In this document: piece after piece, positions 1 to 64,000 of the stretch
How positions within the stretch are numbered: the stretch's first letter is position 1
Layout: every line of letters starts with the position of its first letter
NCBI GenBank assembly: GCA_018304425.1
Contig: JAGVWE010000004.1
Coordinates: 254,121 to 318,120, forward strand
DNA from: Candidatus Iainarchaeum sp.
GTDB lineage: Archaea; Iainarchaeota; Iainarchaeia; Iainarchaeales; UBA10219
Direction of reading: 5' to 3'
DNA length: 64,000 nucleotides
Notes under the pieces: model-generated
Told to the model about the DNA's origin: nothing
Database searches by the model: none
The model's input: the letters and a program-made list of their open reading frames with translations, nothing else
Made by a program: the position numbers and the translations under genes

Positions 1-3000
1 TCCACGCGCACGCGGATGTTTTTCAGCAACTGTTCTTGTTTCTCGTTCTGGGCCTTGGACTTCACGACCACGCCGTACTGGCCGGGAACCTCTTCACCGG
101 CGAAGACCTGCACCTGCTGCGAGCCATCGCCGTCCAACACGAATTCCTTGACGGAGAGTTCGAGGTCGGACTTCAACTCGAAGCCGGTTTTCCCGCCGCA
201 CTTCTTCGTGTTAATCGTGAAGGAGGCGTTGCCTTTCTCGGGCATGGCGATGAGGTGCCGGTCGAAGCTCACGCAGTCCTTGATGTTCACGATGTTGATT
301 TGCGTGCCCAGCTTGGATTCCAGCAACTGGTCCTTGTCTTCCTTGGGGTTGCGCGCCGAAAAGGAGACGTCGGCCTTTGCCTCGCCCATGGTGCCGCCGT
401 AGGGCGTGAAGGTCAAAATCGCGTTCAGCGTTTCCCCGGCCTTCACTTCGCTGACGATGGCCCGGCTGTACGCGGAGCGCAACTCGACTTCGGTCTGGCC
501 AATGGTGACCCGGTACTCGCCCAACTGGTTGCCTTGGAAGGCGAGCTGGGCTTCGAGCCTGCGCAGGGGCACGGGCTGGCCGTTAATCGTGCAATTGTTC
601 TGGATCTGGAACTCGACGTTCACGGGGTTGCCTTCGGTGGTTGTCTCCCACTTGTTGCGGGTCAGGGTCAGGCAACCCGGGCTGTCAACATCGCCGGACA
701 AGCCGATGCCGATTCTGGCCGGTATTTCGAACACCCATTCCTGGCCAAAGTTGGTCACGGTCACCAGGAACTTGCCGTCCAAGTCCACGCGGTCGGTCAA
801 GGCCTTGCCGTCATCGCTTAAGAACACCCGGAGGGTGCCGTCCAGGGTCTGGCCCGGCTGGATGACGTAGTTATTGTAGTTCGAGACCAGCCAGTTCCTC
901 GTCTGCTGCTCGTCCAAGAGGTTCTTGAAGTTGCCCACCAACTCGATGGACAGCACTTTCAAGGGGAAGTTGGCCACGTTCTTGGCGTGGAAGCCGGTCT
1001 CGGCTTCGGGCTTGGACTTCGCGTTCAGGCTCATGCCCAACTGGTTGGGCTGGATTTCCAGGATGTTGGAGGTAACGGTTATCTCGGCTTCCTCTTGGTC
1101 GAACTTTTCCTTCTCGCATTGGAGCACGAGTTGCACGCCCGGCAACTGCGCGGGCACGCGAATCACGGCCCTTCCCTTGGAATCGGTTTTCGCCTTGACG
1201 ATGACGTTGCCCCGCTTGTCTTCCAGGCGGCAGGTGGCGTTGTCCACTTCGAGGTTGGTGCCGGAGTCGACGAGGTTGAAGACCAGGTCGTTTTCGATGC
1301 CGGAGGACAGCGTGCTCCGCTCTAACTGGATGAGCAGCTGCTTGGAGGCCGCCACCGCGACGTTGATGAACCGGTCGAAGGCAATCTGCTGGTCGGACAC
1401 CAGGCGGAAGTTGATGACCCCGTTGATGGCGCGCTGGGTGGCGAACCGGAACCGGCCCGTTATCCGCTTGTTGGGGGCCAGGTTGCCGACGTCCAGCCGG
1501 GGGAACTCGGGGCCGTTGACGTTGCCCACGCGCGGCCTCCCGTCCGCGTCGTTGACCGTGTAGTCCAGGAAGATGAGCGACAGGTCGGGGTTGGTTACGC
1601 GGAGGTTGGCGTTGGTGTGGTACAAGGCCTTCGAGTTGTTGGTGAGCGTGAAAATCATCTCGTATTCCGTGAACACCTGGGCCTGGTAGGTGTCGGTTAC
1701 GTTCTCCAAGAGGTCTTCCTGGAGGTTCCGGATGGACGCGTCAAAGCAGAAGTCCTGGTCGCAGAGGGTGCTGGCCCCGACTTGGTAGGTCTGCTTGTAG
1801 GCGTTGTCATACAATTCCGTGGTCTCGATGAAGTCATCCGCCGGGTCCCTGACCACGACCCCGTCAACGGCCCAGGCCCGGTAATAGACGTTCAATTCGT
1901 CGCCCACGGAAGCCGTTTTCCGCACCTGCACCGTGGCCTCCAACTCGTAGATGCCGGGCTTGGGGTTCCGCCAGTAGGCGTTCAGCCACTTCGCGTCCCC
2001 GTTCGTGTAATCGTAGCCGGACTCGTCGAGGCCGCTGCGCTCGTCGAAGGCCGTTGACTTGATGAGGCTCGCGCCCGGGGCATTGACTCCCTTGAGGTAG
2101 AGGTCATCCTTTTCCATGATGAGGTCGTCGCCGGTGCGGATGTGGAGGCCGGCCTCCTTGTAGGGGAGCGCATCCGGCAGCCTCAACTGCCACCTCCCCG
2201 TGTACTCTTCGCCGGCCGCCAGGTTGGTGGCCAGCCTTTCTCCCTTGAACAAGCCCAGGAACTTGACTTCGGCCGGCCGGTCGATGATGCTGGGTTCGAG
2301 GACCGCGGTGAAACCCGTGTACCCGCTGGCCTGGATTTTCCGGCTCGGCGAAACATACGTTGAATAACCGTCCTTGGCCGCGCTTACATAGACTTCCTTG
2401 TCGGCCTTGGTTTCAATGGAGAACGAGCCGTTCGCGTCCGTGTACGAGGCGCCGATTTTGCCGTTGGTCAGCGTGCTGTACACCGTCACCAGGGCAAAGG
2501 GAATGGCCTTGTTGTCCTTGTTGACCGCGTTCACGTAGAGGGTGCCCTTGCCCACCTGCATGGCCACCGTCACGTCAATGCCTCCACCGCTAGTGGTTCC
2601 GCCCCCGAACCGGAAGTCGTTGCTCCGGCCGGCGCCGAACTCGCGGAAGGCAAACGCGTAGTACAAGCCGGGTTTCACGCCCGCGAACCTTGCCAAACCG
2701 TTGGCGTCCGAGGTCTCGCTTTCATAGCCGGCCACGAAATTGGTTTCCGGCACGTACAAGGCCACGCTGGCATTGTCCACCGGGCTCCCGTCCTCGTCCA
2801 AAACCTGCACGGACAGCAACCCGCACTTCTGGGCCGAGCACTTTTCCAACGCGATTTCGGGGGTGTTCGCGGAAATCCGCGCGCTCGCCACTTTTTCGAG
2901 GACATAGCCTGCGGCTTCCACGGTCACCCGGTAGTCCACGTCGTCCGAGACGTTGAACACCACGACGCCGTCCGCACCCGTTTCAAGGGACTTGAATTCG

Positions 3001-4115
3001 CTGTCATCCGCGGCCAGCCTCAAGGTCACCCGCGCGCCGGCAAGGGCCTGGCGCGTGGCCTTGTCCACGATTTTGAACGCGATTTTTCCCTTCACGTTCG
3101 AGGTCAGCTCGAGGTTGACGGTCGCGCTCTGCCCGGCGTACACCGTTATGCGCTCGGATTGCCGCAAGCCATAGTTGCCGGTGGAGTCATAGGCTTTCAC
3201 GAGGTAACTGCCCTGGGGCTTGTTGAACACGGCCTGGCCGTCATAAGCAACCGTCGAGTCCACGGGCCCGACTTCCGGGTTCGCCAGCAGGTCCTCGTAG
3301 CGGAACAAGTCCACGTCCACGCCGCTCAGGGGCTGGCCCCGCGCGGAAACGTTGACGATGATCCGGCCGGCTTCGGCCACCACGCCTTCGAGGTAAACGG
3401 TTTTCACGTCCGAGTCCACGCTCACCGAGGCCAGGTTGGCCCACCGCTCGGAGTCGGAGATCGTTGCAATCAATTGCCCGCAGCCGGCGGGTTCTTCCAC
3501 GACGGCTTTCCCGTTGGAGACGACCATGGCGTCAGGCGCCTTCACGTAGGGGCTCTTGCACCGGAATTCCACGCGCAGTTCATCCGTAATCGGCTGGCCC
3601 AACTCGTTGAGGAACCGCAGGGTGCGCGTGCTCGCGCTCCCCGCCGCTGCCCCGCTTTTTTCGAGGGCAATGGTCTCGGTTTGCTCGTCCGCCGTGGCCT
3701 CCACGGACTTGGTCTGGCTCTTGTAGCCCTCGCCTCCCACGGTCAGGGTGACCTTGCCGCCCTTCGGCACCCGCAACTGCACCTGGCCAAAGGCGTCCGT
3801 GGTCAGGGCCTCGGTTTTTCCGTCCGAGTAGGAGACGCTGACCAGCATGTTGGGCAAGCCAATGTCCTCCGTGTCCAGCACCCGCACCGTGAGGCTGGTG
3901 TTGAAGCCCTGGAAGGCCATCGTGAAAGCGAAGTTGGCGGCCACGGCCAGCGCCACCAGGAACAGCAGGGCCATGATGGGGAAGCTGGGCAGGATGCGGT
4001 CAATGGGGTCAATGATTTTGTAGACCGGGATGACCTTGTCTATCTTGTCGAGTAATGCGTAGTAGCCGTCCTCGAGCTGGAAATAAAACTCTTTCAATCC
4101 ATCCAGGAAACCCAT
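1..4115 (-). CDS. Giant surface protein A (C-terminal part outside window)
   Basis: The frame is open from the ATG at 4115 to the window start, about 1371 residues, so the carboxyl end is missing. The N-terminus has a short cytoplasmic stretch with IPVYKIIDPID and LPSFPI followed by one hydrophobic anchor (about residues 47-68); the rest should lie outside the cell. It holds successive beta-rich repeats of the carboxypeptidase-regulatory/Ig type, each with an adjacent Gly-Asn or Asp-Gly turn, then a module with STLCDQDFC and later CLTLTR...NNCTINGQ, both matched in giants B and C. It starts 10 bases after the stop of B, so the two are probably one transcript. The family is an anchored surface protein or adhesin by architecture; ligand and function are unknown. 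Paralogy with B and C is seen directly; the surface location is inferred. Confidence 0.85.
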   Translation of the reverse strand, partial: MGFLDGLKEFYFQLEDGYYALLDKIDKVIPVYKIIDPIDRILPSFPIMALLFLVALAVAANFAFTMAFQGFNTSLTVRVLDTEDIGLPNMLVSVSYSDGKTEALTTDAFGQVQLRVPKGGKVTLTVGGEGYKSQTKSVEATADEQTETIALEKSGAAAGSASTRTLRFLNELGQPITDELRVEFRCKSPYVKAPDAMVVSNGKAVVEEPAGCGQLIATISDSERWANLASVSVDSDVKTVYLEGVVAEAGRIIVNVSARGQPLSGVDVDLFRYEDLLANPEVGPVDSTVAYDGQAVFNKPQGSYLVKAYDSTGNYGLRQSERITVYAGQSATVNLELTSNVKGKIAFKIVDKATRQALAGARVTLRLAADDSEFKSLETGADGVVVFNVSDDVDYRVTVEAAGYVLEKVASARISANTPEIALEKCSAQKCGLLSVQVLDEDGSPVDNASVALYVPETNFVAGYESETSDANGLARFAGVKPGLYYAFAFREFGAGRSNDFRFGGGTTSGGGIDVTVAMQVGKGTLYVNAVNKDNKAIPFALVTVYSTLTNGKIGASYTDANGSFSIETKADKEVYVSAAKDGYSTYVSPSRKIQASGYTGFTAVLEPSIIDRPAEVKFLGLFKGERLATNLAAGEEYTGRWQLRLPDALPYKEAGLHIRTGDDLIMEKDDLYLKGVNAPGASLIKSTAFDERSGLDESGYDYTNGDAKWLNAYWRNPKPGIYELEATVQVRKTASVGDELNVYYRAWAVDGVVVRDPADDFIETTELYDNAYKQTYQVGASTLCDQDFCFDASIRNLQEDLLENVTDTYQAQVFTEYEMIFTLTNNSKALYHTNANLRVTNPDLSLIFLDYTVNDADGRPRVGNVNGPEFPRLDVGNLAPNKRITGRFRFATQRAINGVINFRLVSDQQIAFDRFINVAVAASKQLLIQLERSTLSSGIENDLVFNLVDSGTNLEVDNATCRLEDKRGNVIVKAKTDSKGRAVIRVPAQLPGVQLVLQCEKEKFDQEEAEITVTSNILEIQPNQLGMSLNAKSKPEAETGFHAKNVANFPLKVLSIELVGNFKNLLDEQQTRNWLVSNYNNYVIQPGQTLDGTLRVFLSDDGKALTDRVDLDGKFLVTVTNFGQEWVFEIPARIGIGLSGDVDSPGCLTLTRNKWETTTEGNPVNVEFQIQNNCTINGQPVPLRRLEAQLAFQGNQLGEYRVTIGQTEVELRSAYSRAIVSEVKAGETLNAILTFTPYGGTMGEAKADVSFSARNPKEDKDQLLESKLGTQINIVNIKDCVSFDRHLIAMPEKGNASFTINTKKCGGKTGFELKSDLELSVKEFVLDGDGSQQVQVFAGEEVPGQYGVVVKSKAQNEKQEQLLKNIRVRV

Positions 4116-4125
4116 GTTCTCGACC

Positions 4126-4380
4126 CTAGTTTGCGGTAAGCGTTGCCTTCATTCCCCCGTGGATGCTGCAGCTGGCCTCGTGTTGGCCGGCGGGCAGCGT
4201 CACGCTCATGGACTGTGAAGCGCCCTTTTCGAGGATGACTTCACTGCCCCCTATGGCGAACGTATGCTTATTATTCCCGTTATTGGTGATATTAAACCTA
4301 ACCGTTCCCGCGTTCACCGTGGACGGGCTCAAGGCAATGGCGTTGTCGGTCAAAGTGGCGGTTACTTCCTGGACCTGCGC
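4126..4380 (-). other. Cupredoxin domain (type 1 copper site) of giant B
   Basis: The last ~80 residues of giant B form a plastocyanin/amicyanin-like fold by pattern: NAGTVRFNITNNGN, then KHTFAI with the first His ligand, then a Gly/Ser linker, VTLPAGQHEASC and CSIHGGM. The spacing C-x2-H-x2-M equals that of amicyanin. All four ligands are present, so the site should be functional. Such domains usually carry electrons between periplasmic or extracellular partners; no obvious partner oxidase is in this window. Confidence 0.8.
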
Positions 4381-7300
4381 GGGCTGCGGGGGCTTTGGCT
4401 GCGCCGCCGTCCCCTGCTCGGTTTGCTTCAGCAGTTCCGCCTGGTTCCAGTAGAGGTTCATGCCGGGCCCCTTGACTTCCGAGCCCACTTTCACGGTCTG
4501 GTCTTCCTTCATTTCCACGCAGACCCTGCCCTGGCCCAGGAGCTTCACGAGGTTCTCGAACGTGTAATCCGAGTTCAGCCGCTCGCCGCGCTGGTTGAGG
4601 GTAATCGCTTGCTCGCCTTCAATGGACTTGGCCTGGCCCTCGTCCCAGGCCGTGAGCTTGAACTTGTCCTTGCCGCAGTACACCTGGAGTTCGCTGGCCG
4701 TTACCTCTCCCGAGCGCGTGGGCACGAAGGTTACCGCCTTCAACACGGCCCGTCCATTCTTTGGCTGGTCGTCGAACATGACGGCATGGTACTTGTCGCT
4801 GCCCTTGCCCTTGCACAGCCGGCCCACGGCTTCCACGGTTTCCAGGAACTTGCCGGTCTTCCCGGTGATGGTGTTTGCACTGGCTTCCCACTTGATGAAC
4901 TCGTTGCCGGGCGTGGCTCCCTTGACGTTGAACTGGTAGATGAGGCCGGCCGGGGTGAACAAGTCCTTGCTGGTTTTCTCGACTTCCAACTGCAGGGGCA
5001 CGGGATCCGAGGGCTGGTAGATTAGCGCGCCGGGCACGTACTGGTCGTTGACTTTGCCGGTCGGCAGCACCAGGCTCAAGATTTTTCCAGTCTTGGTGTC
5101 GTCATAGCGGTTCACGTAATCGAACAACACGTGCCGGTAACCAGGTTTGTCGCCGCCAATGGCTTTCGCGACCCTGGCGCTCTCGCTGTCGGCGTAGGAG
5201 AAGAACATCTTGTCCTGCTCACCCGAATCCACCTTGTACGTGGTGCCATAGCCTTCCCGCAGCAACTCCGCACCCTTCAACCCGACCAGGTTGTCCAAGG
5301 GCAAGCCGAACAAGGGGTTCGAGGCAAACCGTTCGCGGATGGCCTTGAGGGGCTTCTCGAATTTCATGCGCACGATAACCATCCCGTCCCGGTACACCTG
5401 GAGCCTGACCCGGTACAAGCCACTATCGAACTTCGTGATTTGCTTGGGGTTCTTCTCGCATTCCTCGGAGTCGTCGCAGAACAGCCATTCCTTGAAGGGC
5501 TTCAACTCGCCCTTGGTGCCGCCGGCCGTCTTGCCCAGCTTGTCCTTGAAGGCTTCCTGGAAGTCGTCCTTGAAGTCGCTGCTCAACCCGTCCTCTTTCA
5601 GGTACGCGTTGAACTCGATGTTGTCCTTGTACAGCTTGTAAATGCCTTCCGAAGCGAACTTGTACCGGTCCTTGTAAGCGCTGACTTCCGCGACCCGGTC
5701 CAGGGAACCATCCCGCATGAGCTTCAGCTTTTCTTCTTCGGTCAAGCCCAGCTTGTCGCGGATGCCCACCCGGAACTCCATGGAGTCCTTCAAGAGGTTC
5801 AAGGCCTTCAAGGTGAGGGCCTTCTGTTCCGCGGCCGGCCTGGACTTGAAGGTGTCGAACACGAAGGACTCCGGGTTCGGCAGGCTGGCAACCGTTTGCT
5901 GGAACCGCTGGTATTCTTCGAGCGTCAACAAGTAGAAGCCGCCCTCGACGTCCACTCCATTGTAGGAGCCGGTGAACGAGTAACCCGTTTCCTCGAACGA
6001 GTGCGCGCCCAACTGCTTGAGCACGGCCTGGTACTCGGCGGGCGTGATTTTCAAGCCAATGGCTTTCGTGGGCGCGAACGGAATCTGGATGACCATGTCC
6101 CGCTGGATGTTCTGGAACTCGTCCAGCAGCAACCGGTTCGCCATGATTTCCCTCGTGCGGTCGACCAGGTTCTTGGCCTTGGCCGGGTCCCTCAGGCTTT
6201 CAATGGGGGCCTTTGCGGCCTGCAAGAACTGCAAGGCCAGCTGCTCCATGCGCGTGGTCAGCACGCCCAGGCTCTCGCCCCGCAGCAGGACGTTGTCCTG
6301 GGTGCCATCCCTTCCCACGAAGTAGAGCCTGTTCTGCATCGGGCTCTTGGAATCCTTGTCCACGCCCTTGAGGGTAACCGCCTTGATGAGGTGCTTGTAC
6401 AAGTACAGGGAACTAATCCGTTCGCCCAACGCGTTCTCTTTGGGCAGGTTCTTCATGGCCTCGCTGACCAGGGAAGCCTTTTGCGCCACGGACTCGCCGA
6501 ACTGCACGGCGTCGCAGAACTTATAATTGGTTTCATCCGGCTTGGCCTTGCCCAGCTTTCCATCGGCTCCCGCCTCGTACTCGTACTGGCCGCACGTGAA
6601 GGGGTTCACGCCCTCCTTTTTCTCGCCGCCCCACCGCCAGTCGAACAACAGCTTGTCAAACCCGTAATCGGTTACCACGCCCTGGCCTGACTTGCCGTTC
6701 TCGCACGCGAACTGGTCGGTTGCCTTGACCTGCACCTTCCTCGGCTCGCCTTGGTTGATGCAGAAGTTCAGGGGCAGGATGACATTGCCCCGCTTGCCGT
6801 TGATGGCCCTTTCCACGGTTACCGTCACGGTCTCCGAGAACTTCGTGGCCCGGCCGTTCCAGCCCCCGGCCTCGTTGTCCTCGCTCGCGTCCACCCGCAT
6901 GATAATGTCGTGGCCGCCCTTCGGCATTTCGCCGCCCAACAGGCCGCCCAACGTGAAGATGGTCTGGCCCAGCGAGCGCAGGTTCTCTTCCAAGGAATAG
7001 CGGTTGATTTCAAAGCTCACCACGACGCCGTTCTTCTCGATGCGGTTGTCCTTGACCTGGATGCCGGTGATGCGGTCCATTCTCCCGCAGCCGCCGACTT
7101 CGCCTCCCGGGGTCTGCTTTGCGAACCGGAAGAAGGGCATCGGCATGTCCTTGGCCGTGTCGTACACGTACACCCCGCCGTTCTTTTCCAGGAGGTCAGC
7201 GGGAATGCAGTCGTTTTCGGTGCCCTTAAAGGTGTGGTTGCTCAGCTTGAAGGCGTCCGGGTTCAGGCAGGACTGGGGCGTCGCGTTGGGGTCTCCATAA

Positions 7301-10300
7301 CTCATCCAGCGCTCCGCGAACTCGCCCAATGCGAGCAGGTCCTGGATGGTGACGTGGAAGACCCTGGAAGACCTGGAGCCCAGCCGGTTCGAGAAGAACA
7401 CGACCAGGTCGGTGGGCGCGTTCACCCGGTAATAGCCGGCCGTGGCGAAGTAGCTGAGGTTGCCCAGCTTGGCCATGGGGCTGCCCTCGAAGGGGAAGGG
7501 CGGGGCGTTGTTCTGGTACTGCTGGGTGTTGGGAATCAAGTCAAAGGAAACGATTTGCGTGACCTTGCCCGTGGACTTGGTTTCAAGCCGCTCGCCTTTC
7601 ACGCTCCACGACAAAATCATGTCCCGGTTCGAGAAGCTGATGGACGAGGGCACGGGCTCCACGCGGATGCCTTCCGCGTAACACTTGTTGATGACCTCGA
7701 GTTTCTTGGGCTTGCCCACGAAGTTCTGCAGGCTGATGGTGCCGGCAGGGTCGATGTCGATGCAGTCGGAGTAGCTGCGGCTGAACTCGTTGTCCACCGT
7801 CACGGTGATGGTGCGCAGCGGCACGGAGGGCTCCTTCGAGTTCTTGAGCTTGCCCCTGGCCTCCACCGAGTAGTTGCCCAGCACGTAGGACGACTGCACG
7901 GAAACGGTTTGCTCGCTGTTGGGTTCGAGAACAACCGACCGCTGGGGGCTCACGAGCAGCCCGGCCTCGGGGTTGAAGTCGATGACCACCGCGGAAGCGC
8001 AGTTGTTTTTCACGCCGAAGTTGCTGCTGTTCCCCTTGGTCTGGCCCGTGGCCTGGCCGCCGTACACGTCGTAGTTGTAGTTGGGCGCGCGGTAGTCCGA
8101 GTACGGGTAAGCGCGGAGGTTGGCCGGGTAACTCGAATACTGGGAGTTATAGGTGGCCTGGTTATAGGGCTGGTTGTAGTAGCCGTAATTCGGGTTGTTG
8201 ACCTGGTCGGGGTAGTTCTGGGGATAGGGCTGCCGCGTGCCCGGGTCAATGGGCACGCCTTGCTCGTTCACCACGTACTGGGAGCTGGACACCGGCACGT
8301 TGGATTGCGGGTTCTGGTAACCGGAAAACGGCTGCGTGACCCCCGTGCTATACCCGTAGGAATTCCGGTACGCGTCGGGGATGGCGTAATTGAAGGGGTC
8401 ATACGTCGTGTTGGCATTGTATTGCCCGTAGCCGAGGTTGAAGGGGTTCGAGGAAACGACCAGCTTGTCGGCTCCAATGAATTCAACGCATTGCACGAGG
8501 TCGTTGATGCGGACCAGGGCCCGCACGTTCTGCGTCAGCCGTTCCTGGCCCGAAGCCGTGTTATGCGCCGCCGTGAACACGAGGGTCGGCTTCGACTCGC
8601 CGGAAGAAACCTCGGCCGGCTTGAATTCCAGGGTAAGCGGCACTTCCGCGTTCTCGGCCAACACGTTCAAGGCCTTGGCCGGCTGGTTGGTCAAGCGCAC
8701 CCGGTTCGCGCCGCCCTCGGAGGCGTCCACCGAGAGGAAGAACTCCCCCAAGGGGTTCTTGTTGGCTTCCACGACCTTGACTTCAACATTCGTCAAGGGA
8801 ATGGCCTGGCCGTTCACCGCACAGTTGTTTTTGAGCGTCAATTCATAGGTTTTCACGCCGGCGTTCGTGGAAATCTCGAGGTCCTGGGGGAAGACGCTGA
8901 AGCAGCCGGCCTCATCCACTTCGTCGCCGAACCCGATGCGCAACTCGACGGGGATGCTGGCCGTCCACTGCCGGTTGAACTCCCGGTTGGACACCACGAC
9001 GTCCAGGCTCCCGGAAACCTTCTTGGGCTCCAGGATGCGCGCAGCCGCGGGCGTCAAGCCGATGACGAACTGCAGGTTCTGGTCGCTGTTGGTGGGAAGC
9101 TCGGTGCCCGCATAGCTGTCCGCGAAAGTGAATTTGAAGAACTCCTTGAAGGCCGTGCTCTCCCGGACTTCTTCGACGACGAGGGGGATTTCGGTCTGGT
9201 TGCCGAGGAAGAGGGAGTGCTCTTTTTCGGGGTTCGAGCCGATGACCAGCAAGTCCTTTATCTGCCCGGGCCGCACCGTGAGGATGTTCTCCGAAACCGT
9301 GATGACCCTTTCCGTGGACCTATACCCCGGCTTTTCCACCAAAACCGTTATCTTGGAGCCGGCCCCGGTGGGGGTCAACTGGTAGACGAAGATGCCTTCC
9401 GAGTTCGTCTTCCCGCTGACGAGGGTAACGTCATTGCGCCGGATGGTCACGGTGGCATCCGAAATCGTGTTGTCGGTTCCCTTTTCCGTGACCTTGATGA
9501 GGAGGTTGTTGTTGATGAAGGGCACGATGATTTTCGGCAGCACTTCCAGCTCCATTTCGGCGGCGGCCAGGACGTTCAGCCTGATCCTCCGCTCGAACAC
9601 CCTCTGCCCCTGGGACACCAGCGAGACCACGACATCCGTTACCCCCTCGCGCTTGGTCCGGAGTTTCACGCTGCCGAACACGTCGTCGTCCCTTCCCATG
9701 TTCCCCACGGGAACCACCAGCTGCGAGCCGTCCAGGGTGCCCTTCTTCTCCATGCCCGAGACGTCCGTGACGCTGTACTCCGAGAACGAGACCGCGGAGG
9801 CCGCGTTCTCCACGTGGAGTTCCGTGCTGTTGAACTGCCGGTCCGAAATGCTGGTGACCGTGAAGCTCAGCTTGTAACTGCTCTGGATCCTGGCGGGATA
9901 GTCTTCGAGGACCGCCGTCTGGATGCCCGTGCCCAAATCCTCCAAGCCAAAGGTATAGCAGAAGGCGTCATCGCACAACGTGCTGGGGCCCGCGCTGAAC
10001 GACCGGGTCTTCGTGTTCGCGTAGAGGTCATACCTTCCCGCGACCGACACCTTGCTGCCCAGGATGTTGTCGGCCGGGAACCGGATGAAGCCTCCCCCAG
10101 TCTTGGCCCAGCCCCGGTAATGCAGGGGCAATACCGTGCCGAGGGGCACGGTGTCCCGCACCATCACGTCGGCTTCGGCCTCGTAAATGCCGCCCATCGC
10201 GTTGGGGAACACGATGTTCGCCCACTTCCCGTTGCCGGTGGTAAGGCGCGTGGAGTCAATCGAGTACCCGTCGTAGGGCGTGAACGACTGCCCCCTCGTA

Positions 10301-12309
10301 ATCTGGGAGGTCGCGGCCCGGACATTCGACAGGTACAGGCCATCGCTTTCAAACAAGTCGTTTTCCCCGGTCCGCAAGTGGATGCCGGCCTCTTCGAAGC
10401 TGCTGCCCGGCGGGAGCTTCAACCGCAGCCGCGCCGTGTACTTCTGCCCGGGGTTCAAGGCGTTCTTCACCGCGTCCGCCCCGGAGTAGAGGCCCATCAA
10501 CTCGATTTCGGTCTTTGAAACGGTTTTTCCCAGCATCACGGCAATCGTTTGCGTCACGTCCTTGACCGGCTGCACGGGAATCGTGGTGTACGGCAGATAG
10601 TCCTGCGCATTCACCACAAAGTAAACGGTCTTGTCGGCCCGCACTTCCACCCTGGCCACGCCGTCCGAGTCCGCCATCTGCTCGGCCAGGGACTCGTTCT
10701 TGGAAACCGACAGCGCGCGCACGGAGGCACCGGCCACGATTGCGCCCTCCTCGTTGGTCACCCTCACTTCGACGGCGCCCATGCCGATGGGCAAAACAAT
10801 GGAGGCGCGGTTGACCTGCCTCCGGCTCATCTGCACGGGCAGCGAGGTGGCCTCGCCAAAGCCCGGCTTGTAAGCGTAAACGTAGTAGGTGCCGTCCTCG
10901 ACCCGTGAAAACACGGCTTCGCCGTTCGCACCTGTTACTATCTCGCTGCCGATGGCCGTGCCATCCGCTTTCTTGAGCCGCAGCCTCGCGTCCTCGACCG
11001 GGTTGTTGCTTTCGTCCGCGACTGTTACCGTCAAGGAGCCCGCGTTCTGCGCCGTGGCCTTTTCCAGGCGCAGGTCCACGGCTTGTTCGCCGGGCATGAT
11101 TCCCGATTTCTTGAACAACAAGTACTCCGCGTGGTCCACCAAAATCTCGTAGGCCACGTTCTCCCCCACCGAGAACTCCGCGGAACCGTTGGCCGCGGTC
11201 AACTGGGAGGCAATGCTCTTGTCCCCCTTGGAAAGCGTGACCAGGGCGTTGGCGACGGGTTCCTGGCTCTGCGAGTCGCGGAGCACCAGCCGGATTTTCC
11301 CGACCGCTTTCTTCGCCAGCCGCACCGACAGGCCCGCGCTCTGCTTGGGCAGCACTTCCTTGACGTCTCCCGCGACCGAGGAATCGAATTCGGCGAAGGC
11401 CCCCGTGGGGTCATAAGTGGTAACGTAGTATTTGCCTGGGACGACGTCGTTGAAGACCACCGTTCCCGCCGACGTGGTCGTGGCCTCCGCGATTTGGCTG
11501 GTGGAACCGAAGGCCTTGAGGTAGACCGTGATGCCTGCCAGGGCCTGGCCGTCCGAGCTCAGCACGGAAACGGTTAACGCCCCGGCGTCCTGGGTTGGGG
11601 CGTCCAGGAAGACTTCCGCGGTCTCCGCCGTGCTCAAGTCAATGGAGTCGTTTTCCGTCTTGAAGCCGTTCAAGGGGCTCGCGTAGAGGATGCCGCAGTC
11701 CTTTGGAACCGACAGGTCCAGCCTTCCATTGGAAGTGGTCTTGGTCTGGTTGAAAGAGCTGTTGCCACCGCAGGAAAACCGGACCGTGATTTCCCCTGTC
11801 ACCAGCTCATTGGTCCCGGCCTTCAAGAACTTGACGGTTTTGAGGATTTCCTTGGCAGCGGACTTCAGGGTAATCGCATGGCTTGCCCGCGGCTCTTTCG
11901 CGGTGAACAATTCCTGCACGGTTTCGAACTCGTCTTTTTTCGCCGTCAACTCGACTGCCTGGTTGACCGGCACCCGCACTTCCACCAACCCCGTTTCACT
12001 GGTGTTGACCACAAAAGAATCCTTGCCCGCCACCTTCACGGTTACAATCGCGTTCCCCAACGGGTTGCCTTCCTCGTCCACCACGGAAAGCGAGAGCGTG
12101 GACTCGCCGGGAGCCACCGCGCCCAGCAAAAACCAGCCGGCCACGCCCAAGACGACGAGCAGCAAGCCGAGGACAATCGGGAAGGAAGGGATGTTCTGGG
12201 CTTCAATGGGGTCAATCAGCGAGTAAACCGGGATGCCGGCCTTGTCCAGCTTGTCCAGGAAACCATAGTAAGCGTCCTCCAGCTTATAGTAAAGGTCTTT
12301 CAGCCCCAT
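4126..12309 (-). CDS. Giant surface protein B with C-terminal cupredoxin domain
   Basis: 2727 aa from the ATG at 12309 (a TTG four codons upstream is less likely; GAGGT lies 5-6 bases before the ATG). Order: cytoplasmic tag with IPVYSLIDPIE and IPSFPI, anchor at about residues 48-68, a string of carboxypeptidase-regulatory/Ig-like repeats to about 600, the shared STLCDDAFC module, more beta domains with paired Cys (NNCAVNGQ, NKC), a Tyr/Asn/Gln/Pro-rich tract at about 1285-1425, a long mixed region, and a final domain of about 80 residues. That last domain has His2682, Cys2714, His2717 and Met2720 in a C-x2-H-x2-M arrangement, the amicyanin-type set of type 1 copper ligands. Upstream of giant A in the same direction, 10 bases apart. 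Surface anchoring and copper binding are inferred from sequence; electron transfer or copper storage are both possible. Confidence 0.88.
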   Translation of the reverse strand: MGLKDLYYKLEDAYYGFLDKLDKAGIPVYSLIDPIEAQNIPSFPIVLGLLLVVLGVAGWFLLGAVAPGESTLSLSVVDEEGNPLGNAIVTVKVAGKDSFVVNTSETGLVEVRVPVNQAVELTAKKDEFETVQELFTAKEPRASHAITLKSAAKEILKTVKFLKAGTNELVTGEITVRFSCGGNSSFNQTKTTSNGRLDLSVPKDCGILYASPLNGFKTENDSIDLSTAETAEVFLDAPTQDAGALTVSVLSSDGQALAGITVYLKAFGSTSQIAEATTTSAGTVVFNDVVPGKYYVTTYDPTGAFAEFDSSVAGDVKEVLPKQSAGLSVRLAKKAVGKIRLVLRDSQSQEPVANALVTLSKGDKSIASQLTAANGSAEFSVGENVAYEILVDHAEYLLFKKSGIMPGEQAVDLRLEKATAQNAGSLTVTVADESNNPVEDARLRLKKADGTAIGSEIVTGANGEAVFSRVEDGTYYVYAYKPGFGEATSLPVQMSRRQVNRASIVLPIGMGAVEVRVTNEEGAIVAGASVRALSVSKNESLAEQMADSDGVARVEVRADKTVYFVVNAQDYLPYTTIPVQPVKDVTQTIAVMLGKTVSKTEIELMGLYSGADAVKNALNPGQKYTARLRLKLPPGSSFEEAGIHLRTGENDLFESDGLYLSNVRAATSQITRGQSFTPYDGYSIDSTRLTTGNGKWANIVFPNAMGGIYEAEADVMVRDTVPLGTVLPLHYRGWAKTGGGFIRFPADNILGSKVSVAGRYDLYANTKTRSFSAGPSTLCDDAFCYTFGLEDLGTGIQTAVLEDYPARIQSSYKLSFTVTSISDRQFNSTELHVENAASAVSFSEYSVTDVSGMEKKGTLDGSQLVVPVGNMGRDDDVFGSVKLRTKREGVTDVVVSLVSQGQRVFERRIRLNVLAAAEMELEVLPKIIVPFINNNLLIKVTEKGTDNTISDATVTIRRNDVTLVSGKTNSEGIFVYQLTPTGAGSKITVLVEKPGYRSTERVITVSENILTVRPGQIKDLLVIGSNPEKEHSLFLGNQTEIPLVVEEVRESTAFKEFFKFTFADSYAGTELPTNSDQNLQFVIGLTPAAARILEPKKVSGSLDVVVSNREFNRQWTASIPVELRIGFGDEVDEAGCFSVFPQDLEISTNAGVKTYELTLKNNCAVNGQAIPLTNVEVKVVEANKNPLGEFFLSVDASEGGANRVRLTNQPAKALNVLAENAEVPLTLEFKPAEVSSGESKPTLVFTAAHNTASGQERLTQNVRALVRINDLVQCVEFIGADKLVVSSNPFNLGYGQYNANTTYDPFNYAIPDAYRNSYGYSTGVTQPFSGYQNPQSNVPVSSSQYVVNEQGVPIDPGTRQPYPQNYPDQVNNPNYGYYNQPYNQATYNSQYSSYPANLRAYPYSDYRAPNYNYDVYGGQATGQTKGNSSNFGVKNNCASAVVIDFNPEAGLLVSPQRSVVLEPNSEQTVSVQSSYVLGNYSVEARGKLKNSKEPSVPLRTITVTVDNEFSRSYSDCIDIDPAGTISLQNFVGKPKKLEVINKCYAEGIRVEPVPSSISFSNRDMILSWSVKGERLETKSTGKVTQIVSFDLIPNTQQYQNNAPPFPFEGSPMAKLGNLSYFATAGYYRVNAPTDLVVFFSNRLGSRSSRVFHVTIQDLLALGEFAERWMSYGDPNATPQSCLNPDAFKLSNHTFKGTENDCIPADLLEKNGGVYVYDTAKDMPMPFFRFAKQTPGGEVGGCGRMDRITGIQVKDNRIEKNGVVVSFEINRYSLEENLRSLGQTIFTLGGLLGGEMPKGGHDIIMRVDASEDNEAGGWNGRATKFSETVTVTVERAINGKRGNVILPLNFCINQGEPRKVQVKATDQFACENGKSGQGVVTDYGFDKLLFDWRWGGEKKEGVNPFTCGQYEYEAGADGKLGKAKPDETNYKFCDAVQFGESVAQKASLVSEAMKNLPKENALGERISSLYLYKHLIKAVTLKGVDKDSKSPMQNRLYFVGRDGTQDNVLLRGESLGVLTTRMEQLALQFLQAAKAPIESLRDPAKAKNLVDRTREIMANRLLLDEFQNIQRDMVIQIPFAPTKAIGLKITPAEYQAVLKQLGAHSFEETGYSFTGSYNGVDVEGGFYLLTLEEYQRFQQTVASLPNPESFVFDTFKSRPAAEQKALTLKALNLLKDSMEFRVGIRDKLGLTEEEKLKLMRDGSLDRVAEVSAYKDRYKFASEGIYKLYKDNIEFNAYLKEDGLSSDFKDDFQEAFKDKLGKTAGGTKGELKPFKEWLFCDDSEECEKNPKQITKFDSGLYRVRLQVYRDGMVIVRMKFEKPLKAIRERFASNPLFGLPLDNLVGLKGAELLREGYGTTYKVDSGEQDKMFFSYADSESARVAKAIGGDKPGYRHVLFDYVNRYDDTKTGKILSLVLPTGKVNDQYVPGALIYQPSDPVPLQLEVEKTSKDLFTPAGLIYQFNVKGATPGNEFIKWEASANTITGKTGKFLETVEAVGRLCKGKGSDKYHAVMFDDQPKNGRAVLKAVTFVPTRSGEVTASELQVYCGKDKFKLTAWDEGQAKSIEGEQAITLNQRGERLNSDYTFENLVKLLGQGRVCVEMKEDQTVKVGSEVKGPGMNLYWNQAELLKQTEQGTAAQPKPPQPAQVQEVTATLTDNAIALSPSTVNAGTVRFNITNNGNNKHTFAIGGSEVILEKGASQSMSVTLPAGQHEASCSIHGGMKATLTAN
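8030..8450 (-). repeat. Tyr/Asn/Gln/Pro-rich low-complexity tract in giant B
   Basis: About 140 residues composed mainly of Tyr, Asn, Gln, Pro, Ser and Gly, with short recurring pieces such as NPNYGYYNQPYNQ. The tract interrupts a Cys-paired beta domain and resembles prion-like or elastic linker sequence. Giants A (visible part) and C lack it at the matching place. Confidence 0.8.
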
Positions 12310-12373
12310 ACCCGACCTCAACCCCTTAAATCACTAAATAATTTTACTCGATTAATATACTTTGTTGGGTGAT

Positions 12374-12387
12374 TGTATATATATACT
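12374..12387 (-). promoter_or_regulatory. TATA-like promoter of giant B/A transcript
   Basis: An alternating TA run lies about 70 bases before the ATG at 12309, leaving room for a leader of roughly 40 bases that carries the GAGGT ribosome-binding site. Confidence 0.5.
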
Positions 12388-12427
12388 TATCCTCTATTTA
12401 AATTCTTCTTCTACCGCCTTTAACGCC

Positions 12428-12470
12428 CTAAAAAAGGGGGTTACGCGGGTTTCGGCTTCCCGCCCTTTTT
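12428..12470 (-). terminator. Probable poly-T terminator after the 575-aa pilin-like gene
   Basis: On the minus strand a G/C-rich stretch is followed by CCCCCTTTTTTAG shortly after the stop at 12486. T-runs after stop codons are the usual archaeal termination signal. Confidence 0.45.
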
Positions 12471-12485
12471 TTGCCGGCTGCCTTG

Positions 12486-14213
12486 CTAGGGCTGCGTGAA
12501 ACAACCGCTTTGCGCGCTCCCCCCGGTTGGCAGGGCCGGCATCCCCCCGGTTGGCGAGGGAGGCACGTTCACCGAGTAGCACGTCCAATCCGTGGCCACC
12601 ACGGCCTGGCAATCGGCTTGCTCTTGGGGCGGGGCATCCAGGGCACAGGCATTGTCCTGGCCCATGAACCGGTGCGTGAACCCGCTCAAGCCCCCATCAT
12701 GTAACCGGATTACATACGTGTTTTCATTGTCCTTGTTGACCTTGTACTGGTCATCGTTTTCCACGAACGAAAGGAAAGCGTCAAACTCCTTGGCCTCCGT
12801 GCACTCCACGTGCTCGGCCGCGCCCCCCTCGATGCAGGAACCAATCGGGACATACTGGGTCTTGGGCTCCCAGTTTTCCTCCGCGTCCCGCTCAAAGTAG
12901 GCCCCCACCCCCTCGACCAGGTTCGGGCACATGCCTCCCGACAGCAGAGGCGAATTAGGATAACCCGAGCTGCCCGTGAACGTGCCCGTAGAAGCGGTGC
13001 CGCTTTGGGCGTACTCGATTTTCTTGGAAATCTCGGACGCGGTTCCCACGTCCACCTGCGACAACACGCCTGGACCAATCCGCTTCACGTCAAAGCCCTC
13101 GTCCTCCCCCACCCCGTACTCCGCGGCCAACGCGTTCGCGACAAAGTTCAGGCGCTGCTTGATGATTTCCCGCAACATATCCCCCATGCTCTGCCGGTCC
13201 TTCACCCCATAGTTTCCCGCGAAATCGATTCCCATGCTCGCCAACCCGCTCAAGTCCACGTGCACGGGCGGTATGCCCGGAGGCCGGCTATCCCCGGGAC
13301 AGGGGTCTCCCTGGCTGTGCCCCGCCGGCAGGTAGGGGTTGTTCCTTGCCCCGCAACTGCCGGGGTCGCACACGCCGAGCTTCAACTCCTCCAACTCATT
13401 GTGGATTCTGGCACTCAACAAGCCATAATCCGCCTCATTGCGGATGAAGTCGCTGTCCGTGGGCGCGGCGTCATTGGGCGTGTGCGCCAATGCCTTCGCC
13501 CCGGCCAGGGCCTTGAATATGCGGAGGGGCACGTAAATCCGGAAATTGCTGCGCGGCAGGATGGGCTCCTTGATTACGCGGCCCGTGTCCCGGTTGGTCA
13601 CCCGGATTTGGGGCAGCATCTCATAGTCTTCGTCGCTTATCCGGGACATGTTGAGGTTCACGTAAAACGTGCCCACGCACTCCTTGTACACGCCGTTCGG
13701 GCAGTCGATGACTTCGAAGAAGTCGTCCTGCTTCACGCTCTCCTGGAACAGTTTCTGCAGCACCACCCGCATCTGTTCGACGTTGCTCTCCAGGTCCAGG
13801 CGGAAGCTCTTGAAGTCCTGGCCCTTCCCCGAGCCCAGGATGTTCGTCAAGTGGTTCGCGGTGCGGTTCGCGAACTGTACCCCCGAGTCCGTTCCCCCAA
13901 AGTTAGCGATTGCGAAGTCCCTGACCAGCTCGTTCCAGGTCACGGTGTCCGGCGTAATCAAAATCGAGTTCTGGGGGTTCGTCAGGTACTGCTCGATCTG
14001 GTAGCGGATGCCGAAGTTGAACACCTGCATGGCGTCCGCCCGGGCCAAATCCGCCATGGCCTGCATTTCCTGCTGTTCCTGGATGTCCGAAATCGTGTCC
14101 GTGACGTTCCGCTCCGTCCGGATCATGGACTGCGCCAGCAGCACGGCCAACACGATGAGGATGATGGAGACCAGTGCCGTGAAAAGCGTGAAACCCTTTG
14201 CCGTGCCGCGCAT
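12486..14213 (-). CDS. Large pseudopilin-like protein with prepilin-type N-terminus
   Basis: 575 aa. The N-terminus MRGTAKGFTLFTALVSIILI is a class III signal: a short basic leader, Gly, then Phe-Thr-Leu and a ~20-residue hydrophobic helix, so cleavage after Gly7 by a prepilin peptidase is expected. It differs from the KGQ pilins further right and is closer to the G|FTL type of bacterial pseudopilins and of the 213-aa protein at 46397. The body contains several Cys near residues 290-310 (CDPGSCG) and near the end. No function is recognised beyond a likely place in a pilus-like fibre or as a minor tip subunit. It lies between giant B and a secreted protein; its promoter box overlaps an inverted repeat, so it may be controlled separately. 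A prepilin peptidase gene is not in the window. Confidence 0.8.
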   Translation of the reverse strand: MRGTAKGFTLFTALVSIILIVLAVLLAQSMIRTERNVTDTISDIQEQQEMQAMADLARADAMQVFNFGIRYQIEQYLTNPQNSILITPDTVTWNELVRDFAIANFGGTDSGVQFANRTANHLTNILGSGKGQDFKSFRLDLESNVEQMRVVLQKLFQESVKQDDFFEVIDCPNGVYKECVGTFYVNLNMSRISDEDYEMLPQIRVTNRDTGRVIKEPILPRSNFRIYVPLRIFKALAGAKALAHTPNDAAPTDSDFIRNEADYGLLSARIHNELEELKLGVCDPGSCGARNNPYLPAGHSQGDPCPGDSRPPGIPPVHVDLSGLASMGIDFAGNYGVKDRQSMGDMLREIIKQRLNFVANALAAEYGVGEDEGFDVKRIGPGVLSQVDVGTASEISKKIEYAQSGTASTGTFTGSSGYPNSPLLSGGMCPNLVEGVGAYFERDAEENWEPKTQYVPIGSCIEGGAAEHVECTEAKEFDAFLSFVENDDQYKVNKDNENTYVIRLHDGGLSGFTHRFMGQDNACALDAPPQEQADCQAVVATDWTCYSVNVPPSPTGGMPALPTGGSAQSGCFTQP

Positions 14214-14220
14214 CGAGCAA

Positions 14221-14242
14221 TTAAAGGAATAAGTCCTTTAAA
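14221..14242 (-). promoter_or_regulatory. TATA box inside an inverted repeat (possible operator)
   Basis: TTAAAGGA and TCCTTTAA form 8-bp arms (14221-14228 and 14234-14241) around a 5-base spacer. The arm distal to the gene contains the TATA-like box about 25 bases before the ATG at 14213, which would then be leaderless. A dimeric regulator could bind here and block TBP/TFB. Confidence 0.5.
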
Positions 14243-14245
14243 TAG

Positions 14246-15970
14246 CTATTTTTCCTTGCGCTCGGGCGCGGGCGCCCTTCCCTCGTCCAGGACGGCCTGC
14301 AGCTTCCGCCCCATCATGGCCAGGCACTCGGTAATGGTGAGGCAGGGCGCGTTTTCCGCGTCGCGCTTGAACGTCAAATGGATGGACTTGAACTCGCCGT
14401 CATCGTCGAGGACTCCCTCGGAGCCGTCGGCCTTGACGTCCGAGAACACGGTCAGGTACAGGTCCTTGGCCGCCACCAGGCTCGGCAACTCGATGTTGTT
14501 GAACTTGCCGACTTCCACGGGGCACTGTACTGCGGCAGAAACCGAACCCATGGTTCGGTTCACACAGTCGTTGGCCGTGACATAATAGTAGCCCGATGAA
14601 ATGCCCAAGTCTTTCCCGCTGTTGAGGTTCAACGGCATGGTGGCCTGGCCCGGCACCTTTGCCTTGTAGCCCGTGAGTTCCGGAATTTTCCGGCCGGCCT
14701 TGACCTCGATGTCCATGACGTCGTTGTGGAACAAGCCGGTTCCACTCTTCTTCGCGTTGAAGTACACGGGCTTGTTCTCGATCACGGACTCGAAGAAGAC
14801 CACGAAGTTCCGTGCGGAGAGCTCGCATTCCTTCTTGGCGTTGATGACCTCCGCGGAGCAAACGACGTCCGCGGGTTCCCCGTACACGCCCTGCTGCCAG
14901 ATGGAGACGTCCAAGGGCTTGGCCTCGCGTTTCCCGAACTTGAGCGTGATGACCGCAATCTCGTTGGCGGACAAGACGCCCTTGCCGTCCTCCCCTGGCT
15001 CGAAGTTGCTGAACACCAAAACCTGCATTGCGTCGTCCGTCAACTGGTTCAAAGGCTTGCCGTTCACGGTGTCCACCAGTACCGTGCAGTCCACGACCTC
15101 GCCCCTCGCCACGCAGTTCCTGCTGACATCGTTGACCACGTAATAGCCGCCGGTGTCCTTCAAGTCCATGGAAGTCGAAGTAAAGGGAATGGCTTTCCGC
15201 GCAATGGGGTCAAAGGGCGCGCCCGCGCCTGGCTGGCCCTGCAGGCCCTGCTGGAGGCGGTTGAGGTAAAAGTATACCCTCGGCGGCTTGGGGTTGGTCA
15301 TGGGCACGCCTTCCAGCACCAGCTTGAAGGGCGCGCGCTCCAAGGGCTTCTGCTTCAACGACAACTCGATGACTCCATCCGGCCCCAGCACAAAGGATTC
15401 GCTGCCCTGCTCGACTCCCTTGACCGTTACCTTGAGCCCCTTCTGGTTGAGCTGGGTGGCCTCCGGTTTGTTGGCCAGCTTGTTTTCGAGGAACGCCTTG
15501 CCCCGTGCGCTGACGATTATCCTCGCGCCATCGACGTCCACGGCATTGCCTTCCACGTCCAGGTCCAGCATGATTTTCGCGCTCTCCGTGCCCGGAACCA
15601 CGTTCCAGGCATCCATGTCGCGTTTCTCAAACGTCAAAAAGTATTCCGCTTCGTCGTCTTCCTTCCACGTCCGCATGGTGCCCCACAGGGCTTCCATTCC
15701 CGGGATGCCGAACGCGAAATCCCATTGGTCGGCTTTGTCGTAGACCCGCATGAGCGTGATGGACAACACGTCGCGGCCGCCATAGGTTGCCTTCAAGGCC
15801 TGGCCCTGCTGCAGGGTGCAGCCGCCCCCGCCATACCAGTTCGTGAAATCGGCTTGGCCTTCCAAACCACCCGCCGCCGACTGGTTCAAGGGCAACGCGC
15901 ACTCCGCGGCCGCGTTGGCCGCGAACAAGGCCAGGGCCAGGAACGCCACCCAAACCATGCGTGCCCTCAT
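14246..15970 (-). CDS. Secreted protein of unknown function
   Basis: 574 aa. A clear Sec-type signal peptide (basic start, VWVAFLALALFAANAAA, then ECALPLN) predicts export. The body is rich in alternating hydrophobic/charged residues, consistent with beta domains, and has about ten Cys spread in pairs (for instance CVARGEVVDC, CSAEVINAKKEC, CVNRTMGSVSAAVQC), suggesting disulfide-bonded extracellular domains repeated about three times. The end is Lys/Glu-rich with no membrane segment, so it is either released or held by partners. Its ATG directly abuts the stop codon of the preceding 208-aa gene, so the two are very likely translated together. I do not recognise a family. Confidence 0.75.
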   Translation of the reverse strand: MRARMVWVAFLALALFAANAAAECALPLNQSAAGGLEGQADFTNWYGGGGCTLQQGQALKATYGGRDVLSITLMRVYDKADQWDFAFGIPGMEALWGTMRTWKEDDEAEYFLTFEKRDMDAWNVVPGTESAKIMLDLDVEGNAVDVDGARIIVSARGKAFLENKLANKPEATQLNQKGLKVTVKGVEQGSESFVLGPDGVIELSLKQKPLERAPFKLVLEGVPMTNPKPPRVYFYLNRLQQGLQGQPGAGAPFDPIARKAIPFTSTSMDLKDTGGYYVVNDVSRNCVARGEVVDCTVLVDTVNGKPLNQLTDDAMQVLVFSNFEPGEDGKGVLSANEIAVITLKFGKREAKPLDVSIWQQGVYGEPADVVCSAEVINAKKECELSARNFVVFFESVIENKPVYFNAKKSGTGLFHNDVMDIEVKAGRKIPELTGYKAKVPGQATMPLNLNSGKDLGISSGYYYVTANDCVNRTMGSVSAAVQCPVEVGKFNNIELPSLVAAKDLYLTVFSDVKADGSEGVLDDDGEFKSIHLTFKRDAENAPCLTITECLAMMGRKLQAVLDEGRAPAPERKEK

Positions 15971-16597
15971 TTAAACGCCTCCACAAGCCGTTTCAAGGCC
16001 TTTCACGGCTTCCAGTCGCTGGACGTGCCGGGCTTCCTCGGCCGCGACATCCAAGCCCAACTCCGCGAACCCCAATCGTTCGCTCTCGTTTGGGTACTCA
16101 GCCAAAAAGTTGCCGTACTGCAGGGCATAGCTTTTCAGCGCCTGCAACCGCTTCGCGCCAAAGCCATCGCGTTCCCTGAACAAGGCCAGGCTCGAACAGT
16201 AGTCGCTGAACGCGAGGCCATCGATTCGGGCCACGCGCGCGTTGTACGCTTCCTCGTTCAACCCAGCGTCCGCCATCGAAGCATACACCCCGGCCAGTTC
16301 AGCGGTTGCCTTGCTGTCCGCCTTGCCGGTTGCGGCCGAAAATTTTTCCTTCAACGCCTGCCACTCGCTTTCCGCCAAAGCGGCCGCCGAAAAGTCGAGG
16401 CCCACCGCCTGGATCCCTTTTTCCGACCAATAACCATTCAATTCATCCGTGGAAACGCTGCCCCCCACCCTTGGAAGGTTGATGTCAGTCTTCACGTTCG
16501 CGCCCGTTCCCCCCGTGTCCTGCCTGGGAGCCGTGTTGTACAGGTAGGCGGCCACGGCCAGCAACCCCACCACGAGCACGATTTTTCCCAGCTTCAT
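15971..16597 (-). CDS. Small N-terminally anchored extracellular protein
   Basis: 208 aa. MKLGKIVLVVGLLAVAAYLY is a single N-terminal membrane anchor or uncleaved signal with no lipobox Cys. The remainder is mostly alpha-helical by composition, with Cys near residues 134 and at the end (ETACGGV). Its TAA is immediately followed by the ATG of the secreted 574-aa protein with no spacing, an operon with coupled translation. The upstream box at about 16630-16645 is a good TATA candidate. No family recognised. Confidence 0.75.
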   Translation of the reverse strand: MKLGKIVLVVGLLAVAAYLYNTAPRQDTGGTGANVKTDINLPRVGGSVSTDELNGYWSEKGIQAVGLDFSAAALAESEWQALKEKFSAATGKADSKATAELAGVYASMADAGLNEEAYNARVARIDGLAFSDYCSSLALFRERDGFGAKRLQALKSYALQYGNFLAEYPNESERLGFAELGLDVAAEEARHVQRLEAVKGLETACGGV

Positions 16598-16630
16598 CGT
16601 TTTCCGCCTTTAATAACATTACTTGGTGAA

Positions 16631-16645
16631 CTTATATAAATATAC
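16631..16645 (-). promoter_or_regulatory. TATA-like promoter of the 208-aa/574-aa operon
   Basis: TATATTTATATAAG on the minus strand is 34-48 bases before the ATG at 16597. It separates this operon from giant C, whose stop is at 16667. Confidence 0.5.
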
Positions 16646-16666
16646 TTCGGCTTTGCCCCTTGCCCC

Positions 16667-19600
16667 TCACGTGGCCCGCGTGGCGTTCCACCGGGTATAC
16701 GTGTCATATAACTCGTCCAGGTCCGGCTCGGCAGGCGCGCGGTACTTCTTGCCATAGGCTTGCAGGACGCACGCAAACTGCTGGGCTTCTTCTCCGGGGC
16801 AAGCAGCCAGCAGGGACTTGACTTCCCCGGCCGCGCAGTCAAAGCTCTCGGCAAGGCCCTTGAACTTGGGGTCGGGCTTGCCGCACCCCGTGATGTACTC
16901 GTAATTGGTTTTCGCGCCCAGGTCCGTTTGCCAGATGCCGAGGACGATCAGCAGGGCCTCTGGCACCCCGGCTTTTGCCGCTATCTCCGTCGAGTGATGC
17001 CCAATGGCTTCGTAATAGGTTTTCACGTACCTTGCTTCCGTTTTTCCTTTTTCGCCCCACAACCCGGCGTTGGGCCGCAAATTGTGCAGGGCCTTGGAAA
17101 CGTCCTTGTCAAACGCCTTGCCCGTGCAGTCCTCGAGCTTCTTGCTCTGGTCCACCGCTGCTAGGTCCGTTACGAGTGAAATCTTTTTCTCGACGAAGTC
17201 GCCCACGCGCTTCATGGTCACCTTGTAGGTCTCGCCCCGCTTGAACTTCTCGTCCGGCATCTCCGCCGTCACAACCTTTCCGTCCGGCGTCTTCACGGTC
17301 GCGGACGCGACAATGCTTTCCGTGGGAGTAATGGGTTCGGCGGCGAACTGCCAGTACGCTTCCCAAGCCAGCAACCCCATGAACTGCGCGAACAACCCGG
17401 AAACCACGCCGCCCAACAACTTCAAGGCGCCCTTGCCGCTCGCCTTCAAGATAGTGTCAGTAAAGAATTTCTTGATGGCCCCCGAGCCCTTGCCCTTGAC
17501 TCCGGTCTTCCGCATTTCCTCGAGGATGTCTTTCATGATTTTTTCCTCTTTTTCGCCGAGGGCAACGGATTCCTTGGCTGAAAGGGTTTGAACACCGGCC
17601 AGCGCACTCCACACGGTTTTCTCGGCTTTCACCACATCAGCCACCCTTGCATTGACGGCGGCGGTGAGCTGGTTTTTGGCAATGCTGCCATTGCTGGTCC
17701 ACACCGCGTCGCGCAAGGCATGCTCTACTTCCTGCCTCACCGCTGCCCTAAAGGGCGTTGCGCCAGGCGTTGGAATAAGGCCCCCACCTGCCTTGGTTTC
17801 AATGGCATCCACAATCTTGGGCGCAAGTTCATCCGACCACTGCATAATCTGGGCATTGCCGCCTGGACTGAAATCGGTTACGTTCCAGCCACCCACGTTC
17901 CTTCCCGGCGTAAAAGTTCGCAGCATGTTCTTGGTGTTGATGTTGTCAGGAAGGATTGCACTCTTGAACGCCGCTTCCACGTTCTCGCTCGTCAGCTTTT
18001 TCAACGCGGCTTCGTCGGCTTCCGTGATGAGTTTCCTCGCCTCTGCCCTGAGCGCCGTGTCGAAGTGACCCGCCCTGAATGCGGGCCGGTTGAGAACCAC
18101 GGGGGCCACTTCCTGCCGCGCCTTCAACAAGGCTTCCTGCAACTCCGTTTCAGTCAACTGCTTGCCTTTCGTGTAATAGTTGTCGAACAAGTATTTCTCG
18201 AGTTCTTCCGCGTACTCCCTGTTGAAAGTTTTCCTGGCGGTTTTGTCCAATGAATCCAGTTGCGCGGTCCACCGGGCGTTGCTTTCAGCGGTGGCAAGCT
18301 CTTCCGATACCTGGCCAAAGATTTTTTTGGCGCTTTTTTCGGTCAACGGCTTCTTCAGCTCCGGGATGACCAATTCCTTGGCCGCGCCCTCGGCGCCAGC
18401 CAGTTTGGCCCCCTCTTCCACGGCTTCCTTGACCGCGGCCTCTCCGCCGCCGGCCGCAGCCGCCTTCTCCAATGCCGTGCCAGTAACCCTCCGGATGGTG
18501 GCCGGGATGGCCGGAATCACTACCTTGCCGGCCGAACTGCCAATGCCCACCGTCACCAGCATGTCCTCGGTCTTGCTCTTGAAGTCCTCCAAGTCCTTTC
18601 CGCTCGCCTTTCCGCTGGCAATCTGTTCGGCCTGCGCCTGGAAGTCCGCCACCTGTTTTTCGGTCACGGTTTCCGGCGAACCCAAACCAACGGTGCGCTT
18701 GGCAGTCGAGTAAACCCCGGAACCCGCCTTGGAAATCGTGGTTCCCACCTTGCCCAAGACGCCGGCGTAATCCAAGCCAGCGACGCCAACGGGAACTATG
18801 CAGTCCCAGAAGAAGCTAAAGGCCCCCACCGGGAAGCCGGCCGCAGCCGCAATGAACTTGGCGCTCCCGCACCCGACCAGGAAGACGCCCAGGCCGCCGA
18901 ACTTCTGCAACGTGAACTTCTTGTCATACGCAGTCTGCCCCTCGGCCGGCGCGTCCGCCAAAATCTTGGTGGCGTCGTCCATCCGCGCCTTGGCGTCCTC
19001 GAGGTTCTTCAAGTTGCTCAACGTGATTTCGTCGGGGCCGCCCTTCCAGCCCAGGGTGGCATACAATTCCTTGGTCTCGCCATCCGCTAGCGGTTCCTTG
19101 GCGATGCGGTCCATGAAGTCATAGGGGTGCAGGGCGCACACCTGCAGGGAAACGGTTCCGTCCTTCGCGGCCTTCTTGGCGTGCACCGCGGACTGCGCGC
19201 CCAACACGAGCTTCTTGCCCTGCACCATCTGCGCGTGCGCGTCGCCCAACGCGCACACCTGGAAGTTCTTGTAATAGCGGCCCTTCAAGTCCTTTTCCTT
19301 CAAGTCCATGGCGGAAAACGCCTGCGCGCCCACTTCTTCCTTCCGGGTTTCCTCAAAGGGCTTGCCGCGGTACACCCGTTGCTCGCGGTTCTCCACCTGG
19401 GCCTGCACGTAGAATTCCTTCAAGCCGTTGAACGCCGTTTCCTGCTTCACCGACACCTTGACCGGCTCGGAGACGTCGCTGAACACGTTGAAGTCACAGC
19501 ACGCGGTGTTCTGGCTGACCGTCAACGGGTTCGGGCAGGCGTTGAGCTCCAGTTGCCCGATTTTCTCGGTGGACTTCAACCAGAACGCGTTCTCGTTGTC

Positions 19601-22600
19601 CGTGATGCAGCCATCGATTTTGCGCTCGCTGAGCTCCCGCATGGCCAGCGCCGCGCTCTGCACGATTTGCTTTTCGACCTTGGCCTTCGCGGCCTCCTCG
19701 CCGCCCTCGAAGTCCTTCACCAACGCGTTAATCGTCATCTTCTGGCCGGCCTCCGTGGAGCGAATCAGGTCGAGTTTGACGAGGTAGCCCTGCGTGTCCC
19801 CGGTGGCCAAGCGCACCCGGTTGAATTCCGGCTCGCCTTTCCGGACCCGCTTGTCCGAGTTGAACAGGGAGGACGCGAACTCCTTGGCCAGGCCCTCCAT
19901 TTTGTCGTCCGCATAAGTCACCAGGCCGGGCCAGGCGTTCCGCGTGTTGTCCGCCGAGTAGCCCGCGTCCAGGGGCAGGAACGCCATCGCGTTCTGGATT
20001 TTGTTCTCGCATTGCTGGGTCAACTGCCGCACGTTTTCGCCTTCCTCCAATTCAGAGCGCAAATCCAGGTAAACATCCATGGCATCTGTAATCATTCTCC
20101 CGCCCTGCACCTTGACCGCGCCCGACAGCCGGGCCTTGTAGAGGCCGCAGCCCTCGAAGGCGTCGGAGAAGAAGAGCTGCTTGCCGTAGCCCGTGGCCAG
20201 GCTCTGCCGGTACTCGTCTTCCGTGGCCGGGAACTTGACGTTGTAGGCGTTCAACTCCGGGGCCTTCTTCGCGAAGCCGTCCTTCAACGCTTCCACGCTG
20301 AGCACGTCGTTCGCGAAATAGACTTCGAACTTGTCGGGCCGCAAGCCCAGGTTCTCGAACAGGCAATAGCCTTCGTTGAGGGCCGCGTTGTCCGCATAGC
20401 AACCCGTGTTCGCGACCTCGTTCTTGTAGTGCGCGGTAATCTGCTTCTGCGCGTCCCGCAGCTTTTCCTGGATGCGCTTGGCCAGGAACTGGCCCAACTG
20501 CTCGGCATCGCAGTAAGCCTTGTCGCAGTCCGCCTGCTTCGCGATTTTGGGGAAGGAAACCTTTTTCCGCTCGTTTTTGTCGCACACCGGGATTTCCTCG
20601 GGCTCGGTGGCGGCCTCGCCTTTGAGCGTGGCCGACTTGCCCAACTCCAGCTGCACGCTGATTGGCTGCGAGGAAACGAATTTGTTGCTGCGCACCAGCA
20701 ACGCGCGCAAGTACACCGGCACCGGGCTCGACGTGAAGTAGGCCTCGTTCTTCTTGAGCGTCAAATTGACCGTGGTCGAGGCCCCGGGGAAGAGCACCGT
20801 GTCCTTGACCGCCAAATCCAGTTCGTTGGCGCCAATCCGCTTGGGTTCCGCGCCCAAAACCCGGACCTCTTCCGCGCAACTGTTCTTGACGGTCAGGGCT
20901 TCCTGCAAGGCCCCTTCCGTGGCCCGCTTGGACTTGAACTCAATAAACGCGGGACTGACCACCAGGCATTGCTTGGGCGAGATGTGCACCGTGACAATTA
21001 TGGGGCCGAAGTCATGGGTTTTCCCGTTGATGATGCCCCGCATCCCGATCTCCTGGACGTCCAGGGGAGTGGTCTTCTCGGTCCGCTGCGCCCTCGCCAC
21101 CACGTAATAGGGGGGCATGAGGCTCTGGCCCCGCCGCAGCACCTGCACCGGGAACTTGGGCTCAATCTCGATCTTGGCGTTCCCGGACTGGAACCTTCCC
21201 CCCACCGAGAAGCTGAGGTTCTGGATGTCCGCGTACCCCACGTTGGTCGCATAAATGGGCACCGTGACCTTGGCCTCTCCCACGCCAGTATCCGACAGGT
21301 AAACGTCGATGTTCCTGGACACCTGCAAGGCAGAGTCCTTGTTCCACAACACGACTTCCAAGGGCAGGGACTTCGACAACAAGTCGCTCCTGAACCACAC
21401 GTCGTAGAGGAACCGCTGCTTTTCCGCGTAATTCCGTTCCAGTTCGTTGACCACGCTGACGTTGATGGTCCGGGTGTCGGTCTGGCTTCCCGCCGGCCCC
21501 AGCAAGAGGTTTTCAACGGCCACGCGGATGCTCTGGTCAGGCACCCCCACCGGCACCACGGCTGACTGCAACTCGACTTCCGTGGCGCACTTGTTTTTCG
21601 CCGTAATCTGCACGGCCTGCGTGCTCGCCGGCTCGGTCAACAGGTAGGTCACGAGCCGCGCCGAACTGAATTCCACGCAGTTGGGGTCCAGCGGCCGGTT
21701 GTAGTCCAGCACCACCCGCGTCTGCGCTTCGACGCGGAACTTGCCAAAAATCCGTCCCCTGAAAATCACGTCGGCTTCGCCGTGCGCGCGCTCGGCCTTG
21801 CCGCTGTACTCGCCTGCCACCGTCACCTTGCCACTGGCATTGGGTTCAATCGCGTTCGGCGGCGTAACCCGCAGGTCCAGGTCCTCCGGGAAGTCCCCTA
21901 TCTTCACGACTTCAACGGTGAGGTCCTGCACGCGGTCCGAAGAGGTATTCCGCAAGTCGAACCGCTCGTCCGCGTTCTTCTGCCCCTTGGGGATGTTGAC
22001 TTCCACGGCTTGCGGCGCCGTTAACACCCCGTCCCGGCCTATTTCGACCACGCCTTCCAGGGGCTTATAGTCGGCCGCGTTGGCCGTGAACCGCAGGGTT
22101 CCCGCGGGAAAAGCGTTCTTGACTAGGTACAAGCCGTTCAAGCCCTTGTTCACGGTGCCCGTGCCCTGGATGACCCGCAGGGGCGCGTTGCCTTCGCCGT
22201 AGAACGTCAGGACCGCCCGCTCAACAAAGGAACCGTCCCCGGCCTTCAACAAGACCGTGAAGTCCTGTCCGACCAGGACGCGGTCGGGCGAGACCGTGGC
22301 CGTCATGCCCTGGTCCTGGCTGACCTCGAAGTTGAAGTTCTGCGTCACCGCGCTCACGGCCGAAATCAATTGCACGGTCAAGGCCGCCGAACCCTTTTCC
22401 ACGGCCTTGAAGTAGAGCCGCACCTGGACCGGGCCGCCCGGCAAGACCTTCAAGTCCTTGGCCGTGAGGTCCGTGTCCGTCGAATCCTTATCCGGGAAGT
22501 CCGCGAACTGTTCCACGCCGTAACCCGTGAAGAAAATCTTGGGCGCGTTCCTCGAAGTCGCGCCCTTGACCGTGACGCTGACTTCCCGTGCGGGCGCGAC

Positions 22601-25078
22601 CTCGACTTCCAAGGCATACTTGTTCCCCACCACCGCGTGGAAGTTGCCGGCCTCGAACACGGTCCCGTCTTCGGCGAGGAACCGGTAGGTCGCGCAGAAC
22701 TCGTCCTTGCAGGTGGGCCGGGCGTTGAACACCGGCACGTCGACGCGGTTGGTTTCCGCGTACAAGCCCGTGCGCTGGGCGGAGAACTCCAGGCCCTCCA
22801 ACAACGGATCCCTGGGCAGCCTATAATAGGCCGAGCCAATCCGGGTCCAGGCCCGGTAATACAGGGGATACGAGCTGCTGGCAGCGGTTTCCTTGGCTTT
22901 CAACCGCACCTTGTACACGCGTTCCGCCGCGCCTCCCTCGTGATACAATTCCAGCCACCGGTTGTATTCCCCGGGCAAGCCCCGGTTCCGCAAGTCAATG
23001 CCTTCGAAGCCGGGACTCGGCTGCGGCGTGTAACTGCGTCCATACGCGAACCTGGGAGCCAGGCCCGTGAAGCCAATGATGCCCGCATCGCTGGAGTCCG
23101 CGAACCTGATTTCGTCGGGCCCGAACCGGAAGTGCATGCCGCCCACGTATTTCCCGTCCGGCCACGCCGTCTTGAACACCGCGTAATAGTCCTGGCCCTT
23201 GACGATTCCCTCCACCTTGTTCCCGTTGGGGTCCTCGAAGCCCATGAACTGGACTTCGGGGGCCAGGCCCGTGACCTTCTGCTCGCCAATCGTGAGGCTC
23301 AAGGCATTCTTGCCTTCCACGAAGACCTCTTCCTCGAACAACGCGCCATCCCGGCCCGTGTAACTCACTTTCACGGTCTTCAAGCCGCCGGGGTTGAAGT
23401 ACACCGTGCCGCCCGTTACCGGGCCCGAGTAGAGGACGTTGCCGCTCGTGGACGACACCACGATGTTGCCCGCCGCCATCGGCTGGCCCTGCGCGTCCAC
23501 CAAGGACAAGGCGAACACGCCTCGGTCGGTTTTCATGAAGATTTCAAGCCGGTTCTCGGCCCTCGCATCCGTTGCCAGGGAGGCCTCGCCTTTCTCGTTT
23601 TCCTTGACGGCCGTGACCAACAGCGTTTTGCCGACGGGAACCACCGCCTTGGCGTAGCCCGTGATGTCGGTCCTCGTCTGGGAAACGCCTAACGGCAACT
23701 CGCCCCCCGCCACGGACTCGTAGAAGGTCAGCACCGCGTCGTTGGCGGCATCGCCCTTGGAGTCGGAGACGAACACGCTCAGGGTAGTCGAGTTGTCAGG
23801 CGCGGCCCGCGCCAACGGAAGGGTGTACTCGGTTTGCTGTTGGGCGTTGACCTCGATTCGGGCCGGCAGATACCGTTCCGCGTTGGCCGTGACGTAGTAC
23901 TTTTGCTGCGCGTCCAGGTTCCGGAAGTAAACGTCTCCACCGAACTGGGTCAAGCCCGAGTCCATGAACTCGGCTTGCGCGTCATACAATTCCACGGCCG
24001 CGTTGGACAACACGAGGCTGCTGTCCTGCGCCGTGACCGTGACGTGAATGGATGCGCCGCCCTTGCGGAGCTCGACTTGCACGACCTCGCTGTCGTCCCG
24101 CAGGGTCTTGCTGATGAGTTCAACCGAGGAGTCGAAGGCAATGTAGCCCTCCGCGGATACCACGTACCGGATGCTCGTGCCCTTGGCTATCTTCGTGAAG
24201 TATTCCCCGTCCTCGTCCACGTCGTCCAGGATGAGCTCGCCGCTCTTGGCGTCATACACCTTGACCGAGACCTCGGGCACCAGGGTCTTCGAGTCCGCGT
24301 CGAACACCCTGAAAATCGCGTTGGACAAGCCGATGGTGGCGCTGGCCTTGGGCGGAACCTCCAGTTCCGAGGTCGAGCCCTCGGAGAACCGCAGGACGAA
24401 CGCCTTTTCCTCGTAGTTGTCCGCGTAGACCTTCAATTCCACGTCCTCGCCTTCGGGAACGCCGAGGCAGGACACCAGGCCGTTGCCTTCGACTTCGCAG
24501 GAGATTTCCTCGCCCGTGGAAAGCCGTGCCACGACCTTCGCGTTCTTTATCTGGTCCTTGGTCTGCGAGTCAACCAGGGAGAGCCTTCCCAGGATGGTGC
24601 TGACTTCCTTCTGCAACTGCACGGCCACGCTGGCAGACTTCTCGTTGACCTTGACTTCGCCGGAACCCGACAGGTAACCTTCCTTGGCGCCCACGACTAT
24701 CAGGGTCGCGCCAATCGGCACGCCCTTAACGGCAACCGTTTCCCCGTCGCGTAGCACGTCTTTTTCGAGGGCAAACCGTTTGCCGTCCTCGCCCTTGACC
24801 TGGACTTGCACGCCGCTGACCGGCTGGCTGAACTGGTCCACGAAATGAGTGGTCAATTGCACGTCATAGCTGGTGCCCACGAAGACCAGGCCCAGCACCA
24901 GGCCCAACACCACCAAGAACAAGGCGGTGAACACGGGGAAGGCGGGAATGCCGCGTTGTTCCAACGCGTCAATCAAGCCGTAGACCGGGAGCCCCTTGCC
25001 GTCCAGGAAGTCGGCGAAGCCAAAGAACCGCTCCTCCAAGGCCGAGTAAAAGCCGCCTAACATCTCCGACAAACCCAT
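16667..25078 (-). CDS. Giant surface protein C, paralogue of A and B
   Basis: 2803 aa. The N-terminal tag has LPVYGLIDALE and IPAFPV before an anchor at about residues 48-70. Then come beta-rich repeats like those of A and B, the shared module ending in CKDEFC, and Cys-paired beta domains. From about residue 2050 the protein changes character: hydrophobic stretches near 2080-2130 and 2565-2590 enclose an Ala/Glu/Lys-rich helical region. The last ~120 residues (GVPEALLIVLGIWQTDLGA, then four Cys) resemble by eye the helical start of lysozyme/transglycosylase-like domains, where a Glu is normally catalytic; here the place has Gln-Thr-Asp, so activity is doubtful. AGGT lies just before the ATG. 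Role unknown; an adhesin or a delivered effector are both conceivable. Confidence 0.85.
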   Translation of the reverse strand: MGLSEMLGGFYSALEERFFGFADFLDGKGLPVYGLIDALEQRGIPAFPVFTALFLVVLGLVLGLVFVGTSYDVQLTTHFVDQFSQPVSGVQVQVKGEDGKRFALEKDVLRDGETVAVKGVPIGATLIVVGAKEGYLSGSGEVKVNEKSASVAVQLQKEVSTILGRLSLVDSQTKDQIKNAKVVARLSTGEEISCEVEGNGLVSCLGVPEGEDVELKVYADNYEEKAFVLRFSEGSTSELEVPPKASATIGLSNAIFRVFDADSKTLVPEVSVKVYDAKSGELILDDVDEDGEYFTKIAKGTSIRYVVSAEGYIAFDSSVELISKTLRDDSEVVQVELRKGGASIHVTVTAQDSSLVLSNAAVELYDAQAEFMDSGLTQFGGDVYFRNLDAQQKYYVTANAERYLPARIEVNAQQQTEYTLPLARAAPDNSTTLSVFVSDSKGDAANDAVLTFYESVAGGELPLGVSQTRTDITGYAKAVVPVGKTLLVTAVKENEKGEASLATDARAENRLEIFMKTDRGVFALSLVDAQGQPMAAGNIVVSSTSGNVLYSGPVTGGTVYFNPGGLKTVKVSYTGRDGALFEEEVFVEGKNALSLTIGEQKVTGLAPEVQFMGFEDPNGNKVEGIVKGQDYYAVFKTAWPDGKYVGGMHFRFGPDEIRFADSSDAGIIGFTGLAPRFAYGRSYTPQPSPGFEGIDLRNRGLPGEYNRWLELYHEGGAAERVYKVRLKAKETAASSSYPLYYRAWTRIGSAYYRLPRDPLLEGLEFSAQRTGLYAETNRVDVPVFNARPTCKDEFCATYRFLAEDGTVFEAGNFHAVVGNKYALEVEVAPAREVSVTVKGATSRNAPKIFFTGYGVEQFADFPDKDSTDTDLTAKDLKVLPGGPVQVRLYFKAVEKGSAALTVQLISAVSAVTQNFNFEVSQDQGMTATVSPDRVLVGQDFTVLLKAGDGSFVERAVLTFYGEGNAPLRVIQGTGTVNKGLNGLYLVKNAFPAGTLRFTANAADYKPLEGVVEIGRDGVLTAPQAVEVNIPKGQKNADERFDLRNTSSDRVQDLTVEVVKIGDFPEDLDLRVTPPNAIEPNASGKVTVAGEYSGKAERAHGEADVIFRGRIFGKFRVEAQTRVVLDYNRPLDPNCVEFSSARLVTYLLTEPASTQAVQITAKNKCATEVELQSAVVPVGVPDQSIRVAVENLLLGPAGSQTDTRTINVSVVNELERNYAEKQRFLYDVWFRSDLLSKSLPLEVVLWNKDSALQVSRNIDVYLSDTGVGEAKVTVPIYATNVGYADIQNLSFSVGGRFQSGNAKIEIEPKFPVQVLRRGQSLMPPYYVVARAQRTEKTTPLDVQEIGMRGIINGKTHDFGPIIVTVHISPKQCLVVSPAFIEFKSKRATEGALQEALTVKNSCAEEVRVLGAEPKRIGANELDLAVKDTVLFPGASTTVNLTLKKNEAYFTSSPVPVYLRALLVRSNKFVSSQPISVQLELGKSATLKGEAATEPEEIPVCDKNERKKVSFPKIAKQADCDKAYCDAEQLGQFLAKRIQEKLRDAQKQITAHYKNEVANTGCYADNAALNEGYCLFENLGLRPDKFEVYFANDVLSVEALKDGFAKKAPELNAYNVKFPATEDEYRQSLATGYGKQLFFSDAFEGCGLYKARLSGAVKVQGGRMITDAMDVYLDLRSELEEGENVRQLTQQCENKIQNAMAFLPLDAGYSADNTRNAWPGLVTYADDKMEGLAKEFASSLFNSDKRVRKGEPEFNRVRLATGDTQGYLVKLDLIRSTEAGQKMTINALVKDFEGGEEAAKAKVEKQIVQSAALAMRELSERKIDGCITDNENAFWLKSTEKIGQLELNACPNPLTVSQNTACCDFNVFSDVSEPVKVSVKQETAFNGLKEFYVQAQVENREQRVYRGKPFEETRKEEVGAQAFSAMDLKEKDLKGRYYKNFQVCALGDAHAQMVQGKKLVLGAQSAVHAKKAAKDGTVSLQVCALHPYDFMDRIAKEPLADGETKELYATLGWKGGPDEITLSNLKNLEDAKARMDDATKILADAPAEGQTAYDKKFTLQKFGGLGVFLVGCGSAKFIAAAAGFPVGAFSFFWDCIVPVGVAGLDYAGVLGKVGTTISKAGSGVYSTAKRTVGLGSPETVTEKQVADFQAQAEQIASGKASGKDLEDFKSKTEDMLVTVGIGSSAGKVVIPAIPATIRRVTGTALEKAAAAGGGEAAVKEAVEEGAKLAGAEGAAKELVIPELKKPLTEKSAKKIFGQVSEELATAESNARWTAQLDSLDKTARKTFNREYAEELEKYLFDNYYTKGKQLTETELQEALLKARQEVAPVVLNRPAFRAGHFDTALRAEARKLITEADEAALKKLTSENVEAAFKSAILPDNINTKNMLRTFTPGRNVGGWNVTDFSPGGNAQIMQWSDELAPKIVDAIETKAGGGLIPTPGATPFRAAVRQEVEHALRDAVWTSNGSIAKNQLTAAVNARVADVVKAEKTVWSALAGVQTLSAKESVALGEKEEKIMKDILEEMRKTGVKGKGSGAIKKFFTDTILKASGKGALKLLGGVVSGLFAQFMGLLAWEAYWQFAAEPITPTESIVASATVKTPDGKVVTAEMPDEKFKRGETYKVTMKRVGDFVEKKISLVTDLAAVDQSKKLEDCTGKAFDKDVSKALHNLRPNAGLWGEKGKTEARYVKTYYEAIGHHSTEIAAKAGVPEALLIVLGIWQTDLGAKTNYEYITGCGKPDPKFKGLAESFDCAAGEVKSLLAACPGEEAQQFACVLQAYGKKYRAPAEPDLDELYDTYTRWNATRAT

Positions 25079-25118
25079 TACCTATTTCACCCGCTATAAT
25101 TAATGGCTGACGAAGTAG

Positions 25119-25132
25119 TATATTAAAGTATT
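25119..25132 (-). promoter_or_regulatory. TATA-like promoter of giant C
   Basis: The A/T-rich stretch 25094-25135 between the ATPase stop and giant C holds two candidate boxes; the one at 25119-25132 would give a ~20-base leader with AGGT before the ATG. Confidence 0.4.
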
Positions 25133-25191
25133 TAATAAACCCTTTGCCTGCCTGCTGCCTTGCTTTTGAGCCCCCAACGAATGCCCCGCTT

Positions 25192-26367
25192 TTAGTCCAG
25201 TTGCGCCGGGATTTCGTCCGCGGTTATCACGCTTATCTCGCATCCATTGAGGACCGTTTTCACTTTTTCACCTTCGTATGCCACGACCAGCGCTTTTTTG
25301 GGCTTGTATTTTTCGATGAACGAGCGGAGGCTTCTTTCGATTTTTCCGGCCGCAAACGTTTTGACTTCAATGGGGATGAGGCGTCCCTCTTTCTGCACGA
25401 CGAAGTCGACTTCGGCCTTGCTCTTGCTTTTCCAGTAGTTTGGGGTGAAGCCGGCCTTCCGGATTTCGTTGAGCACGTAGTTTTCGAACATCTTTCCCTC
25501 GTTTTCGAGTTCGTTCGGGAAGGCATCCATGATCGCGTTTCTCATGCCAGTGTCGTTGAAGTAGAGCTTGGGTTGTTTGGCCAGCTCGAGGCCCTTGTTC
25601 GTGAAATAGGGCCTTACCCGCGTGATGAGGTAGCTTTTTTCGAGTGCATCCATGTATTTTTGGAGCGTGGGCGTGCTGATGCCGAGTTTTTTGGAGATGG
25701 CGCCATAGTTTATCTCCGTGCCGATGTTCGCGGCCAGGTATTTGGCGAGCCGTTCGAGTTTTTCCTGGTCGTTGATGCCGAATGCCATGAAAGTGTCCTT
25801 TAGAAGAGCCGTGGTGAAGAGGTTCTTCAGGAGGGTCTTCTTGGCTTCCGGCGATTCCGCCAGCACCACCGCCGGGTAACCGCCGTACACCGCGTGCTCC
25901 CACACGTGCCGCCGAAGGATGTCGGCGACGAATGCTTTCTGGCCTTTCGCGGAGAGGAACTCGCCGAGGCTGAAGTTGGGAAGCGTGAGGATTCCGACCC
26001 GTCCCGTGAGGTGGGAAAGCACGCTTGCCTCCAAAAGCGCTTGCGAGGAGGCGCTCACCCAGAGCTTGTAACCCGCATCCGCCAGGTACTTCAGCTTGAT
26101 TCCTGCTTCCTTCCCATATTGCACTTCGTCAATGATGGTTGGGCGGTCCTTGGCCAAGTACTGTTGCTCGAACCTTTTCACGTCGCCGTCGAACAGGGAT
26201 TTGGCGCTTGGGTCGTCGAGGCTGACGTAAGACACGTCCCTCCCCTTGGCCATTTGCTCCCGGAGGAAAGTGGTTTTTCCGGCCTGCCGGGGGCCGATGA
26301 CGGCCACTATCTTGTACAGCGCGTCCAACTGCCTGAAGCCAGGGCCTGCTTGCCTTTCAACCCACAT
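25192..26367 (-). CDS. AAA ATPase with DUF4143 nuclease-like C-terminal domain
   Basis: 391 aa from the ATG at 26367 (a TTG one codon earlier is possible). N-terminal ATPase: Walker A GPRQAGKTT at about residues 28-36, SLDDP, Walker B-type PTIIDEVQY near 96-104, and the sensor-like stretch LWVSASSQALLEASVLSHLTG after it. The C-terminal half has the winged-helix and PD-(D/E)xK-like pattern of DUF4143, with ELENEGKMFENYV and ending in EVDFVVQ...PIEVK. This is the COG1373 family, widespread in archaea and bacteria; a role in toxin-antitoxin-like or defence functions has been suggested but is not settled. It is single-gene, with its own leaderless promoter, between two giant surface genes. Complete, no damaged motif. 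Confidence 0.9.
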   Translation of the reverse strand: MWVERQAGPGFRQLDALYKIVAVIGPRQAGKTTFLREQMAKGRDVSYVSLDDPSAKSLFDGDVKRFEQQYLAKDRPTIIDEVQYGKEAGIKLKYLADAGYKLWVSASSQALLEASVLSHLTGRVGILTLPNFSLGEFLSAKGQKAFVADILRRHVWEHAVYGGYPAVVLAESPEAKKTLLKNLFTTALLKDTFMAFGINDQEKLERLAKYLAANIGTEINYGAISKKLGISTPTLQKYMDALEKSYLITRVRPYFTNKGLELAKQPKLYFNDTGMRNAIMDAFPNELENEGKMFENYVLNEIRKAGFTPNYWKSKSKAEVDFVVQKEGRLIPIEVKTFAAGKIERSLRSFIEKYKPKKALVVAYEGEKVKTVLNGCEISVITADEIPAQLD

Positions 26368-26390
26368 CAACTACTACTAAACCCAAAGCA

Positions 26391-26400
26391 TTATTTAAAT
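26391..26400 (-). promoter_or_regulatory. TATA box of the AAA/DUF4143 gene
   Basis: ATTTAAATAA on the minus strand is centred 29 bases before the ATG at 26367, with no ribosome-binding site between: a leaderless start. Confidence 0.55.
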
Positions 26401-26532
26401 TTAACCCTGCCGTTTTTAAAAAAGCCTGTTTTTCTCGCCTTTGGCTGGGGGTTGAATTCCACGGGCATTTCCTTGACGCTTTGAGGTATCCGGCCGCATG
26501 GACTTAGAATGGGCCGTACCCCCTTCCAGCAA

Positions 26533-29500
26533 TCAGTTGGTGTACACGCCGGCGTTGTTCTCGAGGTGGCCTCCCGCGCACATGACGCCGTTGCCGAGTT
26601 TCTTGTACCAGGCCTCGTGCTGGTTCTGGTAGCCGCACTTCCAGGCAAACCAGTAGTCCTGGTCCTCCGGCAGCTTGACCAGCGAGAGGTAAGGATAGCC
26701 CTTGGGGTCGGGAGCTGCCGGGACATGGTAGACCTTGGTGAGCACGACCTTGGTGGCGGGCACACTCCAGTCACCCGGCATGTCCGTGAGGTTCTGGTTA
26801 AACCAGGCCGAGGGGTCCTTCAGCGTGATGCTCATCTCCATGGCATTGGTTCCATTGTAAATTCCATAGGTTGGGCTAAAGACAATGCCGTGGTTTTTCA
26901 GGACGTCGTCAATGACGGTGCCGACATCGGGGTCCAACTTCTTGAATTCTGCCAGCAATGTATAGAACGACTGGTTGTTGCCTTGTTCACCGCCATCCAC
27001 TTTGTCGTATTCCCTATCAAAGCCCTCGTCGAGTAGCCTTAACAGCTTGTACTCGTCTTTGAGTTTCACCATTGCATCGCTGATGCGTTTCGTGTCGCTG
27101 TCCCTGCCCATGACATAGGCTTCCACGGCGTTCTTGTACTCGCCGTAGCTCGGCAAGCCGAAGTTGCTGCCAATCCATTCGTCGTCCGAGCCGGGGTTGA
27201 CCTGCTTGTCGAGTTCGAGGTGGTAGGTCATGGACTTTTCGGGGTCATCGCCGTCCACTTCCAGGTCGTAAATGGCGAGGGTCGTGCAGGTGCCGTTGCC
27301 CATGCACGTGATGGGGTCGTTGCGTTCCTTGTCTATGAAGTAGTCCGCGTTCTCCTTGTAGAAGTCCGCGCAGTACGCGTAGGCCGGGTCCTTGTCCTTG
27401 CCCTCGTCAAAGGCTTCCGAGCAGGCAATCATTTTCCGGGCCTCGTCCAACCCATAGGAGTCGCCGCCGTTGCCGGCCTCGAGTTTCACGGACTTCTTGT
27501 TCAACGCGTAGTAGAACGGCTTATAGCAGTCCTCTGCATAGGCTTTGCCGTTGCATAAATCGTACAGGCCTTCGAACCGTGTGGGGCTCGCATTCTTTTG
27601 GCCTTGTGCGGGCGGCCTCAGTTTGAGGCTGTGGTCAATGGTTTTGCCGTCCAAGGCAGTGGCCTGCCGCTTCAAGGACAACGCGTCCAAGTAACCCGGG
27701 TCAGCCGCGTACGGTCGGCCGCTGAACGTATAGTACAGGGTCCGGCCCAGTTTCTCGGCTTCCTTGGCCCCGGCCTGGAACAACACGGTGTTGCCCGAGA
27801 ACACGGTGGCATCCTCGTCGTTCAAGGGCATGGAGGGTTCTTTTTCCAGGGGGCGGAGGCCCGGGTGGATGATTAAGTATGCGTTGCCTGCATTGACTCC
27901 ATAGCTGGCCGCTACCTCGACCTGGTTGCCCCGGCCTCCCTTGAGGCCCGCAATCAAGTCATTGGCTTCGCTGCTGAACTGCCACCAGGCAATGCCTTGC
28001 TGGATGACTTCGCCTGCTGCCAGCGCCCATCCCACGAAGGGAACGGCTTTCACCAGCACCGAACCCGTCTTCGTGGTAGCGAATGCGCCAAACTTGCCTG
28101 CCACCCTCACCGCGGCAACGGCTCCGGCCTTGGCGCCCTTGGCGGCCCGGAATGCCTTCCAAGCCGTGTTTACCGTCTTCCAGTCCTGCGCCGTCTTAAA
28201 CCATTTCGCGGCCGGCGCGAACTTGGCAGCTACTGCCTTGCCAGCCGCCTGAATCGGTTCGGCTACGCCAATCTTGTCCGCGCTCCAGGCAATGCCCTTG
28301 CCAGTGGCTCTCAGCATGTGGCCAATGCCTACCGCCACCCAGGTCGCGGGGTGCGCGTGGGCAATGAGTTGCGTGGCCCGTAACGCGCCCGCCCAGCCCT
28401 TGAAGTTGCTGAGCAATCGGGCCATGCTACCCCGCAACCGCGCCCAGGACCAGAACCGCACGGCGTCTCCCGTGGTCTTGGCCGCTGCCGCGGCGCCTGG
28501 AGCTGCACCCGTGCCTGGTGCCACGGTCGTGCCGCCGGTCGCCGGTGCTCCCCCTCCCACAGCAGCCCCGCCTTCCTTGGCCCCTCCGGGTTCCGCAAGC
28601 CTCGCGAGGGGCGGACCAATTGGTTCTGCAACGACTGGTTTGCTAGTGCCCGTCCACCAGTCAATGATTCCCTGGTTTTCTACCGCTCGCGCGCGTGCCG
28701 CTTTCAAGTCGTCTTCAATTCTTGCCACGTTGCGTCGCGCGTTAGCCAGTTGCTCGGCCGAAGCCTTGGGGTCGTTGAGCCTTGCTTGGGCCGCCTTGAG
28801 GTCTCCGTCGAGTTTTGCGATTTCCTTTTGGTCTTCTGCCAGCCACTTCCTTGCCTCCGTGACCCCGGATGGTTCCGCGCCGGCGCCCGGCATGGTTGCC
28901 GCCGGAGTTGCAGCCGCTTTCGCAGTCAATGCAGCAATTTCCTTTTCAAGGTCATCGATTTGCCTTGCCAGTGCCTGTTGTGCCCTTCTTGCTTCTGGGA
29001 TAAGCTTTTGTTCGAGTTCCGGCACTTTTGCGCCACCCGAAGCCCGCAAGCTGTTCAATTCATCGGTCAGGTCAGCTATCTTCTTGGCCTGCGCTTCCGC
29101 TTGTTTCTTCAGGGCAGCCAACTGGGTCTTCGCGGCCTCGAGTCTTGTTGCTACCTCGACCGCCTCAGCTGAGCCTGCAGCCGCCTTCGGCGGCTCGGTA
29201 ATCTTTTCCCTGTCAAGGGGCCGAATTTGGCCGTCCTGGGTTGATGTTAGGGGCTTGTCCACGGCGGCGGCCTGCAACCGGGCCAGCGTGGCCTCGGCAT
29301 CAGCCACTTCCCTCATGGATTTAATGATTTGCGTGCCTCGTTCCGCGCCGTAAACTTGTTTGATGTCGGCCTCCATTCTCTCAATGCCTTTCTGTAGGGC
29401 CGCCTTTCGCCCGTCGACGACGGGTCGCTCTGGCTGGGAGATGATGGGTTGTTGCGTGAGTTCCCGGGTCTCCAAGGCCTTGAGTCTACGCAGCGTCTGC

Positions 29501-32500
29501 TGGTAAAAATTAATCAATGGGGCATTCAATCGCGCGGCGTCCTCGGCGCCCTGGGCCACGGCCTGCCTCAGCTTGGCCACGTAATCTGCTTCTGCTACCA
29601 CGTCCTTGGCGGCGCCGGTAACGGCTTTCTCGGCTTCTGCGAGTCTGGTGGCCGCACCCCGTCCAATGGCGTCTTTCCTCATCGCTTGGATGCCCATTTC
29701 TTTGGCCAGAATTTCGTCGTCCAATTCAGCCAGCCTCTTCTGAAATTGTGCAATTCCTTTGTCATATTCTTCCAGGGTGCCGGTGCGGGGCCAGTCTATC
29801 TCGCCCCTAAACGCATCGAATTCCTTCTGCAAAGCATTCCGTGCCTCAACCAATTTATTGAGCTCGGCTTCCCGTTGGCTGATTCTAGCCAACAAGTCAT
29901 CCACGCCAGTAACCGCTTTCGCTTCCGCCGCGGCCTTGGCTTCAAGGTCGGCCAAGCGCTTGGCGTAGGCCGCGACCTCCTTGCCTTCCGCGTTCAGGAT
30001 GGCCTCGAATTCGTCGAGTTTGCCCATCGCGGCAAACCGGCCGCGGGCCCGTGCAATGCGGGCCTCGACCTTCTGGATTTGCTCGTCAAGCATGGCCAGG
30101 ATGCGTTGGCTCTCGGCTTTCTCGGCAGCAGACCATTCGACGCTGGCAATGCGTTGCTGGTGCACGGCCTTCCGCTCGTAGAGGTAACGCAACTGCAAGG
30201 CGTCGCCCCGCAACGCAGCGGATTCACGCGCCAAGGTAGTGGCAAGCGTTTCCGTTGCCGCTTTGACCGCTCCAGGTGCCACGCCTTTTATCTTGCCCAG
30301 CAAATCGTCCAAGAACGCTTTCACGCGCGAGTGGAGGCCCTTGGGGGCCAGCACTTCGTCGACGACTTCTTTGTTACCGGTTTTCAGCAACGCAGCTTCG
30401 GCGCTATCGCCTGCATCCAAGTACTTCCTTATAGTGCCAGTTGAGTCCTTGGCGGCCTCTCTTTCCGCGGCTTCCTGCATGGCCTTGCTGATATCAGCAG
30501 GCTTGACCGGCCTTTTCGCGATTTCCCCGAGTTGTGCCAACGCGTTTTGCTGGCCGAGTTCGTCTGCCAGCATGCCCACGCGCCGCTGGCCTTGTGCGAT
30601 GGAAGCCTCGAGGTCCTTGATTTCGGCTTCAAGACTCGTAATCTTGCCCCGGTCTCCGGCGGACAACGGTCCACGAGGTCCTTTTCCCTCGTAAAGCGCC
30701 AACTCGCTTCTAGCCGAGTCCAACCGGGTCTCCAACTGGTTGAGGTTCTTTATCTCGCCTTCCAAGTCATCCAGGAGTTTTTGGGGTGTTTTTGCCGGGG
30801 GCGCGGGCACCTTCACTGTATCGGGTTCCACGGGTGCCGGAATAGGGGTGGGGGTTGGCACTGGTGTGGGTGTGGGGGTCGGAGTAGGAACAGGAGTTGG
30901 GGTGGGCACGGGTGTGGGAGTGGGCACAGGTGTTGGGACTGGAGTAGGAACGGGAGTGGGTACGGGTGTTGGAACCGGAGTAGGAACCGGGGTGGGAACC
31001 GGCGTGGGCAACGGTGGTATGGGTTCCACGGCCCTCCATTTCAGGGGCGCGAGCGTGGTCCAGGGAATCATGATGATGGGGATGAGGGCCTTCTTGTACT
31101 TGCTGAGCTCGGCTTGCTGGAAGTAGCTTGACACGCTCGTGGCGTTTTCGCCGATGTAGTAGGTGACGCCGTCTTGCACAACGGTTTGCCCGACGACTAC
31201 TTGGCCGCTGGCCGGCGGCCAGTTCGCGACCGTGCTTTCCACGGTGAAGCAGTACACGGCCTCATGGTTGCCGATGGCAGCATAGCAGTTGCCGCCCGCG
31301 TCCAGCAATTGCTGGATGGGTTCGGGCAATTTCATGCCCTTGATTTTCGCGAGTTCCTCGTCGATGGGCTGGAAATTGTCCACGTACATTTCGTTGAGCA
31401 AGGGGTTGTTGCCCGCGACGTCTTTTAATTCGCTGAAGCTGATGCGCAGCTTGGAGGCCAAGGCCGCGGTTTCCCCGAACTTTCCGGCGGTCAAGGCGGT
31501 CTCGAGTTTGGTCGCGTCCGCCATCATGGAAGCCGACTTGGCGTCCAAGGCATCGCGTTTGGACATGGCTTCCTTGTATTCCTTGGCGTTGGCCGCCGTG
31601 TCTCCGACGAAGAGTTTTTCGAGGAACCGGTTATACCAGTCAACCGAGTTGAACAACATGGTCATGAAAGCCGTTGGATGCGTGGCGGCGTCGGTGGCCG
31701 GGATGGGGTTGCCGCTGTCGTCCTTGGCCTCGACTTTCGCGAAGGGCAGGGCCTGCACCGGGCTATAGCCATAGAGGCAGCCGAGCTTGGTGCCAATCAT
31801 GCGCGCGAACATGTTTTGGACGCGCCAGTTCTTGATGGGTATGAAGTAGTCCATGCTTCCATAGAATTTCCGCTTGCCTTGCGCGGCGTTGTCAACGACT
31901 TGGTTGAGGACTTCCTCGAACTGGATGTTTTCCACCGAGCCCACGCAGACTTCCTTGGACAGGATGCTGGAATACATGGTGTCAAGGTTGACCGCATCCG
32001 GCCACAGGTCTTCGCGGATGATTCTCGCCACCGGTCCCAGGTACGCCGAGGCGTCCGGGGTAAAGCGTTGTGCGAACGTGTAAATCGTGGCCTGCTGGGC
32101 GTCTACCTTCACGCCTTCCGTGGAAGCATAGAGCCAGGCCTCGTTCATGGTCTTGCCCAAGTCCTTTTGCTTGGTTTCGTCGGCTGTGGGGGCCTCGACT
32201 TTCACGGTGTAGGGCGCCTGCTGGTCTGCCGCCACGCCTGGCGCGACTTCTTGCACGAACCGCACGTAACTGGTCTTGCCCTGGGGCACCACCGTGTCTC
32301 CGAGGAAGGGCTTCAAGTCACAGGCCTCGGGCTTGCCATAGTCGGCCGCGTTCACGAGGACGCCGAAGCTGAAGGGCTTGCCTGGGAACGAGTCCACGTA
32401 GTTCTGGGAGTCCTCGAACACGATGCCGCGGTATTTTTCGAAGGTTTGCCGGAGTTCGGCCAGGGAACCCGTCAAGGCCGGGCACGCGCAGTAACTGTCC

Positions 32501-34026
32501 ATGCAGGGCTGGAACGGCGCGTCAAGGTCGTTCTGGATGTCAGGGTAATTATAGAGCGTGCCCTGGATGGCGTCTCCCTTGTAGAGTTCCTTCAACTGGT
32601 CTCTTTCTTCTTTGGGGGTTGCCTCCGTCAATTCGATGAAATCGTTTTGCACGTCAACGGTGCGGATGGGTTGCACGGTGCTTTCCCGCAGGCGCGTGGG
32701 CGTGGTCACGGGACAGTTGTAACTATTGTGGGGGATGTCGTTCGGTGCCGACTCAATTTTTTGCCGGCTTGCGCGGGCGAACTCGGGTTGGATGAGGCCA
32801 GCCAAGGCGCTCTGGGCGTCCACGTCCACGTTGTCGAATGCGTCGCAGGTGTTGTCCCCGGTAGCCTTCGTGGTGAGGGTCAAGGGCACGCCCAGGTTGT
32901 TGACCACCAGTAGAGGCTTTTGAACGGGGTTCACGGTGTCCTCGGTGAACACCACTTTTTCCGTCACCAGATCGCCTTTGCCGAACACGACCATGGGGTG
33001 CTTGAAGTGGAACAGCCTGGACACCAAAAAGAAGTCTTGTTTCCTGACGTCGGGGTCGCGCTTGGCTTCCAAGGCCAGGTTAATGGGGCCCCCGTACTGG
33101 TTGATGATGGGCTCGTTGTTCGGCCCAAGGAAGGTGAGGCTGCCGCGCATGTCGTTGTCGAGGGCGGCCGCGTCCCGCTTCATTTTCTCGCGGAAGTCAA
33201 TCGTTACCCGCAACAAGTACGGTTGTTCGTCCGGGTAATGGGGGTCGGCGTCCCTGACTTCCACTTTCACGTAGTCTGTGAGGTCGCCCTGAACCGTGTA
33301 GTGCTTGAACCATCCTTTGGAGAGCTTTATTTCCTCGTCCTTGATGTCCTGTTGTGCCTTCGACTGGTCAATGCAAATCAACCGCTCGTGCACGCGCATG
33401 GGGTGCAGTTCCGACATCTCGTCAAAGACAATGGGTGCCTTCATTTCCTCGGGCGGGGGGCATAGAACCGTCTTGGGTGGCTTCACGGTTTCAGCCGGCG
33501 GGCCGCCTGGCGGAGTTCCCGGTTCGGTCCCAGGCAGGGGGGGCGTGCCGTCCTTGCGTTCTTCTTCCAGAGGCGTGCATTCTTCGTCGGTGGCTTTTTT
33601 GTGTTCTTTAGGAGTCACGCGTTCTTCTGGAGGGCATTCCTTGCGTGGCTTGCCGTCCTTGTCGGGCTGGCAAGGGCACACCGGGGGTTTCTTGGCTCCT
33701 GCTCCGGGGGCCTTCTCCTCTTGAGTGTCCTCGGTGGCTTCCGCAGCGGTTTTCTCGACTGCCTTTTTTACCGCGACTGCCGCGTCCGCGGGCGCGCCCC
33801 CCACGATAATCGTTGCGCTGCCGCCTGAACTGGCAATCGCTTTCTGTCCCGCGTCTTCGCCGGCCTTTTTTTCGGCGGCCTTTTCCGCGTCCTTCGTGGT
33901 GCAGGCCTTGCTCCAAATCTGTTTGCTGGGTTGGCCGTTGGTGGGCGAGCAAAGCAGTTGGCCGGCCAGGAAGCCGATGGCCAGGATGCCGATGATGCCC
34001 AACATCAGGCCGTACTTGCGTTTCAT
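26533..34026 (-). CDS. Giant coiled-coil surface protein with Pro-Thr spacer
   Basis: 2497 aa from MKRKYG; this ATG overlaps the TGA of the upstream 192-aa gene by ATGA, which decides the start over an in-frame codon 24 triplets earlier. Order: N-terminal anchor (GLMLGIIGILAIGFLAG), a Cys-rich segment (ACTTKD; CPCQPD; ECPPEE), a ~900-residue extracellular part, a spacer of PTPV units at about 1003-1066, then ~700 residues of Glu/Lys/Ala/Leu-rich coiled coil (about 1080-1800), a Gly/Ala-rich hinge, two hydrophobic stretches near 1880-2030, and a ~450-residue Cys-containing end. The anchor, rigid spacer, stalk and head layout fits a long surface fibre or adhesin. It lacks the tag shared by giants A-C and is not their paralogue. 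No family recognised. Confidence 0.85.
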   Translation of the reverse strand: MKRKYGLMLGIIGILAIGFLAGQLLCSPTNGQPSKQIWSKACTTKDAEKAAEKKAGEDAGQKAIASSGGSATIIVGGAPADAAVAVKKAVEKTAAEATEDTQEEKAPGAGAKKPPVCPCQPDKDGKPRKECPPEERVTPKEHKKATDEECTPLEEERKDGTPPLPGTEPGTPPGGPPAETVKPPKTVLCPPPEEMKAPIVFDEMSELHPMRVHERLICIDQSKAQQDIKDEEIKLSKGWFKHYTVQGDLTDYVKVEVRDADPHYPDEQPYLLRVTIDFREKMKRDAAALDNDMRGSLTFLGPNNEPIINQYGGPINLALEAKRDPDVRKQDFFLVSRLFHFKHPMVVFGKGDLVTEKVVFTEDTVNPVQKPLLVVNNLGVPLTLTTKATGDNTCDAFDNVDVDAQSALAGLIQPEFARASRQKIESAPNDIPHNSYNCPVTTPTRLRESTVQPIRTVDVQNDFIELTEATPKEERDQLKELYKGDAIQGTLYNYPDIQNDLDAPFQPCMDSYCACPALTGSLAELRQTFEKYRGIVFEDSQNYVDSFPGKPFSFGVLVNAADYGKPEACDLKPFLGDTVVPQGKTSYVRFVQEVAPGVAADQQAPYTVKVEAPTADETKQKDLGKTMNEAWLYASTEGVKVDAQQATIYTFAQRFTPDASAYLGPVARIIREDLWPDAVNLDTMYSSILSKEVCVGSVENIQFEEVLNQVVDNAAQGKRKFYGSMDYFIPIKNWRVQNMFARMIGTKLGCLYGYSPVQALPFAKVEAKDDSGNPIPATDAATHPTAFMTMLFNSVDWYNRFLEKLFVGDTAANAKEYKEAMSKRDALDAKSASMMADATKLETALTAGKFGETAALASKLRISFSELKDVAGNNPLLNEMYVDNFQPIDEELAKIKGMKLPEPIQQLLDAGGNCYAAIGNHEAVYCFTVESTVANWPPASGQVVVGQTVVQDGVTYYIGENATSVSSYFQQAELSKYKKALIPIIMIPWTTLAPLKWRAVEPIPPLPTPVPTPVPTPVPTPVPTPVPTPVPTPVPTPTPVPTPTPVPTPTPTPTPVPTPTPIPAPVEPDTVKVPAPPAKTPQKLLDDLEGEIKNLNQLETRLDSARSELALYEGKGPRGPLSAGDRGKITSLEAEIKDLEASIAQGQRRVGMLADELGQQNALAQLGEIAKRPVKPADISKAMQEAAEREAAKDSTGTIRKYLDAGDSAEAALLKTGNKEVVDEVLAPKGLHSRVKAFLDDLLGKIKGVAPGAVKAATETLATTLARESAALRGDALQLRYLYERKAVHQQRIASVEWSAAEKAESQRILAMLDEQIQKVEARIARARGRFAAMGKLDEFEAILNAEGKEVAAYAKRLADLEAKAAAEAKAVTGVDDLLARISQREAELNKLVEARNALQKEFDAFRGEIDWPRTGTLEEYDKGIAQFQKRLAELDDEILAKEMGIQAMRKDAIGRGAATRLAEAEKAVTGAAKDVVAEADYVAKLRQAVAQGAEDAARLNAPLINFYQQTLRRLKALETRELTQQPIISQPERPVVDGRKAALQKGIERMEADIKQVYGAERGTQIIKSMREVADAEATLARLQAAAVDKPLTSTQDGQIRPLDREKITEPPKAAAGSAEAVEVATRLEAAKTQLAALKKQAEAQAKKIADLTDELNSLRASGGAKVPELEQKLIPEARRAQQALARQIDDLEKEIAALTAKAAATPAATMPGAGAEPSGVTEARKWLAEDQKEIAKLDGDLKAAQARLNDPKASAEQLANARRNVARIEDDLKAARARAVENQGIIDWWTGTSKPVVAEPIGPPLARLAEPGGAKEGGAAVGGGAPATGGTTVAPGTGAAPGAAAAAKTTGDAVRFWSWARLRGSMARLLSNFKGWAGALRATQLIAHAHPATWVAVGIGHMLRATGKGIAWSADKIGVAEPIQAAGKAVAAKFAPAAKWFKTAQDWKTVNTAWKAFRAAKGAKAGAVAAVRVAGKFGAFATTKTGSVLVKAVPFVGWALAAGEVIQQGIAWWQFSSEANDLIAGLKGGRGNQVEVAASYGVNAGNAYLIIHPGLRPLEKEPSMPLNDEDATVFSGNTVLFQAGAKEAEKLGRTLYYTFSGRPYAADPGYLDALSLKRQATALDGKTIDHSLKLRPPAQGQKNASPTRFEGLYDLCNGKAYAEDCYKPFYYALNKKSVKLEAGNGGDSYGLDEARKMIACSEAFDEGKDKDPAYAYCADFYKENADYFIDKERNDPITCMGNGTCTTLAIYDLEVDGDDPEKSMTYHLELDKQVNPGSDDEWIGSNFGLPSYGEYKNAVEAYVMGRDSDTKRISDAMVKLKDEYKLLRLLDEGFDREYDKVDGGEQGNNQSFYTLLAEFKKLDPDVGTVIDDVLKNHGIVFSPTYGIYNGTNAMEMSITLKDPSAWFNQNLTDMPGDWSVPATKVVLTKVYHVPAAPDPKGYPYLSLVKLPEDQDYWFAWKCGYQNQHEAWYKKLGNGVMCAGGHLENNAGVYTN
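30838..31017 (-). repeat. Tandem Pro-Thr-Pro-Val codon repeat
   Basis: About 60 residues of PTPV/PTPTPV units encoded by imperfect 6- and 12-base repeats. A stiff, protease-resistant spacer between the membrane-proximal part and the coiled coil; unit number could vary between strains. Confidence 0.85.
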
Positions 34027-34601
34027 GCGGTCAACGCCCCTGACACGCGGGTGGCCAGTTTTTCTTCGGTGGCCCGCATTTCTTCGACTGGCAGCCACAC
34101 CAGTTCAAAGCCCTTCAACTCGGTGAAGAGCGCGGTGCGCTGTTCTTCGGAAAGCGATTCGTAAAAGGGAGTGGGCAAGGCGAGGGTAACCGTTGAGAGG
34201 TTGCGGTGGGTGTTGGGCAAGCGCATGGACAGGGAGACCTGTCGGCCTTCCTTGGGTTTCACGACCACGAGGCTGTATTCTTCGAGTTTCTCGACTTCGC
34301 CGGTGGCAGAGACCTCTGCCGTGGCAAGGGAGTCGGCCAAGGCGTTCGGGACCACCGTCAACAGCACCAGGTCCGCGTTTTCCGGGGCCAAAATCCGTTC
34401 CTCGTGTCCTTTCGCGGAAATCGAGACGTCCTTGTTGACTTGCAGGCCCGCATAGTCGATGGCATAGGAAGCGTTCAAGTTGAGGGGTTGCACGTACTGG
34501 CTCTGCGACCACAGGAAGGCGAGCACGCCTCCCCCGATGACGACCGCAACCACCAGCAATGCCAGGTCCCGCTTGGATATTTCCCCCTCTAAATTAGGCA
34601 T
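34023..34601 (-). CDS. N-terminally anchored extracellular protein, coupled to the coiled-coil giant
   Basis: 192 aa. A charged cytoplasmic start (MPNLEGEISKRD) is followed by one membrane segment (LALLVVAVVIGGGVLAFLW) and about 155 extracellular residues with beta character and no Cys. The TGA overlaps the ATG of the 2497-aa giant, so the pair is translationally coupled and probably works together at the surface. A TATA-like box is centred about 27 bases before the ATG, and there is no leader. No family recognised. Confidence 0.8.
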   Translation of the reverse strand: MPNLEGEISKRDLALLVVAVVIGGGVLAFLWSQSQYVQPLNLNASYAIDYAGLQVNKDVSISAKGHEERILAPENADLVLLTVVPNALADSLATAEVSATGEVEKLEEYSLVVVKPKEGRQVSLSMRLPNTHRNLSTVTLALPTPFYESLSEEQRTALFTELKGFELVWLPVEEMRATEEKLATRVSGALTA

Positions 34602-34624
34602 ATCTATTCTATACCAGCAGGAGC

Positions 34625-34632
34625 TATATTAA
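34625..34632 (-). promoter_or_regulatory. TATA box of the 192-aa/coiled-coil giant operon
   Basis: TTAATATA on the minus strand, centred ~27 bases before the ATG at 34601; leaderless transcript expected. Confidence 0.6.
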
Positions 34633-34650
34633 CCTTTTCATGGGCCGGCG

Positions 34651-34737
34651 TTATTTAAACTGGTTTGTCGCCCGCCTGAACCACCACGCGTAGTAGCCCG
34701 CCACGTCTCCAAAGACTATATAAAACTGCCGACCCAT
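34651..34737 (-). pseudogene. Stranded 3' end of an archaeosortase gene
   Basis: A 28-codon frame ends in VAGYYAWWFRRATNQFK, matching the end of the intact archaeosortase at 35980 (IAGYYAWWFRRST). A 29-bp stretch (34672-34700) is identical to about 36004-36032. The catalytic part is absent, so this is a remnant left by duplication or insertion, not a working gene. Confidence 0.75.
34717..34724 (+). promoter_or_regulatory. TATA box of the HicB-like gene
   Basis: TATATAAA is centred 27-28 bases before the ATG at 34748, with no Shine-Dalgarno motif: leaderless start. It lies inside the archaeosortase remnant on the other strand. Confidence 0.6.
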
Positions 34738-34747
34738 ATTTTTCCAT

Positions 34748-34972
34748 ATGCTTAGAAAATTCAATGTCGTGGTTGAGCAAGGAGAAGACGGTTACCTTAT
34801 TTCAGAGGTCGTGGAGCTTCCGGGCTGTCATACCCAGGCCAAGACTTATGATGCGTTAATCAAGAGAACCAAGGAAGCCATTTCCCTGTACTTGAACGCC
34901 GGAAAAGATCTGTCCCTTCCTGTGCCCATCGGATCCATTTTTGCGGGGCCCAACGTTAGTGATTTGGGTTAA
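34748..34972 (+). CDS. HicB-like protein (UPF0150), no HicA partner
   Basis: 74 aa with the degraded RNase H-like HicB fold: VVVEQGEDGYLISEVVELPG, then CHTQAKTYDALIKRTKEAI as the helix. In HicAB systems the partner HicA is a small dsRNA-binding toxin; no such ORF is adjacent, so this is a solitary HicB, common in archaea, and may be a regulator. The HTH found in longer HicB proteins is absent. Its last 17 bases overlap tail to tail with the acylphosphatase gene. Confidence 0.85.
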   Translation: MLRKFNVVVEQGEDGYLISEVVELPGCHTQAKTYDALIKRTKEAISLYLNAGKDLSLPVPIGSIFAGPNVSDLG

Positions 34973-35630
34973 TCGATTTGATTGCCTGTTGGATGGCCGT
35001 CGTCAGTTTTTCGAGGTTCTCATTGATTTTGTCCAGTGAACCCGAAACCGTGCCGTACTTGACGTCCAACGAGGAAAAGTTTCCAACGGTTTGGTCCTTG
35101 AACCTGGTCATGGTCTGGTTTACATCGTCCAATTTCTGGTTTGCCTGGTTCTTGAACTCGGTGAGCGTGTGATCAACGCCGTGCATGGTTTTTTCCAGTT
35201 TTTCAAAGCTTGTTTTTGATTCGCCTTTGAATTCGTGCAGTGTGTTATTCATCCCGTGGAGGATGAGCCCACCTATTTCCGTTTTTTCGAGTATTTCTCT
35301 TTGAATGTCTGCCTTGCCGTAGTCGATCCAGAAGCCTTTGAAGGCGTTTTTGCCTGGCTTGAATTCTTTTGTTTTTTCTGAAAATTCCTGGATTCGTTCA
35401 ACGTGCAATGAGAAAGGGTCTTCTGGGTTTCCTTTTAAGTCTATTTTTTTCTTGAATTCTTCGAGGGCTTTCTTGTTTGGAGCCTCACAGTAGATTTCAA
35501 CGCCGCCATCGTCGAGGTTTCTGGCGTGCCCCCTAATGCCAAGGTTTCTGGCCACTTGTTTTACGTAGGCCCTATAGCCAACTCCCTGGACGTTGCCCCT
35601 CATCACCAGTCTGACTATAATACCCTCCAT
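34956..35630 (-). CDS. Acylphosphatase with C-terminal coiled coil (copy 1)
   Basis: 224 aa. Residues 1-95 are an acylphosphatase-like domain: GNVQGVGYRAYVKQVA carries the phosphate-binding loop with the catalytic Arg, and ARNLDDGGVEIYCEAP supplies the Asn-containing strand. These enzymes hydrolyse acyl-phosphates such as 1,3-bisphosphoglycerate and carbamoyl phosphate. The remaining ~125 residues are a heptad-rich helix (KLEKTMHGVDHTLTEFKNQA) of the sort that makes rods or oligomers; this fusion is unusual since acylphosphatases are normally ~90-aa single domains. The DNA for the coiled coil (35021-35203) matches the second copy at 44686-44868 at all but one position by eye. AT content is higher than in neighbouring genes. 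Likely acquired or moved with the island around it. Confidence 0.85.
   Translation of the reverse strand: MEGIIVRLVMRGNVQGVGYRAYVKQVARNLGIRGHARNLDDGGVEIYCEAPNKKALEEFKKKIDLKGNPEDPFSLHVERIQEFSEKTKEFKPGKNAFKGFWIDYGKADIQREILEKTEIGGLILHGMNNTLHEFKGESKTSFEKLEKTMHGVDHTLTEFKNQANQKLDDVNQTMTRFKDQTVGNFSSLDVKYGTVSGSLDKINENLEKLTTAIQQAIKSINPNH
35021..35203 (-). repeat. 183-bp repeat, copy 1 (coiled-coil coding)
   Basis: Counted by eye, 182 of 183 positions are the same as 44686-44868, a much closer match than the rest of the two genes. This indicates recent duplication or gene conversion. Confidence 0.85.
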
Positions 35631-35715
35631 GCCAACCCCTTAATGTCAAAACCCCTTTAAAAGCATTGCCTTCAGCCAAACCGACAAAAGCCACTGCCTT
35701 TAGCCTTATTAATGA

Positions 35716-35971
35716 TTTTTGGCACTATATGAATATTTGAACAACCAGCGGCTCGCCATTGAAGACAACCCGAAAAACGCTACCGTGCTTTTAGGTATAC
35801 GCGGGCATTATTGTTCCGACAACGAAATCAGGGAGTGGATACAACACGGCAAAAGCAGGGAACTCAAAAGACAGTAGTTTGCGGTGCAAAATTGTTTGCG
35901 AAGAACTGGAAGAATTCGGCAGACTGGTCAAAGGGCACGAAAAACTCTTGGAAGCAATAGGAAAATTGTGA
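35716..35971 (+). pseudogene. Frameshifted small-gene remnant
   Basis: Two frames join across an AAAA run near 35868: the first gives LGIRGHYCSDNEIREWIQHG and stops at 35877, the second continues as CEELEEFGRLVKGHEKLLE to a TGA at 35971. No good ATG opens the first frame. The pieces look like one small soluble protein that lost a base, or a sequencing error in a homopolymer. With the promoter of the acylphosphatase gene (TTTTAAAG near 35660, minus strand) this fills the 349-base stretch between the two flanking genes. Confidence 0.4.
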
Positions 35972-35979
35972 AAAGCCAG

Positions 35980-36504
35980 TCAACCCGTCCGTTGCCGTGT
36001 GCTTCGCCTGAACCACCACGCGTAGTAGCCCGCGATGGAGAGGAACAGGAAGGCGCGGAAGAAGAGGTCATGCGTCAACTCTCCGAGGACGAGGCCCTGC
36101 GCCTTAATCATCAGGATAGTCCCATCAATCCTTATTATATTAAATATAAATGAAATAAGGATGCCCAGGCCAGCGCCCTTGACCCGCTCCCGCCACGGGA
36201 TGCCAAAGCTGGCGAGGACGGCGGACACCAGCACAATCGTTTCCAGGAGGCCCGTGCACAAGTAGCTTATCGCCACGGGCAAGGCCAGGCCCTCGACCTG
36301 GAGGAGGACCGGTTCACCGGCCAAGAGCACGCCGTTCACTCCGAAAAAATTCAGGCCCGCCAATGCCGCCCCTGCCACCAGGCCTTCGATGGCTTCCAAG
36401 GGCACGAGCCGCGCCAAAAAGTTCAAGGCAAAGAAGGCCGCGACGAACCCGGCCAAGAACTTGCCGGCCTTCCGGAGTTCGGCCTTCGAGAAACGGAACT
36501 GCAT
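35980..36504 (-). CDS. Archaeosortase/exosortase-family protease-transpeptidase
   Basis: 174 aa from MQFRFS, chosen because AAGGGG lies just before this ATG; the frame extends 22 codons upstream. About five membrane helices. The catalytic triad of the family is visible: Cys in ISYLCTGLLE (about residue 83), Arg in FNIIRIDG (about 123), and His in ELTHDLFFR (about 143). Archaeosortases cut C-terminal tripartite sorting tails (motif, membrane helix, basic end) of surface proteins and attach the product to a lipid. A candidate substrate in this window is the 1541-aa protein at 50073, ending LPEEP, hydrophobic helix, Arg. Divergent from the membrane-protein gene at 36563. Confidence is high for family, low for the exact subgroup. 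Confidence 0.88.
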   Translation of the reverse strand: MQFRFSKAELRKAGKFLAGFVAAFFALNFLARLVPLEAIEGLVAGAALAGLNFFGVNGVLLAGEPVLLQVEGLALPVAISYLCTGLLETIVLVSAVLASFGIPWRERVKGAGLGILISFIFNIIRIDGTILMIKAQGLVLGELTHDLFFRAFLFLSIAGYYAWWFRRSTRQRTG

Positions 36505-36524
36505 ACCCCTTTCCTGCACCAAAC

Positions 36525-36533
36525 AATTAAATA
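36525..36533 (+). promoter_or_regulatory. TATA-like promoter of the polytopic membrane protein
   Basis: AATTAAATA is centred about 34 bases before the ATG at 36563, in the 58-base divergent gap with the archaeosortase gene. Confidence 0.45.
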
Positions 36534-36562
36534 CTTCGTCGCCGTTAGTGTTTCGGGTAAGC

Positions 36563-37441
36563 ATGGGCAAAATCTGGTCGGCCTACGAGGCCATCATCGA
36601 CAACTGCTTCAACGTCGAGTTAATCATTGGCGTGCTCGTGTTGTCGGTGGTGCAGCTCATCGCCTTCGGCGTCCTGTTCTTCCTCGGCCTGTTGTTGCTG
36701 GGGGTTTCCGCGTTCCTGGGCCCGCTGGCCCTGTTGCTGGCCGTCGTGGTCGCAGGCCTGGGCCTGGTCCTGTCCATGGCATTCTTCGGCGGCCTCTACT
36801 TCAACCTCGGCTACGCCAAACTCGAGCAAAACAAGGTGGACTTCGGTTCCGCATTCCAGAACACCCTGGCCCACCTCTTCCAGGCCTTCAAGCTGTGGCT
36901 GGCGTGGTGGGTGCTGCTGAGCCTCGTCGTAGGGGTTTTCGCACTCGTCGTCGGCCTGTCCTTCCTTCCAAGCCTGGCCTCCCTGGGCCAGCAAATCCAG
37001 GGAGGGGCCGCGCCCTCCGAGGAAGCCGTGTTGGGTTCCTTGGGCGGCGGCCTGGCCGTGTTCTTCTTGTTGTTCTTCGCCTTCCTCGTGTTGCTCATCG
37101 TGATAGCCCCCTTCACCACGGTCTTGTTCTCGTTGCCGTTCGTGGAAGGAACCGGGGTCAGGGCATCCCTTGCCCGCGCCCTCGAGTTGGGCAAGAAAAA
37201 CTATTGGCCGAACTTCAAGCTCATGGTGTTGCACATGCTGGTCAGCTCGGCCACCTTTTCCGCTTTTTACCTGGTGGCCTTGCTGCTCATGATTCCAGTC
37301 CTGGCCCTGGGCGGCGTGGCCGCGATGGGGTTCGGCTTCATGCTGGTCTACTATCTCTCCATGCTCTTGGCCAGCGTGTTCCTCGCCGTCCTGAGCGCCT
37401 TGTACCAGGCCCGCGTCTACTTGTACGACGTGCACGGCTGA
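36563..37441 (+). CDS. Polytopic membrane protein of unknown function
   Basis: 292 aa from MGKIWSAY; the longer frame upstream overlaps the archaeosortase gene and is not coding. Five or six hydrophobic segments (about residues 17-45, 47-75, 110-135, 165-200, 225-260, 262-285), rich in Leu, Val, Phe and Ala. The pattern (conserved soluble helix EQNKVDFGSAFQNTL between helices, FEL-type ALELGKKNYW later) resembles the broad group of DUF4013-like archaeal membrane proteins, but I would not insist. The last four codons plus stop are part of a 19-bp tandem repeat. Confidence 0.75.
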   Translation: MGKIWSAYEAIIDNCFNVELIIGVLVLSVVQLIAFGVLFFLGLLLLGVSAFLGPLALLLAVVVAGLGLVLSMAFFGGLYFNLGYAKLEQNKVDFGSAFQNTLAHLFQAFKLWLAWWVLLSLVVGVFALVVGLSFLPSLASLGQQIQGGAAPSEEAVLGSLGGGLAVFFLLFFAFLVLLIVIAPFTTVLFSLPFVEGTGVRASLARALELGKKNYWPNFKLMVLHMLVSSATFSAFYLVALLLMIPVLALGGVAAMGFGFMLVYYLSMLLASVFLAVLSALYQARVYLYDVHG

Positions 37442-37486
37442 ATCTCCCGTGCACGGCTGAATTTTCCGTGCACGGCTGAAAGCCCC
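37430..37486 (+). repeat. Three tandem 19-bp units at a stop codon
   Basis: GTGCACGGCTGA occurs at 37430-37441, 37449-37460 and 37468-37479, a period of 19. The first copy is the natural gene end (Val-His-Gly-stop); the other two lie downstream and repeat the stop codon. GTGCAC is also a palindrome. Confidence 0.9.
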
Positions 37487-37498
37487 AAACCCGAAAGC

Positions 37499-37508
37499 CT
37501 TAAATATA
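37499..37508 (+). promoter_or_regulatory. TATA box of the MazEF-type pair
   Basis: CTTAAATATA is centred 26-27 bases before the GTG at 37530. This spacing supports the GTG, not the ATG ten codons later, as a leaderless start. Confidence 0.6.
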
Positions 37509-37529
37509 GCTTTCTATATGTACCTATAG

Positions 37530-37802
37530 GTGATTATATTGGCTGCTACCACGACCATCATGGTTCCCGTGAAACTCAAGAAGGAACTCGACGCCCTCAA
37601 AGCGCATCACCGCGAGAGCTATGCGGAAGTCATTTCGAAGCTCGTCCACCCAACGAAGGAAGGCACCCGGTCGCTCTCCAGGAAGGCCCGGGACGCGCTC
37701 ATGGTGGAAGGCTACAAGAAGATGGCCAAGTTGAGCCTCGAGTTGGCGGAGGAAGGCGCTGCGGCGGATGCCGAAGTGGACAGGTTATTGGATGATTATT
37801 AA
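37530..37802 (+). CDS. Antitoxin of a MazEF-type pair (VapB/RHH-like archaeal family)
   Basis: 90 aa from GTG. The part TTIMVPVKLKKELDALK followed by HHRESYAEVISKLV is the pattern of archaeal small antitoxins (COG1753-like), in which a beta strand and two helices form a DNA-binding dimer and the C-terminal tail wraps the toxin. The acidic tail ELAEEGAAADAEVDRLLDDY would be the toxin-binding part. The end overlaps the toxin gene by 11 bases, the classic arrangement. By family, the antitoxin or the complex represses the shared promoter. Confidence 0.8.
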   Translation: MIILAATTTIMVPVKLKKELDALKAHHRESYAEVISKLVHPTKEGTRSLSRKARDALMVEGYKKMAKLSLELAEEGAAADAEVDRLLDDY

Positions 37803-38136
37803 ACGTGGCGACGTGGTTTTGGCCGATTTCGACCCGGTGCAGGGCTCTGAGCAAGGGAAGCGCCGCCCTGCCCTGGTTATCCAGAGCGATTTTGGAAATG
37901 CGTCCAGCCCGACCACCATTGTCGCGTTGTTTACTTCGCAGACAAAAAAGGAATATCCGTTTACGGTCTTTGTCAGAACCGGGGAGGGCGGCCTCACCAA
38001 GGACAGCTTGTTATTGCTGAACCACATCCGTACCGTGTCCATTCAGCACCGGTTCGTAAAAAAACTCGGTTTCCTTACGGAAGCCACCATGCAGAAAGTG
38101 GACGCCGCCCTCAAGGCGAGTCTCGGCCTGGATTGA
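37792..38136 (+). CDS. MazF/PemK-family mRNA interferase toxin
   Basis: 114 aa starting MIIKRGDVVL; this ATG sits within the antitoxin end, and a longer in-frame start eight codons earlier is not needed. Family signature: KRGDVVLADFDPVQGSEQGK, RRPALVIQSD, and the later TIVALFTSQ strand, with the Arg of KRRPALVI and the Thr/Ser of the following strand as the usual active-site residues. MazF toxins cut RNA at short motifs. Full length, no damage seen. The neighbour at 38146 follows by 9 bases and may be co-transcribed. Confidence 0.92.
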   Translation: MIIKRGDVVLADFDPVQGSEQGKRRPALVIQSDFGNASSPTTIVALFTSQTKKEYPFTVFVRTGEGGLTKDSLLLLNHIRTVSIQHRFVKKLGFLTEATMQKVDAALKASLGLD

Positions 38137-38145
38137 GGTGTTTTC

Positions 38146-38394
38146 ATGGTTAAAGTGGCTGTGCAGGTGACGAACCCCGAACTGGATGCATTGGAGGACC
38201 AAATAGTTGCCTGGAATCTGTGCAAAAAGCACCAGGCCGTTTGGCGTGCTTCCGAGGACGACCGCTGGCGCTTCACTCAAACGTGCAAAGCCTGCATTAA
38301 AGTTGGCAAGGAAATCCGCCGCAAATCCCTGCACTTGTGGACCAAGCTCGTAACCGCCTATGAGAAGGCCCGCAAACCCGCCAGCCGGCGATGA
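38146..38394 (+). CDS. Small Cys-containing hypothetical protein
   Basis: 82 aa, basic. Cys and His are placed as LCKKHQ and later TCKAC, which could bind one zinc. It follows the MazF gene by 9 bases in the same direction and may be part of that operon as a third component, or be an independent gene. No family recognised. Confidence 0.6.
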   Translation: MVKVAVQVTNPELDALEDQIVAWNLCKKHQAVWRASEDDRWRFTQTCKACIKVGKEIRRKSLHLWTKLVTAYEKARKPASRR

Positions 38395-38442
38395 GTATTA
38401 ATATAACATTAGCCTAATTTAATCGCGAAAAGCCTTCCAGGG

Positions 38443-40752
38443 GTGGAAGGGATTGGGCAAGGGGTTGTTGGCGTGAAGATTGGCGGGTTTGAGGTCGGGC
38501 CCTACGTGGTCAAGGAGTCGGGGGGAAAGAAGCACCTGCTGATTGACTGCCGGGACTGCGTGTACAGTTCGAACATCGCCGGGGACTGGGCGTGCCGGAA
38601 CCACGTCCTGCGGGTGTTCGCGGAAGTCGAGGCCGACCTGATCGTCTTGGCCGAAGTCTATGAGCGGGTGTACAACGAGGACCAGACGAAGATGCTCCTC
38701 GAAGTCAGCCAGCTCATCCAGAAGTTCGAGGTCGAAAGCATCTGGGGCCCGCAGCACCTCGGGGACGCGAAAGTGGAAGGCGAGTCGGCTTTCGGCTTGC
38801 GCCATGACGCCATCGTCACCATTTCCCACGAGTTGCTGGCCATCGACCCCATCGCGGCCTACATCCGCTGCCTCCAGGAATTGAAGCGCGAAAAGGAGGA
38901 ACTCGAGAAGCGGCCCCCGGCCCAGCAATGCGAGGTCTACCTCAAGACCCTCCTGCACCTCAAGGACGGGTTGGAGGCCACCACCCTCATCCGGAAGGCC
39001 AAAAACATTCTGTTGCAACTCAAGAAGACCCCGGAGACCGCTGAAGTCTACCGCGTCTTCTTCGAGGCCCAGGTGAAGCCCAGCTTCATCGGCTCGCGGC
39101 TCCTCTTCGAGGAAACCGAGAAGCTCGAGTTGTTGGACGAGTACCAGGTCGCCGACTCCGTCGTCCAGATTTTCTCGCACCCCGCGAAGACCGAGAAGAT
39201 GTACGTCATCAACCCCCCCGAATACTCGCTCCCGCCCGAAAAATACTTCGTCCTGAGCAAGACGCGCGAAATCGTCGCCACGTACAAGCCCGGCAAGACC
39301 TCCCTGAGCGCGCTGGCGAAGAGCCGGAAATACTTCGAACGCGTGTACCAGGCCACCATCCGGGAAATCGCGCGCGCCAGCAACATCGCGCTCTCCACCG
39401 AGGAAATCATCGAGTTGAGCCAGCTCGTCGCGCGGTACACGGTGGGCTATGGAATCCTCGAAATCCTGTTGAACGACCGGCGGCTGACCGACATCTATCT
39501 GGACGCGCCCATCGGCCGCAAACCCATTTACGCCGTGCACTCGGACTTCGGCAGCTGCCAGACCAACGTCATTTACACCGAGGAAGAAGCGGACTCCCTG
39601 ATTTCCAAGATGCGCGCCATGTCCGGCCGGCCGTTCGACGAAGCCCACCCCGTGCTCGACTTCGACTTGCCGGACCTGGAAACCAGGGTCGCGGTCATCG
39701 GGCCCCCGTTGAGTCCGGATGGACCTGCCTTTGCCTTCCGCCTCCACAAGACGACTCCTTGGACCCTGCCCCAGTTCATTGACGTGAAAATGCTTTCCCC
39801 GTTGTGCGCCGGCCTCCTGTCCTTTTTCATCGACAACCAAGCCACCATGCTGGTGACGGGTTCCAGGGGCTCCGGAAAGACCTCGCTGATGACGGCCTTG
39901 ATGCTGGAAATCCCCCAGAACTCCCGCATCCTCGTCCAAGAGGACACCCTGGAAATCCCGGTGCCCTACCTGAAGGACATCGGCTTCAACATCCAGCGGC
40001 TTAAAACCAGGTCCCCCATCGGCGTGAGCATGACCGAGTCCGAGGTGGCCCCCGAGGAATCGCTGCGCACCGCGTTGCGCCTCGGCGATTCCGCGTTGAT
40101 TCTGGGAGAGGTCCGGAGCAAGGAGGCAAAAGTCTTGTACGAGGCCATGCGGGTGGGCGCGGCCGGAAACATCGTCATGGGCACCATCCACGGCGACTCG
40201 GCGTACAGCGTCTGGGATAGGGTGGTGAACGACTTGGAGGTTCCGAACACGTCCTTCAAGGCAACCGACATCGTGGTCGTGGCGCGGCCCATCCGCTTCG
40301 CCGGCTCCCTGAAGCGGAACCGCCGCGTCGTGCAGCTCACCGAAGTCAAGAAGCACTGGACGCATGACCCCGAGGAAGAGAATGCCCTGCTGGACCTGAT
40401 GCTGTTCGACGCCAAGAAAGACGAACTCGAGTTGCTGGAGGACAGCCTCAAGGAATCCGAGTTGTTCTCCAAAATCGGGGCCACCAGTGGCCTGACCATG
40501 AAGCAGATGTGGGAGCAAATCAAGATGGACGCGTCCTCCAAGGCGTTCCTCGTGGAGATGAAGAACAAGTACTCCCTTCCCGAGCTCCTGGAAGCCGAGA
40601 ACGCCATCATCGCCAAGAACAAGCTGCTGCTCATCAAGGAAAAACAGCTCGAAGAAGAGGGGAGCGCGGACTGCGAGGCCGCGCTCGGCCAGTGGAAGAA
40701 CTGGCTCCAGCAGCAGTTCATCAAGCGGCTGCTGGCGAGGAAGAAAAGTTGA
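38443..40752 (+). CDS. Type IV-pilus/archaellum-type secretion ATPase (GspE/FlaI superfamily)
   Basis: 769 aa from GTG; a second GTG ten codons later (38473) has AAGGGG at good spacing and may be the true start. The N-terminal ~330 residues are an accessory domain with Cys (DCRDC, DWAC) that I do not recognise. The C-terminal half is the hexameric motor: Walker A GSRGSGKTS at about 473, Walker B LILGEVR at about 550, His box GTIHGDS near 580. It should power pilin insertion from the cytoplasmic face together with the T2SSF membrane protein five bases downstream. A long tail after residue 620 (coiled-coil-like) is extra relative to FlaI. First gene of the pilus cluster. Confidence 0.92.
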   Translation: MEGIGQGVVGVKIGGFEVGPYVVKESGGKKHLLIDCRDCVYSSNIAGDWACRNHVLRVFAEVEADLIVLAEVYERVYNEDQTKMLLEVSQLIQKFEVESIWGPQHLGDAKVEGESAFGLRHDAIVTISHELLAIDPIAAYIRCLQELKREKEELEKRPPAQQCEVYLKTLLHLKDGLEATTLIRKAKNILLQLKKTPETAEVYRVFFEAQVKPSFIGSRLLFEETEKLELLDEYQVADSVVQIFSHPAKTEKMYVINPPEYSLPPEKYFVLSKTREIVATYKPGKTSLSALAKSRKYFERVYQATIREIARASNIALSTEEIIELSQLVARYTVGYGILEILLNDRRLTDIYLDAPIGRKPIYAVHSDFGSCQTNVIYTEEEADSLISKMRAMSGRPFDEAHPVLDFDLPDLETRVAVIGPPLSPDGPAFAFRLHKTTPWTLPQFIDVKMLSPLCAGLLSFFIDNQATMLVTGSRGSGKTSLMTALMLEIPQNSRILVQEDTLEIPVPYLKDIGFNIQRLKTRSPIGVSMTESEVAPEESLRTALRLGDSALILGEVRSKEAKVLYEAMRVGAAGNIVMGTIHGDSAYSVWDRVVNDLEVPNTSFKATDIVVVARPIRFAGSLKRNRRVVQLTEVKKHWTHDPEEENALLDLMLFDAKKDELELLEDSLKESELFSKIGATSGLTMKQMWEQIKMDASSKAFLVEMKNKYSLPELLEAENAIIAKNKLLLIKEKQLEEEGSADCEAALGQWKNWLQQQFIKRLLARKKS

Positions 40753-40757
40753 TGTAG

Positions 40758-43064
40758 ATGCCCCGGCCCAACCCCAACGCCTTGCGGGACATGACGCCCG
40801 GCCAGATGTACCGCGAGATAAAGGTGTCCATGCCGGAATTCGAGGCAGGGGAGACCGCGCTGGTCAGGGAAAAACAGGTCCCCTTCGTGTTGTTCTGCAA
40901 GCGCATGCATGCCTTGGCCCCGGGCCTTGGCCGGGGGGCCGTGCTGCAGCCCGTTTACAAGGAAGCCATCGAATTCCTGGGGTGGAAGCTCTCCGCCGAG
41001 GAGTTCACGGCCGCCATCAAGGTTTCGCTCTACGCCAGCCTCTTCGTGGGCCTCATCCTGGGAGCCGCACTCTACTTCAGCCCCCTCGCGCCCCTCGTTG
41101 ACGGCTTTTTCGGCGTGGCCTACCTGACCCCCGTGCTGTTGTTCGCGCCCTTTGTCCTGGTCGGCATGGGCATCGGCTCGTTCATCCAGAACTTTCCCCT
41201 GGAAGCGGCCAAGGAAGAGCAGCTGCGCGCCCTGACCTACGTTCCGGACATCGTGGGCTACATGATCATGTCCATGAAACTCGTGCCCAACCTCGAAAAA
41301 GCCGTCGAGTTCGCGGCCAACCACGGCCGCGGAAAAATCGCGGACGACTTCCGCCGCGTGCTCTGGGAAGTCCAGCTCGGCGTTCACGGCTCGCTGTCCG
41401 AGGCCCTCGACGAACTCGCCTACCGCTGGGGCAAGTTCAGCGACGAGTTCAAGCACGCCCTCATGATGATCCGCGCCTCCGTGCTCGAAAACACGGAAGC
41501 CAAGCGCTATGCGTTGCTGGACAAGACCATGCAGGACATCCTGGACTCCATCAAGCTCAAGATGGAGAACTACGCGCGCGCCCTCTCGCAGCCCACCACC
41601 ATGCTGTTCTACATCGGCGTGCTGTTGCCCCTCATCCTCATCATTGTCTTGCCCGTGGGCTCGACCTTCAGCGGCGCGCCCCTTGCCAACCCCATTGCCC
41701 TGTTCTTAATCTACAACGTATTCATCCCCCTGCTCACCATCGTGTTCGCCTCCGGCCTCATCCGGCAACGGCCCCCGACTTACATTTCGCCGGTCATCCC
41801 GGACAACTTTCCAGGGCTCCCCCCCAAGGGAGTCATCCGCACCAAGGGCGGGCAAATCAGCATTTACTTCGTGATGGCCCTGGTCCTGGTCCTCGGCATC
41901 GCCTTCTCCTACTTCCTTTCCGTGGAAGGCATTCCCCCCCTGAGCCTGGTCAAGGAACGGCCGCTGCAGGTGCTCAAGGCAGACCTCTCCGAGGCGGTGG
42001 CCCTCCAAAAAGACGGCAAGGCCCTGGACTACTTCGCGGAAGGCGGAACCCGTTACCGGGAACTGGTCGCGCTCGGCATCCGCAGGGAAAAGATTCCCAC
42101 GCAATTGTCCGTCGAAAAGCAGACCTTCTTCTCGCGCTCGGAATTCGACGTCACGCCCTACAACTTCATCTTCGGCATGCTGTTGACGTTCTCCCTCCTG
42201 GTCTACGTTTACTTGCACTACACGAGCATCTACAAGCGCCAGGCCCAGGAAACCATCGAGCGCATGGAATCCGAGTTCAAGGACGCCCTGTACGTCCTTG
42301 CCTCCCGCATGGGGGAAAACAAGCCAGTCGAGGACGCGATGCGGCACACCCGCGAGTTCCTCCCCCAGTACGCGATCAGCGAAGCCGTGTTCGGAAAGGC
42401 CATCGACAACATCTCCCTGCTCGGCATGCCCCTGGAAGCCGCCGTCTTCGACTCAGGATACGGCGCGCTGAAGAACAACCCCAGCAGCCTCATCCGGGGC
42501 GGCATGCAGCTGCTCATCGACTCCGTGCAATTGGGCGTGAACGTGGCCGCGCGCACCCTGATTTCGCTGTCCATCCAGATGGACAACGCCGACAAGGTCA
42601 ACCGCACCCTCACCCAGCTCGTGCAAGACGTTACCGGCGTCATGCGGAGCATGAGCACGTTCATCGCGCCCATCGTATTGGGAATAACCACCACCCTGCA
42701 AAAAATCGTCATCATCACCCTATTCAGCATTTCCTCTTCCAGCATCCTCCGCCAGACCCAGGAATCCGGTTCCGAGGCCGGGGCAGGCGGCCTTGGCTCG
42801 AGTTTTTCGGGCGTGAACCTCAATGCCTTGATAAACGCGGAAGCCATCGGCCAGATAGCCTCGCCCACCCAATTCGTTTTCATCGTCGCCTTTTACATCA
42901 TCGAACTGGTGTTCATCATGACCTACTTCACCACGCGCATCGAGCAGGACAACGAGTTGCTGGTGAGGCTGAACATCGCGAAAGCCATGCCCATCGCGGT
43001 CGTGGTGTTCGTGGGCAGCATGATTGCCAGCAACGCCTTGACCGGGGGATTCATCGGGGGTTGA
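40758..43064 (+). CDS. Double T2SSF membrane platform protein (FlaJ/TadC type)
   Basis: 768 aa, the inner-membrane partner of the preceding ATPase. Two T2SSF modules are visible: the first with YVPDIVGYMIMSMK and ALDELAYRWG (about residues 155-300), the second with ALYVLASRMGENKPVEDAM (about 500-690), each flanked by membrane helices. This duplicated layout is common in archaeal FlaJ relatives. Between the halves, residues 363-366 are KGGQ followed by a hydrophobic helix, which looks like the class III pilin signals of the neighbouring pilins. It fits a platform that receives pilins. No damage seen; the gap to the ATPase is 5 bases. Confidence 0.9.
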   Translation: MPRPNPNALRDMTPGQMYREIKVSMPEFEAGETALVREKQVPFVLFCKRMHALAPGLGRGAVLQPVYKEAIEFLGWKLSAEEFTAAIKVSLYASLFVGLILGAALYFSPLAPLVDGFFGVAYLTPVLLFAPFVLVGMGIGSFIQNFPLEAAKEEQLRALTYVPDIVGYMIMSMKLVPNLEKAVEFAANHGRGKIADDFRRVLWEVQLGVHGSLSEALDELAYRWGKFSDEFKHALMMIRASVLENTEAKRYALLDKTMQDILDSIKLKMENYARALSQPTTMLFYIGVLLPLILIIVLPVGSTFSGAPLANPIALFLIYNVFIPLLTIVFASGLIRQRPPTYISPVIPDNFPGLPPKGVIRTKGGQISIYFVMALVLVLGIAFSYFLSVEGIPPLSLVKERPLQVLKADLSEAVALQKDGKALDYFAEGGTRYRELVALGIRREKIPTQLSVEKQTFFSRSEFDVTPYNFIFGMLLTFSLLVYVYLHYTSIYKRQAQETIERMESEFKDALYVLASRMGENKPVEDAMRHTREFLPQYAISEAVFGKAIDNISLLGMPLEAAVFDSGYGALKNNPSSLIRGGMQLLIDSVQLGVNVAARTLISLSIQMDNADKVNRTLTQLVQDVTGVMRSMSTFIAPIVLGITTTLQKIVIITLFSISSSSILRQTQESGSEAGAGGLGSSFSGVNLNALINAEAIGQIASPTQFVFIVAFYIIELVFIMTYFTTRIEQDNELLVRLNIAKAMPIAVVVFVGSMIASNALTGGFIGG

Positions 43065-43068
43065 ATGC

Positions 43069-43515
43069 ATGGCCCTGCTCTTCCACGTCGGCCAGCGCGG
43101 GCAGGCCTTCGAGGCCTTCAAGCTGCTCATCGGCGCCATCCTGGCCCTGCTCATCCTCATGATTATCTTGGGCGCGGTCCAGCAGTTGCGTGGCCTCGAA
43201 GACAAGATCAGTTACGACAAGCTCGTGCAGGCCGCGCAGTCAGCGAGAAAGCAGCCCAACGGCCAGGTGCTGAAGGTGGAGGACATCATCCTCAAGGAAG
43301 GGGGCTACTCGAGCGCGAGCTTCGCCGATAAGATGAATCTGCGGCCGGAATGCGTTTCCCTGGACGCCTTTGGCCAGGCCTTTTCCTCGAACGCCCCGGT
43401 CGCCGTCACCGTCAACCAACGCATGCTCACCTCGGTTTACTACCGTTGCTCGATTGCCGGCTCCCAGGACTGCGAAGTCGAGTGCGAGATAAAGTTCGGC
43501 AAGGGCTTCGACTAG
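43069..43515 (+). CDS. Pilin-like protein, class III signal (GQ-AFEAFKLLI)
   Basis: 148 aa. The N-terminus reads MALLFHVGQRGQ then AFEAFKLLIGAILALLILMI: basic leader, Gly-Gln, hydrophobic helix, as in archaeal prepilins cut by a FlaK/PibD-type peptidase. The body has four Cys near the end (CVSLDAFG, YRCSIAGSQDCEVECE), probably two disulfides. The ATG at 43069 lies 4 bases after the platform gene's stop. Likely a structural or minor pilin of the system encoded upstream. Confidence 0.82.
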   Translation: MALLFHVGQRGQAFEAFKLLIGAILALLILMIILGAVQQLRGLEDKISYDKLVQAAQSARKQPNGQVLKVEDIILKEGGYSSASFADKMNLRPECVSLDAFGQAFSSNAPVAVTVNQRMLTSVYYRCSIAGSQDCEVECEIKFGKGFD

Positions 43516-43544
43516 CCGCCCGAAAGAAGCCCGCCGGAAGAAGG

Positions 43545-43552
43545 TTTATATA
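43545..43552 (+). promoter_or_regulatory. TATA box of the tandem pilin-like pair
   Basis: TTTATATA is centred 26 bases before the GTG at 43575, favouring that codon as a leaderless start over the ATG three codons later. Confidence 0.6.
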
Positions 43553-43574
43553 TACCTTTGGCTTATCTATTAGC

Positions 43575-44102
43575 GTGAAATCCATGCGTTTCCTGGGTCA
43601 GTCCGGTCAGGCCTTCGATGTCTTCAAGCTGCTCATCGCGGCCGTGGTTGCCTTGGCCATCCTCGGCATCCTGTTCGGCATCCTCCGCAACGTCATGGTG
43701 GGCGTGCAAACCGAGCCCCAGGCCAAGGCCATTGAGTTCGTCAAGAGTTCCATCAACTCCATCGGCGAATTGAAGGTGACGGACACGGTCACGTTTTCGG
43801 CTGGCAAGTCCCTGAACGCGAGGACGATTGCCATTGAGACCCGGCAGCTCGCCGAAGACCAGGTCTGCGTTTCCGGGGGAGACTTTGCGGACGACGAGAG
43901 CTTCAAGGTCGTGGGCCAGGGCATCGTCGTTTACTCGGGGAAATCTGACCGCACCACCAAGCTCGCGGTGGTCTGCGATTACGGCGACCGGATTGAGAAG
44001 ACCCTCACCGAGGACTACGGCAAGGACTCCAGCTGGCTCGGCGAATGCGGTTGCTCGGGCCAGGAAGACCGCTGCTGCTTGGTTGCCATCGTCCGCAACT
44101 AA
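43575..44102 (+). CDS. Pilin-like protein, class III signal (GQ-AFDVFKLLI)
   Basis: 175 aa from GTG (or 172 from ATG 43584). MRFLGQSGQ then AFDVFKLLIAAVVALAILGI is a close relative of the pilin at 43069. The body has EDQVCVSGGD and ends ECGCSGQEDRCCLVAIV, six Cys in all. The next gene is a duplicate of it. Expected to be a pilus subunit after leader removal. Confidence 0.82.
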   Translation: MKSMRFLGQSGQAFDVFKLLIAAVVALAILGILFGILRNVMVGVQTEPQAKAIEFVKSSINSIGELKVTDTVTFSAGKSLNARTIAIETRQLAEDQVCVSGGDFADDESFKVVGQGIVVYSGKSDRTTKLAVVCDYGDRIEKTLTEDYGKDSSWLGECGCSGQEDRCCLVAIVRN

Positions 44103-44118
44103 GGTCGCGCTTACGCGT

Positions 44119-44616
44119 ATGCGCTTTCGCTCCCTGCTAGTCCCTGTGGTGGTCGGGCTTGTCCTCCTTGGCCTGCTGTTCTTTAGCCGCTTGCTGATAT
44201 GTTGCTTCACGCCCGAGGACTTTACCCCCACTCAACATGCCATGGGGGCCGTGAAGAACTTGCTCAACTCCATCGGCGAGTTGAAGGTAACGGACATGGT
44301 CCGGTTTTCGGTCGGCGAATCGTTGAATGCGAGGACGATTGCCATTGAGACCCGGCAGCTCGCCGAAGACCAGGTCTGCGTGTCCCCAGGGGACTTCGCG
44401 GGAGACAAAAACTTCAACGTCGTTGAGGACGGCAAAGTCATTGAGTACCAGGGGGAACCGGGTCGGGCCGCCAGACTGGCGGTGCTCTGCGACTATGGCT
44501 CTAGGCTGGGGGACACGCTCAAAGCATATGGCAGGGACCCGGGTTGGGCCGCCCAGTGCGGCTGCGCCAGGGAAGAAGACCGTTGTTGCCTGGTGGCCCT
44601 TGCCAGGAACGCTTGA
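44119..44616 (+). CDS. Pilin paralogue that has lost the class III signal
   Basis: 165 aa. The body matches the previous gene (NSIGELKVTD; TIAIETRQLAEDQVCVSPGD; EEDRCCLVALA) and 53 bp are identical (43818-43870 with 44329-44381), but the N-terminus is an ordinary membrane anchor (LLVPVVVGLVLLGLLFF) with no Gly-Gln cleavage motif, followed by ICCF. It may be a membrane-tethered variant, for instance an assembly or base component, or a decaying copy. Same direction, 16 bases after its parent. Confidence 0.78.
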   Translation: MRFRSLLVPVVVGLVLLGLLFFSRLLICCFTPEDFTPTQHAMGAVKNLLNSIGELKVTDMVRFSVGESLNARTIAIETRQLAEDQVCVSPGDFAGDKNFNVVEDGKVIEYQGEPGRAARLAVLCDYGSRLGDTLKAYGRDPGWAAQCGCAREEDRCCLVALARNA

Positions 44617-44623
44617 CTCGTTT

Positions 44624-45451
44624 TCACGCCGACAGGATTTTGGCCGCGATTCGCTTGAGGATCCCGTTCAATGCTTCTAATTGCGCATTGATTTTGTCCA
44701 GTGAACCCGAAACCGTGCCGTACTTGACGTCCAACGAGGAAAAGTTTCCAACGGTTTGGTCCTTGAACCCGGTCATGGTCTGGTTTACATCGTCCAATTT
44801 CTGGTTTGCCTGGTTCTTGAACTCGGTGAGCGTGTGATCAACGCCGTGCATGGTTTTTTCCAGTTTTTTGAAGCTTGCCTTGGACTCGTCCTTGAACTCG
44901 GTGAGCACCTGCTTGGACTCGGACAGCGTTTTGTCGACGCCTTTCACGCCCGCGCCCACGCCTTTCACGTCCATGCCCACACCTTTCACGTCTGCGCTCA
45001 GACCTTTCACGTCCATGCCCACGCCTTTCACATCTGCGCTCAGACCTTTCACGTCCGAGCCAACCCCCAAGAGCATGAGCCCAGCTATCTCCGTCTTTTC
45101 AATCATTTCCCGTTCCGCTAGGGAAAGCTTAGCCCCGAAGTCAATCCAAAAAGTCTTGAACACGTTTGCCTTGGGCTTGAATGCCTGGTCTCTTTCAGTG
45201 AAAACCGTGATGGCGGCCACGTGCGCGCTGAACGGGTTTTCGGCGTCGCCCTTGACGTATAGTTTCCTCTTGAAGGCGTCCAAGGCCTCCCTGGAAGGCG
45301 CCTCACAATAGGCTTCCACCGTGCCGTCATCCAGGTTCTTGGAACACCCTTTTATGCGGAGGCCCCGTGCCACCTGCTTGACGTAGGCGCGATAGCCTAC
45401 TCCCTGCACGTTGCCTTCCACTACCAGCCGCACCCTAATAGGCAAGGTCAT
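44624..45451 (-). CDS. Acylphosphatase with heptad-repeat coiled coil (copy 2)
   Basis: 275 aa from MTLPIRV, chosen because GGGGAA lies 7 bases upstream; seven more codons are open upstream. Acylphosphatase domain residues 1-92: GNVQGVGYRAYVKQVARGL with the catalytic Arg, then SKNLDDGTVEAYCEAP. Then a run of 7-residue units (GLSADVK, GVGMDVK) at about 129-170, then the coiled coil shared with copy 1. Compared with copy 1 the acylphosphatase part has diverged while 183 bp of coiled coil are almost unchanged. It lies on the opposite strand inside the pilin cluster, 7 bases after a pilin stop, so it appears to be a guest there. Confidence 0.85.
   Translation of the reverse strand: MTLPIRVRLVVEGNVQGVGYRAYVKQVARGLRIKGCSKNLDDGTVEAYCEAPSREALDAFKRKLYVKGDAENPFSAHVAAITVFTERDQAFKPKANVFKTFWIDFGAKLSLAEREMIEKTEIAGLMLLGVGSDVKGLSADVKGVGMDVKGLSADVKGVGMDVKGVGAGVKGVDKTLSESKQVLTEFKDESKASFKKLEKTMHGVDHTLTEFKNQANQKLDDVNQTMTGFKDQTVGNFSSLDVKYGTVSGSLDKINAQLEALNGILKRIAAKILSA
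44686..44868 (-). repeat. 183-bp repeat, copy 2 (coiled-coil coding)
   Basis: Partner of 35021-35203, with a single mismatch seen by eye. Confidence 0.85.
44938..45062 (-). repeat. 21-bp tandem repeat coding DVKGxxx heptads
   Basis: About six units of 21 bp encode GLSADVK and GVGMDVK in near-alternation. Copy 1 of the gene lacks this stretch, so it expanded after duplication. Confidence 0.85.
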
Positions 45452-45486
45452 GTCGTTTCCCCGTCCAAACACTTATGCGTGAACCC

Positions 45487-45495
45487 ATTTAAATG
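45487..45495 (-). promoter_or_regulatory. TATA-like promoter of acylphosphatase copy 2
   Basis: CATTTAAAT on the minus strand about 40 bases before the ATG at 45451; a leader of roughly 14 bases would hold the GGGGAA site. Confidence 0.5.
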
Positions 45496-45536
45496 CCTTT
45501 CTGAACCGCATTTCCGGTGCGGGTTTGCCAGCAAAC

Positions 45537-45545
45537 CTTTAAATA
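45537..45545 (+). promoter_or_regulatory. TATA box of the 72-aa pilin-like gene
   Basis: CTTTAAATA is centred 28 bases before the ATG at 45569; no ribosome-binding site, so leaderless. Confidence 0.6.
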
Positions 45546-45568
45546 ATTCTTCGGCCGTCTAACTGTAC

Positions 45569-45787
45569 ATGGCACGGGTTTCAGGGGCTCAGGCCCCCCA
45601 TTTTCCGCAAACGCTTTTGCCCGCAGGCAAAAGGGTTTTGGGACTCGACGAGAAAGGCCAAAGCGAGTGGAGCTCCATTTACCTGCTGATTGTCTTCATG
45701 ATCGCGGCCCTGCTCCTCATTACCCTCGTCAAGCAGATGTTCCGCAGGAGCCAGCCCATCCGGCAGAGCGCCGAAAAAATCCTGTGA
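45569..45787 (+). CDS. Small pilin-like protein, class III signal (KGQ-SEWSSIYLLI)
   Basis: 72 aa. A 30-residue leader ends LDEKGQ, followed by SEWSSIYLLIVFMIAALLLI and a short basic tail (KQMFRRSQ). The KGQ motif and the Ser/Glu start are typical of the archaeal class III signal family. After cleavage only ~42 residues would remain, almost entirely the helix, so this would be a minimal pilin or a helix-only assembly factor. Confidence 0.75.
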   Translation: MARVSGAQAPHFPQTLLPAGKRVLGLDEKGQSEWSSIYLLIVFMIAALLLITLVKQMFRRSQPIRQSAEKIL

Positions 45788-45801
45788 AGCCGGCGCGCAC
45801 G

Positions 45802-45809
45802 TTTAAATA
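45802..45809 (+). promoter_or_regulatory. TATA box of the 186-aa pilin-like gene
   Basis: TTTAAATA is centred 26-27 bases before the ATG at 45832, leaderless; it separates this gene from the 72-aa gene and probably drives the run of pilin genes to 48371. Confidence 0.6.
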
Positions 45810-45831
45810 CCTGAATGCCCTTCTACTTACC

Positions 45832-46392
45832 ATGCGTTCCTTTGGCCAAAAGGGGCAGGAGTCAGCTCCCTTCGAGTTGCTCGTGGCTGTCGTCATCATG
45901 ACGTTCGTCATCCTCTTGGGTTACCGCGCGCTCGACCAGGTCGCGGAAATCAAGTGCAAGGGCGAAGTCGAGGGCGAGATGGAGAAGCTCAAGACGACGC
46001 TGGAGAACATCGTCAAGCAGAAGGGCAAGGAAAACCTGGGCCTGTATTTTCCCGCCTGCCAGGGGGAGAAGGACACCTCGGTGCGGATAAAGGGCTTTGA
46101 AGACGAACGCATCTGCGCGGCCTTCTGCGGCGGCTCGCGCAAGAGCTGCACGCTTTTGAGCTATTCGAGCCCCAAGTTCTCCATCAGCAAGTGCCTGCGC
46201 ATCTCCATCAACACCACCTTCGGCTTGGGCGAGACCTGCACCGGCCAAGAGGTTTCCGACCCCGAAAAATACGAGGCCCAGGACTTCAAGGCAGACATCG
46301 GCATCGACAATGGCAACTATGTCCTGGTCAGCAAATTCGATTTGACGGGGAGTTACCCCATTCTCTGCGCGTACAAGCGGAAGGCAGGGTGA
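45832..46392 (+). CDS. Pilin-like protein, class III signal (KGQ-ESAPFELLV)
   Basis: 186 aa. MRSFGQKGQ then ESAPFELLVAVVIMTFVILL gives a short leader and a Glu close to position +5 of the mature protein, as in type IV pilins. The body has nine or so Cys (for instance CQGEKD, ERICAAFCGG, SKCLRI, GETCTGQ), so several disulfides are likely. First of four overlapping or closely spaced genes to 48371. Confidence 0.82.
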   Translation: MRSFGQKGQESAPFELLVAVVIMTFVILLGYRALDQVAEIKCKGEVEGEMEKLKTTLENIVKQKGKENLGLYFPACQGEKDTSVRIKGFEDERICAAFCGGSRKSCTLLSYSSPKFSISKCLRISINTTFGLGETCTGQEVSDPEKYEAQDFKADIGIDNGNYVLVSKFDLTGSYPILCAYKRKAG

Positions 46393-46396
46393 AGGC

Positions 46397-47038
46397 ATGC
46401 TGGGCTTCACGTTGAGCAAACTCAACCTCCTCATCTTCGTCACGGCCATCTTCGCCATCGTGGCCTTCTTTTCCTTCGTGCTCGTCAAGATAGTGACCAC
46501 CAACGAGTTGAACCTCCTGCTGGACCGCGTCAAGGTGAAGTCCGAGGCCCTGGTGAACTCCCCCACCTACTGCGACAGCACCTTCTACTATTTTCCCGCC
46601 GAGCTCCGGGTCTCCGGGGACACGTTTTTTTACACCGTGAAAATCTCGCAGCAGGCCACGGAAGTCAACGGCAAAAACCTCAACTACCTCATCTTCAGCG
46701 CGTTCGCCCGCCGCGACAAGGAGTTCAAGAACTCCCTGGCAGCGAACTCCCTGAAAACCGACGCCGACGTCGTGATTTTCTCCTCCGAGCCCCTGTTGCG
46801 CATCCTGGGCGACGAGGAGGGCGCGGTCATTGACCCCCAGGCCCGGCCCCCCATCAACGCCATCGCCATGGTCAAGGAAATAGTGGGCGGCAAGGCCACC
46901 CTCTACATCGTTCCCTGCCTGGCCGAAGCCAACCAGTGCCTGGTCAGGCTCGAACAAGCCGGCTGCTACGCGAAAGCCAACCGCGACCTCACCTGCGACA
47001 ACGGAGACAAGAAGGGCTTCCTATGCCTGCCGGGATAA
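46397..47038 (+). CDS. Pilin-like protein, G-FTL type
   Basis: 213 aa. MLGFTLSKLNLLIFVTAIFA has Gly followed by Phe-Thr-Leu and a hydrophobic helix but no KGQ and almost no leader, so it resembles pseudopilins more than the KGQ pilins. Cys at about 57, 171, 178, 188, 198 and 209. Starts 4 bases after its neighbour; its end overlaps the next gene by 16 bases. Confidence 0.75.
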   Translation: MLGFTLSKLNLLIFVTAIFAIVAFFSFVLVKIVTTNELNLLLDRVKVKSEALVNSPTYCDSTFYYFPAELRVSGDTFFYTVKISQQATEVNGKNLNYLIFSAFARRDKEFKNSLAANSLKTDADVVIFSSEPLLRILGDEEGAVIDPQARPPINAIAMVKEIVGGKATLYIVPCLAEANQCLVRLEQAGCYAKANRDLTCDNGDKKGFLCLPG

Positions 47039-47550
47039 AGACCGCCAAGGGATTCATTGGCCCGCTGGGGGACGACCTGCCCTCGTTGATTCCCATCCTG
47101 GTCGGCCTCATCATCTTCTTTTCGTCGTTCACGTTCGCCTTCAACGCCTTCGACAAGCGGAACAGCGACCTGGCCTCTGACCGTGCCGTCCTCGAAGTGG
47201 CGAGGGTCCTGCAGTCCAACGGCTACATCGTGGGCGTCGAAGACTTCGAACGGCTTTGCGCCAGCCTGAACATCGCGGAAGTCCAGTACCTGGCCGGCAT
47301 CACCAACGCGTTCACGGCCCCCAACGGAAGCAGGCAAATCAACCCCTTCAACCTCGAATTCCACAAAATGCCGGCCCTGGACGGCTCCAGGCAAAAGCTC
47401 TCCTGCCTGGCCCAGGGCATGGACCCCGACTTCGAGCTTTCGCCGGCCTTCGTCAAGGACAAGCGGTTGCTGCTCAAGGTCTTTCCCGTGGTCGTGGAAG
47501 AAGACAAAATCGTGAAACCCATGCACTTGGTGGTGGCGGCGTGGAAGTGA
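47023..47550 (+). CDS. Pilin-like protein, KGF-IGP type
   Basis: 175 aa from MPAGIK. The leader MPAGIKTAKG precedes FIGPLGDDLPSLIPILVGLI, a hydrophobic helix preceded by acidic residues. The cleavage motif is weaker than in the KGQ proteins. Two Cys in the body (ERLCASL, KLSCLAQ). Overlaps the upstream gene by 16 bases, and its TGA shares an A with the next ATG, so translation is coupled. Confidence 0.72.
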   Translation: MPAGIKTAKGFIGPLGDDLPSLIPILVGLIIFFSSFTFAFNAFDKRNSDLASDRAVLEVARVLQSNGYIVGVEDFERLCASLNIAEVQYLAGITNAFTAPNGSRQINPFNLEFHKMPALDGSRQKLSCLAQGMDPDFELSPAFVKDKRLLLKVFPVVVEEDKIVKPMHLVVAAWK

Positions 47551-48371
47551 TGCAACGACAGCGAGCGCAGCGAGCGCAGCGAGCGGAGCGAGGGCAGCGG
47601 GGGCAGGCCGCCATCACGGACGCCTTGTTCTTCCTGGTCATCATCACCGGGCTTTCCTCGTTCCTCTACTTCGTGGCCAACGGCTACGGCAACTCCGTGG
47701 CCGCCCAGCTCTCCAGGCAGTTCAGCATGGACTACTCGACCGCGGCGCTCAAGACCATCCTCTACAGCAGCACGCCCCGCAACCCCAACCAAAACCTCTA
47801 CGACCCCAACGCGGAAATCGACCACCTCCTGGCCTTCGTCAAGGAAGACTACGCGGATGACGCGCAAATCGATTTGATCACCCAAAAAGTCCTCTACGAG
47901 AACGTGCGCGACATCCTGGCCCCCATCGCGGACTCCTATGACTACGTCTTTTACCTCGCGAAATCCAATGTCTCCAGCCTGGACAGCCCCTACCTATACG
48001 TCTTGATGCACTTCAGCAAGACGACTGCGGTGGCCACGGGCCGCACCAGCAAATTCACGCCCGGACAACCGCCCCACGAAGACCTGATTTGCAACGTGCC
48101 CTTGCAGGCCACCGGCGAGCCCCCCCTGAAGGCGGACATGATTTCAAGGCTCATCAACACGGTGGGCGACAGCGCGCAAAGCCAGGGCAACCTCATCCTC
48201 ATGGAACAGGCGCCCGGCGAAGACCCCATCCAGGTCTCGGCGTTCGCGGAACTCATCCTATGGCAGGCCACCATGCTGGACCCCGAGGTCTTCAACTACG
48301 TGGACTGGGGCTGCAAGCCCGTGGACGACCTGTTCTCCAGCCTGGCCACTGGCTCGACCGGGGCACCCTAA
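47550..48371 (+). CDS. Pilin-like protein with Arg-Ala-Gln repeat leader (RGQ-AAITDALFFLVI)
   Basis: 273 aa from the ATG at 47550 (TGATG overlap). The leader MQRQRAQRAQRAERGQRGQ is made by a 9-bp tandem repeat and ends in RGQ, followed by AAITDALFFLVIITGLSSFL. This gives a leader of about 19 mostly charged residues, probably cleaved after RGQ's Gly. The body is soluble, with two Cys (LICNVP, WGCKPVDD). Last gene of the pilin run; its end overlaps the zinc-ribbon gene by 4 bases tail to tail. Confidence 0.78.
   Translation: MQRQRAQRAQRAERGQRGQAAITDALFFLVIITGLSSFLYFVANGYGNSVAAQLSRQFSMDYSTAALKTILYSSTPRNPNQNLYDPNAEIDHLLAFVKEDYADDAQIDLITQKVLYENVRDILAPIADSYDYVFYLAKSNVSSLDSPYLYVLMHFSKTTAVATGRTSKFTPGQPPHEDLICNVPLQATGEPPLKADMISRLINTVGDSAQSQGNLILMEQAPGEDPIQVSAFAELILWQATMLDPEVFNYVDWGCKPVDDLFSSLATGSTGAP
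47562..47600 (+). repeat. 9-bp tandem repeat in a pilin leader
   Basis: GCGAGCGCA units (with drift at the end) encode Arg-Ala-Gln. Unit changes would keep the frame and alter only the leader length. Confidence 0.75.
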
Positions 48372-49348
48372 CCCTTTCCGGCCTTCGCCTTCACCTTGAA
48401 CTGGGCCCTGCACTTGGGGCAGGTCCACTTGACCTGGTCCAGCAACTTCACGCGCTCGGGCGCGCATTGCTCGCACAGGCCGCTGCCACAATTCGGGCAA
48501 TAAGCGATGTCCTTGGCCTGGCGCCGGCAATGCGGGCACGGCTGCGTCAACAACTCTTCTCCGCCGAGGCTCTCCAAGTCCTCCCCTTCCTCCCCGCCCA
48601 AGTCTTCTTCGCCGGCCAATTCATCCAGGCTTCCTTCGCCTTCTTCGCCGCCAAGCTCTTCCCCGCTCAAGTCCTCTTCGTCCAGGTCATCCACTGATTC
48701 AGCCGCTGCCTTGCCCTTCTTTTTCTTCTTGCCCGTGGACAACAAGTCGCCCACATCCAGGCCCGCCAGTTCCCCGGGTGATTCCGCGGCCGGCTGCGCT
48801 CCCCCCGATTGCGGGCCCACGGCCTGCGCGGTCCCCGGCTGTTTTTCTCTTTCCGCGAGCCGCTGCTGCCGACGCGTCAACCGCTGCGAGCCCGCAGGCG
48901 AGCCCGCAGGCGAGCCCACCGGCAAGCCAGGTGGCAAGCCCTCCGATGGAGCCGGTCCACCCGCCACCGGTTGCCCGGTCAACGGCGGCTTGCCCTCGCG
49001 TTCAAGCCTTCTCCGCTCGTGGTACGTCATGCCCTCGGCGGTCTGACCCGTTGCAGGCGTTGCCACCTGCTGGTCTTTTTTTCCGCCCTTCCTGGGCTTT
49101 GGCTCTGCCTCGGGCTCCATCTGCTCAAACAGTTCCTCGACTTCTTCTTCGAGCTCGGGTTTCACGGCCGGCTTTTTTTTGCCGAACCCGGAGCCAAACA
49201 AGGATTCAAGGAAGCCCGGCTTTTTCCCCGCTGCTGCCGGCGCAGCCCCTGCGGCAGGCGCGGCCGTGGAAGCCGGTGCTTCGGCCACCGGCTGCCCGCC
49301 CATCTTGCGTCGCAGCCTCCGCGGAATTTCTTCAGTCACCCAAACCAC
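48368..49348 (-). CDS. Disordered protein with C-terminal zinc ribbons
   Basis: 326 aa from GTG at 49348, favoured by the minus-strand box CTTTAATT about 24 bases upstream (an ATG at 49303 is the alternative). Residues 1-260 are low complexity: Ala/Pro-rich, then Glu-rich, then Gly/Pro/Ser repeats, then acidic Glu-Glu-Gly runs. The last ~60 residues carry four CxxC pairs: CPHC, CPNC, CEQC and CPKC, enough for two zinc ribbons. Such ribbons often bind nucleic acid or proteins. It is cytoplasmic by lack of any signal. Role unknown; it faces the end of the pilin run. Confidence 0.78.
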   Translation of the reverse strand: MVWVTEEIPRRLRRKMGGQPVAEAPASTAAPAAGAAPAAAGKKPGFLESLFGSGFGKKKPAVKPELEEEVEELFEQMEPEAEPKPRKGGKKDQQVATPATGQTAEGMTYHERRRLEREGKPPLTGQPVAGGPAPSEGLPPGLPVGSPAGSPAGSQRLTRRQQRLAEREKQPGTAQAVGPQSGGAQPAAESPGELAGLDVGDLLSTGKKKKKGKAAAESVDDLDEEDLSGEELGGEEGEGSLDELAGEEDLGGEEGEDLESLGGEELLTQPCPHCRRQAKDIAYCPNCGSGLCEQCAPERVKLLDQVKWTCPKCRAQFKVKAKAGKG

Positions 49349-49414
49349 ACACCATTAACGCTTTCCCGCAATTAAAGGTTTTGCCTTCCGGCCTCCCCCC
49401 CACGGCCTCAATAC

Positions 49415-49423
49415 CTATATATA
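49415..49423 (+). promoter_or_regulatory. TATA box of the 179-aa membrane protein
   Basis: CTATATATA is centred 28 bases before the ATG at 49447, which supports this start over in-frame codons far upstream. Confidence 0.6.
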
Positions 49424-49446
49424 TTAGTTTCACCGTACATGATTTC

Positions 49447-49986
49447 ATGGCCCTGGAACTGGTTCCCCTGGTCGTAAACACGGTTTTCGACCTGTTGAGG
49501 CTGAGTGCCCTCACGGTTTTGCCTGCCTTTGTTTTGGCCCTGCTCACCAACGCCTTGCGCAAGCGGTTGGCCGCGGGCTTCCAGTGGACCTGGCTCAAGT
49601 CAGCCTTGGTTGCCCTCTTCCTCGTGGCCTTTGCTTTAATCAACCTCGTGTACTGGCCGGACTGGTTGTCCACCCTGGGCAAGGCCACCTATGGAGAGAT
49701 TCCCCCCGAGTTCAGGCCCACGCTCCCTGAAACGGTTTTCGGCTATGTCATGGTGGAGGCCCGGCTCTTGTTTGTGGCCCTGGTCCTGGCCTTGCTGGCC
49801 CTGCCCCTGGCCTTCACGGCCTTGTACTGGAAGGAGCACTGCCAACGGAAGTGGGGTCTGCGGGGCTGGCTGTCCACCCTGGCCGGGCTTTATTGCACGC
49901 TGTTCCTGGCCTGGGCCGTGGTCTTGCTGGTGTTCCCCTGGAGCATTACGGGAATCCTTTACCTGGTGTACTTTGGCTTGGGCTAG
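49447..49986 (+). CDS. Small polytopic membrane protein
   Basis: 179 aa from MALELVPL. Four hydrophobic segments at about residues 5-35, 48-70, 95-118 and 140-175, with KEHCQRKWGLRGW between the third and fourth. No family recognised. The stop codon is within a 15-bp duplication (49981-50006), a feature shared with the membrane-protein gene at 36563. Confidence 0.75.
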   Translation: MALELVPLVVNTVFDLLRLSALTVLPAFVLALLTNALRKRLAAGFQWTWLKSALVALFLVAFALINLVYWPDWLSTLGKATYGEIPPEFRPTLPETVFGYVMVEARLLFVALVLALLALPLAFTALYWKEHCQRKWGLRGWLSTLAGLYCTLFLAWAVVLLVFPWSITGILYLVYFGLG

Positions 49987-50006
49987 GCGTATTTTGGCTA
50001 GGCGTA
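49981..50006 (+). repeat. 15-bp tandem duplication around a stop codon
   Basis: GGCTAGGCGTA occurs at 49981-49991 and 49996-50006. The TAG of the upstream gene is in the first copy. Confidence 0.8.
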
Positions 50007-50072
50007 GGATTAAATAACCGGAATCAACGCAGTAATAGTAAGGGGTTTGCAAATAATATAAGGGGTATGGGA

Positions 50073-53000
50073 ATGCAGTCCGGCAAAAAACACGTTCAAG
50101 CCCTGTTCCTGGCTTGCCTGTTACTCAACACTGTTTTCGCGCCCCTCGCGTTCGCCGACCGTTCGGCGCCTTCCGCCGCGTCTCCCCCCGGAACCACGGT
50201 GCCTTCCTCTCCCCTGGCGAGGGCCGGCAACCTCGAACTCTTCTTCCAGGCCGCGCCTCCAGCCAAGGCCGCTGCGGTTCCTACTACTTCGCCGCAGCCT
50301 TCTGCTTCCGGAGCCACCACGCCACCGGGAGCCACCACCCAGTTTGCCTGCAAAACCGATTCCCTCTCGGCTCAGGAAACCCAGGCCATCCAGGAACTCC
50401 TACGCGAGGGAGTGGTCGGCAGCGAACTCTCCGCAGGAACCCCCAAGGACAAGGACCGCGACAAGCTCGACGCCAACCAATTGATTGTCACCAACCCCAG
50501 CCAGGACGAGAACGTGGCCGTGGCCGTGAAAATCCCCACCCAAAAAGTCGAGCCCATGGCCGTCGGCTTTCTCTTGAACCGCACCATTGCCGGGCCCTTC
50601 GCCTTTGGCTTGAGCCTCCAGGACAGCGTGCGCACGGCCCGCTGCGAGAGCCTGACCGGCAACTGCGCGGTGAACGCGGTCAACCTCCAGTACCGCAACT
50701 CGGGCGCGGGGGTCGTGGCCGACTTCAAGAACGTGGCCAACGACTTCCAGGAATTCATGGACGGCAACCGGCACTTCCGCAACCTGACCGCCGAAGAAGA
50801 CGACACGCTGCGCGGCTACATGAGCCTCGAAGACCGCAACGAGTTCCAGTACAAGGGCGGAGAGCGAAAGGAAATGGCCTTGATTCCCAACAGCATCCTG
50901 GCCGAGGACTTCGACGCCCGCATGCAGACCAATTGCATGAACTCCAAGTGCGTGATAAACACCTATTCCTTGTTCGACAAGTACTTCAACAGCTGGTATT
51001 CCGCGCAACTGGTCGTTGGAACGGCCGCGCCCACCCTGGTCGCGGAGTCCAGGCGTCTATGGGCCGTCGGCCAGACGAGGGGCTATCTGCCCAAGTTCGA
51101 GGACTTCCCCTTCATGCAAGCCATCCGCAAGTCCAGGCTCTTCCAGCCCTCTTCGTGGCTGACCCTGACCCGCATGAAGGCGGCCACCAAGCGCATCCAG
51201 GACGCGGGCTACTTCGAGTCCCTTGTCCAGCCCATGACCAGCTGGGACCCGGTCAATCCCGCCATGGGCCGTTACCTGTCCAAGTCCGAGGTCTCCTACA
51301 ACTGGTGGGGCAAGCTATGGGCCAAGGACGGGCTCCTCACCAAGGTCACGAGCGTCGAGGACCAGCGCGCCATCGTGAACTACATGAACGAGGCGCGGAA
51401 GTTCTCCAAGTCCATGAAGCTCCTCGAAGACGAGGCCGAGGATTCCATGCAGCAAGCCATCAAGCAATTCGGCAATGGCAGCCCCGAGCACAAGGCGGCC
51501 CTCGTCGAGTACGGCCGCGTGGCTTCGAGCAACGCCTTGGAGTACGACGATGTGCTGGGCTATGACTGGCCCGACGAGTGGAGCCATAACAACCCCAACT
51601 TCAGCTGGCGCGACTTCGCAATGAAGGACGCCTTGACGGGAAAATACAGGCCGTTCCTCCAAGAGCACCGGTATTACAGGGAAGTCATGCGCAAGTTCCG
51701 GAACGACGGGCACTGGGCGAACTGGAATGAGGCGCTCACGGATGGCTCGCGGATGGAGACCAGGGGAAGGAACCTCCTCATCTACGAGCCAAAGCCCACC
51801 GGCAAGGAGGTTGGGTACGTGGACGTGGCCAGCCTCCACAACGAGATACAGAAATACGAGACTGGGGAGTTCACGGTCCGGTTAAACGATGGAACGTTCA
51901 TCCAACTCGACCACACCACCCTGCCCCTCATCCAGGAAAAGGCTTCCGGCCAGGTTCCCTATTACCGCATGGGCTGGGCGGAAGCCCAGGAGATTACCCC
52001 GGAAATGTTCGCCGCCGACCTCACGGGCACGCGTGCCAGGTACTTCCGGGCAGACCGGGCGGCCCGGAACTCCGAGGAATGGTATAGGGATTTGCTGACC
52101 AAGGGATACGGCGGCCGCCGCTACACCAGCATTTTAAGCAAGGCCCTGCAAGAAGAAGAGGACCTGCTCAAGACCTATTTCACGTTGAAGGGCGGCTTCA
52201 AGTGGACCGCGATTCCCTTTGCCTACAACTGGGCCAAGCGCGGCCTCGGCTCGGAGGACTTCTCCGTGTACATGCTTCCCGATGAGTGGAAGGACCTCCT
52301 GATTTATACCAAGGATGCGGCCATCTACAAGGACGCCTACATCGACTTCTTCGCCAACGAGGGCAGCGACCAGGGAGACATCTTCAACCAGGTCCTGCAA
52401 AAGCTGCCCTGGAAGTTCGTGTACGACGAGGTCTCCCAGAAGTTCAATCCCTTGAAGGACCTCTACAACGCGATTACCAGGCAGGAACTGCGCAGCGAAA
52501 CCGAGAACCTCGCCTTTTTCCTGCACACCCAGGAGAACTGCCCGGGCTGCCTGGTCAGCATCAACCCCGGCAACCGGGAAGCGCCGCCCGAGCAATGGGA
52601 GTTCTCGCCCTACTTTTACCTCAACGAGCGCGCGAACTCGTATTTCCTGGAAGACCTGCAGACCCAGCGCGCGCGCGAGAAAGGCCAGACCCTGATTGCG
52701 TTCGCGCACCACACCAACCTCAAGGGAAAAACCGGGGACATCGACGGGGGCACCATTGACCTGGTCAAGGCCAAGAAGGACGAAACGACCTGCAGCCAGG
52801 TCATTTCCAAGAACTTCTTCGGCTTGGGCAAGGACTCCCTGTTCGGGGAGAGCCGCATCGGCCTCGCCTTGGGCACCATGGAGACCCTGTCCTATTTCAC
52901 GTTCTTCTGGGCCGGGGTCTTCGTTTCCGCCGTCCAGCAAATCGTCTTGGCCCCCATACTGCAGGACTGCGTGGACGACGAGGAAGGCTACTACATCCAC

Positions 53001-54698
53001 TACTTTGCCCCCACCGCGTCCGAGAAAAAGAAGGACGCCGCCAGCGAAAACGAGTTGTCCACCGAGAAAGTGGCCCACAAAATCGATGAATTCAAGGACA
53101 AGTACCTGGACGCCTTGAAGAGCGACACCAATTCCTTCACCCGCGAGGCCTTTGACGAGATAGGCGACCAGGTCAGCGACTTCGTCGAGAAGGGCCTGAA
53201 GTACGACATCCTGCAGGCCACCCTGGCCCTGAAGACCGAGGCCCAGGGCCAGCTCCACGGCTCCAAGCTGTTCTCCTTCTGGTGTGGCAAGGGCTGCGAA
53301 ATCCTGCCCAGCGAGTACATCATGGACGGGAAGAAGATCGTGAAGGATGATAAGACGGGTGCCGCCCTGGAATTCGACTTCGAGAAAGGCAAGCTGTCGT
53401 ACACGGACAAGGACGGGAAGACCAGAGACCTGGTCACCAGCGAGGACCACGTGCGGCTCGAGGAAACCAACACGAAAATCCCGGCCGAGGAAATCCCGCA
53501 AACCATCACCAAGGTCACGGTGCCGGACAACAACAAGCTCCTCTTGGAAGTCAACGTGGACGGCATGGCCTACGTAAAACTCGACAACGTCTTGGACTGC
53601 ATCCAGAAGGGCGTGGAAGAACAGACCGGGCTCGGCCTGAGCTCCAACAACCTCTACGACGCCTTCGGCCGCGTGCAACTGGTGGTAAGCGACTCGCACC
53701 CGGTCATCAAGCCCGTCAAGGACAGCAGGGAGCCGCGCATCATCGCCGAGGGCACCCCGCGGAAAATCGCGGAAGGCGCGGACGCCAGGCTCGAGGTCTA
53801 CACCCCGGTCCCGGGCTCGAAGCTCTTGCCCGTCAAGCTGCCCCAGTCCTCGGATGGGCTGCCCAGCCTTGGAAACCTCAAGTCCATCCAGTTCGAGAAC
53901 GGTTCGATTACCTATAAGACCACGACGGGAGAACTGCTGGTCTACCTCAAGCACCACAAGCAGGCCGTGCTCGAGCAAAACGACGTGGCCGGCTTGAAAG
54001 CCAAGCTCGAAACCACGCAGAACCCGGAGACCGGCTGCGAGGAACCCGCAGTCCAGTTCGAGGTGCAGGGCAACCCGGACTCGGATAGGGCCATGGCCGC
54101 GGCCGCGAACTTCAACAAGTCCCTGGACAAGCTGGGGCCCTTCCAGGTCTTCGAAACCGAGGAACACCGTTACATCCTTTACGCGGACAAGGACTGCAAG
54201 CAGCACCTGAAAGTCATCGACAAGAAGACCGGCAAGGCCCAGGACTTCGTCGGCAAAGCCATCCAGACCCCGGATGGACTGAAGTTCGTGACCGACGATG
54301 GAAAAGAGCACACCCTCAAGTTCAGCGAAAAGGACGGCGTGCCTCAAATCCAGTTCGACAAGGAAAAGCCGGAAACCCTCAAAGCCGCGCAGGGCCGCAA
54401 TGGCGCCTTCTACTATGACCCCGAGACCGGCTTATGGTACGCGGAAAACGGCCAATTGATTCCCTTGTTGGAGGCCTTCAAGCAGAACGGCATCAACGTC
54501 CAGGGCCGGGACGATGGCTCGGCGACCGCGAAAGCCGAGGGCAATGTCTTGAACGTCAGCCTCGGCGACAAGGGAACAGGCGGAAGCCTCTTGAACCTGC
54601 CCTCGCTCCCCGAAGAGCCGCTGGCCCTGGCCTTGTTCGTGCTGGGCCTCTTAGCCGTTTTCGTGTGCGTGCGCGGGACGCGCGTCAACCGGGCCTGA
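50073..54698 (+). CDS. 1541-aa secreted surface protein with LPEEP-TM-Arg tail
   Basis: Start at the second of two ATGs because AAGGGGT lies 6 bases upstream of it. Sec signal peptide (KKHVQALFLACLLLNTVFAP), mature end near LAFA|DRS. A Pro/Ala/Ser/Thr-rich segment (about 25-75) precedes a large body with Cys pairs (CESLTGNC, CMNSKC, CPGC, CGKGC), a hydrophobic stretch near residue 930, and a beta-rich C-terminal third. The last 30 residues are LPSLPEEP, a ~18-residue hydrophobic helix and RGTRVNRA, the three-part layout of archaeosortase/exosortase sorting tails. An archaeosortase is encoded at 35980. No known family for the body; a cell-surface role is inferred. Confidence 0.85.
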   Translation: MQSGKKHVQALFLACLLLNTVFAPLAFADRSAPSAASPPGTTVPSSPLARAGNLELFFQAAPPAKAAAVPTTSPQPSASGATTPPGATTQFACKTDSLSAQETQAIQELLREGVVGSELSAGTPKDKDRDKLDANQLIVTNPSQDENVAVAVKIPTQKVEPMAVGFLLNRTIAGPFAFGLSLQDSVRTARCESLTGNCAVNAVNLQYRNSGAGVVADFKNVANDFQEFMDGNRHFRNLTAEEDDTLRGYMSLEDRNEFQYKGGERKEMALIPNSILAEDFDARMQTNCMNSKCVINTYSLFDKYFNSWYSAQLVVGTAAPTLVAESRRLWAVGQTRGYLPKFEDFPFMQAIRKSRLFQPSSWLTLTRMKAATKRIQDAGYFESLVQPMTSWDPVNPAMGRYLSKSEVSYNWWGKLWAKDGLLTKVTSVEDQRAIVNYMNEARKFSKSMKLLEDEAEDSMQQAIKQFGNGSPEHKAALVEYGRVASSNALEYDDVLGYDWPDEWSHNNPNFSWRDFAMKDALTGKYRPFLQEHRYYREVMRKFRNDGHWANWNEALTDGSRMETRGRNLLIYEPKPTGKEVGYVDVASLHNEIQKYETGEFTVRLNDGTFIQLDHTTLPLIQEKASGQVPYYRMGWAEAQEITPEMFAADLTGTRARYFRADRAARNSEEWYRDLLTKGYGGRRYTSILSKALQEEEDLLKTYFTLKGGFKWTAIPFAYNWAKRGLGSEDFSVYMLPDEWKDLLIYTKDAAIYKDAYIDFFANEGSDQGDIFNQVLQKLPWKFVYDEVSQKFNPLKDLYNAITRQELRSETENLAFFLHTQENCPGCLVSINPGNREAPPEQWEFSPYFYLNERANSYFLEDLQTQRAREKGQTLIAFAHHTNLKGKTGDIDGGTIDLVKAKKDETTCSQVISKNFFGLGKDSLFGESRIGLALGTMETLSYFTFFWAGVFVSAVQQIVLAPILQDCVDDEEGYYIHYFAPTASEKKKDAASENELSTEKVAHKIDEFKDKYLDALKSDTNSFTREAFDEIGDQVSDFVEKGLKYDILQATLALKTEAQGQLHGSKLFSFWCGKGCEILPSEYIMDGKKIVKDDKTGAALEFDFEKGKLSYTDKDGKTRDLVTSEDHVRLEETNTKIPAEEIPQTITKVTVPDNNKLLLEVNVDGMAYVKLDNVLDCIQKGVEEQTGLGLSSNNLYDAFGRVQLVVSDSHPVIKPVKDSREPRIIAEGTPRKIAEGADARLEVYTPVPGSKLLPVKLPQSSDGLPSLGNLKSIQFENGSITYKTTTGELLVYLKHHKQAVLEQNDVAGLKAKLETTQNPETGCEEPAVQFEVQGNPDSDRAMAAAANFNKSLDKLGPFQVFETEEHRYILYADKDCKQHLKVIDKKTGKAQDFVGKAIQTPDGLKFVTDDGKEHTLKFSEKDGVPQIQFDKEKPETLKAAQGRNGAFYYDPETGLWYAENGQLIPLLEAFKQNGINVQGRDDGSATAKAEGNVLNVSLGDKGTGGSLLNLPSLPEEPLALALFVLGLLAVFVCVRGTRVNRA
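54600..54698 (+). other. Candidate archaeosortase sorting tail
   Basis: LPEEP, then LALALFVLGLLAVFVCV, then Arg-rich end. The motif is closer to bacterial PEP-CTERM tails than to the haloarchaeal PGF-CTERM, so its match to the encoded enzyme is inference. Confidence 0.6.
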
Positions 54699-54706
54699 CG
54701 GCAAGC

Positions 54707-55651
54707 CTAGTGTTCGCTGCCCATGGCCACGTGGGCCATTCGCGGGTCTTGTTCCAGGATTCGGCGCTTGCGCTCCGCTATTTCCATCTTTCTTCTCGCC
54801 TGTTCGTCGGAGATGCCGAGATACCGCATCGCATCGGTGTCCTGGTAGGAGGGCGCAAGGTATCCCGGTGACCGCAATCCGAACTGTCCCTGCCATTTGC
54901 CGCCGAATGCTTCCTCCATGCTGAGGGGTGCCATCCCGGTCACCTTGTTTAGCCACCGGGACGGGAAGGTTAGGAGGTTGTAGAGCGGTTTGCCAATGAA
55001 GGGAACTGATTTGAGGTGGAGGCGGTCCAGGATTGTTTCTGGAAGCTTCAAAAGGGAGCGGACCCCGGTCAGGTACATGAACCGGTTCTTCCACGCGGTC
55101 AACCGCATGTTCCTCCGGACTTCCGGCGGAAGGTTCTGCATCTCTCCCGCCATGGCTTGCCGTTGGGCGCGCACGTTCAAGTCGTACACTCTTTTAATCA
55201 ATTCGGCCCTGCGCGGGTCGGTGGGGGACATGCGCCTGAGTTGCCTCCAGGCGGCTTCAAATTCCTTATTGGTTATTCCATACTGGTACGAGCCCCCGTA
55301 CGAGCCAGGCTCGTCCTGCAACATGAACTTGATGGGAGCCACCCGCTCCATCTCCCCGGTCACAGGATTTCTTCGTATCCCCATGGTAAGGTTCTTTCTG
55401 GCCTCGAATGCCTGGAGCGCGGCTGGTTGGTCAGCGGCGAGCCGGTCCAGTTCGTGGGCCAGCTTGTGTTCTTCTCTGGTGAGCTCCTTCCACTCGGAGG
55501 CGAGATGGATTTCTTCGGGCGTGTGCGGTTCCCAGTACTGGTGCGCGCCGTGCGCCCCGCTTGGCTGTCCGTGCGGTCGTGCTCTCCCTGTCCCGCGGGC
55601 GCGGACCGTGGCGCGGGCAGCCGGTGAAGGCCTGGTAGCAGTAGCAGTCAA
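54707..55651 (-). CDS. Hypothetical basic protein
   Basis: 314 aa from a TTG with AGGGA five bases upstream; ATG alternatives would cut off the low-complexity start. Residues 1-40 are Arg/Ala/Thr/Pro-rich. The rest is helical and basic (RRNMRLTAWKNRFMYL; DTDAMRYLGISDEQARRKME), no signal or transmembrane helix, no Cys. The phrase EARKNLTMGIRRNPVTGEM hints at a structured middle. No family recognised. Tail to tail with the 1541-aa gene, 8 bases apart. Confidence 0.65.
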   Translation of the reverse strand: MTATATRPSPAARATVRARGTGRARPHGQPSGAHGAHQYWEPHTPEEIHLASEWKELTREEHKLAHELDRLAADQPAALQAFEARKNLTMGIRRNPVTGEMERVAPIKFMLQDEPGSYGGSYQYGITNKEFEAAWRQLRRMSPTDPRRAELIKRVYDLNVRAQRQAMAGEMQNLPPEVRRNMRLTAWKNRFMYLTGVRSLLKLPETILDRLHLKSVPFIGKPLYNLLTFPSRWLNKVTGMAPLSMEEAFGGKWQGQFGLRSPGYLAPSYQDTDAMRYLGISDEQARRKMEIAERKRRILEQDPRMAHVAMGSEH

Positions 55652-55714
55652 GTGAATCCCTGATTAACTATGCGCGGTTCAGGTATTTAAAGGTAAGGGG
55701 AAACTGTGTTATTG

Positions 55715-56002
55715 TTATTGCCCGCCTTGCCGGGCCTTGCGCTGGTCCTCGAGGTACTTATACTCCCATGCCAGCCGTTTGTCCTCGATGGCCCGCAATT
55801 CCGAAGAGCTCGTCAGCCACATCCACAACTTGGCCCAAAAACCGATTTTGTGCGGGTTTTGCGGGTGGAACTGGCTTTCCCGCTCCCGGAGACCGCCACC
55901 AACCAGGCTGTGGCCCATTCTGGCACCGGTCTGCTTCCATCCCCGGGCGCGCTCGCGCACGAAGTCAATGGGCCGGCGCAAACGCCTGCCTAGTGCACTC
56001 AT
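55715..56002 (-). CDS. Small basic hypothetical protein
   Basis: 95 aa, Arg-rich start (MSALGRRLRRPIDFVRERAR), one amphipathic or weakly hydrophobic stretch (IGFWAKLWMWL) and a charged helical end (RLAWEYKYLEDQRKAR). A TATA-like box CTTAAATAG lies about 34 bases upstream. Same direction as the 314-aa gene, 63 bases apart. No family recognised. Confidence 0.6.
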   Translation of the reverse strand: MSALGRRLRRPIDFVRERARGWKQTGARMGHSLVGGGLRERESQFHPQNPHKIGFWAKLWMWLTSSSELRAIEDKRLAWEYKYLEDQRKARQGGQ

Positions 56003-56084
56003 CTGAATCCAAAAGAATTAAGGCCTTCCGACTATTTAAGGCTTGCTTTTTTGGGGGGCTTTTCGGGGGCGTTTGCCGGCCCGT

Positions 56085-56831
56085 TCAGGTAATCAGGGGG
56101 GGCTTGCCTTCGAACTTTTCGGAGGCGTCGTGGGCGTCCTTCATGCGCTCCATTTGCACGCGGAGTTCCTGCTCGGTTTCCTTGGCTTCCTTGAGCAGGG
56201 GGCTCACGTCGATGTCCAGGCCCAGGATTTCGTCGAGTTTCTTGACGAGTTCCGCGGAAGCCCGGTAGTCGGCCGCGATGTTGACGTTGCCCATGATGGA
56301 AAACGCTTCAATCTCCGAGTTCTTGAGTTGCAGTAAAATCATGGCGGTAACGCCCGTCGTAATCCCGTCCTCGATGATTTCCACGCCGTGTTGTTTGAGC
56401 AGCGCCTTGGTCTTGTCGCTGGTCGCAATGCCGTAAATGATGTTCTTCGCGTTCGCGTCGGGTTCCGTGTGGATGCCGGACAAGGAGATGATGCGCTTGA
56501 TGCCCTTCTTGCGCACCCAGTCGACGACGGCTTTCGCGATTTTCGTGGTGTAGGCCTTGGGAATGATTTGCTCGGAGATGAGGATGATGAGTTTCAGCTT
56601 GTCGTGGACGTAAATCCGCGAGGGGTTGACCGGCATGCCTTCGTGGATGCGGATGACGGGCACGAAGATGTCGGAGTCGAGGTAGCCGTGTTCCCGGAAC
56701 TTCAACCGCTCGATGAGGTACTTGGCCCCGATGGTGCCAATCAAGCCCATGCCGGGGAAGCCCTCGATGAGCGTGAAATCGCTGAAGTTCCGCGGCTCGG
56801 ATTCCACGAGGTCGATCCGGATATCGGGCAT
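56085..56831 (-). CDS. PAC2-family protein (proteasome assembly chaperone-like)
   Basis: 248 aa from MPDIRI, supported by a box at 56856-56863 28 bases upstream (three more codons are open). Signature: FTLIEGFPGMGLIGTIGAKY, IYVHDKLKLIILISEQ, AVVDWVRKKGIKRIISLSGI and NVNIAADYRASAELVKKLDE. These are the PAC2/COG2047 pattern; archaeal PbaA and PbaB belong here. Members bind proteasome subunits or act as related chaperones. The C-terminal ~45 residues are a coiled coil and a Lys/Pro tail. An IS element is inserted 48 bases upstream of the start, outside the TATA box. Confidence 0.88.
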   Translation of the reverse strand: MPDIRIDLVESEPRNFSDFTLIEGFPGMGLIGTIGAKYLIERLKFREHGYLDSDIFVPVIRIHEGMPVNPSRIYVHDKLKLIILISEQIIPKAYTTKIAKAVVDWVRKKGIKRIISLSGIHTEPDANAKNIIYGIATSDKTKALLKQHGVEIIEDGITTGVTAMILLQLKNSEIEAFSIMGNVNIAADYRASAELVKKLDEILGLDIDVSPLLKEAKETEQELRVQMERMKDAHDASEKFEGKPPLIT

Positions 56832-56869
56832 GCAGTCCAATAAAGCGCTGACTTGTTTTTAAGGGTTGC

Positions 56870-57783
56870 GGCAGGCCAGGCTCTGTTGAAAAAGTATTAT
56901 TAACCACCCCAGCCGTTATTGGGCTGGGGTGGGGAAACCAATGGTGGTGGTTTCCGTATGCGGGATGGGCGTATAGTTAGAAAAATCAAGCGTTTGTTGT
57001 GGTTGGCGCGGGTGCCGCGGTTTTTGCATCGTTTTGGGCCCAAGAAGTACGCGTTTTGGCGGCATGCGTTGGCGTTGTTGTTGAAGCAGGAACTCCGCTT
57101 ATCGTATAGGCGCGTGGCCGCGCTGTTGCGCGGCCTCGGTTTTAAAGTGCCAACGTATAGTGCGTTGGCGAAGATGTCAATGCGCTTGCCGTTGCGTTTG
57201 TGGCAGTGGTTGCTGCGTGTTGCCGCTGGACAACCCCTGTTCCGTGTGGGCGCCATGGACGGCACCTATTTCTCGTTGACGAACCCGTCCTACCATTACT
57301 TGCACCGAATCGATGGAAAGATGCCGCGCGTGCCCGTGCAAGCTACCGTGTTGGTTGACGCGCGTTCCAAGCGCGTCATGAGTTTACGAGTGCGCGTGCG
57401 GCCACGCCGCGACTTTGTAGACACAGAGTACTTGCTGCGGCACGCGTACCGGTTCCCTTGCGTCCTCGTGGCCGACGCGGACTATGACGTGGAACGCGTG
57501 TACGCGTTTGCCAAACACCACGGGCTGACCGCCATGGTTCCCCGACGCAAAGGCACTGTCAAAGGCATTAACCGCAAGTACATGCAACGCCAGTTCAACG
57601 AACGCGTGTACCACCAACGCTCCAACGTCGAAGCCGTGTTCTCCGCCATCAAACGCCGCAGCGGCAGCCACGTCCTCGCCCGCTCGGCCCGCAGCCAGCG
57701 GGCCGAACTCCACGCCCGCTACACCACCCACAACCTCAAACTAACCAAAAAAACACGAGATTTTCAACAGAGCCGGCAGGCCA
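56870..57783. mobile_element. IS5-like insertion sequence with 9-bp target duplication
   Basis: The element spans 56879-57774 (896 bp). Ends GGCTCTGTTGAAAA on the left and its complement on the right form perfect 14-bp inverted repeats, and GGCAGGCCA is duplicated outside both (56870-56878, 57775-57783). One transposase gene. It sits in a divergent promoter gap between the PAC2 gene and the winged-helix-like gene without destroying either TATA box. Confidence 0.92.
56958..57774 (+). CDS. DDE transposase without its own stop codon
   Basis: About 272 residues inside the element, from MRDGRIVRK (other in-frame starts exist up to 56919). DDE residues: Asp in GAMDGTYFSL, Asp in VLVADADYDVERVYAF, Glu in SNVEAVFSAIKRRSG. 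These place it in the IS5/DDE_Tnp_1 group. The frame passes through the right inverted repeat (DFQQS is coded by it), continues through the target duplication and, with no stop, joins the next gene in frame, giving a potential 397-residue product to 58151. Intact catalytic residues and near-perfect ends suggest a recent insertion that is still active. Host sequence probably supplies the stop at each site. Confidence 0.88.
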
Positions 57784-57797
57784 GCGGCCACGTAAAC

Positions 57798-57806
57798 CTT
57801 AAATTA
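57798..57806 (+). promoter_or_regulatory. TATA box of the winged-helix-like gene
   Basis: CTTAAATTA is centred 29 bases before the ATG at 57831, so the gene keeps its own promoter after the IS insertion. Confidence 0.55.
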
Positions 57807-57830
57807 ACTACTATATCAACTGATATAGGT

Positions 57831-58151
57831 ATGAAATCGGCTAAAACCCTGACCGTCTTCAAGCCCTCCAACGTTTTGCGTTACCCCCGGCTTGACACCG
57901 TTTTAATGGTCGAGGAAGCCATCCAGAAAGCCGAGGACTACCCGACCAAGGCCGCGCTCTACCGCAGCCTGCCCAAGAAGATGATGTACCAGACCTTCAA
58001 CCTCATCCTCGACTATTTGGAGCACGCGGGAAAGATTCATATGGCCGAAACTGGAGGCATTATCTGGCTCTGGAACCCAAAACTGGTCGACTATTACATG
58101 AAGCACCCGGAATTACATTGGGATACCATCAAGCGCAAAATCAATACTTGA
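57831..58151 (+). CDS. Small winged-helix-like protein, possible antitoxin or regulator
   Basis: 106 aa. KAALYRSLPKKMMYQTFNLI followed by LDYLEHAGKIHMAE is a helix-turn-helix plus wing pattern; the end (WLWNPKLVDYYMKHPELHW) is aromatic-rich. It may regulate itself or a neighbour. It converges with the broken RelE-like toxin gene (11-bp overlap), so a former toxin-antitoxin relation is possible but the opposite orientation is unusual. The upstream IS transposase frame is fused to it without a stop. Confidence 0.65.
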   Translation: MKSAKTLTVFKPSNVLRYPRLDTVLMVEEAIQKAEDYPTKAALYRSLPKKMMYQTFNLILDYLEHAGKIHMAETGGIIWLWNPKLVDYYMKHPELHWDTIKRKINT

Positions 58152-58496
58152 ACCGTCGTTCATAATTTTTGTGGTCTAACCATTCAAGAATGGTGCTTAC
58201 CGTGACAGCTTCGTTCTTCCCTATGAAGTAAATCAGACGCCAACCGTTCGGCAAATTGATTTTCCGCAGATTTTCCGCGCCATAAGTCTTGTACTTCCGT
58301 GGAATTAATCTTTTGAGGAGTTGGATGCCGCGCCAGGCATTTTCCTGTATGGCATCCATTGCCCGGCTGATTGCGCTCTGGAGCTCTTTGTCCTCCGTCG
58401 TCCCATGCCCCAATTTTTGAAAGGCCGATGCCCCAATTTTTGAAAGGCCGCCAGCAGTTTCGGGTCAGTTAAAACGGCTTTGCAGGGAAGTTTCAT
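58141..58496 (-). pseudogene. RelE/YoeB-like toxin gene broken by a 23-bp tandem duplication
   Basis: The natural start is ATG 58496 (MKLPCKAVLTDPKLLAAFQ). Then a 23-bp unit is present twice (58405-58427, 58428-58450), which shifts the frame; the remaining part reads RRFKY at its end after AVTVSTILEWLDHKNY, with LRKINLPNGWRLIYFI as the central strand. This is the RelE/YoeB ribosome-dependent mRNase pattern. Removing one unit restores a single frame of about 110 residues. As sequenced the gene is off. Confidence 0.85.
58405..58450. repeat. 23-bp perfect tandem duplication in toxin gene
   Basis: Two identical adjacent units, each starting ATGCCCCAA and ending AAAGGCCG on the plus strand. 23 is not a multiple of 3, hence the frameshift. 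Confidence 0.95.
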
Positions 58497-58504
58497 GGTG
58501 GGCC

Positions 58505-59404
58505 TCACGCCAAATTGTACACGGCGAGGCTCAGGGGCAGCAAGAACAACGCGTAGAGGACTGCTTTCCGCAGGTTGTTTTCCTGGTTGGCGATGAACAG
58601 GGAGGCGATGAGGGCATACTCCGCGATGTAGCCCTGGTTGCCCAGCAGGGCCGCGTTCAGCAATTCCTTTCTCGACCGCGCGTCCAGGCCGAGGTCGAGG
58701 CCGGTGAGGGCGTCAAAGTTGAGGCCCGAGACAATGCCCGAAATGAGGGCCAGCACCAGGGGAACGATGACGCCGCCCGCCAGCAGCAACGTGTATTTTT
58801 CGACGACCAGGCTGGAAACCCGTTCGCGGAGGATGGACTGGGTTTCCAGCAGGTCCTCCGCGGCCTCCTTGAAGGTCTGGCTCATGTCGGCCCCCGAATT
58901 GTAGCCCTGCACCAGCAGGTTCAGGGCCCTGGAAAGGCTCTGGGAGCCGACTCGTTTGGCCATCCCGCCCAGGGCCTCCTCCACGGACGAGCCCAACAGC
59001 AACTCGGTGTGCGCCTTCCGAAACTCCTGGGAGAGTTCGCCGTAACTGGCTTCCCCCAGGTATTTCACGATGCGCGTCATGGGCGTGCCCGAAGGAAAAA
59101 CCGATGCCTGCAACAGGACGTCCGGCACCAGCCGCTCGATGCCGCGCTTCCGCTGTTCTTCCAGGTAGAGGCGCAGGGAGTAATGCAGGACGGGAGGCAA
59201 GAGGAAGGAAGCCAACGCCAAACAGATTATGTAGAGTTCCTTGAGCTGGAAGTAGAGGGCCGCCAGCAACGCCAGCACGGAGAGCCCGGCGCCCTGCACG
59301 AGGGCCTTGCGCAGCAGTTCCCTGAAGGCGGCCCGCTGCTCCCTTTCCACGAGCCGTTCCTCGAATGACTCCCTTTTCCTTCCAATGGCAATCCATTTCG
59401 GCAT
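58505..59404 (-). CDS. T2SSF/TadC-FlaJ-like membrane protein, system 2 (second copy)
   Basis: 299 aa from MPKWIA (MGNE in the longer frame). Hydrophobic helices near 38-75, 205-230 and 265-295, with a cytoplasmic T2SSF domain between: LVPDVLLQASVFPSGTPM, ALGGMAKRVGS, ALNLLVQGYNSGADMS. It pairs with the TadC-like gene at 59598 and the ATPase at 60403. TadB/TadC-like pairs build the platform of Tad-type pili. No damage seen. Separated from its partner by a hairpin-rich gap. Confidence 0.88.
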   Translation of the reverse strand: MPKWIAIGRKRESFEERLVEREQRAAFRELLRKALVQGAGLSVLALLAALYFQLKELYIICLALASFLLPPVLHYSLRLYLEEQRKRGIERLVPDVLLQASVFPSGTPMTRIVKYLGEASYGELSQEFRKAHTELLLGSSVEEALGGMAKRVGSQSLSRALNLLVQGYNSGADMSQTFKEAAEDLLETQSILRERVSSLVVEKYTLLLAGGVIVPLVLALISGIVSGLNFDALTGLDLGLDARSRKELLNAALLGNQGYIAEYALIASLFIANQENNLRKAVLYALFLLPLSLAVYNLA

Positions 59405-59589
59405 CTCATTCCCCAAACTGCCACAGCCAGTTTACATCTGTGGACTGGTCCCGTCTCCCTTCGGTCGACGGGACGAGGCCTGCCTTCGACAGGCCCAACT
59501 GGCCGAAGGCGTCTGTGGACGTGCCCTGTTTCGCCCCGAAGGGGCTCAACAGGGCGGTAGTTCGAATGTGGACTGGATTTGGTGTCATC
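59405..59589. repeat. Hairpin-rich spacer between the two TadC-like genes
   Basis: 185 bases. Perfect stems: GTCCCGTC with GACGGGAC around 59446-59472; GCCTG with CAGGC near 59480; and a two-layer stem GCCCTGTT with AACAGGGC enclosing CCCC-GAA-GGGG near 59525-59557. CTGTGGAC/TGTGGACTGG recurs three times. No ORF of note. It may act as a processing or attenuation site, or be a REP-like element. Confidence 0.65.
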
Positions 59590-59597
59590 TCATTCCC

Positions 59598-60410
59598 TCA
59601 TGAAGGCCGGAGTCTTGGCCTTGATGACCGCGAGCACGGCCAGGTCCACCGCCGGAAACAACACCAGGGCAATGACGAGGATTTGCGCGGCCTGACGAGG
59701 ATTTGCGCGGCCGTGAACTTCATCTTCAAGAACATGGAGCCGATGACGACGTAGGCCTGGAAGAACGCGGGAATGATGGCGGAAACCGCGATGAACAGCA
59801 GCGAGAACACCACGAGTTTGCCGGAGAACTCCTTGGACTCGGCCTTCTGCTTCAGCAACAGCTCCTTGGCCAGCTGCCGGATGGGCTCGCCGTTCTTGTT
59901 CCGGCTTCCCTGCTCGTACACGCTCACCAACTGCGAGACCGCGCGCTTCAACATGCTGGAGTCAATGCGTTCGCTCAAGTGGAACAAGGCTTCCTGGATG
60001 CTGGCACCGCTTTCCCGTATCTCGCGCAGGACTTTCCTGAACTCCCGGGCCAGCAAACCATAGCTCCCGGTCTCGATGCTTTCCAGGGTTTTCTCGAAGG
60101 GCACGTTCATGTTCAATTCCACGCTGACCTGCATGAGCGCGAAGGGCAGGTCCTTCTCCACCTGGCCGGCCAGTTCCTTCTTCTTCAGCACCGGCAAATA
60201 GAGGAAGACGCCCAACGCGAGAACCATTGAAAGGAAGGCGTATAACAGCCCGGAAGCCATTTTTGCGGATGCGATGCTTCCCACGAACCACACCAGCAGG
60301 CCCACCAGGGCAGCCGCTTTCAGGGCCTGCTCGGCATACCTTTCCGCTTCCACGTTCATGCCCGCCACCTTCAGGTTGGCGCGCAGCCAGTCCAGCTCGT
60401 TTTCAAACAA
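59598..60410 (-). pseudogene. T2SSF/TadC-like protein, system 2, C-terminal end frameshifted
   Basis: As sequenced 270 aa from TTG (8-base overlap with the ATPase stop). Helices near 32-72 and 195-225, T2SSF domain between (DLPFALMQVSVELNMNVPF; ALFHLSERIDSSML). After AAQILV a 20-bp tandem duplication (59673-59712) shifts the frame, giving the atypical tail WCCFRRWTWPCSR. Deleting one unit restores IALVLFPAVDLAVLAVIKAK, a last membrane helix, and a stop at 59590. As it stands the protein lacks that helix and is probably impaired. Confidence 0.85.
59673..59712. repeat. 20-bp perfect tandem duplication in a TadC-like gene
   Basis: Two adjacent units TGACGAGGATTTGCGCGGCC at 59673-59692 and 59693-59712. 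Not a multiple of 3. Confidence 0.95.
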
Positions 60411-61926
60411 GGACTGTCGCCTCCACGGCCGCGTTCTTGTCGGCTGTTTCCAGCAGGAGTCTTTCCCGCCGCGCGAGTTCCTCGCCCAACGCGGCCTCGC
60501 TCAAGCCGAACGTCCGGCACAGTTTCTCGCGGAGGCGCGTGCTCTCGTTCTTCTTCTGCAGGGTTTTCCCGGCGTAATCGAATTCGAACAAGGTGTTCAG
60601 GCCCGCGCGGCCCTGCTGCATGACCACCTCGCTCAACTCGATGACGCGCCGGACTTCGGTGCGTGCATTCGAGGCGAGGTCGATGCTGTTCCACCGCTTC
60701 TGCACCAGGATGAGGTCAATGGAGGCCAGGTCCATTTCGAGGACTCCGAGTTTCTTGAGCCGCGTCAGCGCCTCGCTCCCCGACTGCGCGTGGAAGGTGG
60801 CGTAGCTGCCCTTGCCCTGCCCGGCCAGCAGGGTGTCCACGAAGGCGGAAACCTCTTCCGGGTTCCGGATTTCCCCCACCACGATGCGGTCGGGCCGCAT
60901 CCGCAAGGTGTCCACGATGAGTTCCTTCATGCCGATGCCGAGGTTGTCCACGACGTTGAGTTTGACGAGGTGTCGGTGGGGGAGGTTGATTTCCGGGGTT
61001 TCCTCCACCACGATGATGCGCTCGTCTTTTGGCACGAACTCGAACAAGGCGTTCAAAGTACTCGTCTTGCCGGAACCCGTGTTTCCCCCTATTAGCAGGC
61101 TGAAATCGGTTTCCATGAGCATCCAGAGAAAGGCCAGCGCCTCTGCGGAAACAGTGCCTTGCCGCACCAGGTCCTGGGGCGTGAAGGGCTTGGCCCTGAA
61201 CTTCCGGATGGTGGCGTTGGGCCCGGTGAAGGCAATGGGCTCCATGCTGGCGTTCAGCCGCGCCCCGCCCGGCAGCGTGGCGTTGAGTTTCGGCGTCTGC
61301 AGGGTCAGTCTCCGCCCGATTTTGCGGCTCATCTTGTTGATTAGGTTGCGGACCACGGTTTCGTCGGTGAAGCAGACGTTGGAGCGCAGCCAGCCCATGC
61401 CGACGTAATACACTTGCACGGGTTTTTCCCGGCCGAGGCCGATGATGGCAATCTCTTCCAGGTGCTCGTCGCGCAACATCCAGCTGATGGGGCCGAAGTC
61501 GAAGATGAGCGAGTCCAGCACCCGGGACAGGTAATCCCGTTGGTCGGCGTCCAGCTTCAGGAAGTTCTTGCGGCAGTAGGCTTCCAGGGTGTTCTCGATG
61601 AGGGCGTGCTGTTCTTTCTCGATTTCGCGTTCCCGGAATTCCTGGAGGACTTCCTTGACCAGCAAGGCTTCCTGCTTGCTGAGTTCGGGGATGTTTTTCA
61701 CGGCGTAAATCAGTTCGCCGCGCGCGTTCTTCATCAAGTCGAATTCGTCGGCTGACTTGAGCACGCGCGCGTTTTCCTCCTTCGAGGGGTCGAAGGCAAT
61801 CCATCCGAGGATTTGCTCGGCTTCGGCCCGCTCCCGGAACGGGGTTCTTGCCTGGTGAGCCTTTCTTTCCTGGAGCGCAGCCCCGCACTCCCGGCACTGC
61901 TGCAAAGCCTGCACGTTATTCGACAA
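60403..61926 (-). CDS. Secretion ATPase of the GspE/FlaI/TadA superfamily, system 2
   Basis: 507 aa from TTG at 61926; a GTG four codons on (61914) lies 30 bases from the shared TATA-like box and may be the true start. The N-terminus has one CxxC (CRECG). Motor domain: ATIRKFRAKPFTPQDLV, Walker A GGNTGSGKTS at about 281-290, FVPKDERIIVVEET as Asp box, Walker B RIVVGEIRN at about 343-351, and YATFHAQSG. Tad/FlaI-type ATPases drive pilus assembly; two TadC-like genes follow. It is distinct from the 769-aa ATPase at 38443, so the window has two motors. Confidence 0.92.
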   Translation of the reverse strand: MSNNVQALQQCRECGAALQERKAHQARTPFRERAEAEQILGWIAFDPSKEENARVLKSADEFDLMKNARGELIYAVKNIPELSKQEALLVKEVLQEFREREIEKEQHALIENTLEAYCRKNFLKLDADQRDYLSRVLDSLIFDFGPISWMLRDEHLEEIAIIGLGREKPVQVYYVGMGWLRSNVCFTDETVVRNLINKMSRKIGRRLTLQTPKLNATLPGGARLNASMEPIAFTGPNATIRKFRAKPFTPQDLVRQGTVSAEALAFLWMLMETDFSLLIGGNTGSGKTSTLNALFEFVPKDERIIVVEETPEINLPHRHLVKLNVVDNLGIGMKELIVDTLRMRPDRIVVGEIRNPEEVSAFVDTLLAGQGKGSYATFHAQSGSEALTRLKKLGVLEMDLASIDLILVQKRWNSIDLASNARTEVRRVIELSEVVMQQGRAGLNTLFEFDYAGKTLQKKNESTRLREKLCRTFGLSEAALGEELARRERLLLETADKNAAVEATVLV

Positions 61927-61937
61927 TCGACGTAAAT

Positions 61938-61947
61938 TCTTTTAAAT
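61938..61947. promoter_or_regulatory. Shared A/T box between divergent genes
   Basis: TCTTTTAAAT lies ~32 bases from the ATG at 61976 (plus) and ~30 bases from a GTG at 61914 (minus). A bidirectional core promoter is plausible. Confidence 0.45.
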
Positions 61948-61975
61948 GCTTCGGTGCCATCTGTATACGAGCAAA

Positions 61976-62248
61976 ATGGATGTAGAAGACGCTATAGTGG
62001 AATTGAACCAACTTGGTACCGAAAAATTAAAGGGCTTCCACTACCCTATTGTTGCCGTGGTTGCACAAAATTCACCCCGTGGTGATCCGGAGGTTGCTGG
62101 CATCACCGTCAGCAACATTGACGCAAAGCCGTCTTTTTCCGTGGTGCGCCAGGTGTTGAGCCACGCCGTGACACAATTCAATGTCTTTCTTAAATGGTAC
62201 CATGCTGCGCCGCCCCTTTTTGGCGGGTTAAAAGGGGGGAATCCATGA
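61976..62248 (+). CDS. Small hypothetical protein
   Basis: 90 aa from MDVEDAI. Soluble, with PIVAVVAQNSPRGDPEVAGI as the most structured piece; the end PPLFGGLKGGNP is Gly/Pro-rich. A TATA-like box is about 32 bases upstream. Its TGA overlaps the next ATG by ATGA, so the two are coupled. No family recognised. Confidence 0.6.
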   Translation: MDVEDAIVELNQLGTEKLKGFHYPIVAVVAQNSPRGDPEVAGITVSNIDAKPSFSVVRQVLSHAVTQFNVFLKWYHAAPPLFGGLKGGNP

Positions 62249-62394
62249 AACCAAAGATTGTTTATGTGCAGGAAAAACCGGCGTATGCCATCACTTCTTC
62301 TTGCGTGGACATGAATTCTATTTGGCTGCAAACTTTTACCCGCCTACGCGTAACTTCGCTGCCCTTCCAGCCGATAGCGAAAAAGAAAAAATAA
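62245..62394 (+). CDS. Small basic hypothetical protein, coupled to the 90-aa gene
   Basis: 49 aa from MKPKIVY, with AAAGGGGGG as ribosome-binding site and an ATGA overlap with the previous gene. Basic end (PIAKKKK). No family recognised; the pair would be a two-gene operon. Confidence 0.55.
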   Translation: MKPKIVYVQEKPAYAITSSCVDMNSIWLQTFTRLRVTSLPFQPIAKKKK

Positions 62395-62440
62395 AGTGGC
62401 GGGCCAATGCTTGCCGCGACCACGGCATGGCTTAACCTTT

Positions 62441-62863
62441 TTACCCCGTCTGCTTTCCCAGGTTCCACCAGGTTCTCTTCACGAATCCAGGCGGCCGGAT
62501 CAGCCCGCCATGGAATTCGTAGTCGGGTTCCTTCACGTTCTTCCGCAACCGCACCGGCAGCCCGCGTGTCTGCAGCGTGTCCACGGCCCGTTGCATGCGC
62601 ACCCTTACGGGGTGGTCAGCGCGCATGAACCGCAGAGTCCAGGTCTGGGGGCCTGAAAGCAGCAGAATGCCTCCGCCTTTCGTGCGGGCGAACCTGGCGC
62701 CGTTGAATACAAGGCCCCTGAAGAAGCCAATCGTCGGACGGTGGGGTTTTCCGCCCTCGAAGAACAGGTCTGGGAATGCGATGCTGGCCTTCCGGTAAAA
62801 CGTGGAAGTAGCCACTTTTGGCGGTCGCCTGGCCTTTGGGTTGGGGTTCCGGTAGGTGCCCAT
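62441..62863 (-). CDS. Hypothetical basic protein
   Basis: 140 aa from MGTYRNPNPK, chosen for AAAGGAA six bases before the ATG. Arg/Lys/Pro-rich with Trp and Phe in the second half (GPQTWTLRFMRADHPVRVRM; FVKRTWWNLG), which suggests a nucleic-acid-binding role, but I recognise no family. It follows the LPG-synthase-TM gene by 32 bases and may share its transcript. Confidence 0.6.
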   Translation of the reverse strand: MGTYRNPNPKARRPPKVATSTFYRKASIAFPDLFFEGGKPHRPTIGFFRGLVFNGARFARTKGGGILLLSGPQTWTLRFMRADHPVRVRMQRAVDTLQTRGLPVRLRKNVKEPDYEFHGGLIRPPGFVKRTWWNLGKQTG

Positions 62864-62895
62864 ACTAATTCCTTTCCACACGCCGCTATTTTAAT

Positions 62896-63870
62896 CTATT
62901 GCCTTTGCACTCCGTTCCGGCCCAGCAACTGGCTGACCTTCATGCCTTCCCGGTGCACCGAATAATAACCGAGGCCCGTAATCACCGCCACCTGCAGGAG
63001 ATGGGTGATGACCGCGAAGGCCAGGCCCTGGCTGACGTCCAGGCCATAGGCGACGAAGAAGGCCGTGATGGCGGCTTCATAGGTGCCGATGTAACCGGGC
63101 GCTGCCGGAACCATGACTGCGAAGCTGGCCAGGGCCGTCATCAAGCCGATGTCCAGCAGGCCCAGGCCCAGGTTCATTTGCTGTGCCACGTAATAAAAGG
63201 ACACGACATGCAGGGCCCAAACCATGGCCGAGCTCCCCCAAATCACGGCCTTGCGTTTCTGGTTGCCGCGCAAGGCCTTTCCCCCGACAATGGTTTCCTC
63301 GAACAGGAAATCGATTTTTTCGCGCAAAAGCGGCAGGCGCCGGATGAAGGGCTTGAATGCCTGCCGCGCCTTCTGCGGGAACAGGAAGGCCACGAACAAC
63401 ACGGCGAACACCGCGGCCGGCAGCACCACGAGCTGGTCAACCCCTTCCGGCACGCGCTCGGACAAGAAGAAGGCCAACGCAAACAATCCGATGAGCGCCG
63501 TTCCGTCCGTGACGCGGTCCACGATGACGGTGGCGAACGACTTGACTTTGCCCAAGCCGGTTTTCTTGCTCAACGCATAGGCGCGCACGAGTTCCCCGAT
63601 GCGGGCCGGCAAGAGGTTGTTGGCGAAGAACCCAATCATGGTGAAGTGATACGAATCCGAAAGGCTGACTTCGGCGAAGGGCTTGAGCAGGTACTTCCAT
63701 TTCACGGCCCGGAAAAAGAAGTTGGCGGCGTAGATGGCCATGAAAACCAGCGAAGGAATTGCCCCAAAGGAAGCCGCCTGCCGCCAGACCTCGCCGAGGT
63801 CCACGAAGTAGAGGAGGGCCGCGAGCAGGGCCGCGCTAAACACGTAAGCGGCAATAACTTTGGCGTTCAT
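62896..63870 (-). CDS. LPG-synthase-TM/UPF0104-family membrane protein
   Basis: 324 aa, about eight membrane helices. Family marks: FRAVKWKYLLKPF early, FFANNLLPARIGELVRAYAL (the ARIGE motif), FATVIVDRVTDGTALI, and VPAAPGYIGTYEAAITAFF late. This family (COG0392) includes the flippase/synthase membrane half of lysylphosphatidylglycerol synthase and the N-terminal part of AglD-like proteins. The aminoacyl-transferase half is not present, so a lipid-linked sugar or lipid transporter role is more likely than aminoacylation. In DPANN genomes such proteins often accompany surface glycosylation. Complete. Confidence 0.9.
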   Translation of the reverse strand: MNAKVIAAYVFSAALLAALLYFVDLGEVWRQAASFGAIPSLVFMAIYAANFFFRAVKWKYLLKPFAEVSLSDSYHFTMIGFFANNLLPARIGELVRAYALSKKTGLGKVKSFATVIVDRVTDGTALIGLFALAFFLSERVPEGVDQLVVLPAAVFAVLFVAFLFPQKARQAFKPFIRRLPLLREKIDFLFEETIVGGKALRGNQKRKAVIWGSSAMVWALHVVSFYYVAQQMNLGLGLLDIGLMTALASFAVMVPAAPGYIGTYEAAITAFFVAYGLDVSQGLAFAVITHLLQVAVITGLGYYSVHREGMKVSQLLGRNGVQRQ

Positions 63871-63901
63871 TCAATCAGCGTAACCTGTGGGTCGCAAGTA
63901 A

Positions 63902-64000
63902 CTACAATTCCATGTATTTTTCCTTGCAAAGCTGGCTGCAGAACCGCTGGAAGTAGAGGTGCGAGCCGTCGTTTTCAAGGACTTTGCCGCACTGCATGCA
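63902..64000 (-). CDS. TRASH/YHS-like zinc protein (partial, upstream end outside window)
   Basis: The last 32 codons are visible. CMQCGKVL, then FCSQLCKEKYMEL: CxxC followed after 18 residues by CxxxC, the TRASH-type metal-binding pattern. Such domains bind metals or are found with metal-handling regulators. It precedes the membrane-protein gene by 31 bases on the same strand. The start is beyond the window. Confidence 0.6.
   Translation of the reverse strand, partial: CMQCGKVLENDGSHLYFQRFCSQLCKEKYMEL

What the first reader, a model, noticed from the sequence alone, without database searches (positions are those of the whole stretch)
1..25078. Three giant paralogues share an unusual N-terminal cytoplasmic tag
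Giants A, B and C begin with a short soluble stretch bearing (I/L)PVYxxID and (I/L)PxFP before a single anchor, then unrelated-length beta repeats and a shared C-x3-FC module. Conservation of the cytoplasmic tag while the exterior diverges suggests that the tag is recognised by something, such as an assembly motor or sorting factor.
Basis: partly seen in the sequence, partly recalled or inferred. Interest (0 to 1): 0.8.

Follow-up and report, generated by a model that had tools for sequence, protein, structure and literature searches.

The report
Conserved inner tag of giant surface proteins
Giant surface proteins of a whole phylum of tiny archaea (Diapherotrites) share one short stretch predicted to lie inside the cell, which is among their best-conserved parts, and their genes sit beside a pilus-type motor in an arrangement kept across the phylum, so the giants are probably built into, or held by, a cell-surface machine not yet described.

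Summary
Giants A, B and C share a 44-48-residue N-terminal segment before a single anchor; a fourth giant just outside the window and a fifth elsewhere in the genome carry it too. A profile finds it in 81 of 87 genomes of the phylum (25 of 25 high-quality ones), only on giant proteins of one family. It is among the best-conserved stretches of each giant: 50-58% pairwise identity, against 24-31% for the anchor and about 20-42% outside. Topology evidence puts it in the cytoplasm. The four giants are orthologous classes in fixed order, in a phylum-conserved superlocus with a divergently transcribed type IV filament ATPase and platform, at least seven prepilin-like families and an archaeosortase-like enzyme; a giant lies within 23 kb of that ATPase in 22 of 23 informative genomes. 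"Recognised by something, such as an assembly motor" is well motivated but unproven: no partner is identified, and tag-tag assembly is a live rival. "Sorting tag" is weakened, because the tag never sits on unrelated proteins. The exteriors are homologous, not unrelated. New variant of a known kind, with a new undescribed domain.

The parts
3978..4115 (-). cytoplasmic tag of giant A (46 aa)
   Evidence: AF2 helices 3-28 and 32-41
12178..12309 (-). cytoplasmic tag of giant B (44 aa; true start ATG at 12309)
24935..25078 (-). cytoplasmic tag of giant C (48 aa)
1..4115 (-). giant A (class 3), N-terminal 1371 of 2659 aa; CarboxypepD_reg repeats; continues outside the window to about C3:250256
4126..12309 (-). 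giant B (class 2), 2727 aa; CarboxypepD_reg repeats, C-terminal cupredoxin-like domain
12486..14213 (-). F2: large prepilin-like protein (K-GFTLFTALV...), between giant classes 1 and 2 in the loci compared
16667..25078 (-). giant C (class 1), 2803 aa
35980..36570 (-). F6: exosortase/archaeosortase-like enzyme with conserved Cys, Arg, His
38443..40752 (+). F3: T2SSE (archaeal type IV filament-like) ATPase, divergent from the giants
40758..43064 (+). F7: T2SSF-type platform protein, 768 aa
43069..43515 (+). F8: prepilin-like protein (RGQ + hydrophobic stretch)
43584..44102 (+). F9: prepilin-like protein; a second, partial copy lies at 43828-44616
45667..46392 (+). F11: prepilin-like protein (true start probably internal)
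46397..47038 (+). F12: prepilin-like protein (GFTLSKLNLLI)
46936..47550 (+). F18: prepilin-like protein (KGFIGPLGDDLPSLIP; start probably internal)
47256..48371 (+). F13: prepilin-like protein (RGQAAITDALFFL; start probably internal)
49851..54698 (+). F21: ~1600 aa secreted protein with C-terminal LPSLPE + TM + basic tail (predicted archaeosortase substrate)
58505..61926 (-). second T2SSE (60403-61926) with two T2SSF genes (58505-59416, 59598-60410), same superlocus

Best explanation
The tag is a small conserved cytoplasmic domain: a ~26-residue helix, then a short Pro-Val-Tyr...Ile-Asp helix running into the anchor. It belongs to one family of four orthologous giant surface proteins (plus, in most genomes examined, a solo member elsewhere) that are standard parts of a phylum-specific envelope machine of the type IV filament kind. 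The giants insert N-in/C-out, with the beta-sandwich string forming an external stalk. The tag gives the cytoplasmic end a specific docking surface (a Tyr-Glu-Tyr-Asp stripe on helix 1 and the P-V-Y-x-x-I-D and P-S-F motifs at the membrane). A membrane-proximal partner, most plausibly the platform/ATPase module encoded divergently beside the giants, binds it and so gathers, positions or pulls on the giants. SHOWN by computation: tag, conservation, gene quartet, synteny, prepilin-like neighbours. PREDICTED: topology and helices. INFERRED: that a partner exists, and that it is this module.
For: Tag identity 50-58% within each class against 24-31% for the anchor and about 20-42% for exterior blocks. 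Among 46-residue windows the tag ranks 1st in class 2; in class 1 only overlapping tag windows score higher; in classes 3 and 4 it ranks 9th and 11th of more than 1100. E15, P30 and P43 are invariant and Y11, Y19, D23, Y32, D36 are at 93% or more in 45 diverse tags; Y11-E15-Y19-D23 lie four apart. Cytoplasmic side: K+R before the anchor exceed those after it in 80 of 94 copies; one copy has a soluble 140-aa Lys/Glu-rich extension before the tag, and the solo copy in this genome has two earlier hydrophobic segments that place the tag in a cytoplasmic loop. AF2 pLDDT 87: helices 3-28, 32-41, anchor 44-68, then beta domains. 81/87 genomes have the tag, 25/25 high-quality ones. Giant classes match locus order in the tree. 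The T2SSE ATPase F3 is in 69/87 genomes (24/25) and lies within 23 kb of a tag giant in 22 of 23 genomes with both on one contig, divergent in 19. T2SSF, prepilin-like and archaeosortase-like genes recur in order.
Against: No partner has been shown. Linkage is broken in one reduced genome, G003: giants at 233-270 kb, ATPase at 709 kb, archaeosortase-like gene at 73 kb. Solo tag giants lie away from the locus. Giants and ATPase are both near-universal, so co-occurrence is uninformative. Tags are only slightly more alike within a genome than between genomes (0.462 v 0.433), and the anchor shows the same bias, so co-adaptation to a lineage-specific partner is not demonstrated. A conserved tag is also expected if it only binds other tags.
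Confidence: 0.45

Rival explanations
1. The tag is an oligomerisation domain: the four giants bind each other through their tags and anchors, making a hetero-oligomeric stalk base. No cytoplasmic partner is needed; the neighbouring filament machine is a separate part of the same envelope locus.
For: A fixed quartet of orthologous classes in fixed order. Class-specific tag forms, with one extra residue after the first helix and another before the PSFP motif in classes 1-2 (G-IPVY...IExxxIPSFP) against classes 3-4 (IPVY...IDxxIPSFA). Tags slightly more alike within a genome than between.
Against: Solo tag giants occur away from the quartet. The most conserved helix positions are charged or aromatic (Y-E-Y-D), not an obvious coiled-coil core.
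Confidence: 0.27
2. The tag is a membrane-insertion or topology element: an amphipathic interfacial helix plus Pro-rich turn that fixes N-in orientation and helps a very long nascent chain insert, recognised only by the general SRP/Sec apparatus.
For: The helix is aromatic-rich and ends at the membrane. The only weak PDB sequence resemblance was to an apolipoprotein-like amphipathic helix (E 0.64, not significant). K+R are enriched on the tag side.
Against: General insertion does not need residue-level conservation; the anchor itself is free to vary (24-31%). Within E <= 1 only giants matched in 12 genomes, apart from one 20-residue chance match, so other single-pass proteins there lack the tag.
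Confidence: 0.15
3. The tag is only the start of a duplicated N-terminal module (tag, anchor, first exterior domains); its similarity is common descent or gene conversion rather than selection on the tag.
For: All tag proteins also share the first exterior domains, and tags are slightly more similar within a genome.
Against: The classes predate the families compared: classes 1 and 2 at 100/100, class 3 at 94/89. The adjacent anchor and exterior have diverged far more in the same proteins.
Confidence: 0.06
4. The conservation reflects a nucleic-acid or translational constraint at the 5' end of very long genes rather than a protein interface.
For: In most copies the tag is the first coding stretch.
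Against: In L083 the tag lies at residue 142 and in the C1 copy at about residue 107 of the open frame, with residue-level conservation kept; the conservation pattern follows a helix face and motifs.
Confidence: 0.03

Closest known systems
Archaeal type IV filament systems (archaellum, adhesive pili, Tad-like)
   Same: T2SSE ATPase whose best NCBIfam match is the archaellum ATPase FlaI (138.6 bits, well below its 550 cut-off), then TadA; T2SSF platform; several short proteins with prepilin-like N-termini. DPANN islands with unrecognised pilins beside FliI/TadC have been noted (PMC6393860).
   Different: Four tagged giants, a large prepilin-like protein between them and an archaeosortase-like gene form the core; Pfam named none of the prepilin-like proteins as pilins. 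The main text of the 2016 survey of archaeal type IV pili does not mention DPANN or Diapherotrites (PMC4858521).
Giant membrane-anchored 'SPEARE' proteins of Nanohaloarchaeota (PMC10266531)
   Same: Giant surface proteins of Ig-like domains with an anchor and a cytoplasmic part, linked to a secretion-type ATPase; proposed for host contact.
   Different: Those are single proteins of about 9000 aa with a VirB4/TraG-like ATPase domain fused on the cytoplasmic side; here four proteins of 2200-3400 aa with a 45-aa tag and a separate T2SSE ATPase.
Giant1-5 surface proteins of Apilactobacillus kunkeei (PMC12863079, abstract only)
   Same: Consecutive genes for very large extracellular proteins in a small genome.
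   Different: Bacterial, 3000-8000 aa; no link to this tag or to a type IV filament locus was looked for.
Gram-positive shaft/basal pilins and alpha-2-macroglobulin/TEP MG-domain strings
   Same: The exterior of giant A folds as tandem beta-sandwiches; Foldseek E about 1e-13 to TEP1/A2M and 1e-10 to EbpB; VIA Z 10-14 for single domains or pairs.
   Different: Fold similarity of common beta-sandwich strings only; no evidence of the same function.

Membership tests
Archaeal type IV filament system (the superlocus) | secretion ATPase of the T2SSE family | tested here: met
   PF00437 over cut-off for F3 and for the second ATPase
Archaeal type IV filament system (the superlocus) | T2SSF-type membrane platform | tested here: met
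   PF00482 over cut-off for F7 and two further genes
Archaeal type IV filament system (the superlocus) | prepilin-like subunits with a class III-type leader | tested here: met
   F8, F9, F11, F12, F13, F18, F2: short leader, G-Q or G-F, hydrophobic stretch, conserved across genomes; pattern only, no curated pilin model reached its cut-off
Archaeal type IV filament system (the superlocus) | prepilin peptidase | not tested
   not sought genome-wide
Archaeal type IV filament system (the superlocus) | a filament is actually made | not testable with these tools
   needs microscopy or biochemistry
Exosortase/archaeosortase family (F6) | above a curated signature cut-off | tested here: met
   TIGR04178 39.7 bits against 23 for the G013 orthologue; Pfam EpsH 22.5, below its 25.7 cut-off
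Exosortase/archaeosortase family (F6) | conserved Cys, Arg and His/Arg | tested here: met
   Cys of LCTG, Arg of NxxRI, and a His followed by F-R invariant in six orthologues
Exosortase/archaeosortase family (F6) | substrate with motif-TM-basic C-terminus | tested here: met
   F21 with LPSLPE (LPSLPQ in one) in 12 of 12 C-termini read; processing itself untested
SPEARE giant proteins | VirB4/TraG ATPase domain within the giant | tested here: not met
   no such domain in the Pfam scan of the window giants; giant A was scanned for its first 1371 aa only
Portable N-terminal sorting signal | same tag on unrelated mature proteins | tested here: not met
   E <= 1 search of 12 genomes: only giants of one family plus one 20-residue chance match

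The most novel reading that the evidence does not exclude
Diapherotrites carry a phylum-defining surface machine in which a type IV filament motor acts on four giant stalk proteins through a shared cytoplasmic tag, with a dedicated archaeosortase processing one large surface protein (LPSLPE signal): a contact or invasion apparatus of a kind not known in other archaea.
Probability: 0.25. Interest if true: 0.85.

Novelty: new variant of a known kind. Interest (0 to 1): 0.64.

Why it matters
I found no described surface machine for Diapherotrites in the literature I could search. A gene set kept across the whole phylum, costing about 30 kb for the giants alone in genomes of roughly 0.8-1.5 Mb, must do something important, possibly contact with other cells. 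The tag gives a small, testable handle: one peptide to use as bait for the rest of the machine. It also adds a domain that no Pfam model covers and a likely archaeosortase-substrate pair.

Tried and rejected
Tag against Pfam, 45 members: scattered weak hits only. PDB sequences: nothing significant. Viral contigs: none. Search of other phyla by name was not possible; the only evidence outside the phylum is the motif scan of genome contigs. Short tag ORFs in loci (85-900 aa) are mostly broken giants: relatives of the giant continue in frame after a stop or in another frame just downstream; the 497-aa one continues as PKD-like repeats in another frame. Co-occurrence of tag and ATPase across genomes: both near-universal, so uninformative. 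Within-genome v between-genome tag similarity: small effect, also seen in the anchor, inconclusive. Structure of the C-terminal 700 aa of giant B: mean pLDDT 66.5. Its Foldseek top rows were class II viral fusion proteins, at probability <= 0.13 and TM of at most about 0.1; VIA-align listed none in its top 50, so I treat this as noise; only the cupredoxin-like end was recovered. A lysozyme-like tip of giant C is my reading of the sequence and was not confirmed by Pfam.

Full report
WHAT IS THERE. The window is contig C3:254121-318120 of a 1.48 Mb genome whose relatives in the genome collection are mostly labelled Diapherotrites (Iainarchaeota) archaea. Giants A, B and C are real long frames, and each begins with a 44-48-residue soluble segment before a single hydrophobic anchor. 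The own genome holds five such proteins: a fourth tandem giant, Z (2375 aa), just upstream of the window, and a fifth on contig C1 whose gene is shifted in a Cys-rich repeat region. Giant D (26533-34098) has no tag.

HOW WIDESPREAD. A five-row profile matched 49 of 53 relatives; a 45-row profile matched 81 of 87 genomes of the phylum and 25 of 25 of those at least 90% complete. In twelve genomes searched down to E 1, every credible match lay in a giant frame of 1169-3447 aa, except the broken C1 copy. Apparent short copies in loci are mostly giants broken by stops or frame shifts, with the rest of the giant or its repeats just downstream. A motif scan of 84,980 species returned 65 confirmed stretches, all in archaeal records; most are labelled Diapherotrites, and some labelled otherwise (for example L065, 'Micrarchaeota', and L049, 'Thaumarchaeota') have the same frame lengths as tag giants of genomes in this phylum. 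That scan needs the exact motif, so distant forms elsewhere are not excluded. No Pfam model, solved structure or viral contig carries the tag.

CONSERVATION. Among orthologous giants of seven genomes from seven families (six genomes for class 1), mean pairwise identity in the tag is 50, 57, 58 and 53% for classes 1-4, against 24-31% for the anchor and about 20-42% for 200-residue blocks of the exterior. With 46-residue sliding windows the tag is the best window of class 2, the best non-overlapping window of class 1, and in the top 1% of classes 3 and 4, where another exterior block scores slightly higher. Fixed or nearly fixed positions are Y11, E15, Y19, D23, P30, Y32, D36, P43 (giant A numbering). 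The first four are spaced by four, one stripe of helix 1.

TOPOLOGY AND FOLD. AlphaFold2 on residues 1-960 of giant A (46 aligned sequences, mean pLDDT 87; 75-82 in the tag) gives helix 3-28, helix 32-41, an anchor helix 44-68 and then a string of beta-sandwich domains. These resemble MG-domain strings, Gram-positive pilins and similar folds. Lys+Arg in the 40 residues before the anchor exceed those after it in 80 of 94 copies. In one relative the tag follows a 140-residue Lys/Glu-rich soluble stretch. In the C1 copy it follows a signal-peptide-like segment and a transmembrane segment, which would put it in a cytoplasmic loop. These agree on a cytoplasmic tag but are predictions.

FOUR ORTHOLOGOUS GIANTS IN FIXED ORDER. 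A maximum-likelihood tree of the first 700 residues groups giants by their position in the locus, not by genome: class 1 100/100, class 2 100/100, class 3 94/89; class 4 is not resolved, but one origin is not ruled out. The quartet is therefore older than the families compared. Most genomes examined also have one or more tag giants away from the cluster.

THE SUPERLOCUS. In the genomes compared the order is largely the same: a divergent operon of a ~760-aa T2SSE ATPase (F3), a ~770-aa T2SSF platform (F7) and six small proteins with prepilin-like N-termini, then outward a ~1500-aa secreted protein (F21) and a second T2SSE/T2SSF set; on the other side an archaeosortase-like gene (F6), giant class 1, a large prepilin-like protein (F2), giant class 2, class 3 and class 4. 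(For G007 only the giant side is on the contig read.) In this genome extra genes, including giant D, are inserted. F3 is found in 69 of 87 genomes (24 of 25 high-quality), F2 in 62, F6 relatives in 77. In 23 genomes with F3 and a tag giant on one contig, 22 have them within 23 kb and 19 are divergent; G003 is the exception at 440 kb. These positions were copied by hand. Linkage shared by descent is not a set of independent trials, but it has survived across many families and into a second order of the class (G086).

MECHANISM. The cytoplasmic tag is the only part of the giants that a cytoplasmic motor or platform could touch, it is more constrained than the anchor beside it, and its giants are encoded beside such a motor. 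I therefore take docking to the locus's own membrane machine as most likely (0.45), tag-tag assembly of the giants as the main rival (0.27), and an insertion/topology role as third (0.15). A general sorting tag is unlikely, because the tag never appears on unrelated proteins. What the machine does is open. One class-1 giant (G012) ends in an Amidase_2 domain (E 9e-30), which would fit action on a bacterial wall, but this is one genome and I did not confirm related domains in others.

KNOWN OR NEW. Type IV filament loci with unrecognised pilins in DPANN archaea have been noted in general (PMC6393860), and giant anchored proteins tied to a secretion ATPase are described in Nanohaloarchaeota (PMC10266531). 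I found no description of this tag, this quartet or this superlocus in the papers I could search; most subscription journals and all bioRxiv preprints were outside that library.

Noticed in passing
window 35980-36570 (-) and 49851-54698 (+): A likely dedicated archaeosortase-substrate pair: F6 (archaeosortase-like) and F21, a ~1500-1700 aa secreted protein ending in an LPSLPE motif, a transmembrane segment and a basic tail. The C-terminal profile matches essentially one protein per genome, in 61 of 87 genomes and 24 of 25 high-quality ones; no NCBIfam sorting-signal model reached its cut-off.
   Followed up: partly
G023, G010, G065, G022, G025, G021, G037 (F3 orthologues): The F3 ATPase is interrupted in frame by a large insert in these genomes (frames of 1225-1835 aa; profile breaks near position 489-495, or 552 in G037), as expected for inteins. 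The inserts were not examined.
   Followed up: no
L140:6303-7202 (-), class-1 giant of G012: C-terminus is an Amidase_2 (N-acetylmuramoyl-L-alanine amidase) domain, E 9e-30, on a surface protein of an archaeon.
   Followed up: partly
window 16670-17230 (-), end of giant C; also L135 end of the G013 class-1 giant: About 170 residues that read to me like a lysozyme/glucosaminidase-type helical domain with the catalytic Glu replaced; related tails occur in L086, L052 and L068. Pfam gave no support.
   Followed up: partly
window 4126-4420 (-), end of giant B: Cupredoxin-like domain at the very C-terminus (PF13473 just over cut-off; VIA Z about 6).
   Followed up: no
window 26533-34098 (-), giant D: 2500-aa protein with an anchor-like N-terminus, a VPTP-rich repeat linker and long coiled-coil-like stretches; no tag and no relatives in the other superloci compared.
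   Followed up: no
window 43584-44102 and 43828-44616 (+): Duplication of the F9 prepilin-like gene; the second copy keeps the C-terminal part (62% identical over 129 residues) but has a different N-terminus in the frame read.
   Followed up: partly
window 34956-35630 (-) and about 44624-45472 (-): Two acylphosphatase-like proteins inside the superlocus; Pfam confirms the first, the second begins similarly (GNVQGVGYRAYVKQVARGL).
   Followed up: no

Follow-up and report, generated by a model that had tools for sequence, protein, structure and literature searches.

What is a small copper-binding type of domain doing at the very end of a giant archaeal surface protein? The question is raised by a gene near the start of the window, the whole 64,000-nucleotide stretch of Candidatus Iainarchaeum DNA that we analyzed. 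Counted from the ATG at position 12309 on the minus strand, the gene encodes exactly the 2727 residues that a previous, sequence-only reading of this DNA had assigned to it; the listed open reading frame adds four residues by starting from an upstream TTG. Beyond an N-terminal hydrophobic segment, Pfam searches of the giant match six CarboxypepD_reg domains as well as other Ig-like domains, and many β-sandwich domains are found in the protein outside its C-terminal end. This combination of a hydrophobic segment and extracellular-type domains supports the proposal that the protein is an anchored giant of the cell surface. Because there is a single anchor (residues ≈38–63) followed by Ig-like and CarboxypepD_reg domains, the C terminus likely lies outside the cell; the overall shape of the protein, with this end as its tip, is inferred. 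With its N-terminal anchor, its CarboxypepD_reg domains, and a conserved C-terminal region ending in WN, the protein belongs to the Ig-like giant family of the Diapherotrites. The coordinates of its features are collected in Table 1.

Table 1. Features of the giant surface protein gene and its terminal cupredoxin domain, in window coordinates.
Feature	Position	Strand	Basis
Giant surface protein gene, 2727 residues	4126..12309	minus	ATG start; stop codon 4126-4128; AR10 ortholog
Hydrophobic membrane segment, residues ~38-63	12121..12198	minus	Hydropathy scan: sole segment >1.6 in the protein
Best of six CarboxypepD_reg (Ig-like stalk) domains, residues ~425-506	10792..11037	minus	Pfam match
Conserved C-terminal region, common to homologs across the order, ending in a '..WN..' motif	4423..5700	minus	Homolog comparison
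Pro/Gln/Ala-rich linker, residues ~2630-2643	4381..4422	minus	pLDDT <50; AR10 alignment already over at 2629
C-terminal cupredoxin domain, residues 2644-2727 plus stop	4126..4380	minus	Pfam Cupredoxin_1; AlphaFold2; fold matches
His2682 codon, first predicted copper ligand	4264..4266	minus	Aligns with the invariant His of related cupredoxins
Cys2714 codon, predicted copper ligand, only Cys of the domain	4168..4170	minus	Residue count and alignment
His2717 codon, predicted copper ligand	4159..4161	minus	Residue count and alignment
Met2720 codon, predicted axial ligand	4150..4152	minus	Residue count and alignment
Next giant paralog, same N-terminal anchor, runs past the window	3..4115	minus	Starts 10 bases after the stop of the 2727-residue giant

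The end of the protein matches the Pfam family Cupredoxin_1 (PF13473) with 31.4 bits when the last 82 residues are searched alone and 28.3 bits in the context of the whole protein, the curated gathering cut-off being 27 bits. The family Copper-bind (PF00127; plastocyanin/azurin) has no match anywhere in the organism's own genome in a Pfam profile search. An AlphaFold2 model of 85 residues, calculated from the single sequence with no alignment, comprises eight strands with a mean pLDDT of 89.1 and a pTM of 0.77, and the top Foldseek matches to this model are cupredoxins. In VIA-align comparisons, the closest structures are the cupredoxin domain of EfeO (Z 12.6; rmsd 1.9, 82 aligned), FtrB (Z 11.6; rmsd 2.4, 84 aligned), a copper-bound Cupredoxin_1 protein from Bacillus anthracis (Z 11.6; rmsd 2.1, 82 aligned), and nitrosocyanin (Z 10.8; rmsd 2.1, 82 aligned). 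The predicted structure thus has the Greek key cupredoxin fold that the sequence-only reading had led us to expect, and we consider it very likely that the last ≈82 residues constitute a genuine cupredoxin domain fused to the giant.

We then considered whether this fold is likely to hold a metal. The residues previously proposed as an amicyanin-type ligand set, His2682, Cys2714, His2717, and Met2720, are all present at exactly these positions in the translation and form a complete type 1 set, H-x31-C-x2-H-x2-M, with the spacing of amicyanin. The more permissive pattern H-x(25,50)-C-x2-H-x2-M occurs once among the 81,867 residues encoded by the six-frame open frames of at least 60 amino acids in the window, and shuffled copies of the 87-residue tail contain the ligand pattern in 55 of 200,000 cases. 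Alignment with seven other cupredoxins of related genomes reveals that the first histidine, the cysteine, and the methionine are invariant, and the second histidine, His2717, also occurs in those aligned proteins that are of type 1. A profile built from this alignment, our domain included, retrieves plastocyanins (E values down to 2e-19) and amicyanins (down to 9e-17) from the PDB, in both cases with the ligands in register. Two other kinds of site were considered. A CuA site, with its two cysteines in a CxxxCxxxH motif, is ruled out by the single cysteine, and the domain does not resemble the Cup-II class of FtrB, which has an Asp/His site lacking the His-His-Cys set, since His-Cys-His is present here. 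Type 1 copper loops usually feature an aromatic residue before the cysteine and a glycine after Met-Lys; the loop of this domain is atypical, with a serine and an alanine in these respective positions. From the ligand residues and their register, we consider a type 1 copper site a probable, if still predicted, feature of the domain.

The atypical residues flanking the loop, the restriction of the domain to a single lineage, and the many β-sandwich domains elsewhere in the giant would all fit a different explanation, in which the domain is a structural β-sandwich cap or adhesion module whose ligands were kept by descent and which carries no metal in the cell. However, some of the ligands should have been lost if the domain were drifting in an apo state, and here all four are intact with exact spacing despite the divergence of the rest of the domain, which is 28–32% identical to a pair of type 1 domains from the order. 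We therefore regard a purely structural role as improbable.

To place the fusion in context, we compared the giant with an ortholog. The ortholog from archaeon GW2011_AR10 (CP010424.1) contains 2683 residues, and the alignment between the two proteins covers residues 2–2629 of ours, with 39.7% identity over residues 2–1300 and 27.0% over residues 1374–2629, after which the AR10 protein ends. The AR10 giant has an orthologous body, the same N-terminal anchor, and the same cluster order, but it stops at the conserved WN motif and has no cupredoxin. In our protein, this point is followed by the linker, which is predicted to be disordered, with pLDDT values below 50 for construct residues 430–440 (≈2633–2643 of the protein) in a model of the last 524 residues built from 12 sequences; the mean pLDDT of that model is 63.5, and it was used for the disordered linker alone.

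The same pattern holds across other relatives. Of 143 genomes searched, 54 contain a match to the C-terminal region of the giant; the matches listed all fall within the same order, and the relatives compared come from families of that order other than the window's own. From 30 homologous loci, we set aside our own and four lacking a stop codon in the fetched stretch; none of the 25 remaining homologs, all with a readable stop, has a CxxHxxM motif in its last 150 residues. In homologs with a detectable shared W motif, 8–42 residues separate the motif from the end of the protein, versus 107 in the 2727-residue giant. A Cupredoxin_1 search of all 75 genomes of the order identified one other giant with such a domain, and among the relatives checked, the terminal cupredoxin fusion is carried by one genome only. 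Because the AR10 ortholog stops at residue 2629 and all 25 readable relatives lack the domain, the cupredoxin is best read as a lineage-specific gain, added at the C terminus of the giant via a flexible, proline-rich linker. With a GC3 of 0.736, the added segment falls below all the other 87-codon stretches that we sampled along the gene (mean 0.861, SD 0.040), which is in keeping with a recent gain.

That low GC3, along with the apparent draft status of the source genome (7 contigs; completeness estimate 92.55%), could instead suggest that metagenome assembly or a frameshift joined a separate cupredoxin gene to the end of the giant. We give this possibility very little credence. The open frame continues without interruption into the domain, which is led into by the proline-rich linker and lacks the separate start codon, signal peptide, and lipobox that set off the free cupredoxins of the genome; a frameshift or missed gene boundary is ruled out as the main reading on these grounds. 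Furthermore, the next giant begins 10 bases on, and the gene order is the same as in AR10.

We also searched for sequence relatives of the domain. A search of the organism's own phylum returned no other match to the cupredoxin domain. One weak match (40% identity over residues 12–74) was found among 398 genomes of the phylum to which genome G089 belongs, and a plasmid search yielded two Deinococcus cupredoxins at 30–33%, which places the next nearest sequence relatives found at 30–40% identity. A narrow cupredoxin alignment found no relatives in public viral and genome contigs. Separately, the C-terminal region of the giant weakly matches Methylobacterium proteins (L063–L066) with E values of about 1e-4, calculated relative to the candidates only.

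Comparison with better known systems clarifies what is familiar about this protein and what is not. Amicyanin and plastocyanin are small, free carriers belonging to the type 1 blue copper proteins. Our domain shares their cupredoxin fold and has the His...Cys-x2-His-x2-Met spacing of amicyanin, but it forms the end of an anchored protein 2727 residues long, its His–Cys interval is short at 32 residues, and it lacks the aromatic residue before the cysteine. The B. anthracis Cupredoxin_1 protein (4hcf) likewise scores above the PF13473 cut-off, and its copper-bound His/Cys/His residues align with His2682, Cys2714, and His2717, although 4hcf is a single small domain of 88–100 residues. This alignment lends indirect support to a predicted convergence of the ligands in space. 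The related profile finds its best PDB match in a multicopper oxidase from Nitrosopumilus maritimus (9cck), which also is an archaeal protein with a type 1 domain at its C terminus; there the cupredoxin is fused to an enzyme, whereas here it is fused to a surface stalk. Within the order, the other cupredoxin-bearing giant (G012; 3447 residues, L044:1304-11644, minus strand) is anchored and carries a type 1 cupredoxin as ours does, but that domain is internal (residues 1926–2006), and the C terminus is instead occupied by a strongly matching Amidase_2 domain (E 1.7e-28); a weak Glucosaminidase match is present as well. The G012 cupredoxin looks like an independent gain. Its C terminus also illustrates an archaeal giant bearing a domain that resembles cell-wall amidases. 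The domain family itself is thus well known, and the architecture is unusual; we found no description of a cupredoxin fused to a giant stalk in the open-access literature searched, in which it is apparently undescribed.

The two closest folds, EfeO and FtrB, serve FTR1-type iron uptake, and the genome encodes both an FTR1 iron permease (L069:6239-7054, minus strand; E 4e-31) and a multicopper oxidase that is a possible ferroxidase. The FTR1 gene and these fold matches make a role in metal acquisition the main rival to the electron-carrier reading: at the cell surface, the domain would oxidize Fe(II) or capture copper, and an importer, for instance the FTR1 permease, would then receive the metal. 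FtrB has been found to oxidize Fe(II) in vitro (PMC11966278), which counts in favor of this alternative. The same protein lacks the His-His-Cys set and instead uses Asp/His plus Glu residues (PMC11966278), and the alternative is weakened by this difference from our domain, in which the type 1 set is complete. The loop of EfeO that aligns with the CxxH of our domain also has no CxxH. In addition, about 70 kb separate the FTR1 gene from the giant, no cupredoxin gene was seen next to the permease, and likeness of fold among cupredoxins says little about function. We consider an iron- or copper-acquisition module unlikely on balance.

The remainder of the genome, an apparent draft with an estimated completeness of 92.55% in which families were searched individually, offers a setting for copper redox chemistry. 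Three other Cupredoxin_1 proteins (L047, L048, and L049) have lipobox-like N termini and a CuA-type CxxxC...H...M motif. Comparable short, CuA-bearing "nosZ-like" proteins are reported for DPANN archaea, and their heterologous expression gave no significant N2O reduction (PMC10936187). The three-domain multicopper oxidase has a lipoprotein-like start and is located on small contig C2 (L068:3626-5161, minus strand). Also on this contig are DsbA-like, CcdA-like, rhodanese, and M56-peptidase/BlaI-like genes; apart from the multicopper oxidase and the rhodanese, these names were assigned by eye. Given the multicopper oxidase and the three CuA-motif lipoproteins, copper redox chemistry outside the membrane appears plausible. 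COX1, cytochrome bd subunit I (CydA), and Cytochrome_CBB3 have no match in the genome at its estimated 92.55% completeness, and there is therefore no obvious respiratory chain for the domain to feed. In a survey of DPANN genomes, electron-transfer-chain components were undetected in about 60.6% (PMC8407392).

We propose that the domain would bind one copper ion and cycle between Cu(I) and Cu(II), acting at the outer surface as a one-electron carrier (or a copper relay) on a tether. Its partners would most likely be the cell's own extracytoplasmic copper proteins, namely the multicopper oxidase lipoprotein, the most plausible if putative partner in the genome, and the CuA-motif lipoproteins, or otherwise carriers of a neighboring cell. 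That the fold, the fusion, the copper site, and some form of redox or copper use all hold jointly has, in our estimate, a probability of roughly 0.65. The specific role of a tethered extracellular electron carrier is more tentative, at somewhat less than even odds. The sequence-only reading is borne out as an observation and partly supported as an interpretation, with host contact and extracellular electron transfer as candidate functions. Electron exchange with a neighboring or host cell through a type 1 center on a giant stalk, which would amount to extracellular electron transfer by way of copper-based cell contact, is highly improbable.

DPANN archaea are often thought to rely on fermentation. 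If the domain does bind copper outside the cell, this locus would offer a specific case in which extracellular redox activity of such archaea could be tested, and it would suggest that small-genome DPANN archaea fit a conserved giant scaffold with new functional ends, of which the copper domain here and the Amidase_2 domain and internal cupredoxin of the G012 giant are examples in the order. The domain is of a well-known type; it is the terminal placement that could position a redox site outside the cell.

The 2727-residue giant is one member of a tandem family present across the order. A further giant follows the adjacent paralog, and one more lies upstream within the window. This upstream gene (16667-25078, minus strand) encodes a 2803-residue anchored giant whose last residues appear lysozyme-type by eye, with no supporting Pfam match for that end. 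Between the two giants, the minus strand at 12486-14213 encodes a 575-residue protein with an N terminus, MRGTAKGFTLFTALVSIILIVL, that resembles a type IV pilin signal.
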